29,135 nucleotides of DNA from a virus (IMGVR_UViG_3300028025_003830:1-29135), one strand, 5' to 3'. Shown: positions 1-29,135, counted from the first letter of the stretch. Numbers and translations are program-made. The notes: generated from the sequence alone by a model not told the origin.

Positions 1-50
1 ATAATATTTAGACCGATTCATAGCCGGTCGCTCGTAAGAGACAACATTAT
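1..50 (+). other. Possible structured RNA element (multibranch fold) at the left edge
   Basis: Three pairings nest together. Bases 1-5 (ATAAT) pair with 46-50 (ATTAT). Inside them lie a hairpin at 11-29 (GACCG with CGGTC) and a mini-hairpin at 31-40 (CTC, GTAA loop, GAG). The terminator-like stem at 58-85 follows. The stretch is richer in G and C than the neighbouring coding DNA. It could be a small noncoding RNA or a structured 3' end of an upstream transcript; the outer pairing may extend left of the window. Frame 1 is open from base 1 to a TGA at 130-132 that overlaps the next ATG, so a partial upstream gene cannot be excluded, but its codons (CGG, TCG, CTC, CCG) are unlike those of the other genes. 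Confidence 0.3.
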
Positions 51-57
51 GGAAGCT

Positions 58-93
58 GTGGCTCCGATCGAAAGATTGGAGCCACCTTGTTTT
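58..93 (+). terminator. Rho-independent terminator-like hairpin
   Basis: A 12-bp stem (58-69 with 74-85, including one G-T wobble) closes a GAAA tetraloop and is followed by CTTGTTTT. GNRA loops stabilise such stems. It would end transcription entering from the left of the window or from the structured element at 1-50, and it sits 35 bases before the first gene. Confidence 0.5.
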
Positions 94-114
94 GAAAGTC
101 AAAATAAAAATATT

Positions 115-123
115 AAATTTATA
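115..123 (+). promoter_or_regulatory. Weak variant of the ATATTTATA upstream element
   Basis: AAATTTATA differs by one base from the recurrent ATATTTATA motif of this window and lies 5 bases before the ATG at 129. It could drive the first gene after the terminator at 58-93. This is a weak call because the leader is A/T-only here. Confidence 0.2.
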
Positions 124-128
124 AAATC

Positions 129-1424
129 ATGAATAAAAAAATAGTAATTGTAGGAGCAGGTGTTGCTGGAATAAATGCCGCTACCAAATTAGTAGACAAT
201 GGGTATCCGGGCGAATTAATAACCATTATCGATAAAGGAAGTGATCCACATAATCGTTTACCTGAAGAGGTAATGACGGGTATGCTAGGAGCAGGTGGAT
301 GGTCAGATGGTAAATTAACATACCATACAGCTATCGGAGGTCAATTATCAAAATATTGTGGTGAAGACAAAGCAATGGAGTTAATGGATCAAGTCATTAA
401 TAACTTTAGACGTTTCCACCCTAAACCAGATGAAATATTTTGTTCTAACCCAGTAGAAGAACCTGAGTTTATTAAACCACACTTTGGATTACGTTTATTT
501 CCTGTATGGCATATTGGAAGTAACTATCTACATGAAATTGCTAAAACATGGTATCAATATTTAGTTGAAGCTGGTGTTAAGTTTATGTGGGGTACTGAGG
601 TAACTAGTATTAATTTTGACTTGAACTTAGTACTATATGGTGTTATTAAAACTGCTGTTGGTAAAGGAATACCTTATGATGAACTAATATTTGCTGTAGG
701 CAAATCAGGTATTGACTTTGGTAAAAAGTTAGCTGATGAATATGAATTACCTACAGAACCTAAATCAGTACAAATAGGTGTTCGATTTGAAGCACCACAA
801 AAATATTTCCAAAAATTAATTGATATATCTTATGATTTTAAACTTTACCAGAAATTTGATAACGTGTCTTTGCGTAGCTTTTGTACTAATAATAACGCTG
901 CCTATGTGGCTGTTGAAGAAACTTATGGTGACGTTACTTATAATGGTCATGCTAAAAAAGGTAAAGAATTTAAAAACAATATGACTAATTTCGGCATATT
1001 AATGGAAATTAAAGGTATTGAAAATCCATTTGAGTGGTCTCGTAATGTAGTACAAAAATGTAATTCTGAAGGTAGAGGATTATTTTATTCACCAACTAGA
1101 AAACCATCAATGTCATCGGAAGGAAAATTAGTAAATTCGAAGCGTGTATTTGATCTATCTCAGGTACGATCAGCTATGGGTGAGTACTTCCAATATGTTG
1201 AGAATTTTATTAAAGATATGAATGAAATATTTGAATTTGGTGATGATTGGGGCATGTACATACCAGAAGTAAAATATCTGTCACCTGAACCATTAGTAAA
1301 TTATACTAACTTAGCGTTAACTGAATACCCAAATGTATACTTTGTTGGCGATGCTTTAAGTGCTCGTGGAATTACTGTTTCAGGAGCGCATGGAATATAT
1401 GTTGCTGAATATTTATTAACATGA
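129..1424 (+). CDS. FAD-dependent dehydrogenase of the COG2509 type
   Basis: This 431-aa protein starts with a Rossmann dinucleotide-binding fold: a beta strand followed by GAGVAGINAA (residues 9-18), then an acidic/basic pair (DKG) where FAD ribose is bound. Features typical of COG2509 uncharacterised FAD-dependent dehydrogenases follow in order: a GAGGWSDGKL segment (about 54-63), a GVRFEAPQ segment in the middle, an SFCTNN-type stretch followed by a YNGHA motif, and a C-terminal FVGDALSARGITVSGAHG segment matching the family's second FAD-binding motif. It is somewhat shorter than many cellular members. The family's substrate is not established. Its presence in a phage structural cluster suggests an auxiliary redox enzyme; a role in nucleotide, cofactor or thiol metabolism would be speculation. 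The start has no Shine-Dalgarno sequence but an A/T-rich leader. The stop overlaps the next start as ATGA, so the two genes are probably translationally coupled. Confidence 0.8.
   Translation: MNKKIVIVGAGVAGINAATKLVDNGYPGELITIIDKGSDPHNRLPEEVMTGMLGAGGWSDGKLTYHTAIGGQLSKYCGEDKAMELMDQVINNFRRFHPKPDEIFCSNPVEEPEFIKPHFGLRLFPVWHIGSNYLHEIAKTWYQYLVEAGVKFMWGTEVTSINFDLNLVLYGVIKTAVGKGIPYDELIFAVGKSGIDFGKKLADEYELPTEPKSVQIGVRFEAPQKYFQKLIDISYDFKLYQKFDNVSLRSFCTNNNAAYVAVEETYGDVTYNGHAKKGKEFKNNMTNFGILMEIKGIENPFEWSRNVVQKCNSEGRGLFYSPTRKPSMSSEGKLVNSKRVFDLSQVRSAMGEYFQYVENFIKDMNEIFEFGDDWGMYIPEVKYLSPEPLVNYTNLALTEYPNVYFVGDALSARGITVSGAHGIYVAEYLLT
1408..1417 (+). promoter_or_regulatory. ATATTTATA-type element inside the end of the FAD gene
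   Basis: AATATTTATT, one base from the consensus, lies within the last codons of the preceding gene and is separated by 3 bases from the ATG at 1421. The same spacing is seen before the genes at 12431 and 20211. Confidence 0.35.
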
Positions 1425-2008
1425 CCCCTGTTAATTTAACCTTATCATCTAGGATACCATTCGGCAAATATAAAGACCGATTGGTATCTGATATCCTAAA
1501 ATCACACCCAGAATACCTTAAATGGTTGTGGGTTGAGAAAAAAGCAATTATTCCTGATAATATACTAAAACAAAGACTAAAAGAAAATATGAAAATTAAA
1601 CAATTACGCGAAGCCGTGCGCCAAGTAATTCGTAAAGAATTTAACGAAAATAAGACGTCCGTTTCTAAAACTCAAAAGTATATCTTTGAAGATATTGATG
1701 AAGATAAAATATTACATGAAGGAACTAAAACTGAAATAATGGATTGGATGTGGAAAAAGTTTAGTGATGGATTTGGTGGTATGGAAATTAATCCTGCTGC
1801 TGATATTAACGAAAACCAACCAGCTAAATCTCCTACTCCGTCTCGCCAAGAACCAGCTACTCTTCCAAAACCAAAAACAGATGAACCTGATAAAAAACGT
1901 AGAAGAATAGGAAACCCTGATGTAAAACCGGCTCCTAAAAATTTAAAAGAAGAGGAAATGATTGACAAAATCACAGCTCGTTTTATGAAATCTAAAAAAC
2001 AAAAATAA
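1421..2008 (+). CDS. Small protein with an N-terminal exonuclease-X-C-like (DUF3820-like) domain
   Basis: This 195-aa protein begins with a compact domain, residues about 11-37, that reads IPFGKYKDRLVSDIL followed by HPEYLKWLW. This is the pattern of the small DUF3820 / exodeoxyribonuclease X C-terminal-like domain found fused to or next to phage and bacterial nucleases. No nuclease catalytic domain is present, so the likely role is nucleic-acid or protein binding, not cleavage. A basic helical segment follows (residues about 57-72, KIKQLREAVRQVIRKE), resembling the helical leader peptides of other genes in this window. The remainder is rich in Pro, Lys and Glu and probably disordered until a short C-terminal helix. 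The start overlaps the preceding stop (ATGA) and its own stop overlaps the next start (TAATG), so the gene is the middle of a coupled trio. Function is inferred from the domain only. Confidence 0.65.
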   Translation: MTPVNLTLSSRIPFGKYKDRLVSDILKSHPEYLKWLWVEKKAIIPDNILKQRLKENMKIKQLREAVRQVIRKEFNENKTSVSKTQKYIFEDIDEDKILHEGTKTEIMDWMWKKFSDGFGGMEINPAADINENQPAKSPTPSRQEPATLPKPKTDEPDKKRRRIGNPDVKPAPKNLKEEEMIDKITARFMKSKKQK

Positions 2009-3015
2009 TGAGAAAACGTTTATTAGAAGTAGAATACGAAGATATATTTAAACCTGAAACAATGGCTGCCTTAAAAGGCAAATCAGGTGAATCCTTGCGT
2101 GCTATGTTAGGTGATAAAAATCTAATGCAAACTATGATGCGTTCTCAAGAATTATTAGGACAAATTATAGAAGCTGAATCTGATTACCATATTGAATTAG
2201 CAATGATAGCTGAGATTATGGCTAGAGAAGCATACCCTATTTTAGATTACGCTAATGTAAAAATAGATGCTAAGATAGTAGGTATGGGGGATGTCGAGCA
2301 AAATGATGATGAAGAGGAAGATGAAACCCCAGCAGAAAACGCTCCTATGGAAAAAAAACGCCGTATAATCAACGGTATAACTCAAGGCGCTTCCGTACGT
2401 GGTTCTTTTGGTTTTTTACTATTTAGAGAACATTTAGATGATCTAAGCCCAGAATTAGTTGAGAAATACAACGAAATAATGAAACTAGTTTTTGGTATAT
2501 ATGATGATGAGAATGCTATCGCTATGATGTTAGCTGCTCTTGGTCAAAAACAAAATCTTAGTGGTGGATCATCTGAAATGGTATATGATGAAGCAGAAGA
2601 TAGATTTGTTATCAAAGCAAGAGCTATATGTTTCCCTATGTTATTCCATGAAATTGTAAAAGGTTTATATGAGATTATAGGTACAGAAGGATTCGGATCG
2701 GATAAAGAGCAAAATCAAGCTATTATTAGTAAAATAGATAAAGTATCAAATGAACCTCGTGATTTTCAATACGGTAAATTTATTTATGATGCATTATCAA
2801 ACCTATACAACCAGAGTAATATAAGTGATGCTCGTGTTCGTGAATTATTTTTTGCTGAAGTATATAAATTAGATGATAGGGAATTTATAATCTTTATTGA
2901 AAATTTATTAAATAATAAGTTAAGTCCTAATCAAAAGAAATGGGCATCTGATACAATGAAAGAAATTGAATCTGATTTGAAAAAAGATGATACTGGACTT
3001 TCTAACTTGGATTAG
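2008..3015 (+). CDS. Conserved-looking phage protein of unknown function, 335 aa
   Basis: I do not recognise a named family. The first ~95 residues are predicted helical (starting RKRLLEVEYEDIF). They are followed by a very acidic linker (about residues 97-113, runs of D and E) and then a basic patch KKRR leading into a segment NGITQGASVRGSFGF. The remainder is again mostly helical, with a hydrophobic stretch around FPMLFHEIVKGLYEIIG. There is no signal peptide or membrane span. The acidic linker between helical halves suggests two domains. It is the last gene of the coupled trio (TAATG with the gene before). After its stop come 39 A-rich bases and the next gene, with no terminator between. 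A virion, packaging or DNA-processing role are all possible; nothing in the sequence decides. Confidence 0.6.
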   Translation: MRKRLLEVEYEDIFKPETMAALKGKSGESLRAMLGDKNLMQTMMRSQELLGQIIEAESDYHIELAMIAEIMAREAYPILDYANVKIDAKIVGMGDVEQNDDEEEDETPAENAPMEKKRRIINGITQGASVRGSFGFLLFREHLDDLSPELVEKYNEIMKLVFGIYDDENAIAMMLAALGQKQNLSGGSSEMVYDEAEDRFVIKARAICFPMLFHEIVKGLYEIIGTEGFGSDKEQNQAIISKIDKVSNEPRDFQYGKFIYDALSNLYNQSNISDARVRELFFAEVYKLDDREFIIFIENLLNNKLSPNQKKWASDTMKEIESDLKKDDTGLSNLD

Positions 3016-3054
3016 CAAAAAAAACATATTAACTTCCAAAAAAGAAAGTAAAAT

Positions 3055-3297
3055 ATGACAAAGACACTAAAATCAGGAGACGGAACTATAATACATTATA
3101 GTAACTTAGGAGACACAAATAAATTCCATAATTGGGATGGGCCAGCATTAGTACCACAAGGTAATATGAAGTTAGCAGAATATTACATTTATGGAATTAA
3201 ATATTCAAAAGAAGATTGGATAGAAAGAAAACGAGATACTAACGGTTTACCATGGTTTAAAACAGCTTTAGGTAAAACAGCAGGTGCAAGAGTTTAA
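3055..3297 (+). CDS. Small phage protein with a DGPA / YIYGIKYS-type motif
   Basis: This 80-aa soluble protein has the pattern H-N-W-D-G-P-A (residues about 25-31) followed by a tyrosine-rich strand YYIYGIKYSKEDW. That arrangement, H-x-x-D-G-P-A then Y-x-x-G-x-x-x-x-x-x-W, is common in small phage and bacterial repeat proteins of unknown role. Here a single repeat is present. The C terminus is basic and has no clear structure. There is no Shine-Dalgarno sequence; the leader is A-rich. It is followed 8 bases later by a rho-independent terminator, so it ends a transcription unit. Function unknown. Confidence 0.6.
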   Translation: MTKTLKSGDGTIIHYSNLGDTNKFHNWDGPALVPQGNMKLAEYYIYGIKYSKEDWIERKRDTNGLPWFKTALGKTAGARV

Positions 3298-3305
3298 AAA
3301 AAATT

Positions 3306-3328
3306 AGGGTCGTCAAGACCCTTTTTTT
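3306..3328 (+). terminator. Rho-independent terminator
   Basis: AGGGTC (3306-3311) pairs with GACCCT (3317-3322) around a GTCAA loop, and the last stem base runs into seven T residues. It lies just after the 80-aa gene and only 11 bases before the next ATG (3340), leaving almost no room for a separate promoter. Confidence 0.85.
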
Positions 3329-3339
3329 ATCTTTACAAC

Positions 3340-3570
3340 ATGAGACAATTCGTAAGAACGTTTGAAGATAGTGACGGAACTACATATGTTTGGAAATATG
3401 ATCTAGACAAATTCAGTAGAGGTCCTATAGAAACTACAATTAATTATCCTAAAGAATTTTTATCGGATGATGGAAAACAAAAAAATAATAAAATAGACCA
3501 AAAGTACATAAACCCAGCAAACGGAAAATATGTTGGGTATGGTAGAGCAAAATCATTAGGATTAATATAA
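3340..3570 (+). CDS. Small hypothetical protein, 76 aa
   Basis: No family recognised. The protein is polar and mixed-charge, starting MRQFVRTFEDSDGTTYVWKY, probably a short beta-rich unit, and ending in a basic Gly/Tyr-containing tail (KYVGYGRAKSLGLI). It has no membrane span or cysteine. Its ATG lies 11 bases after the T-run of the upstream terminator, so it is either read through from upstream or begun from a promoter overlapping that terminator. The bases TATCTTTA just before the ATG resemble a Bacteroidota -7 box (TAnnTTTG) with one mismatch. The next gene begins 3 bases after its stop, so the two are probably co-expressed. Confidence 0.5.
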   Translation: MRQFVRTFEDSDGTTYVWKYDLDKFSRGPIETTINYPKEFLSDDGKQKNNKIDQKYINPANGKYVGYGRAKSLGLI

Positions 3571-3573
3571 AAT

Positions 3574-4095
3574 ATGAAAATAGGATTCGCAGGAACAGTT
3601 AGTGTTGGAAAGTCAACACTAGTAAAAACACTAGCAGAGCTAGAGCAATTTAATGGTTATCACGTAGCAACAGAACGTAGTAAATACTTACGTGACCAAG
3701 GAATATTATTAAATGATGATTCAACAACTAAAGGGCAATTTGTATTTGCTGCTGAGCGTAGTTTAGAATTAATGCATGATAATTTGTTAACTGATCGTAC
3801 AATATACGATGTATGTGCATTTACATTAAGCGCTAAATCAATTAGTTATAATGATAAAATTAAATTAATAGAATCATTTGTTACTATAAAAGACGATTAT
3901 GATGTAATTATTTATGTATCACCTGATGGAGTAGATATCGAAGATAACGGTGTTAGAACAACAGATGCTGACTACCGTATGAAAATAGATTTTGCTATTC
4001 GTGGATTACTAAAAGAATACCCACCAGTAAAATTAATAGAAATTAAAGGATCAACAGAAGAACGAATTAATTTAATACTTTCCCAAATAAACTAA
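3574..4095 (+). CDS. P-loop nucleotide kinase / AAA_28-like ATPase
   Basis: A 173-aa single-domain P-loop NTPase. The Walker A motif GTVSVGKST covers residues 7-15. A TERSKYLRDQG segment around residues 34-44 and a TDRTIYDVCAF segment around residues 71-82 match the lid and substrate regions of the AAA_28 / NadR-kinase-like and thymidylate-kinase-like group. A hydrophobic strand YDVIIYVSPD follows, the usual place for the strand next to the nucleotide-binding site. The length is that of a stand-alone deoxynucleotide or nucleoside kinase. The expected reaction is phosphate transfer from ATP to a nucleotide, nucleoside or related small molecule; the substrate cannot be told. It begins 3 bases after the 76-aa gene. 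Phages often carry such kinases to feed nucleotide pools. Confidence 0.7.
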   Translation: MKIGFAGTVSVGKSTLVKTLAELEQFNGYHVATERSKYLRDQGILLNDDSTTKGQFVFAAERSLELMHDNLLTDRTIYDVCAFTLSAKSISYNDKIKLIESFVTIKDDYDVIIYVSPDGVDIEDNGVRTTDADYRMKIDFAIRGLLKEYPPVKLIEIKGSTEERINLILSQIN

Positions 4096-4103
4096 TATTT
4101 ATG
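4094..4103 (+). promoter_or_regulatory. ATATTTATA-type element
   Basis: AATATTTATG overlaps the first possible ATG (4101) of the following reading frame and ends 24 bases before the second ATG (4128). That distance matches the larger-spacing group of this motif and supports 4128 as the real start. Confidence 0.4.
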
Positions 4104-4127
4104 TATACAGAAATAAACGCAAACATT

Positions 4128-5054
4128 ATGACCCCTAAACAAATACGTACTTTGGTCAAAGAAGTAATATCAGAAGCAGGCTTATTCGCATTAAAAAATC
4201 CAGGAGAGACAGCTAAAGGATTAGCAGCAACAATTGATCCTGATGACGCAACTGAAAAATCTTCTGCTTTTCAACAAAAGTATAAAAAAGTAACAGAAAT
4301 GGCTCGTAAAGCTAAAGGATACCAAATTGTAAATCCTGAATTTGATACAACACCATACGCTAATAAGAATATCAGTGGGATATCAATGGCTTCTATCATA
4401 GATTATATTAAAGATAACCCAGGTGTAGAAAAAAAAGATATCCAAACCCAATTTAATTTTGTACGTCCTCAAATAGCTAATGCATTGATAAACGGTTTAA
4501 AAGACGCTGGTATTATCGCTAAAATGGGTGAGATTGAAGTAGATGATGAAACGGGAGAAGTAACAGTAACTGACGAACCAGAAGCTCCTACATCGCGTGC
4601 CGGTGCTGAAGATTTTTTTATTGGTAATAGAACGAGTAATTTTTTCTCAACAGGTGAACCTAGCTTAACGGATGATGAAGATGAAATGGGATTCCCTGAA
4701 GAACCAGAAATTCCGGAATTACCAGCAGATAGACCGCCAGTAGGAGGATTAGCAGATGAAGATTATGCTGCTTGGATGGAATATAATAAACTTAAAGAGC
4801 GTTTAGCTAGAACTAAAAGTGCGTTAATGCAAGCTAAAAAAATGACTAGAGGTAGAGATGATTTATCATTAGATTCTAACGAAATGGAACGTTTAGCTAA
4901 ATTAAAAACATCTCTTGAACAACGTGTTCAAAATGTAGTTGATTCAAGCGAATATGTTAAAAATAAAATTGAACAAAATAAAACTAAATCATCTGAAGAA
5001 GACGAAATAAACGAAAGTATTAAAAGACGTCTTCAACAATTAGCAAACATATAA
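4128..5054 (+). CDS. Hypothetical protein with head-cargo-like N- and C-terminal peptides
   Basis: The frame is open from an ATG at 4101, but 4128 is preferred. The resulting start MTPKQIRTLVKEVISEAG resembles the helical leaders of other genes here, and the upstream element then precedes the start. Residues 6-17 form a short amphipathic helix ending in I-S-E|A, which fits the T4 prohead-protease rule L/I-x-E|A/G. The middle has a winged-helix-like segment (about 80-125: IIDYIKDNPGVEKKDIQTQ, then a second helix) followed by an acidic Pro/Glu-rich linker. The last third is coiled coil. The protein ends in IKRRLQQLANI, nearly the same peptide as the scaffold end (RMQKLANIIK, gene at 14729). No enzymatic motif. 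I infer it may be an internal head protein or DNA-binding cargo; the function is unproven. Confidence 0.6.
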   Translation: MTPKQIRTLVKEVISEAGLFALKNPGETAKGLAATIDPDDATEKSSAFQQKYKKVTEMARKAKGYQIVNPEFDTTPYANKNISGISMASIIDYIKDNPGVEKKDIQTQFNFVRPQIANALINGLKDAGIIAKMGEIEVDDETGEVTVTDEPEAPTSRAGAEDFFIGNRTSNFFSTGEPSLTDDEDEMGFPEEPEIPELPADRPPVGGLADEDYAAWMEYNKLKERLARTKSALMQAKKMTRGRDDLSLDSNEMERLAKLKTSLEQRVQNVVDSSEYVKNKIEQNKTKSSEEDEINESIKRRLQQLANI

Positions 5055-5058
5055 TATA

Positions 5059-5469
5059 ATGACACAATTAATAAACGAAGCTAAGCGATTCCAGGAATTA
5101 GCTGGTATTAATGAAGTTAAAATTCAACCCCCATCTATTAATTTAGCCGATTTTTTAGAGAGAAACGATGATGAGGTTTCTGAGAAAGTATTTGATCCTG
5201 CTATAGAAAGACATGGTATACCTAAAGAACATGCTACTTATTATACATGGAATCTGCTTGATCCCTCAGATTATGGAGGTAAAGAAAACATGGCTGAATG
5301 TTCTATAGAGAGTGGTTATGGAAGCGTAGCTTTTAAAGCTAGTTTTGAACCTTTTAGTGAAGAACAGGTTGGTTTTGAATATATCGATGATACGATAGAT
5401 TATGTGAATGGTAATCCGTATATGATAGCTGGAAGGAAAGTATACATTTTATCTACTAATTCTTTTTAA
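5059..5469 (+). CDS. Hypothetical protein with an N-terminal RFQELAGI peptide
   Basis: A 136-aa acidic protein. The first 17 residues are notable: I-N-E|A at 5-8 fits the prohead-protease rule, and RFQELAGI at 10-17 belongs to the R-x-Q-x-L-A-x-I peptide seen at the C termini of the scaffold and of the preceding gene. The remaining body (starting around KIQPPSINLADFL) is a single small domain with many aromatic and acidic residues. It has no membrane span or recognised motif. It starts 4 bases after the preceding stop and ends one base before the next ATG, so it is probably in an operon with both. Function unknown; an internal head protein is possible by the peptide argument. Confidence 0.6.
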   Translation: MTQLINEAKRFQELAGINEVKIQPPSINLADFLERNDDEVSEKVFDPAIERHGIPKEHATYYTWNLLDPSDYGGKENMAECSIESGYGSVAFKASFEPFSEEQVGFEYIDDTIDYVNGNPYMIAGRKVYILSTNSF

Positions 5470-5470
5470 A

Positions 5471-6133
5471 ATGACGAATAAATTTCTTTGGTTATTAATA
5501 GGAATAGTAGTAGGTATTTTACTTACTACTTATTCTGTTTATATAGGACCACAAAATACTACTTTTAAACAAACGATTGATAGCTTAAATCATGTTATTG
5601 ATTCTAATAAGAACATTGCTGAAGCTCAAAATGTTAAAATAATAAAATTAGCTAAACAAGATTTAATGTTAGCTGAGCAAGTAACAACACTAACTAAAGA
5701 AAGAAATAAAGCTAGAGCTGAAGCAAATAAAAAAGCTGATAACCCTAATCTATCTAATTCAGATACATTACATAAGTTTTTTGTAGATAGATACCCAACA
5801 GAAGATAAAACAACATTTTCTTTACCTAAAGAGTCAGCAATAAGTGCGGCTCGCGATTTAATTTATTGTGATGGTGATAGAAACGAGCTATTATATGCTA
5901 ATAGTATTAATGATGTATTAAACCAAAGAATAGCTACTAAAGATAGTACTATATATTCATATCAAATAAAAGATACAGCACAACAAACGATAATATCAGC
6001 ACAAGATATTAAGTACAATACATTAAATAAAGAATATACTAAAGTAAATAGACAAAATAAAGCTTTAAAATTATATACTAAAGCTGTTTCTACTATTGCC
6101 ACTATTTTAGCTGTAATACTTGTAGTAAAATAA
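5471..6133 (+). CDS. Membrane-anchored coiled-coil protein, possibly spanin-like
   Basis: This 220-aa protein has an N-terminal membrane segment (about residues 5-24, WLLIGIVVGILLTTYSVYIG). A long charged coiled-coil stretch follows (about 30-75), then a middle domain with DLIYCDGDRNELL, a second coiled-coil part, and a hydrophobic C-terminal segment (about 203-219, AVSTIATILAVILVV). One membrane span followed by coiled coil recalls inner-membrane spanins (Rz) that act in lysis. However, the second hydrophobic end and the lack of a nested outer-membrane lipoprotein gene argue against a simple assignment. I also looked for a lysozyme or holin nearby and found none. It lies directly before the terminase transcription start element. 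Function is not established. Confidence 0.55.
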   Translation: MTNKFLWLLIGIVVGILLTTYSVYIGPQNTTFKQTIDSLNHVIDSNKNIAEAQNVKIIKLAKQDLMLAEQVTTLTKERNKARAEANKKADNPNLSNSDTLHKFFVDRYPTEDKTTFSLPKESAISAARDLIYCDGDRNELLYANSINDVLNQRIATKDSTIYSYQIKDTAQQTIISAQDIKYNTLNKEYTKVNRQNKALKLYTKAVSTIATILAVILVVK

Positions 6134-6160
6134 GTATTTTATTTGAAATAATAAACCTTA

Positions 6161-6170
6161 TATATTTATA
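6161..6170 (+). promoter_or_regulatory. TATATTTATA element upstream of terminase
   Basis: Exact match to the recurrent motif, in a 57-base intergenic gap, ending 20 bases before the ATG at 6191. A putative late promoter. Confidence 0.45.
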
Positions 6171-6190
6171 TACAACACATTGTGTAGTAT

Positions 6191-7789
6191 ATGAGTAATC
6201 AACAACAAATTAAGGAGATCATAAAGCAAGAGTATATTAAGTGTGCAACTGATCCAATCCATTTTTTTCGTAAATATTGTTATATAACCCATCCTGTAAA
6301 GGGACGAGTACTATTTCATTTATATCCATTTCAGGCTGATACATTACAAGAAATTAGAGATAATCGCTTTAGTATTATAAATAAATCTCGTCAGTTAGGT
6401 ATATCAACTCTAGTAGCTGGTTACTCATTATGGACTATGTTATTCCATAAAGATAAAACAGTATTGTGTATAGCAACTAAACAAGAAACCGCTAAAGGTA
6501 TGGTTGAAAAAGTACAGTTCATGTACAACAATCTCCCTAGCTGGTTAAAAGGTAATCAAAAACCTATTTCCGATAACAAATTATCACTTAAATTAGCTAA
6601 TAACTCCCAAATAGTAGCTACATCAGCAGCATCAGATGCTGGTCGATCGTACGCAGTATCTTTACTAATAGTGGATGAGGCTGCCTTTATTGAGGGTATC
6701 GATAAAATATACACGAGTATTAAACCTACAATTGCTACTGGTGGTGGTATTATAGCTTTATCTTCACCTAATGGTGTAGGTAATTGGTTTCATAAAATGT
6801 ATACCGAAGCTGAAATAGGTAAAAATGATTTTAAAGCAGTTAGATTACCATGGGATTTACACCCAGACCGTGTAGCTCCAATAGATGAAGGATGGGAACA
6901 ACGTGAACGAGCCAATATGTCACCTCGTGAATTTGCTCAGGAATATGATTGCGACTTTTTAGGCTCAGGTAATACTGTAGTAGATTCAGATGTATTATCA
7001 TTTTATGAACAAACATACATCCAAGAACCTATAGAAAAAAGATTAATGGGTGGTGATTTATGGATATGGCAATATCCGGATTACTCTAAAAGTTATTTAG
7101 TATCCGCAGACGTTGCTCGTGGTGATGGTATGGATTATTCTACGTTCCACGTTATTGATTTAGAAAATTGTGAGCAAGTAGCTGAATATAAGTCACAAGT
7201 TAGTACTCGTGAGTTTGGTCATGTATTGGTAGCTATAGCTAGTGAATATAATAACGCATTACTAGTTGTAGAAAACGCTAATATAGGTTGGGATGTTGTA
7301 AATACAGTTATAGAGCGAGGTTATGCTAATTTATATTATTCACCTAAATCATATGGTGAAATGAATGTAGATAAATGGATGGCTAAGATGGAAAGTGATA
7401 ATACTGTTCCTGGCTTTACTAACTCTACTCGTACAAGACCACTTGTTATCTCAAAGACAGAGACGTATATTAGAGAAAGAACGTTTACGTTCCACTCAAA
7501 ACGATTATTAGAAGAATTACGTGTATTCATTTGGCAAAATGGTAAAGCACAAGCTCAAAATGGATATAATGATGATTTGGTAATGGCATTGGGAATTGGA
7601 TTATTTGTTCGTGATACTGGGTTAAAATTTAGTGCGCAGGGTTTAGATTTAACTAGAGCTGCTGTAATGAATATCAGCAATACTAGAACCCCAAGTATGT
7701 ATACTAACTTACCACATGATTTTCAAAACCCATATCAAATAGATAACGGAGCTGGAGGTATAGAAGATATTAGCTGGTTACTCGGTTAA
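6191..7789 (+). CDS. Terminase large subunit (T4 gp17-like packaging ATPase/nuclease)
   Basis: The 532-aa protein has both terminase halves. ATPase: an adenine-binding-type YPFQ (45-48); a variant Walker A, NKSRQLGIST (64-73), in which the usual lysine before Ser/Thr is Ile and a lysine sits at the front; Walker B LLIVDEA (158-164); and a coupling motif ALSSPNG (189-195). Nuclease (RNase H-like): acidic residues at D307 in SADVARGDG, E361 in LLVVENA, and Asp in NDDLVMALG near residue 463. These match the catalytic pattern of the T4 gp17 nuclease. The enzyme docks on the portal, pumps DNA into the prohead using ATP, and cuts the concatemer. Length is a little under T4 gp17 (610 aa), mainly because the N-terminal extension is short. 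The small subunit (gp16) is not recognised nearby. The portal gene follows directly. Confidence 0.93.
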   Translation: MSNQQQIKEIIKQEYIKCATDPIHFFRKYCYITHPVKGRVLFHLYPFQADTLQEIRDNRFSIINKSRQLGISTLVAGYSLWTMLFHKDKTVLCIATKQETAKGMVEKVQFMYNNLPSWLKGNQKPISDNKLSLKLANNSQIVATSAASDAGRSYAVSLLIVDEAAFIEGIDKIYTSIKPTIATGGGIIALSSPNGVGNWFHKMYTEAEIGKNDFKAVRLPWDLHPDRVAPIDEGWEQRERANMSPREFAQEYDCDFLGSGNTVVDSDVLSFYEQTYIQEPIEKRLMGGDLWIWQYPDYSKSYLVSADVARGDGMDYSTFHVIDLENCEQVAEYKSQVSTREFGHVLVAIASEYNNALLVVENANIGWDVVNTVIERGYANLYYSPKSYGEMNVDKWMAKMESDNTVPGFTNSTRTRPLVISKTETYIRERTFTFHSKRLLEELRVFIWQNGKAQAQNGYNDDLVMALGIGLFVRDTGLKFSAQGLDLTRAAVMNISNTRTPSMYTNLPHDFQNPYQIDNGAGGIEDISWLLG

Positions 7790-7799
7790 CATATTTATT
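7790..7799 (+). promoter_or_regulatory. ATATTTATA-type element upstream of portal
   Basis: CATATTTATT lies directly after the terminase stop codon and ends 19 bases before the portal ATG at 7819. Confidence 0.35.
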
Positions 7800-7818
7800 A
7801 ACATATTAATATAAAAAA

Positions 7819-9711
7819 ATGGCAGAAAATAATATAAACAATGTTGGATTATTTGGACAATTAAAACGTCTATTTAGTACCGATGTTGTTATCAGAAACG
7901 TAGGAGGTAATCAACTAAAAACTATTGATGTTGATCGTATTCAAGCCTACGGAAATATAAAGACTAATGCATTAATAGATAGATTTACTAAACTCCATAG
8001 ATACGGGGCTAATATGCCGTATAATCCTACTATGAACTATCAAACACTTCGTATCCAGTTATATACTGACTATGAAGCTATGGATACAGAATCTATCATT
8101 GCATCTGCACTGGATATTGTAGCTGATGAGGCTACAATAAAAAATGAAACAGGTGAAATACTACAGATTAGAAGTGCAGATGACAATATTCAACGTATAC
8201 TATATAATTTATTTTATGACATATTAAATGTCGAATTTAACTTATGGGTATGGATACGTAATATGAGTAAATATGGTGATTTTTATTTACATTTAGAAAT
8301 CGCTGAAAAATTTGGAATATACAGCGTAACGCCATTATCAGTTTATGATATGGTACGTGAAGAAGGTACTGATCCTGAAAATCCTAACTACGTTTGTTTT
8401 AAAATAGATCCAATGGTTATTGCCGCTGGTGGTCTTAACTCACGTGTTAAAGATAGGGATGGTAAAATTAAATTTGAAAATTATGAGGTTGCTCACTTCC
8501 GCTTAATAGCAGACGCTAACTATTTACCTTATGGTAGATCATACATTGAACCCGCTCGTAAAACCTATAAACAATATGTGTTAATGAAAGATGCGATGTT
8601 ATTACATCGTATTAGCCGCGCTCCCGAAAAACGTATATTTTATGTTGATATTGGAAATATGCCGCCTAATGAGGTTGATGGGTACATGGAGCGTTTGAAA
8701 CAAAAAATGAAAAAAACTCCTTATATTAACCAGGATACAGGTGAATATAACTTAAAGTACAACATGATGAATCTCATGGAGGATTTCTATATACCTCAAC
8801 GTGGTCCTAATTCAAATACTAAAATTGATACCATTAAAGGTTTAGAATATAACGCTATTGAGGACGTAAATTTCTTACGTGATGAGATGTTAGCGGCACT
8901 TAAAGTACCTAAAGCGTTTTTTGGATTTGAAAAAGATTTAACAGGTAAAGCTACGTTAGCGGCCGAAGATATACGCTTTGCTCGCACAGTAGAGCGCATA
9001 CAACGCATTGTTCTATCGGAGTTATATAAGATAGCGCTCGTGCACTTATATGTGCAAGGATACGATGGAGAATCGCTAGCTAATTTTGAATTATCACTAA
9101 CTACTCCATCGATTATATACGAACAGGAAAAAGTAGCATTGTGGAAAGAGAAAGTGTCATTAGCTAAAGATTTACTAGACACTAATTTAATATCGTCAGA
9201 TTGGATATATGATAATATATTTAAATTCTCAGAAGACGAATATGACGAATTACGTGACTTAGTAATGGAAGATAAAAAACGTTTATTCCGTTTAGGTCAA
9301 ATTGAAAATGAGGGTAATGATCCTGCTAAATCAGGTCAATCATACGGTACACCACATGATCTAGCAGCATTATATGGTCGCGGTAGAACAGGAATGGAAG
9401 CACAACAGAATCTTCCTGGTGGGTATGATGAGAAAGCTCCTATAGGACGTCCTAAAGAAAGAACATCTATCATAAACACACAGAAAGATCCATTAGGTAA
9501 AGATAGATTGGGTAGAAAAGGTATGAAAACCTTATATACCGCTAATCTACCAAGTGGTGAGATGGCTGACGGTACTCCTAAAGGCGGTTCACCATTAGCT
9601 CTAACTGAATTTATACGAAATAAACCATTATTAGATTCATTAAAAAAAGACATGGTATTTAAATCGGATAGCTCCAATTTATTATCGGAAGAAAATATTA
9701 AGGACATATAA
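7819..9711 (+). CDS. Portal protein (T4 gp20-like)
   Basis: This 630-aa protein has the T4 gp20 pattern. An N-terminal region around MDTESIIASALDIVADEATI (about residues 90-115) matches the conserved start of the portal core; a wing/clip section follows, and then LPYGRSYIEPARKTYKQ (about 237-253), RISRAPEKRIFYVDIGNMP, and EDVNFLRDEMLAALKVPKAFFGFEKDL, all typical of T4-type portals. The protein forms the dodecameric ring at one head vertex that nucleates prohead assembly, holds the terminase and later joins the neck. Length exceeds T4 gp20 (524 aa) mainly through a C-terminal tail (about 500-630) that is polar and Gly/Pro-rich and probably flexible. It lies right after terminase, whereas T4 has the sheath and tube genes between them. 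Confidence 0.92.
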   Translation: MAENNINNVGLFGQLKRLFSTDVVIRNVGGNQLKTIDVDRIQAYGNIKTNALIDRFTKLHRYGANMPYNPTMNYQTLRIQLYTDYEAMDTESIIASALDIVADEATIKNETGEILQIRSADDNIQRILYNLFYDILNVEFNLWVWIRNMSKYGDFYLHLEIAEKFGIYSVTPLSVYDMVREEGTDPENPNYVCFKIDPMVIAAGGLNSRVKDRDGKIKFENYEVAHFRLIADANYLPYGRSYIEPARKTYKQYVLMKDAMLLHRISRAPEKRIFYVDIGNMPPNEVDGYMERLKQKMKKTPYINQDTGEYNLKYNMMNLMEDFYIPQRGPNSNTKIDTIKGLEYNAIEDVNFLRDEMLAALKVPKAFFGFEKDLTGKATLAAEDIRFARTVERIQRIVLSELYKIALVHLYVQGYDGESLANFELSLTTPSIIYEQEKVALWKEKVSLAKDLLDTNLISSDWIYDNIFKFSEDEYDELRDLVMEDKKRLFRLGQIENEGNDPAKSGQSYGTPHDLAALYGRGRTGMEAQQNLPGGYDEKAPIGRPKERTSIINTQKDPLGKDRLGRKGMKTLYTANLPSGEMADGTPKGGSPLALTEFIRNKPLLDSLKKDMVFKSDSSNLLSEENIKDI

Positions 9712-9717
9712 TTATTA

Positions 9718-9727
9718 TATATTTATA
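9718..9727 (+). promoter_or_regulatory. TATATTTATA element
   Basis: Exact match to the recurrent motif in the gap after the portal gene, ending 17 bases before the ATG at 9745. Confidence 0.45.
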
Positions 9728-9744
9728 GATAGTGCACCACTTTT

Positions 9745-10599
9745 ATGAGAATCAAACATTCTAAATTTAAAAATACAGGTATATTATTCGAGCTTTTGGT
9801 TAGACAAATAGCATCAGATACTGTGTCTAATCAAGACTCAGCCGCTATTAATTTAGTTAAAAAATATTTTAACAAAACTGAATTAGCTAAAGAATATAAA
9901 ATATATCAAGTATTAACTAGCTCTAATACGCTTAGTGAAGCTAAAGCTGAAACATTTATCAATGCTACCTTAGGTGCATCGTCACGTTTAAATAAATCTA
10001 TTTTACGTAAGGAAAAATATAATTTAATTAAAGATATTCGTGAGCATTATAACATTGAAGAATTTTTTAAATCTAAAATTAATCATTATACCGAATACGC
10101 TGCTATCTATAATTTAATAGAAGCTCATAATTCATCTGAATTTATTGAGCCCACTCAGATTATAGATAATAAAGTAACTTTACTGGAACATATTACCCGT
10201 AAAGAAATAGACAAAGACAGTGTAAAAGATCGTATTCTTGAAGAATATGCTGGTATGGATAAAGGTACTCGTTTAATAGCGTACCGTGTGTTACTAGAAA
10301 GATTTAATAAAAAATATTCTACATTAGACGCTAGACAAAGAAATGTATTAAAAGAATACATCAATAATATTTCTAATACAACCGTATTAAAAGAATTTGT
10401 AAATAATCAATATTCTGCTTTACGTAACGAATTAAGTGAATTATCTAGTAAAGTAACAGATAAAACTATTCATATTAAACTAACTGAAGTAATTAACTTA
10501 TTACAACCTATTGGAAAAAATCAAAATGTAAAAGATGAAAATCTAATTTCATTACTCCAGTATTACCAATTAACAAACGAATTAAAAACAGTTAAATAA
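9745..10599 (+). CDS. Hypothetical protein in the head operon, 284 aa
   Basis: Almost entirely alpha-helical, lysine- and glutamate-rich, without cysteines, membrane spans or known motifs. It begins MRIKHSKFKNTGILFELLV, a basic stretch then a hydrophobic helix. The pattern of helices joined by short loops suggests a structural or scaffolding-type protein. It lies between portal and prohead protease, the place where T4 has head-core genes 67 and 68, but it is much longer than those and I see no sequence likeness. Its TAA overlaps the next ATG (TAATG), so the next protein is probably made in fixed ratio with it. A head-core or assembly role is inference from position. Confidence 0.6.
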   Translation: MRIKHSKFKNTGILFELLVRQIASDTVSNQDSAAINLVKKYFNKTELAKEYKIYQVLTSSNTLSEAKAETFINATLGASSRLNKSILRKEKYNLIKDIREHYNIEEFFKSKINHYTEYAAIYNLIEAHNSSEFIEPTQIIDNKVTLLEHITRKEIDKDSVKDRILEEYAGMDKGTRLIAYRVLLERFNKKYSTLDARQRNVLKEYINNISNTTVLKEFVNNQYSALRNELSELSSKVTDKTIHIKLTEVINLLQPIGKNQNVKDENLISLLQYYQLTNELKTVK

Positions 10600-11870
10600 T
10601 GAATGTATCTTTATTAAAACGAATAATTAAAGAAGAATTAGTAAATAGCTTAAAGGAAGCTAGTAGCTATAAAGGAATTGAAGGCTCATTTGATACAGCT
10701 CTTCAATGGATTTGGTTTTTTGGTGGTAAAGAATTACTACAAAATAAATTAGGAATTTATAGTACAAGCCAAAACTACTTTAGATTTAAAAAAGCTATGG
10801 AAAATGGTGAAATTACTATTCAAGACTTAGATAAAGCTACAAAAGGAGAACATGGACAAGCCGGTGGTATACCTTTTTCACAAACAGCAGTTTGGACACA
10901 AGATATAAAACCATACTTAGATAGAGTTAAGCAAGATAAAATTAATGATTTAAATATTGATTTAGAAGAAGAAACAGCAACCGGCGCTATAGGTGTTGGG
11001 GCTGGACCCATCATGACTACAAAAGCATTTGCCCCTAAAGGACAAAAAACTAATAGAGCAACTCAAACGGCAATGAAACAAGGATTTAAAAAAGCATCAG
11101 GTATGCCTAAAAATTCTAAAATGTTAGATTATAAAGAACTTTGGAAAGGTAAAAAATCAGCCATGAATGAAGAAGAAAAAAAAGTAAAAAGAATAATTGT
11201 TCCTAATAAACAAAAAGGAATAGCAGATAAAGTAGAAATTGCTTCTATTCTAAATAAAATCATTACAGATGTATATAAAGAATCTAATTTAAATAGTGCT
11301 AAACAATTATTTTACGATCTTATGAATGACTCTAACATTAATGATTCTGTTAAAAAAAGAATGCTATCTAAAGTTCAAGAAATAAATACCAAACCAGCAT
11401 TAGATAGATATTTAACTAATTCTTTATTAGACTATGAAGGATTAAAAGTGCGTGAAAGTAATTATGATATGGCATCACAATATGGAGCACCTAGCGGATA
11501 TACGGCCTCTAGCGGATACACAGCTGCTAGTGGATACACAGGTCCTAGTTTAGCTACTAAAGAAGGAAAATTACAAGAAGTGGTACAACATATTATTAAG
11601 GAAGAATTACTTAATGAGGTATCATATAATAAATTTAAAAACGAAGTTAAATATAGAACTAAAGCAGAAATGCTTCATAAAGGTATACGTGAGGTAAAAC
11701 GTAAGTTAGCCGAAGTAGATCAATTGATTGAATACACAACTCGTATCAAACAAGAACTAAGTGAAAATGATGAAGGTTCAGGGTATTGGAAACGTAGCTT
11801 AAAAGCAATAAATGAAATTAGTGAAATATCAAACAAAATTAGTAATAAAATTAAATCAATCTACCAGTAA
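10599..11870 (+). CDS. Hypothetical protein with a leader-like N terminus and SGYT repeats
   Basis: A 423-aa protein. The N terminus is an amphipathic helix LLKRIIKEELVNSLKEASS (residues 5-23) with L-K-E|A at 18-21, a candidate prohead-protease site. A small domain with Trp/Phe-rich QWIWFFGGKELL follows, then a Lys-rich flexible part. Residues 297-317 are a run of S-G-Y-T units (three full copies and a partial). A second leader-like helix, EVVQHIIKEELLNEV, appears after the repeats, and the C-terminal ~90 residues are coiled coil. The duplicated helix on either side of the repeats suggests fusion of two leader-bearing units. No enzymatic motif. It is coupled to both neighbours by TAATG. An internal or core head protein is a reasonable inference, unproven. 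Confidence 0.6.
   Translation: MNVSLLKRIIKEELVNSLKEASSYKGIEGSFDTALQWIWFFGGKELLQNKLGIYSTSQNYFRFKKAMENGEITIQDLDKATKGEHGQAGGIPFSQTAVWTQDIKPYLDRVKQDKINDLNIDLEEETATGAIGVGAGPIMTTKAFAPKGQKTNRATQTAMKQGFKKASGMPKNSKMLDYKELWKGKKSAMNEEEKKVKRIIVPNKQKGIADKVEIASILNKIITDVYKESNLNSAKQLFYDLMNDSNINDSVKKRMLSKVQEINTKPALDRYLTNSLLDYEGLKVRESNYDMASQYGAPSGYTASSGYTAASGYTGPSLATKEGKLQEVVQHIIKEELLNEVSYNKFKNEVKYRTKAEMLHKGIREVKRKLAEVDQLIEYTTRIKQELSENDEGSGYWKRSLKAINEISEISNKISNKIKSIYQ
11487..11549 (+). repeat. 18-bp tandem repeats coding for (A)xSGYT units
   Basis: Three in-frame 18-bp copies (11487-11504, 11505-11522, 11523-11540) and a 9-base partial copy encode APSGYT, ASSGYT, AASGYT and GPS. Copies differ at few positions, mostly in the second codon and in wobble bases. 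They probably form a flexible linker, and copy number may vary between relatives. Confidence 0.85.
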
Positions 11871-12001
11871 TGGCTAAGGCAAAAGCAGCATCTAAGGACT
11901 CACATAAAATTACTTTTGGTACTCGTAAAAAAGGTAAAGCACAAAAGCGCCGTAATAAACACGACAACTCAGAAACTAACTATAGAGGACAAGGAAGATA
12001 A
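11870..12001 (+). CDS. Very basic 43-aa protein
   Basis: A short frame from ATG (11870-11872, overlapping the previous TAA as TAATG) to a TAA at 11999-12001, which itself overlaps the next ATG. The product starts MAKAKAASKDSHKITFGTRK and continues with KKGKAQKRRNKHDNS, ending NYRGQGR. About a third of its residues are Lys, Arg or His, so it likely binds DNA, RNA or acidic protein such as the scaffold. Fixed coupling on both sides argues it is a genuine gene. The size and charge recall small basic internal head proteins, but no family is recognised with certainty; a histone-like or core-neutralising role is a guess. Confidence 0.7.
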   Translation: MAKAKAASKDSHKITFGTRKKGKAQKRRNKHDNSETNYRGQGR

Positions 12002-12411
12002 TGGATGAAGTTAAAATACAACAACCTGAAGTAGGATATCCCTCGAAAAAAATAGAGGAATTTATTGGAATAGCTGAAAAAGCTATTCAAAATGGGAAAT
12101 CTTTATTTACAAAGTATAAAAACCTAATCCTTAATATTGCTATATTAGATGTAGTAAACAATACAGAAAAATATAAAGAACTTCTTTCTGATATGGAGTT
12201 TGATAATGATAAATTACATGAGGTGTATGATAGATTTTATAGAGTAGTAGAAAAATACGATATTATAAATAGGCCTAAGAATATAGAAAAATTAGAGGAT
12301 TTATATAATGACATAGATGATATAATGGGAGATATATATTACCTAACGAGTGCTTTAGAAAATGTAATAAAAGCTGGGGAAGATTTGAACAAACAATATT
12401 TTAATAAATAA
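12001..12411 (+). CDS. Hypothetical helical protein, 136 aa
   Basis: Predicted all-helical and strongly acidic toward the C terminus, with a pattern of two to three long helices that could form a bundle: an early helix around KKIEEFIGIAEKAIQNG, and a late segment LEDLYNDIDDIMGDIYYL. It has no signal peptide or motif. The start is fixed by the TAATG overlap with the 43-aa basic gene, so an acidic and a very basic small protein are made as a pair, which might bind one another. A promoter-like element follows its stop codon. Function unknown. Confidence 0.6.
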   Translation: MDEVKIQQPEVGYPSKKIEEFIGIAEKAIQNGKSLFTKYKNLILNIAILDVVNNTEKYKELLSDMEFDNDKLHEVYDRFYRVVEKYDIINRPKNIEKLEDLYNDIDDIMGDIYYLTSALENVIKAGEDLNKQYFNK

Positions 12412-12417
12412 AAACAC

Positions 12418-12427
12418 AATATTTATA
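12418..12427 (+). promoter_or_regulatory. AATATTTATA element, close to the start codon
   Basis: Exact match to the recurrent motif. Only 3 bases separate it from the ATG at 12431, the same spacing as at 1421 and 20211. Confidence 0.4.
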
Positions 12428-12430
12428 CGC

Positions 12431-13897
12431 ATGAAAAGTGTAAAACAACAATACATAGATTTAAAAGAAGGCAAAATGACTCAAGCGCAATTTATGCGTA
12501 ACGTTCGTATGTCTTTACCTGAATATATTACTAATGTAACTTCATTTAGTGACACAGTTAAAATATTAAGAAATAAAGCTATCTTAACTGAAGCAGATAT
12601 TAAATCCCCAATTACTATTAACGGAAAAATAGTTAGAACATATACTCAAAATGGTGATAAATCATATACCGTTAATTATGATAACGGTGATACTGAAACT
12701 ATAATGGTAAGTAATGATGGTTGGGATAGTATTGATACATTACGTAAAAATGCTACGGGTATGAATGAAGCAGATATCTACAGAATAGCAGGTGATCCTG
12801 AAGCTGAAGCAGAAAGAAAATCTGCCGGTATGGGTATCAAACCAATGCAAACACCTGAAGATAAATACGGTGTTGATAAAAAAATAGATCAATCTGAACT
12901 TAATTTCTTAAAGAAAATATACGCTAAAAATCCAACTGAGAAAATTAAGCAAATGATTGATGATTTAGAGCAAAGAATGTCATTGAATGAATCTTATACT
13001 ACTAACACTAGTGGTAAAGAATTATATTCTAGATTCTCTGAAATCGACAATTTAAACGGTCAAGAAGTTTTAATCGGCATAGATTATGAAATCGAAAAAA
13101 ACGGCGGTTTAACCAAAAAAGAAGCCGCAAAAATCGTGGTTAAAAACTTGAAGAAGAACCAATTTTATTATACTGATACATTAATGTCAGGTGTAGAGGG
13201 ATATAAAACCCAATACATGAATAAATTTAAACCGGGTTCTGATCAAATGAGAGATGTTAAGAGTAATGATTTAGTAGATAAAACTAACGGCATGACTTCT
13301 CCTAAAGGCATTGAAAAAGTTAAAGCATCATCTAATAAAGCTCATAAAGAAACTAATAAGCCTGAAGGTACTATCAAAATGATGTCTTTAGTAGCTAAAA
13401 CAGTTCGTGGTGTTAAGAAAATGGATGCTACTGGCGAAAAAATGAAAAAACTAACTCTAAAAGAATCAGCAAGAATGTCAGACGATATTATAGATTTAGC
13501 AGATAAAATCTATAAAGAATTAGAAGCAATGGGTACTACAGACTCAGATACTAAACAAGATTTAATTAATATACATGCTCCGGATTTAGAAGGTAATGAT
13601 TTAAGAGATTTAAATATACTATTATTTCAAAAATCAGCACGTGAGATACATGAGTATTCAAGACTACCGGGTGGAGATAATATGACAGATACTGCTGGTC
13701 ATCAGATGGATGAAGCTAAAGCAAGTTCATTATCTGTAGGTGATAAATTTAAAATATCTGCTGATTTAGGTAAATTTACAATGGGTGAAGAGGTAGAAGT
13801 AATTTCTGTAGAACCATTTGGCAATGACATTAAATTAGTACTATCTAATGGTACAGACGAAGATGATTTTTATTTAGATAGAAATGACGAAATATAA
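12431..13897 (+). CDS. Multidomain hypothetical protein before the prohead protease
   Basis: 488 aa. Residues 1-50 form a helical head (MKSVKQQYIDLKEGKMTQAQ, then a segment up to KILRNKAI), followed by L-T-E|A at 52-55, a candidate prohead-protease site. Next come a small beta domain (about 60-97, KIVRTYTQNGDKSYTVNYDN) resembling KOW/Tudor-type barrels, a flexible stretch, and a helical domain (about 195-255) with GQEVLIGIDYEIEKNGGLT. A Lys-rich linker follows, then a helical part, and finally a C-terminal beta barrel-like domain (about 430-488, SVGDKFKISADL then a VEVISVEPF strand). The segment near DNA 13030-13160 uses more C/G-ending codons than its surroundings. It lies 2 bases before the protease gene. 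No enzyme motif is seen; a head-core protein processed by the protease is inference. Confidence 0.6.
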   Translation: MKSVKQQYIDLKEGKMTQAQFMRNVRMSLPEYITNVTSFSDTVKILRNKAILTEADIKSPITINGKIVRTYTQNGDKSYTVNYDNGDTETIMVSNDGWDSIDTLRKNATGMNEADIYRIAGDPEAEAERKSAGMGIKPMQTPEDKYGVDKKIDQSELNFLKKIYAKNPTEKIKQMIDDLEQRMSLNESYTTNTSGKELYSRFSEIDNLNGQEVLIGIDYEIEKNGGLTKKEAAKIVVKNLKKNQFYYTDTLMSGVEGYKTQYMNKFKPGSDQMRDVKSNDLVDKTNGMTSPKGIEKVKASSNKAHKETNKPEGTIKMMSLVAKTVRGVKKMDATGEKMKKLTLKESARMSDDIIDLADKIYKELEAMGTTDSDTKQDLINIHAPDLEGNDLRDLNILLFQKSAREIHEYSRLPGGDNMTDTAGHQMDEAKASSLSVGDKFKISADLGKFTMGEEVEVISVEPFGNDIKLVLSNGTDEDDFYLDRNDEI

Positions 13898-13899
13898 TT

Positions 13900-14520
13900 A
13901 TGAATAAGCAATTATTAGTAGATCATATACCGTTCCACATAGCCAAATTACAACCTATTACTGAAGGAAAAGACAGTAAAAGTAGTGATGGTTTTATGCG
14001 TGTTAGAGGTAAATTACAAGAAGCCGATGTTAAAAACGGTAATGGACGTGTTTACCCGTTAAAAACATTAAAAGAACAAATCGATAAATACATGAATGGT
14101 CCTATGGCCTCTAGAACATCAACTGGAGAATTAGACCACCCTGAATCCTCTATCATTAACCTAAGTAACGTATCACATTTAATTACAAAAATATGGTGGG
14201 AAGGTAATGATGTAATGGGTGAATTAACTCTATTAAACACACCTTCAGGAAAAATTGCTCAAGAAATTATTAGAGCAAATATACCACTAGGCATATCATC
14301 AAGAGGTATGGGCTCAGTACGTCAAATAGGCGAAACAGTTGAAGTACAAGATGATTTTGAATTACTATGTTGGGATCTAGTATCGGTACCATCAACTCCT
14401 AATGCATATATGTCATTATCTGAAAGTAAGCAATATAGATCACTAAACGATTATACAAAAGTAAACGAATTAATTACAGAAATTATATGTACTCAAACAG
14501 GAGTATGTAGTTTATGTTAA
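13900..14520 (+). CDS. Prohead core protease (T4 gp21-like)
   Basis: A 206-aa protein with the hallmarks of T4-type prohead proteases: a conserved NGNGRVYP segment (residues 46-53); the catalytic His in GELDHPE (His80); and the catalytic Ser in GISSRGMGS (Ser133 or Ser134), followed by a conserved WDLVSVPSTPNAYM region. It cuts scaffold, capsid precursor and internal proteins at L/I-x-E|A/G during head maturation. Two such sites are in its own N terminus (I-T-E|G at 20-23 and L-Q-E|A at 39-42), which could be used for self-removal, as known for the T4 enzyme. Length is close to T4 gp21 (212 aa). A strong terminator follows 35 bases after its stop, so it ends the upstream transcript. Confidence 0.92.
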   Translation: MNKQLLVDHIPFHIAKLQPITEGKDSKSSDGFMRVRGKLQEADVKNGNGRVYPLKTLKEQIDKYMNGPMASRTSTGELDHPESSIINLSNVSHLITKIWWEGNDVMGELTLLNTPSGKIAQEIIRANIPLGISSRGMGSVRQIGETVEVQDDFELLCWDLVSVPSTPNAYMSLSESKQYRSLNDYTKVNELITEIICTQTGVCSLC

Positions 14521-14555
14521 AAAATAACCACTCTATCAATAGTATTGTTAGACAG

Positions 14556-14587
14556 ATGCCTCCCCTAAAAAGGAGGCATTTCTTTTT
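14556..14587 (+). terminator. Rho-independent terminator after the protease gene
   Basis: ATGCCTCC (14556-14563) pairs perfectly with GGAGGCAT (14572-14579) around an A-rich 8-base loop, followed by TTCTTTTT. It separates the protease transcript from the scaffold/capsid unit. Confidence 0.9.
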
Positions 14588-14728
14588 GCGTTCTTCGTTA
14601 TTCACATATATGTATATCTGACCACAATGAGCTAATACACATTCTATATTGTAGCTCGGTATTTCAAACAAAATTCTATTAAGATTCCTAATAATCTTAT
14701 TTCCAAAATTAAATTTAAGGAGAAAAAA
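14588..14728 (+). promoter_or_regulatory. Leader region of the scaffold/capsid unit, with two hairpins
   Basis: No gene is supported in this 141-base stretch. It has a hairpin GAGCTA (14629-14634) with TAGCTC (14652-14657) and a second one AAGATT (14681-14686) with AATCTT (14693-14698). The promoter of scaffold and capsid must lie here or upstream because a terminator precedes it, yet no ATATTTATA match is present. A different promoter type may be used. Confidence 0.4.
14717..14722 (+). promoter_or_regulatory. Shine-Dalgarno sequence of the scaffold gene
   Basis: AAGGAG lies 6 bases before the ATG at 14729. It is the only clear Shine-Dalgarno sequence at a gene start in the window. Confidence 0.75.
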
Positions 14729-15736
14729 ATGTCAAACAACAAACTATTTAAGGATGCAATAGTGGATGCTAAAGCAATCCGCGAAGCAGCGTTACTAAAC
14801 GCAAAAGAAGCCCTAGAAGAAGCTTTGACCCCAAGTATTCAAAACATGTTAGTCGCTAAATTAAACGAGATGGACATGGACGGAGAATATGGAATGGGAG
14901 AAGAAGAAGCTCCAATGGAAGGCAAAGAAATGGATGAGATGTACTCATCAGAAGAAATGGAAGAAGGTGATTTCGATTTATCTGCTATTTTAGCTGAGCT
15001 AGAAGAAGAAGACATGATGAATGAAGCTAAAGAAGAAGAAGAAGAAGAAGAAGAAACTGAAGAAGAGGAAGAAGAAGAAGAAACTGAAGAAGAAGAAACA
15101 GACGTAAAAGATATGTCTATTGAAGATCTTAAAGACTTAATCAAAGACATCGTTAGCCAAGAATTAGAAGCTGAAGAAATGGAAACACCAGCTGATGAAG
15201 AAGAAGAAGAAATGGACATGGATATGGACATGGGCGCTGAAATGGGTGATGAGATGGGCGATGATGAAGAAATCAACCTAGAAGAATTGTTAGCTGAATT
15301 AGATGCTTTAGATAGCTCTAAAGGATTAGATGAAGCTAAGAAGAAGAAAGTTATGAAAAAAGTTGAGAAAGAAGACGAGAAAAAAGAAATGAAAGAAGCC
15401 ATTAATGTAATTAATACACTTCGTAGAGAATTAAATGAAGTAAACTTACTAAACGCTAAGTTACTTTATGTTAATAAAATCTTCAAATCTAAAAACTTAT
15501 CTGAGTCTCAGAAATTAAATGTAATTGCATCATTCGATAGAGCAACTACACCTAAAGAAGCTAAAATGGTATTCGAATCATTAAGTAACACTTTAACAGC
15601 GTCTACTAAAAGATCACCAATTAAAGAATCTCTAGGATTTGCTTCTAAAGCAGCCGGTATGGCTCCTAAGAAACAAATTGTAGAATCAAACGATGTTATT
15701 ACTCGTATGCAAAAATTAGCAAACATTATTAAGTAA
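14729..15736 (+). CDS. Prohead scaffold (core) protein, T4 gp22-like
   Basis: A 335-aa protein placed between the prohead protease and capsid genes, exactly where T4 has gene 22. The N-terminal ~40 residues form a helix. Residues about 50-195 are extraordinarily acidic, with runs of Glu and repeated MDMDMDMG. A basic patch (EAKKKKVMKKVEK, about 204-216) and a helical C-terminal third follow. The protein ends VITRMQKLANIIK. Several L/I-x-E|A sites occur (for example I-R-E|A at 17-20 and L-E-E|A at 29-32), as expected for a scaffold that is cut to small peptides. Little primary likeness to T4 gp22 is visible; position, charge, helicity and sites support the call. It forms the core around which the capsid shell assembles and is removed before packaging. 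Confidence 0.75.
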   Translation: MSNNKLFKDAIVDAKAIREAALLNAKEALEEALTPSIQNMLVAKLNEMDMDGEYGMGEEEAPMEGKEMDEMYSSEEMEEGDFDLSAILAELEEEDMMNEAKEEEEEEEETEEEEEEEETEEEETDVKDMSIEDLKDLIKDIVSQELEAEEMETPADEEEEEMDMDMDMGAEMGDEMGDDEEINLEELLAELDALDSSKGLDEAKKKKVMKKVEKEDEKKEMKEAINVINTLRRELNEVNLLNAKLLYVNKIFKSKNLSESQKLNVIASFDRATTPKEAKMVFESLSNTLTASTKRSPIKESLGFASKAAGMAPKKQIVESNDVITRMQKLANIIK

Positions 15737-15762
15737 AAACAAAATTAATTTTTTAAACAAAA

Positions 15763-17367
15763 ATGAACATTCAACAATTATTAGAGTCTTCAAACCAATT
15801 TAAATCGGTTCAAGACGATGCAAAACGCCTTCAAACTAAATGGACAAAATCAGGTCTATTGGAAGGTATCAATGATGCAAACAGCCGTAGTACTATGGCT
15901 ATGTTATTGGAAAACCAAGCTAAGCAATTAATCGTAGAAGCTTCTTCAACTGGTAACCAAACCGGTGGAGCAGGTGCTTACAACGGTGAGAGCTGGTCAG
16001 GTGTAGCTTTACCATTAGTTCGCCGTGTATTCGGTGAGATCGCTGCAAAAGAATTCGTTAGTGTACAACCAATGAACTTACCTTCAGGCCTTGTATTCTA
16101 TCTTGATTTCAAATACGGTACTGGTGTTAAACCATTCCAATCAGGCGGATCTTTATACGGTGCTAACGCAAGTACTAACGTAACAGATATTACTTCTCAA
16201 TCACTTTATGGTGCTGGTAAATTTGGTTATTCAATCAACCAATTCTCAGCTTCTATCGCAGCAACAACTGGTTCAACTAGCTGGGCTACATTTAACTTAG
16301 ATGCTGATTACTCATCATCTTTCCCTACTTACAAAGTAATTAACGTTCCTTTACCTACTTCAGCTGATCAAAACGGTGTTCGCGCATTCGTATTTACTTC
16401 AGGTTCAATTACAGGTACTGAAATTTTACAAGCATTTACTACAGTAACTAGCAACACAGCTTCATTCGTAGTAACAGGTTCATTAGTAACTAACACAACT
16501 GGTGCTAGTGCAGGTACAGTAGTATTGTACTATGATGTACAACCTACAGCTACTTCACGTGGTGATTTCGAAGATGCTAGCGGTGCTGGTTATCCTAACG
16601 CTCAAAGTGCTACAACAATTGCTATTCCAGAAATTAACGTTCAGTTAAAATCTGAAGCTATCGTTGCTAAAACACGTAAATTAAAAGCACAATGGACACC
16701 TGAATTTGCTCAAGATTTGAACGCTTACCATTCAGTAGATGCTGAAGCAGAATTAACTGGTATCTTGTCACAATACATTTCAATGGAAATTGATCTTGAA
16801 TTGTTAGACATGTTGATCGAAAATGCTTACACAACTGAATACTGGTCAGCCGTTAACAACCAAGCAGTAGGCGTAAATGGTGTAACTAACAACGCTTTAG
16901 GTTTCTATAATACTCAAGGTGGTTGGTTCCAAACTTTAGGAACTAAATTACAAAAAGTATCTAACAAAATTCATCAGTTGACATTACGCGGTGGCGCTAA
17001 CTTCTTAGTTACTTCACCTACAGTAGCAACTATCTTGGAATCTATTCCTGGATTTGCAGCAGATGGTGATGGCGAGAAAATGGAATTCAACTTTGGTATC
17101 CAAAAGATTGGTTCATTAAACAGCCGTTACAAAGTATACAAAAATCCATACATGACTGAAAACGTAATCTTAATGGGTTACAAAGGTGCTCAGTTCTTAG
17201 AGTGTGGTGCTGTATTTGCTCCATATGTTCCTCTAATCATGACTCCATTATTGTACGATCCAAATACCTTCACTCCACGTAAAGGTTTAATGACTCGCTA
17301 CGCTAAAAAAATGATCAGACCTGATTACTACGGTAAAGTATACGTAGCTGGTTTGAACACTATCTAA
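15763..17367 (+). CDS. Major capsid protein (T4 gp23-like)
   Basis: A 534-aa precursor. Residues 1-59 are a helical prosequence ending L-I-V-E|A (residues 56-60), matching the T4 prohead-protease rule and close to the T4 gp23 cut at residue 65. L-L-E|G at 32-35 is a possible earlier cut. After the cut comes ASSTGNQTGG, then PLVRRVFGEIAAKEFVSVQP and PSGLVFYLDFKYG (about 85-125), classic gp23 signatures of the HK97-type fold. An inserted Ser/Thr-rich domain lies near 140-270. The C-terminal FTPRKGLMTRYAKKMIRPDYYG is also typical. Mature protein would form the hexamers of the head. Codons end in C more often (TTC, AAC, TAC) than in most neighbours, as expected for very high expression. A terminator follows. 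Confidence 0.94.
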   Translation: MNIQQLLESSNQFKSVQDDAKRLQTKWTKSGLLEGINDANSRSTMAMLLENQAKQLIVEASSTGNQTGGAGAYNGESWSGVALPLVRRVFGEIAAKEFVSVQPMNLPSGLVFYLDFKYGTGVKPFQSGGSLYGANASTNVTDITSQSLYGAGKFGYSINQFSASIAATTGSTSWATFNLDADYSSSFPTYKVINVPLPTSADQNGVRAFVFTSGSITGTEILQAFTTVTSNTASFVVTGSLVTNTTGASAGTVVLYYDVQPTATSRGDFEDASGAGYPNAQSATTIAIPEINVQLKSEAIVAKTRKLKAQWTPEFAQDLNAYHSVDAEAELTGILSQYISMEIDLELLDMLIENAYTTEYWSAVNNQAVGVNGVTNNALGFYNTQGGWFQTLGTKLQKVSNKIHQLTLRGGANFLVTSPTVATILESIPGFAADGDGEKMEFNFGIQKIGSLNSRYKVYKNPYMTENVILMGYKGAQFLECGAVFAPYVPLIMTPLLYDPNTFTPRKGLMTRYAKKMIRPDYYGKVYVAGLNTI

Positions 17368-17393
17368 TCTAACTTAACTTAGAAATATAAAGA

Positions 17394-17418
17394 AGCCGAG
17401 CAATGCTCGGCTTTTTTT
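17394..17418 (+). terminator. Rho-independent terminator after the capsid gene
   Basis: AGCCGAGC (17394-17401) pairs perfectly with GCTCGGCT (17405-17412) around an AAT loop and runs into a T tract. With the terminator at 14556 it isolates scaffold and capsid in one unit. Confidence 0.93.
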
Positions 17419-17420
17419 GT

Positions 17421-17430
17421 TATATTTATA
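17421..17430 (+). promoter_or_regulatory. TATATTTATA element upstream of phoH
   Basis: Exact match to the recurrent motif, directly after the capsid terminator and 19 bases before the ATG at 17450. Its position between a terminator and the next gene is what a promoter would need. Confidence 0.55.
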
Positions 17431-17449
17431 CGTAACTAAAATATCGTAT

Positions 17450-18118
17450 ATGAAAGAACCTAATCGTGCTAGAAAAAGTGACATTAAAGCTATTAATGCA
17501 TTGCAATTAAACGAGGAACAAAAAGAAGCTAAACGATTAATTATTGAAAACCAAATCGTAATAGTAACAGGTAGAGCAGGAAGCGGAAAAAGTTTAGTAT
17601 GTGCTCAAGCCGCCTTAGATTTTTTAAAGAAAAAACAAGTAGAATGTATTTATAACACTAGAGCTGCTATTGAAGTTGGCAAAAGTCTAGGATTTCTACC
17701 AGGAGCCTTAAGTGAAAAATTTGATCCATATATGGAAGCGTTAGTAGAAAATCTAATGAAATGCTGTACGGACAAAACTGAAATACCTAAATTAATTGAA
17801 CAAGAAAAAATAAAAGCAATGCCTGTTCAGTTTATTCGTGGTAAAACAATCGATGATATTTTAATAGTAGAGGAAGCACAAAATCTTACTAAAGCAGAAA
17901 TGTTAGCTATATTAACTCGTTTAGGTAAAACAGGTAAAATCGTTATCAATGGTGATAATGAGCAAACTGACATTAAAACTCCTGATGGGCAAGTCAATGG
18001 ATTAACATATGCCATCGAATTATCTAAAAAAATAGATGAAGTTAAGTGGATTAAGTTAAAAGTAAACCATAGATCTGATTTAGTAGGTAAAATACTCGAT
18101 TACGAATACGGAAAATAA
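17450..18118 (+). CDS. phoH: PhoH-like P-loop ATPase
   Basis: The frame is open from 17417 (a TTG inside the terminator T-tract), but the ATG at 17450, after the promoter-like element, is the convincing start and gives 222 aa. Walker A is GRAGSGKS (41-48); Walker B with the PhoH signature is ILIVEEAQN (137-145); a GDNEQTD segment and a final VNHRSDLVGKIL region complete the PhoH core (helicase superfamily I type fold). PhoH proteins are ATPases found in many bacteria and very many phages; their phage role is unsettled, with RNA-linked functions suggested. The domain fills nearly the whole protein, with no PIN or KH extension. It is placed between the capsid gene and the neck genes. Confidence 0.88.
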   Translation: MKEPNRARKSDIKAINALQLNEEQKEAKRLIIENQIVIVTGRAGSGKSLVCAQAALDFLKKKQVECIYNTRAAIEVGKSLGFLPGALSEKFDPYMEALVENLMKCCTDKTEIPKLIEQEKIKAMPVQFIRGKTIDDILIVEEAQNLTKAEMLAILTRLGKTGKIVINGDNEQTDIKTPDGQVNGLTYAIELSKKIDEVKWIKLKVNHRSDLVGKILDYEYGK

Positions 18119-18127
18119 TAATTCTGT

Positions 18128-18137
18128 AATATTTATT
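18128..18137 (+). promoter_or_regulatory. ATATTTATA-type element within an inverted repeat
   Basis: AATATTTATT lies 21 bases before the ATG at 18159. It sits inside an imperfect inverted repeat (18122-18143: TTCTGTAAT, ATTT spacer, ATTACGGAA), which could also form a weak RNA hairpin. Confidence 0.4.
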
Positions 18138-18158
18138 ACGGAATAATACTATTTAAAC

Positions 18159-19322
18159 ATGGCAAATATACCTATTTGGCCAGGAACCTCATCATTTGTA
18201 TCAGGTTCAGGTCAAACCCCATTTGGTTTTTATGATAGTGATGCATCTTTTCGACAGGAAGCTGATAAGGTAGCAAACTGGTGTGCTCGTAGATTAGGTT
18301 ACCCATTAATGGAAATCGAATTACAGGATATTAATTTCTATACAGCATTCGAAGAAGCAATCACCGCTTATAGTAACGAAGTTTATCAATATAAAATACG
18401 TGAGAATTTTTTCTTAATGCAGGGTAATTCTACTGGTTCTTCTTATAATAACCAGATTATAACTCCAAATCTAGGAAGCACTATCCGTATTTCTCAAACA
18501 TATGCTATTGAGGCGGGCACAGGAGGAAATATAACACAATATACTGCTTCATTTCATATGACTCGTAGTATTCAAGATTATGATTTAAAAGTAATCCTAT
18601 CTAGCTCATATGGTATTACTGCCTCTATTGAAGTTAAAAAAGTATTTTATGAGGAACCACCTGCTATTGTTCGTTATTTTGATCCATATGCTGGAACAGG
18701 TACTGGTATACAATCACTATTAGAAACATTTGGTTTTGGCCAGATGTCACCTGGTATTAATTTTATGTTGATGCCTATCAATTTTGATGTTCAAAAACTT
18801 CAAGCAATTGAATTAAACGACCAGATAAGAAAATCAGCTTATTCATTTGATTTAATAAATAATAAACTAAGAGTATTCCCTATTCCTGATACAGATAAAA
18901 AAATGTTTTTTCATTACGTATTAGTAGATGAAAGAAATAGTGTTACCCCTCTTAGTGGAAGTGGATTAGGACCCGGTAGAATAACAGACGTATCAAACGT
19001 ACCTTATAACAACCCAGTATTTGCTTTAATAAACTCAGTTGGTAGACAATGGATTTATCAATACACGTTAGCTATATGTAAGGAAATGCTAGCATATATT
19101 AGGGGTAAATACACTACTGTACCTATCCCAGGTGCTGAGGTAACTCTAAATCAAGCTGATTTATTAGCGGATGCTAGAACAGAAAAAGAAAAATTACTTG
19201 AAGTATTAAGAGGAAACTTAGACATGGCTTCACGTAAAACACAATTAGAAAACCAAGCATTGGAGGCTGAATCAATACAAAAAGCATTGAATAACGTACC
19301 AATGGGAATTTATATTTTTTAA
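18159..19322 (+). CDS. Probable neck / head-completion protein (T4 gp13-like)
   Basis: 387 aa. The region around residues 40-80 (WCARRLGYPLMEIELQDINF, then EEAITAYSNEVY) is the pattern of a T4-type neck protein family: a short helix with R-R-L-G-x-P, an I/V-E-I strand and then a helix with acidic/aromatic residues. The middle has beta strands and an RYFDPYAGTGTG segment. The C-terminal portion has a WIYQYTLAICKEMLAYIRGK helix and a long terminal helix. Position after capsid and phoH and before a gp14-like and gp15-like gene supports a head-tail connector protein. The exact equivalence to gp13 is inferred from pattern and order, not alignment. It has no Shine-Dalgarno sequence and follows an ATATTTATA-type element. 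Confidence 0.5.
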   Translation: MANIPIWPGTSSFVSGSGQTPFGFYDSDASFRQEADKVANWCARRLGYPLMEIELQDINFYTAFEEAITAYSNEVYQYKIRENFFLMQGNSTGSSYNNQIITPNLGSTIRISQTYAIEAGTGGNITQYTASFHMTRSIQDYDLKVILSSSYGITASIEVKKVFYEEPPAIVRYFDPYAGTGTGIQSLLETFGFGQMSPGINFMLMPINFDVQKLQAIELNDQIRKSAYSFDLINNKLRVFPIPDTDKKMFFHYVLVDERNSVTPLSGSGLGPGRITDVSNVPYNNPVFALINSVGRQWIYQYTLAICKEMLAYIRGKYTTVPIPGAEVTLNQADLLADARTEKEKLLEVLRGNLDMASRKTQLENQALEAESIQKALNNVPMGIYIF

Positions 19323-19324
19323 CT

Positions 19325-19663
19325 ATGATTAAACTAACACATTTATTACTAGAATCACTTGCTATATATGAAGTAGAAGTAATGATTAAAGTAGAAAGAG
19401 AAGCTAATAAAGTAGATATCTATAATGAAATTAGAGCTATTGAAGGAGTAGTTGTTGTTAAAGTAGAACAAAATACTTATCTAAATACTCTAATTACAGA
19501 TCAAACTGAATACTCATTATTACATATGAAATATTTAGTGTATACTGATCCAATTGATGCTATTAAAGAAATTAAAACTAGAGCAATATCTTCTGAAAAG
19601 ATATCTGGTTTATTAAAATTCATCCCTAGACTAAAAACTCTAGAAAAGAAAACTACTTTATAA
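19325..19663 (+). CDS. Hypothetical small protein with a ferredoxin-like-fold pattern
   Basis: 112 aa. An N-terminal helix (KLTHLLLESLA) is followed by a strand-helix-strand pattern: MIKVERE, then VDIYNEIRAIEG, then VVVVKVEQN, and a strand HMKYLVYTD. This is the beta-alpha-beta rhythm of ferredoxin-like or ACT-like small domains. The C-terminal ~30 residues are basic (PRLKTLEKK). It starts 2 bases after the neck-type gene, and its stop overlaps the next ATG (TAATG), so it is made together with two probable connector proteins and could be an assembly factor or small connector part. No named family is recognised. Confidence 0.55.
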   Translation: MIKLTHLLLESLAIYEVEVMIKVEREANKVDIYNEIRAIEGVVVVKVEQNTYLNTLITDQTEYSLLHMKYLVYTDPIDAIKEIKTRAISSEKISGLLKFIPRLKTLEKKTTL

Positions 19664-20199
19664 TGAGTTTATTTGGAGCCAACAGGGACATGAGTCTATT
19701 CAGACATGTGAATAGAGAATTGCTTAATAATATAATTGAGCAAAAGGTCGGATACTACAAAATAGTATTAGATCGTACTGAATCAAATATGTACGGAGAA
19801 GCTTCGAAAAAAACATATAATAATCCTGTATTGGTTAATTGTTTAATAGAAAGAGGTGATACTACAGCCGCATCAGATGATTTTGGACCTGACATAAGTC
19901 GTAATATTACTTGCCGCTTTTTACGCGATGATCTCGCAGGTATCGACCTAAGCACCGAGCTTGGCGCCGACGGTAGAGGCTTTACATATAACATAGTACC
20001 TGAAATAGGAGACATTGTGTTATGGAATAATGATTATTATGAAGTAGACAACGTTAATGAAAATCAATTAGTAGTAGGTAAAGATTACAACTATTCTTAT
20101 TCTACTAATACTGATAATTTTGGTTCATCATGGTCTATAATAGTAACATGCCATTATATGAGACCAGAAATATCAGGTATAACCCAAGTGAGATTATAA
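19663..20199 (+). CDS. Probable neck protein (T4 gp14-like)
   Basis: A 178-aa mostly beta protein. It starts with a short region ending FRHVNRELLNNIIEQ, then YYKIVLDRTESNMYGEA, then an NPVLVNCLIERGD strand and an FGPDISRNITCRFLRDDL strand. It continues with EIGDIVLWNNDYYEVDNV and a late YNYSYS. The order (tyrosine-rich strand, G-E-A acidic loop, strand, phage-type E-x-G-D-I strand, then F/Y-E-V) matches the layout of T4 gp14-type neck proteins, although it is shorter than T4 gp14 (256 aa). It should help close the filled head for tail joining. The call is pattern- and order-based; a different connector or tail-completion protein is the main alternative. Confidence 0.45.
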   Translation: MSLFGANRDMSLFRHVNRELLNNIIEQKVGYYKIVLDRTESNMYGEASKKTYNNPVLVNCLIERGDTTAASDDFGPDISRNITCRFLRDDLAGIDLSTELGADGRGFTYNIVPEIGDIVLWNNDYYEVDNVNENQLVVGKDYNYSYSTNTDNFGSSWSIIVTCHYMRPEISGITQVRL

Positions 20200-20207
20200 T
20201 ATTTATA
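20198..20207 (+). promoter_or_regulatory. AATATTTATA element, close to the start codon
   Basis: Exact match to the motif. It begins at the preceding stop codon and is separated by 3 bases from the ATG at 20211. Confidence 0.4.
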
Positions 20208-20210
20208 GAT

Positions 20211-20579
20211 ATGATTAAATTATTAGACATAATAAATGAAGCTGAGATACCTATTACAGGAACGGGTGGAGAAAAAGTAGCTGCTCTTAGAGCTAAAGAA
20301 CCAATAGATGATGAGGCTTTTAAAAGAGGATACAAAAGTATAACAACTACTGTTGATCCTGTTACAGGGCAAACAACAACAGAATTTGAAGCTCTTCCAA
20401 AATTTGATGCAATAAGAAGACAACTTTTATCGTATAGAAAAGAAGTTCAACCATTCAAATACTCAGCAAATGAAGATGTAGCTAAAGTAGCTAAAGAAAC
20501 AAATAGTCTTTTAACTAAAGCTAGTCAAATGATATACACTTTAGATAAAATGTTAGAATTACAAAGAAAATCAAAATAA
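20211..20579 (+). CDS. Hypothetical protein, 122 aa, with leader-like start
   Basis: The frame is open from 20130, but an ATG there would sit deep inside the preceding gene. The ATG at 20211 follows the AATATTTATA element and gives MIKLLDIINEAEIPITG, with I-N-E|A at residues 8-11 fitting the prohead-protease rule. The rest is helical and polar; the C-terminal part KETNSLLTKASQMIYTLDKM is a long amphipathic helix that could oligomerise. Its TAA overlaps the next ATG (TAATG), coupling it to the tail-completion gene. Function unknown; a small structural or chaperone-like role is possible. Confidence 0.55.
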   Translation: MIKLLDIINEAEIPITGTGGEKVAALRAKEPIDDEAFKRGYKSITTTVDPVTGQTTTEFEALPKFDAIRRQLLSYRKEVQPFKYSANEDVAKVAKETNSLLTKASQMIYTLDKMLELQRKSK

Positions 20580-21847
20580 TGGCTAGAACTCTTAAACCTA
20601 TTCAAAAAAATGCAGCTGAAATAAGTCAAGAGCAGGTTGTTCCTTATTTAAAAAATCAAGGAAAACCGGTTAGTGACACTATATTTTCAAAGAATAGAGG
20701 AAAAGATTTTTCGTTTAAGGGAGATACTGTAAAAGACGTTAGTGTAGGACTAGAAGATCTAGACTACGCTGTAATGTATTATTTTGAAAATGTAATTAAA
20801 CCTAATATAATCCAAAACGGACAACGATTAGCCGTTCCTGTAATTTATGGATCTCCGGAACGATGGAAATCAGTTCAAGCAGATGGATTTTATCGTGATG
20901 CTAATGGAAAAGGATTAGCACCTTTAATTATGTTTAAACGTGAAAGCGTTGAAAAAAATAGATCATTAGGCAATAAATTAGACGGTAATAGAGCTCATTT
21001 ATACCAAGTAATAGGAACTAAATATAATATCAGAAACGCATATGATAAGTTCTCAATTATCAATAATAGAATTCCATCAGAACAATATTATGTAACTGCA
21101 GTCCCTGATTATGTTACACTAACATATTCATGTGTGATATTTACTGATCTTGTAGAACAAAATAATAAATTAGTTGAATCTATTCAGTTTGCTTCTGACT
21201 CGTATTGGGGTGATCCTAATAGATGGAAATTTAAAGCTAGAATTGATTCATTTACCACGACTACTTTACTAGAACAAGGAGAAGATAGAGCAGCCCGCTC
21301 TACATTTAGCCTTATATTAAATGGATACATACTACCAGATACAATTAATAAAGATTTAGCTGTAGCTCGTAGTAAATTCTATACAACATCACAAGTAGTA
21401 TTTGATTTAGAAGTAATAGACGGAGCGGGAATAACTACAAATATAGATGAATTAAGATTCGCAAATAAACCTGCTGCTAAAAATGCAACTGGCGCTACCT
21501 CGTTTATAGGAGGGGGAATTAATATAATTAATAATATAATAACTGGAGGAGCAAGTGGTGATCTAGCATATCTTAATACTAATATTACTAAAATAGCAAA
21601 CCCTATAACAGTTCCTAATATAGCAACATTTACTAGCACTTCTATACTACAACCCCCCGCAGGGTCAAGTTTACCCGCCACAACAGTAAATAATTTTGTA
21701 TTTTATATTAATGGTCAATATATTCCTTCTTCTACTGTATCTTTGTTAGAAAGTGGAGGAAATATAATAGCCACTTTTAATACATCATCTATAGGTTATT
21801 CATTAAATTTAACAGACGAAATAACAGCAATAGGGAAATTCACATAA
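20579..21847 (+). CDS. Tail completion / sheath-stabiliser protein (T4 gp15-like) with a C-terminal extension
   Basis: 422 aa. Residues about 55-290 follow the layout of T4 gp15: a helix YYFENVIKPNI, a strand RLAVPVIYGSPERWK, an IMFKRESVEKNR strand, a later YVTLTYSCVIFTDLVEQN strand-helix pair, and a strand RSTFSLILNGYILPD that matches the conserved end of gp15 (V-N-G-W-x-x-P). gp15 caps the tail and forms the interface to the neck. T4 gp15 has 272 aa. Here ~130 more residues follow, Ala/Thr/Ile-rich and then a beta domain (NNFVFYINGQYIPSSTVSL) similar in style to the fibre genes downstream. Stop and next start overlap (TAATG). The family call is by pattern and order; a related tail-terminator is the alternative. 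Confidence 0.6.
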   Translation: MARTLKPIQKNAAEISQEQVVPYLKNQGKPVSDTIFSKNRGKDFSFKGDTVKDVSVGLEDLDYAVMYYFENVIKPNIIQNGQRLAVPVIYGSPERWKSVQADGFYRDANGKGLAPLIMFKRESVEKNRSLGNKLDGNRAHLYQVIGTKYNIRNAYDKFSIINNRIPSEQYYVTAVPDYVTLTYSCVIFTDLVEQNNKLVESIQFASDSYWGDPNRWKFKARIDSFTTTTLLEQGEDRAARSTFSLILNGYILPDTINKDLAVARSKFYTTSQVVFDLEVIDGAGITTNIDELRFANKPAAKNATGATSFIGGGINIINNIITGGASGDLAYLNTNITKIANPITVPNIATFTSTSILQPPAGSSLPATTVNNFVFYINGQYIPSSTVSLLESGGNIIATFNTSSIGYSLNLTDEITAIGKFT

Positions 21848-22230
21848 TGGCATTAATAACCAGTAAACAAATACAGTACCCATTATCAGGGTCATTTAGT
21901 GGATCGTTTAACGGTGATGGTAGTGGCTTAACAAATCTATCAATTAACACAACTCAAATATCATCAGGTAGTGTAACGGCTAGTGTAAGTCCTACTGGTG
22001 ATATATTTTTAGTTAAATCGGCTAGTGCTGAATTTTTAAAAGTAACATCAACCACTACTACTATCACTAATGATGTTTTTTTAATTAAGAATAGTACAAA
22101 CCAAACTACGTTCGCAGTAAGTGAAAGTATAGTATACTTTGCTACTCAATCGAATGTTTTAACTAGTTCAACGATAGCAGGAGGAATGTATTTTACATCA
22201 TCTTCGTTTTATGTAGGATTAGAAAATTAA
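21847..22230 (+). CDS. Small fibre-type virion protein
   Basis: A 127-aa Ser/Thr/Gly-rich protein without cysteines. It starts with a short segment KQIQYPLSGSFSGSFNGDGSG, and residues about 36-75 contain ISSGSVTASV followed by an FLVKSASAEFLKV strand. This is the same unit that occurs twice in the 553-aa protein at 24340. The composition and repeat style are those of beta-strand trimeric fibre segments. It is coupled to the gp15-like gene by TAATG, which suggests a part attached to the tail tip or a fibre subunit or chaperone. It could also be a fragment of an ancestral larger fibre gene. No receptor-binding domain is visible. Confidence 0.55.
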   Translation: MALITSKQIQYPLSGSFSGSFNGDGSGLTNLSINTTQISSGSVTASVSPTGDIFLVKSASAEFLKVTSTTTTITNDVFLIKNSTNQTTFAVSESIVYFATQSNVLTSSTIAGGMYFTSSSFYVGLEN

Positions 22231-22239
22231 ATATTTATA
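22230..22239 (+). promoter_or_regulatory. AATATTTATA element upstream of the 687-aa virion gene
   Basis: Exact match to the motif. It starts on the last base of the preceding stop codon and ends 22 bases before the ATG at 22262. Confidence 0.45.
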
Positions 22240-22261
22240 ATAAATAATAAAATAATATACA

Positions 22262-24325
22262 ATGGCAGAATGGAAAAAAGTCGTAGTCTCAGGATCTGTA
22301 GCAGAGTTACAAAATCATTTCAATGGTGAACCAACATTAAACCCATGGTCATCAGGTCTTGATGGTAGTTACTTTAGTACATTTTCGCCTACTACATATA
22401 CATCAGACGTATTAAGATTTATAGCAGGATTATTAAGCGCATCTGCTCCTGCACCCTCACCAAATACTAGAACATTTGCTAGTATTGGTGAAACTATTAC
22501 AAATAATGGTACGGCAGCAGCACCAGCAGGTTATGTGCCTCAAAATTATAGCAATAGTGATGTAGCATATTTAGTTACTCAAGGTTTCTCAACTGTAGGT
22601 AGTACATTATTTTCAGGAAAAACTATATATAATAACTCAAATTTTAATATAGTTTACAATAGTGTTGCTGGTGGTTCAACAATAGTATCTTCATCAGCCG
22701 ATGCTCAATTATTTGGATTAGGAAGTTTATCTAATGTTCCGTTCCGTGTATCAGGAGCTATCAATTGGTTTTACTCAGACAATAATAGTGAAACATCAAC
22801 TGCTACTTCGCAATCACAAAATTTATTATCATTAGCAACAACAGGTTCTTCAGGTGGTTTAACATTAGGTAAAATAAATACAGCTAACCCATTAGTAATT
22901 CCTCCCGCTTTTCAAGATGGTAAATTTGCTAGTGTATTTAGCTCAGGATTATTTAACAATGGAAGATCATTTACTAATGTAAGTTCATCAGGTTGGTATC
23001 ACGTATCCGCGTCTATTAAAATAAATAGTGGCTCGTCAGCATATACAACAGATAGTACAATTACAGAAAGAGTATTTTTTGCTCCAACAACTACTATTGA
23101 TAGTAATATAGGTAGTAACACATTATCATATACAGGTGGTATAACAGCCTCATTAACCGCAACATCACGCTCATTAAGTGGTGCTCCGTACTTATTAACT
23201 GCTACTTGGTCTCAAATATCTACAGCAAGTGGATTTTTTGCTCCATTGTATGCTTCAAGTACTACAATTGCTGATTTTAATACAGCTAATTCATTAGTAA
23301 CACTAGGTGGTATAAATGCAGCATCAACTAATGGTGGAACAGTTCAAACTTTAAATGCTATATTTGACTCAACAGGAGCAACAGCAAGAAATACTGGTAC
23401 TGTACCTTTTGTAAACGATATTGTTAAATTAAGTGGTAGTGTATCATTTAATGCTGGTTCAAGTGGAGCTACAAACATACAACAAGCTAGTTCTTTATCT
23501 ACAACCACATTTACTGTATTAACAAGAGGTAGAGATAGAAATAGTTCTCAATCAACATTAAATACTCAAACATACCTATTCCACTCAGCAAGTGCATTTG
23601 GACAACCATTAGCTTCAGGCTCATTAGGTTATTACGGTAGAGCACAAGCATATGATGCTGGAACTTTAACTGGAGGATCAGAAACATTTGTTGGTGAAAA
23701 CTTTAGATTAAAAATAGATAGTAATTTCTTATCAGGTTCATATGCCTCAGGTTCTAAATGGACTACAGGTTCATATGATGCCTATAGTTTAGGAGCTGTA
23801 GATCTACAAGTTAAACCAGGATTCTTAGTTAGACCAGGTGGTTCATATGGGTACTGGTTAGCTGACCCAAATAGTGGTAAAACATACAAATACTATGCTA
23901 GAGCATTTAAACGTGATTTAGGCACAGCAGCTACTTCAATGACTATAAATGTTGGTAAAACATTAGTAGCTTGGAACTCAACTTCATCTGGCACAGCAGT
24001 AGCTGTAATGTATGTAAGTTCAACAGCGGGTACTGTCATTCCAGGTGTAGGTACTATCCCACGCGCTCGTATTTTTGATCCATCACAATTAACCTCAGGT
24101 GAAATTGAAACCAGTATAGCTAATGATGACTTTAAAAACCCATTCACTCCTCTTATAGATTTACATGGTAATAATACAGGTACATTAGTTGGAACTACAT
24201 ATACTATGCCTTTAAGAGGCGCGGTAGGTATGGCATTGGATAGTACATACAGAGATTTAATAGTATTGGTAAGATATAATGGTGATCAAGCCCCAGTAAC
24301 AAGCATCTCAGTAACATATTCATAA
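22262..24325 (+). CDS. Large virion/tail-fibre-like structural protein, 687 aa
   Basis: Begins MAEWKKVVVSGSVAELQ, an N-terminal peptide shared in pattern with the fibre-like gene at 26534 (W-K-K-x-V-x-S-G-S-x-A). The body is Ser/Thr/Gly/Ala-rich and beta-type with no cysteine. It has an SGWYHVSASIKINSGSS segment typical of adhesin/carbohydrate-binding-like folds around residues 242-257. A more conserved C-terminal half starts around FRLKIDSNFLSGSYASGS and includes FKRDLGTAATSMTINVG and IPRARIFDPSQLTSGE. The latter half looks like a globular domain, not a fibre shaft. This is probably a tail-spike, fibre or baseplate-associated protein exposed on the virion. The exact role is not determinable. 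Confidence 0.65.
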   Translation: MAEWKKVVVSGSVAELQNHFNGEPTLNPWSSGLDGSYFSTFSPTTYTSDVLRFIAGLLSASAPAPSPNTRTFASIGETITNNGTAAAPAGYVPQNYSNSDVAYLVTQGFSTVGSTLFSGKTIYNNSNFNIVYNSVAGGSTIVSSSADAQLFGLGSLSNVPFRVSGAINWFYSDNNSETSTATSQSQNLLSLATTGSSGGLTLGKINTANPLVIPPAFQDGKFASVFSSGLFNNGRSFTNVSSSGWYHVSASIKINSGSSAYTTDSTITERVFFAPTTTIDSNIGSNTLSYTGGITASLTATSRSLSGAPYLLTATWSQISTASGFFAPLYASSTTIADFNTANSLVTLGGINAASTNGGTVQTLNAIFDSTGATARNTGTVPFVNDIVKLSGSVSFNAGSSGATNIQQASSLSTTTFTVLTRGRDRNSSQSTLNTQTYLFHSASAFGQPLASGSLGYYGRAQAYDAGTLTGGSETFVGENFRLKIDSNFLSGSYASGSKWTTGSYDAYSLGAVDLQVKPGFLVRPGGSYGYWLADPNSGKTYKYYARAFKRDLGTAATSMTINVGKTLVAWNSTSSGTAVAVMYVSSTAGTVIPGVGTIPRARIFDPSQLTSGEIETSIANDDFKNPFTPLIDLHGNNTGTLVGTTYTMPLRGAVGMALDSTYRDLIVLVRYNGDQAPVTSISVTYS

Positions 24326-24339
24326 TATAATATAATAAC

Positions 24340-26001
24340 ATGGCAATTGATAAAACAATAAAATCCAATAGATTACTACAGAGTAGAAGATATACCCAAG
24401 CAGCATTAACAGATGCTCAGGAAGCATTTACTAGTGTATTAGATATTAATTCTAAAGAGATATATGCTCAGGCTAGTTTATTACCAACATCTAGTCTACC
24501 ATTTTCAGGTTCTAGTCAAGATGGAAGTATATATTCTGTTGGAGGACAAAACTTATTAAGATATTGGTATCAACATACATTAACACCATCAAATGTTGTT
24601 AGTGCATCCTTAGTTGATGCCTGGTTTTTTATTAATCCCTCTGCATCCTCAGTAACACCACAGATTGTTCAATCAGGTCAAATAACAGATTTTATATCAA
24701 ATAAATATGCTGTACCGGCTTTAAGTAGTGCAGATGCTCAAGATAATCCTCCAGGTTATAGTGTTGTTGTATTAGTAGATAATGTTAAACAAAACTCAGC
24801 AAATTATCAATTTGATTATAAGGATGGTGTTTTACAATTCAATACCTCAGCACCAAGTTCATCACAAGTAGTTAAAATAACAGCATACCAATATGTTGGT
24901 CAAACTGTAGATACAGTTTTAACTAATTTAAGTGCTTCTATTGCCGGTATAAGTGGTTCAGTAAGTAACTTAAGTAGTAATAAAATTACCACAGGTTCAG
25001 TTACTGCCTCCGTTGATATAGGTTCAACTGTATTCTCACTAGTAAGTAGTTCAAATACTTTATTTAGTATTAGTAATGCAGGTTTAATATCAGGATCAAC
25101 TTTAGTAGTATCTTCAGTAACTGCTTCTGTATTAGGAACAGCATCATTTGCTTCAACAGCTTCATATGTAAATACATTAAACCAAAATGTAATTATTTCA
25201 GGTACTTTAGATTTAGCTCTAGGTGGAGGTGCATCATCAAATTTAGCAATTGCTGGAAATGGATTTAGCCAGACTTACTTAAGTACAAATGGTGCTTTAG
25301 TACTTAATCCAGGAAGTGGTGGTGTAGGAATGGCTGGAGTAAATCAATACCTAACATTAGCTTACATTCAAGGTCAAACTGCTGGATCATATTTAACGGG
25401 TTCATTATTAGGGACAGCATCATTTGCTATATCTTCTTCAAATGCTGCGACAGCATCATATGTTCCCGCATCAGCAGTAGTAGGTTTAAATTTATCTCAA
25501 ATATCTACAGGATCTATTACCGCATCCGTTTTAATTAATTCATCTACAGCATTTAGTGTTGTAAGTGGTTCAACCACATTACTAAGTGTTAATACAGCTA
25601 GTATGGTTACTGTTTCTAATTTAACAGTATCTGAAAACTTAATAGTAAATGGTACAGCATCATTTATTAACACTGAAAATTTATTAGTAAAAGATCCATT
25701 TATATTAATTAATTCTGGCTCAGCCAATTTAACAGATTCAGGTATTGTTTCTCAATATAACTCAAGTGGAGAAGGATCAGCTATATATATTGAAGCTACT
25801 GATACTGGTACTTATGGTAGATGGGCGGTCGCTTATGGTGTACAACAAGGATTTGTTTCAGTAACAGCTGATGAATATATGGTAACAGCTAAAAAAGCAT
25901 CTGGAGTACCTCCAGCGACACCAACATGGGGTGGTACTACTAATGGTTTTGGTAACATCTATGTGAATAGTGATAATGGTGAAGTTTATATTTACACTTA
26001 A
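24340..26001 (+). CDS. Tail-fibre-like structural protein with internal repeats, 553 aa
   Basis: The N-terminal ~180 residues form a different, globular-looking domain (MAIDKTIKSNRLLQSRR at the start, later NPPGYSVVVLVDNVKQNSAN). The rest is Ser/Thr/Gly/Ala-rich. Two copies of a unit I-S/T-T-G-S-V/I-T-A-S-V followed by a hydrophobic strand and SGSTTLLSV-type end are present, and two copies of a G-T-A-S-F-A block (around 25132-25165 and 25399-25430). The C-terminal region from SENLIVNGTASFINTENLL to the end resembles head or tip domains of phage fibres, with the final strand NSDNGEVYIYT. It starts 14 bases after the previous stop without Shine-Dalgarno. Likely role: fibre or adhesin on the tail; receptor unknown. 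Confidence 0.65.
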   Translation: MAIDKTIKSNRLLQSRRYTQAALTDAQEAFTSVLDINSKEIYAQASLLPTSSLPFSGSSQDGSIYSVGGQNLLRYWYQHTLTPSNVVSASLVDAWFFINPSASSVTPQIVQSGQITDFISNKYAVPALSSADAQDNPPGYSVVVLVDNVKQNSANYQFDYKDGVLQFNTSAPSSSQVVKITAYQYVGQTVDTVLTNLSASIAGISGSVSNLSSNKITTGSVTASVDIGSTVFSLVSSSNTLFSISNAGLISGSTLVVSSVTASVLGTASFASTASYVNTLNQNVIISGTLDLALGGGASSNLAIAGNGFSQTYLSTNGALVLNPGSGGVGMAGVNQYLTLAYIQGQTAGSYLTGSLLGTASFAISSSNAATASYVPASAVVGLNLSQISTGSITASVLINSSTAFSVVSGSTTLLSVNTASMVTVSNLTVSENLIVNGTASFINTENLLVKDPFILINSGSANLTDSGIVSQYNSSGEGSAIYIEATDTGTYGRWAVAYGVQQGFVSVTADEYMVTAKKASGVPPATPTWGGTTNGFGNIYVNSDNGEVYIYT

Positions 26002-26005
26002 ACAA

Positions 26006-26015
26006 TATATTTATA
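26006..26015 (+). promoter_or_regulatory. TATATTTATA element
   Basis: Exact match to the motif, 4 bases after the preceding stop codon and 11 bases before the ATG at 26027. It supports that ATG over the upstream in-frame start at 25970. Confidence 0.45.
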
Positions 26016-26026
26016 ATAAAATAGTT

Positions 26027-26221
26027 ATGGCTTTTACAGCAAACAACATACAAACAGCAAATAGCAAAGAAATTCCTCTATCTCCATCGCAACTAAACGC
26101 GAAGGAGATAGAAATTTTACTTTCTTTAATAAAAAGATCAACATTCCTTGGAGAAGACGTAGAAATTATTTATAATATGGTAATTAAACTCCAAAATCAA
26201 TATTTAGATCAAACAAAATAA
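26027..26221 (+). CDS. Small helical protein, paralogue A
   Basis: The frame is open from 25970, but the ATG at 26027 after the promoter-like element gives a clean 64-aa product, MAFTANNIQTANSKEIPLSP onwards. Residues 18-58 (LSPSQLNAKEIEILLSLI then GEDVEIIYNMVIKLQ) align by eye with the 73-aa product of the next gene: L-S/T-P-x-x-L, a helix, a short loop with G-x-D, and a second helix. Both look like two-helix hairpins that could form a bundle. No motif for enzyme or membrane. It lies between two fibre genes, so an assembly or chaperone role is possible but unproven. Confidence 0.6.
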   Translation: MAFTANNIQTANSKEIPLSPSQLNAKEIEILLSLIKRSTFLGEDVEIIYNMVIKLQNQYLDQTK

Positions 26222-26228
26222 TTAAGTT

Positions 26229-26450
26229 ATGAATATATTTTCAATCGATTTAACTCCTAATGAGTTAAACTTCATTCGTCAATCTTTAGAAACGGTACAG
26301 ATATCAGGTAAAGATGCTAAATTCTTAGCTACTCTACAAGTAAAAATAGAGCATGAATTATCTGAAATTCAAAGAATGGTTAATGAAGAAGAACAAAAGA
26401 AAATGACATCGCTATCAGAAACAATAGCGAAAAGCTCAAATAAAAAATAA
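26229..26450 (+). CDS. Small helical protein, paralogue B
   Basis: 73 aa, MNIFSIDLTPNELNFIRQSL onwards. It repeats the pattern of the preceding gene (L-T-P-x-E-L, helix, G-x-D, helix) and adds a charged C-terminal helix (EEEQKKMTSLSETIAK) that could form a coiled coil. It starts 7 bases after the stop of paralogue A, so the two are co-transcribed and probably arose by tandem duplication. Possible partners in a small hetero-complex or fibre assembly factors; no function is recognised. Confidence 0.6.
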   Translation: MNIFSIDLTPNELNFIRQSLETVQISGKDAKFLATLQVKIEHELSEIQRMVNEEEQKKMTSLSETIAKSSNKK

Positions 26451-26455
26451 TTTTC

Positions 26456-26465
26456 AATATTTATA
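26456..26465 (+). promoter_or_regulatory. AATATTTATA element upstream of the last gene
   Basis: Exact match to the motif, 68 bases before the ATG at 26534. This is the longest leader among the motif-bearing genes, and it holds the hairpins listed next. Confidence 0.45.
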
Positions 26466-26475
26466 ATATATTATA

Positions 26476-26515
26476 GGCCCATACGGGAAGTGGACATAGC
26501 ACATCTATGTAACCA
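26476..26515 (+). promoter_or_regulatory. Structured 5' leader of the last gene
   Basis: A small hairpin CCC (26478-26480), ATAC loop, GGG is followed by ACATAG (26494-26499) with CTATGT (26505-26510) around a CACAT loop. The second is extended by TGG/CCA pairing past a two-base AA bulge (26491-26515). Because it lies between the promoter-like element and the start codon, it could act on mRNA stability or translation. Confidence 0.3.
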
Positions 26516-26533
26516 ACCATAATTAAAACATAA

Positions 26534-29135
26534 ATGCCAAATTGGAAAAAAATTGTTACTAGCGGCTCAGATGCTGCTTTAAATTCATTAAATGTTACTT
26601 TAGGTGTAACAGGTTCTTTATTAGGAACAGCATCATACGCAACTCAAGCTTTAACAGCATCATACGCTAGTAATTTAGGAGGTTTTGATTCAGCTTATTT
26701 TGTTGATATAACAAGTAGCCAAACTATTGATGGTCAAAAAACATTACTACAACCAGTTTTACTTGGTCAAGGTGGTGCAACAAATGGAAAACTATTTTTC
26801 TATGGTGTAGATACTGGTAACAAAATATCAATAGAAGCTACTGGACTTGGAGATTTAAATTTTATAGATCAAACTGGTAGTTTATTAGCTATATTATATC
26901 AAAATGGTTTAGGATTTGAATTAAATACTGGTAGTTTTAGAGGTAATTTAACAGGTACTGCCTCATTCGCCAATACAGCTTCAATTGCTTTAAGCGCATC
27001 TTATGCGCCAAGTACACCAACATTTCCTTACACCGGCTCCGCCATAATCTCAGGTAGTTTAGTGGTTACAGGTAGTTTGGATACTTCAGGTCAAGTAACT
27101 GCTAATACAGTAGCAGTACAGACAACAACTTATAAAGCTATATTAAATAGTAACGCATTAACATCATCAAATAATTACTATTTTCCAAATAAACAGGGCA
27201 CATTAGCATTACGAGAAGATTTACCGACAAGTGGTTCAGGTCTTACACAAGTTATAGCTACCCCAGACATATTTAAATTAGGTGGAAACATAACCGAAAA
27301 TACTACATTTACAGACGATACTAATACATATAATTTTAATTTTAACGGACCTTCTATATATTTATATAAAGCAAGTAACTCATCAGCGCCTACTATTAGA
27401 TTAAATAGAGCATCTGGCGATGCTAGTGCTCCTCTTCCTCCATCGGCAACAGAATACTTAGGTAGTATCACTGCTGGCGGATATGATTCGGGAGCACTAG
27501 CATCGTCAGCCGCTCTAATATTTCAAGCTTCTGAAAATTTTAGTACATTAACTCGTGGTACGGAAGTCGCTATAACTACAACTCTAAATGGTACTAATAC
27601 TCCAACACGTAGATTAACAGTCAAAAATGATGGTATAGTAGAATTATATAATGGATTAACTATAACAGGCTCATTAGATGTTACAGGTAGTATAACAGGC
27701 TCATTATTAGGAACAGCATCTTACGCTAATCAAGCATTAAGCGCTTCTCAAGCAATATCCTCTTCAAATGCCTCTCTAGCAACAAACGTAGTAGGCTCAG
27801 CAAACAGAATATTATTCAATAATGGGACTAATACAACTACAACTTCTAATAATTTAACTTGGAATGATAGTATAAATTTATTAACCTTAGGTGACGGAAC
27901 TGGAGCAGCAGGTACAATTAGTAAACTTGCTTTATATACAGCCTCATTTGGAGGATATGGATTAGGAGTATCACCAGCTCAACTTGACTACGTTAGTGAT
28001 GGAAGTCATGTTTTTTATAAAAATGGAGTTACACCAACTGAATTAGTAAGAATTACAAATGGAGGTACTGTATTAATAACAGGATCATTAGAGGTAACAA
28101 ATGGAATAACTGGTTCATTATTAGGAACCGCATCATACTCTACACAAGCATTAAGTGCTTCAAACGCAGATACATTAGACGGAATAGATAGTACTAATTT
28201 TGTACAAACATCTACAGCACAAACTATAACTGGAAATAAATCATTTAGAGATACTACATTTTTTGGTCTTGGTTCTAGTGCTGGACTTGATGGAAAAGTA
28301 ACTTTTGTAGATGGTACAAACGATTTTAAAACATCTCTATCAGTAGATTCTGAAGGTAATATTATAGTACAAGACACTAGTGATGTAACATTAGCAACTA
28401 TATATCAAAACGGAGATGGTATATCATTAGCAAGTGGTACATTTACCGGTAACTTAACAGGTACTGCGGATACAGCATCCTATTATAGTGGTAGTGTAGT
28501 GAGCTCATCATATGCTAGTAGCAGTACATCAGCATCTTATGCTTTGAATTCGACTTCAGCATCATTTGCATCAACATTAGCATCAGGATTAAATCTTACA
28601 GCCTCTAATTTATTAGTTACCGATACCATTACAGCAAATAATATCATAGCAAACTCAGCCTCATTCGGATATGTTGAAACAATATCAGGTTCAGCAGTTA
28701 TAATTGGACAAGAATATATTGTATTAAATACACAAGCCCCAGCCTCACGATTCGCCGGATTGCAAATATATGATTCAGGCTCAAACGCAACATCATCTAT
28801 TGTATGGGATTCACTTAATAATAAATTTATTTATTCAAATGCAAGTGGAAGTACATATAATGGTGGTGGCTTTATGGCAGGACCAAGAAATACAGGTTCA
28901 TTAGGAGATGAAACATTTCCTACACTAAACAAAGTGCTTAGAGGACAGGGTGGAGATCATATGTATGATTCTAATATAACAGATGATAATACAAATGTAT
29001 CAATATCTATTCCTGTTATAGTAACTGGTTCAGTAAAAGCAACATCACTTACAGGTTCATTATTAGCATTAGGCACAGGTACATTAGCTCAATTTGGAGC
29101 TACGGGAACAAATGGTGTATATATACAAAATAATG
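26534..29135 (+). CDS. Long tail-fibre-like protein, C terminus beyond the window
   Basis: Starts MPNWKKIVTSGSDAALNSLN at 26534. I read the frame to the end of the window without a stop: 867 codons plus one base. The protein is Ser/Thr/Gly/Ala-rich and repetitive. A module T-G-S-L-L-G-T-A-S-Y-A with a following Q-A-L-S/T-A-S occurs at least three times and weaker forms (GNLTGTAS/AD) twice. Two segments have the S/T-x-Q-T-I-x-G-x-K-x-F/L pattern (SSQTIDGQKTLL and TAQTITGNKSFRD), common in phage tail-fibre shafts. The N-terminal W-K-K motif is shared with the 687-aa virion gene and may be the attachment end. Expected to be a trimeric long fibre or adhesin with a receptor-binding tip outside the window. 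Confidence 0.75.
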   Translation, partial: MPNWKKIVTSGSDAALNSLNVTLGVTGSLLGTASYATQALTASYASNLGGFDSAYFVDITSSQTIDGQKTLLQPVLLGQGGATNGKLFFYGVDTGNKISIEATGLGDLNFIDQTGSLLAILYQNGLGFELNTGSFRGNLTGTASFANTASIALSASYAPSTPTFPYTGSAIISGSLVVTGSLDTSGQVTANTVAVQTTTYKAILNSNALTSSNNYYFPNKQGTLALREDLPTSGSGLTQVIATPDIFKLGGNITENTTFTDDTNTYNFNFNGPSIYLYKASNSSAPTIRLNRASGDASAPLPPSATEYLGSITAGGYDSGALASSAALIFQASENFSTLTRGTEVAITTTLNGTNTPTRRLTVKNDGIVELYNGLTITGSLDVTGSITGSLLGTASYANQALSASQAISSSNASLATNVVGSANRILFNNGTNTTTTSNNLTWNDSINLLTLGDGTGAAGTISKLALYTASFGGYGLGVSPAQLDYVSDGSHVFYKNGVTPTELVRITNGGTVLITGSLEVTNGITGSLLGTASYSTQALSASNADTLDGIDSTNFVQTSTAQTITGNKSFRDTTFFGLGSSAGLDGKVTFVDGTNDFKTSLSVDSEGNIIVQDTSDVTLATIYQNGDGISLASGTFTGNLTGTADTASYYSGSVVSSSYASSSTSASYALNSTSASFASTLASGLNLTASNLLVTDTITANNIIANSASFGYVETISGSAVIIGQEYIVLNTQAPASRFAGLQIYDSGSNATSSIVWDSLNNKFIYSNASGSTYNGGGFMAGPRNTGSLGDETFPTLNKVLRGQGGDHMYDSNITDDNTNVSISIPVIVTGSVKATSLTGSLLALGTGTLAQFGATGTNGVYIQNN
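26606..28485 (+). repeat. Dispersed repeat modules G-S-L-L-G-T-A-S-Y-A within the fibre gene
   Basis: In-frame copies of about 45-60 bases start near 26606, 27691 and 28102 (strong), with weaker copies near 26940 and 28447. Nucleotide runs such as TCATTATTAGGAAC are shared. A related copy is in the upstream fibre gene near 25399. They probably mark repeated shaft modules and give substrate for recombination between fibre genes. Confidence 0.75.

Follow-up and report, generated by a model that had tools for sequence, protein, structure and literature searches.

Cyanophages and Exo-T4 phages, which are T4-like phages of non-enteric hosts, use one-box, gp55-dependent late promoters of the ATAAATA type. 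In T4 the late box TATAAATA occupies positions -13..-6 (PMC2988020), and in Flavobacterium the sigma-A box TAnnTTTG occupies -12..-5 (PMC9723704). A link between Far-T4 phages and hosts in the Bacteroidota has been described (PMC7198788). Phages of the Far-T4 type are widespread in aquatic environments, and the literature we searched is silent on how they switch their genes; the Far-T4 genome paper has no mention of a promoter, motif or gp55, and, within the open literature covered, we came across no earlier account of the box reported here or of its candidate reader.

The window analysed here, i.e. the whole stretch of 29,135 nucleotides, carries a head, neck and tail module with genes for a gp17-type terminase, a gp20-type portal, a protease, a gp23-type major capsid protein (MCP), PhoH and a neck protein. 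Terminase, portal and protease have PHROG matches, and Rfam gave no match at gathering scores in the window. The MCP is 60% identical to that of Flavobacterium phage immuto, 50% to that of Microcystis phage Mel-JY01 and 39% to that of Rhodothermus phage RM378. The head genes are of T4 type and nearest to those of phage immuto, in agreement with the T4 relatedness assumed in the initial annotation of this DNA, and judging from these genes the phage appears to be a T4-related myovirus of the Immutovirus/Far-T4 type with a Bacteroidota host. Genome-wide tests were made on two relatives from IMG/VR, G001 (172 kb) and G002 (170 kb), and on immuto, the record itself being 29 kb long. We propose, with a probability of roughly 0.8, that the element ATATTTAT is a one-box promoter for middle or late (non-early) units and is read by a gp55-like sigma factor of the phage.

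The element had initially been described as WATATTTATA. Its nine exact copies are found at the positions then given, all on the + strand, eight of them between genes or where genes meet and the ninth (27357) within an ORF; the shuffled mean is 2.4 and none of 100 whole-window shuffles reaches nine. The conserved core is shorter, namely ATATTTAT; a trailing A follows it at only about 60% of sites, and the supposed variants at 1408, 4094, 7790 and 18128 are exact ATATTTAT copies at 1409, 4095, 7791 and 18129. As a count, the whole-window total of ATATTTAT is unremarkable (13 forward and 1 reverse, i.e. 14 against 10.2 expected), and the signal resides in position and strand rather than in that total. 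Eleven forward copies and no reverse copy are wholly or partly intergenic, against an expectation of 0.87 +/- 0.88 (maximum 5) in 200 dinucleotide shuffles of the intergenic DNA of the window. The sites are listed in Table 1, where the copy at 27358 is probably a chance copy.

Table 1. Boxes and associated features in the window, with the transcription start predicted for each box and its conservation in relatives.
Feature	Position	Strand	Predicted +1	Gene or context	Relatives
ATATTTAT box	1409..1416	+	1421	+1 is A of ATG, ORF 1421-2008 (predicted leaderless)	kept in 5/5
ATATTTAT box	4095..4102	+	4107	ORF 4101; overlaps listed ATG 4101	kept in 17/18
ATATTTAT box	6162..6169	+	6174	terminase large subunit gene	
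Terminase large subunit (T4 gp17 type)	6191..7789	+		phrog_2, E 2.9e-51	
ATATTTAT box	7791..7798	+	7803	portal gene	kept in 59/60
ATATTTAT box	9719..9726	+	9731	ORF 9745	kept in 47/48
ATATTTAT box	12419..12426	+	12431	+1 is A of ATG, ORF 12431 (predicted leaderless)	
ATATGTAT, one-base variant	14608..14615	+		121 nt 5' of scaffold ORF 14729/MCP unit	
Intrinsic terminator	17389..17417	+		after MCP gene; 13-pair stem, T tract; -16.3 kcal/mol	
ATATTTAT box	17422..17429	+	17434	phoH	kept in 6/7
ATATTTAT box	18129..18136	+	18141	neck protein gene 18159	kept in 4/4
ATATTTAT box	20199..20206	+	20211	+1 is A of ATG, ORF 20211 (predicted leaderless)	G001 alike
ATATTTAT box	22231..22238	+	22243	ORF 22262	G001 alike
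ATATTTAT box	26007..26014	+	26019	ORF starting at ATG 26027	G001 alike
ATATTTAT box	26457..26464	+	26469	ORF 26534	G001 alike
ATATTTAT copy	27358..27365	+		inside ORF 26534-29134; no junction there	

The enrichment extends to related phages. In the pooled set ATATTTAT heads the list of upstream 8-mers by sense enrichment (116 sense, 6 antisense), and its intergenic copies number 50 forward and 2 reverse in G001, 47 and 8 in G002, and 23 and 1 in immuto, where intergenic shuffles give means of 4.5, 3.4 and 2.4, respectively. The longer WATATTTATA shows forward/reverse counts of 26/0 in G001, 23/1 in G002 and 0/22 in G003, which is stored inverted. ATATTTAT is also the top sense-enriched 8-mer of Mel-JY01 (19 sense and 1 antisense), and RM378 and LR756508 (180 kb examined) are without the signal. 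Genes with and without a box largely correspond between the window and its relatives, and those lacking one in the window lack it in relatives too (protease 0/23, MCP 0/19 and kinase 0/39). The exception is ORF 12431, for which G001 is arranged alike yet only 3 of 14 relatives overall keep the box.

An exact ATATTTAT stands upstream of the terminase gene in 74 of 76 relatives, the surrounding DNA diverges, and the distance from box to ATG is mostly 4 nt or 13-23 nt. Immediately 5' of the box, a terminator-like hairpin with a T tract is found in 47 of 55 distinct sequences, an arrangement that random intergenic positions show in 3-8% of cases. A box confined between a terminator and an ATG only 4 nt downstream must itself be the promoter or belong to it, and it seems to us very probable that ATATTTAT acts as a promoter. 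In the window, the copy at 17421 does lie between a strong terminator and phoH, as first noted, and the terminator adjoins the box.

A fixed register gives a further clue. At the 116 pooled sites where offset 12 from the first A of the motif is not itself ATG, that offset holds A at 78% of sites and G at 14% (92% purine), and G almost never occurs at offset 11. This purine signal is anchored on the box, whatever the distance to the ATG. From the purine at a fixed offset we infer that +1 coincides with offset 12, placing the box, W-A-T-A-T-T-T-A-T, at -13..-5; anchored on this putative start it would read TATATTTA at -13..-6, with a trailing (T) at -5. No strongly conserved upstream column and no evident -35/-33 element accompanies ATATTTAT at the pooled sites. 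According to the mechanism we propose, TATATTTA(T) would be a one-box promoter without a -35 element at the place of the T4 late box, opened by the host RNA polymerase core together with the gp55-like sigma region-2 protein of the phage, and transcription would begin on that purine. An ATG exactly at offset 12 would then yield a leaderless mRNA, as is predicted for the window sites with a 4-nt gap (ORFs 1421, 12431 and 20211). Translation of ORF 4101 probably begins at a later in-frame ATG, 4128 (M10 of the listed translation), because the predicted +1 falls past the listed ATG.

Like the gp55 late promoters of T4, these sites have one AT box, a helical turn upstream of the presumed +1, and no -35 element, and each genome carries tens of them ahead of virion genes; the relatives also encode a probable remote homologue of gp55, a sigma region-2 protein. 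In the presumed register the box shares strand and position with T4 TATAAATA, TT replacing AA at -9/-8, and TATATTTA agrees with it at 6 of 8 positions when W = T (about half of the sites). Cyanophage and Exo-T4 late promoters keep the AAA core of T4, whereas TTT is found here. The initial annotation had instead read the box as the reverse complement of the T4 late core, and this reading was rejected. The conserved frame is the sense core ATATTTAT (116/6) rather than TATTTATA (85/17), and TATAAATA in the T4 frame is not sense-enriched but antisense-enriched, with sense/antisense counts of 0/5 in the window, 4/29 in G001, 6/27 in G002 and 8/25 in immuto. The misreading arises because ATATTTATA is mirror-symmetric; TATTTATA is contained by coincidence, because ATATTTAT(A) is nearly so. 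A nearly mirror-symmetric, AT-rich 8-mer might also be an operator, bound by some other activator or repressor of the phage and lying near promoters by chance, and many phage regulators do bind short repeats. We regard this as extremely improbable, since the element lacks dyad symmetry, its orientation is fixed (116:6) and its distance to the purine is fixed, as in a core promoter element.

The capsid operon does not conform to a simple start at offset 12. Its box lies about 120 nt 5' of the ATG; in the window it is the variant ATATGTAT, which follows a terminator (14554-14581), and most relatives have ATATTTAT there. The leader of the relatives contains a co-varying hairpin that begins at offset 8, four bases upstream of the presumed +1, with 93% of cells paired and four pairs showing double changes, far above slid controls. 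Either the start differs at this site or the RNA comes from upstream. Such a structured RNA from offset 8, taken together with the strand specificity and closeness to start codons of the box, would suit an element acting at the RNA level, i.e. a signal AUAUUUAU for processing, stability or translation that sits in 5' leaders of transcripts starting elsewhere; AU-rich RNA elements can indeed be nuclease sites. However, the terminators abutting the box at most terminase junctions and at phoH leave no room for another promoter, and the purine signal is tied to the box rather than to the ATG, which makes an RNA element very unlikely.

A promoter function may nevertheless be served by the host alone. 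Like Bacteroidota sigma-A promoters (TTTG at -33 and TAnnTTTG at -12..-5), the box has a TA..TTT core at nearly the same position, and the RNA polymerase core is likely that of the host, as at those promoters; unlike them, it has no final G, is shifted by one base and lacks the -33 element. The box could thus be a variant host promoter, -7 TAnnTTTG with G replaced by A, read by the primary sigma factor of the host with no phage sigma involved. TATATTTA fits TAnnTTT, its position nearly coincides with that of the sigma-A box (PMC9723704), and the promoters presumed early in these phages have the TATATTTA core too. On the other hand, the host-type TAnnTTTG, tried as a general promoter, was rejected for want of sense enrichment (upstream regions: 0-7 sense, 3-12 antisense), no TTTG at -33 goes with ATATTTAT whereas an upstream element does occur in the presumed early class, and a sigma-like phage gene is conserved in every relative searched. 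Hence we consider it unlikely that the host factor reads the box unaided, and favour a phage-encoded reader.

The other promoter class was found by searching upstream regions from which those holding ATATTTAT had been excluded. It has two boxes, GTTG-N-TTC.TATATTTAGGTA in immuto, TTTGG..GTCAAA..TATATTTACA in G001 and GGCAAAAT..CGTATATTCAC in G002, and looks more host-like than the ATATTTAT class. Two-box promoters cluster in small-gene regions where ATATTTAT is rare (two-box against ATATTTAT sites: 21/36 vs 1/23 in immuto, 21/30 vs 2/50 in G001 and 27/32 vs 2/47 in G002), although Fisher tests of the two classes are partly circular, the early region having been chosen after the sites were seen and the two-box search having left out ATATTTAT upstreams. 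The class marks small-gene clusters that are probably early, and the two classes together recall T4, with its early promoters of host type and its one-box late promoters.

A candidate for the phage-encoded reader is known from the relatives; in the present phage its gene is predicted to lie outside the 29-kb window. A search with Sigma70_r2 alone gave a match in G002 only, a weak one (E 0.0018) to a 259-aa protein, which has homologues in G001, immuto (gp118, annotated 'hypothetical'), Mel-JY01, LR756508, RM378 and hundreds of IMG/VR contigs. The gene is found in every relative searched, in one copy per related genome tested, and is unannotated as a sigma factor. Run against 633 T4 ORFs, a profile of this family has T4 gp55 as its top match; in the converse search, the T4 gp55 profile places the gp55-like protein at rank one in G002, immuto and LR756508 and at rank two in G001 and Mel-JY01. 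Moreover, hhalign aligns the family with gp55 co-linearly over 98 columns (E 1.5e-5, probability 79%), and Pfam Sigma70_r2 matches 13 of 24 family members (best E 6.2e-6); for individual sequences the remote homology to gp55 is weak, with marginal Pfam and PHROG matches. A structure model of medium confidence (pLDDT 71) matches mostly sigma factors, with no PDB match below 0.001 in Foldseek, and the sigma profile drew no useful match from PDB sequences. The annotated sigma factor of RM378 (phrog_1740) was also tried as a query and has no homologue in immuto, G001 or G002; RM378 possesses a second, gp55-like ORF besides it. Both RM378 and LR756508 carry the gp55-like gene without the ATATTTAT signal, and the pairing of sigma factor and motif is hence not universal. 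The initial annotation had considered a late sigma factor with changed recognition, and the sigma factor has probably changed; the relatives encode the gp55-like candidate, and that it reads the ATATTTAT box seems likely.

The conserved C-terminal part of the gp55-like protein looks, by inspection, like a helix-turn-helix-like domain, an extra helical domain in place of the clamp-binding tail of T4 gp55. These phages probably do without clamp-coupled activation, because no gp45-type or beta clamp (PF02916 or PF02767) was found in G001, G002, immuto, Mel-JY01 or RM378, with T4 positive for PF02916 as control; a very diverged clamp is possible. We lean slightly towards the view that a T4-type late system was rewired for Bacteroidota, with a gp55 relative bearing a C-terminal DNA-binding-like domain, loss of clamp coupling and a change of box from TATAAATA to TATATTTA. 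If this is correct, the box stands halfway to the host TAnnTTTG, and many virion mRNAs start at or just before the start codon. These phages may then exemplify T4-like late transcription without a sliding clamp, and offer a testable case of co-evolution of sigma factor and promoter, between T4 and a phylum whose primary sigma factor is unusual. Together, the box and the candidate sigma factor would allow operon maps to be drawn for hundreds of environmental contigs.

As for timing, the element had been called a probable late promoter. It can be retained as a promoter for virion and other non-early genes but not as strictly 'late', since a single-strand-binding-protein gene is also preceded by it, and 'non-early (middle or late)' would be the safer label for ATATTTAT units. 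That gene belongs to G001, where ATATTTAT copies precede it and other genes as well.

A leader preceding the operon for the scaffold and major capsid proteins is conserved among several relatives of the window phage, where ATATTTAT is followed by a hairpin, formed by segments 1 and 2, and a T tract. A third segment repeats segment 1 and thereby offers segment 2 an alternative pairing partner. Segments match over 6.3 nt within their own leader versus 4.0 nt when swapped between phages, and co-variation is present in the pairing among the relatives. These two competing pairings make up an attenuator-like arrangement; Rfam holds no family for this leader. The window itself carries a divergent form in which hairpin 1 is absent.

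The scaffold gene is also preceded by a strong Shine-Dalgarno sequence, a feature found in only 2 of 30 window genes and 6 of 244 genes of the long relative G001. Such sequences are rare in Bacteroidota generally. In phage Mel-JY01 (PP395634; sequences L112 and L197), a gene for ribosomal protein S21 lies directly upstream of the scaffold/capsid genes. The recorded host of this phage is a cyanobacterium, Microcystis elabens, yet the phage matches those of Bacteroidota in its sigma factor, its promoter box and the genes for its head; the host assignment may merit a second look.

A two-box motif recurs upstream of many small genes in the Flavobacterium phage immuto and the long relatives G001 and G002, with extensions that differ from genome to genome; these promoters are probably early and of host type. 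RM378 possesses a gp55-like (sigma region-2) ORF in addition to its annotated sigma factor at 128329-128928, and this ORF probably corresponds to UPI00000381BA, the best structure match in BFVD and of equal length. For the window ORF listed as starting at 4101, that ATG lies partly within the promoter box, and translation probably begins instead at 4128, where an ATG stands in the same frame.

Coordinates of the features discussed
Feature	Sequence	Position	Remark
Scaffold/capsid operon leader	window	14608-14728	also in relatives L019, L022, L051, L071 and others
Strong Shine-Dalgarno, AAGGAG	window	14717-14722	precedes scaffold gene
Two-box promoters	immuto (L089-L092)	60.9-77 kb	
Two-box promoters	G001	94-121.5 kb	
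Two-box promoters	G002	161.5 kb to end, plus 1-5.3 kb	
gp55-like ORF	RM378, NC_004735	17032-17823	(+)
ORF	window	4101-5054	
NAD/FAD dehydrogenase-like protein (phrog_12409)	window	129-1424	upstream of terminase module
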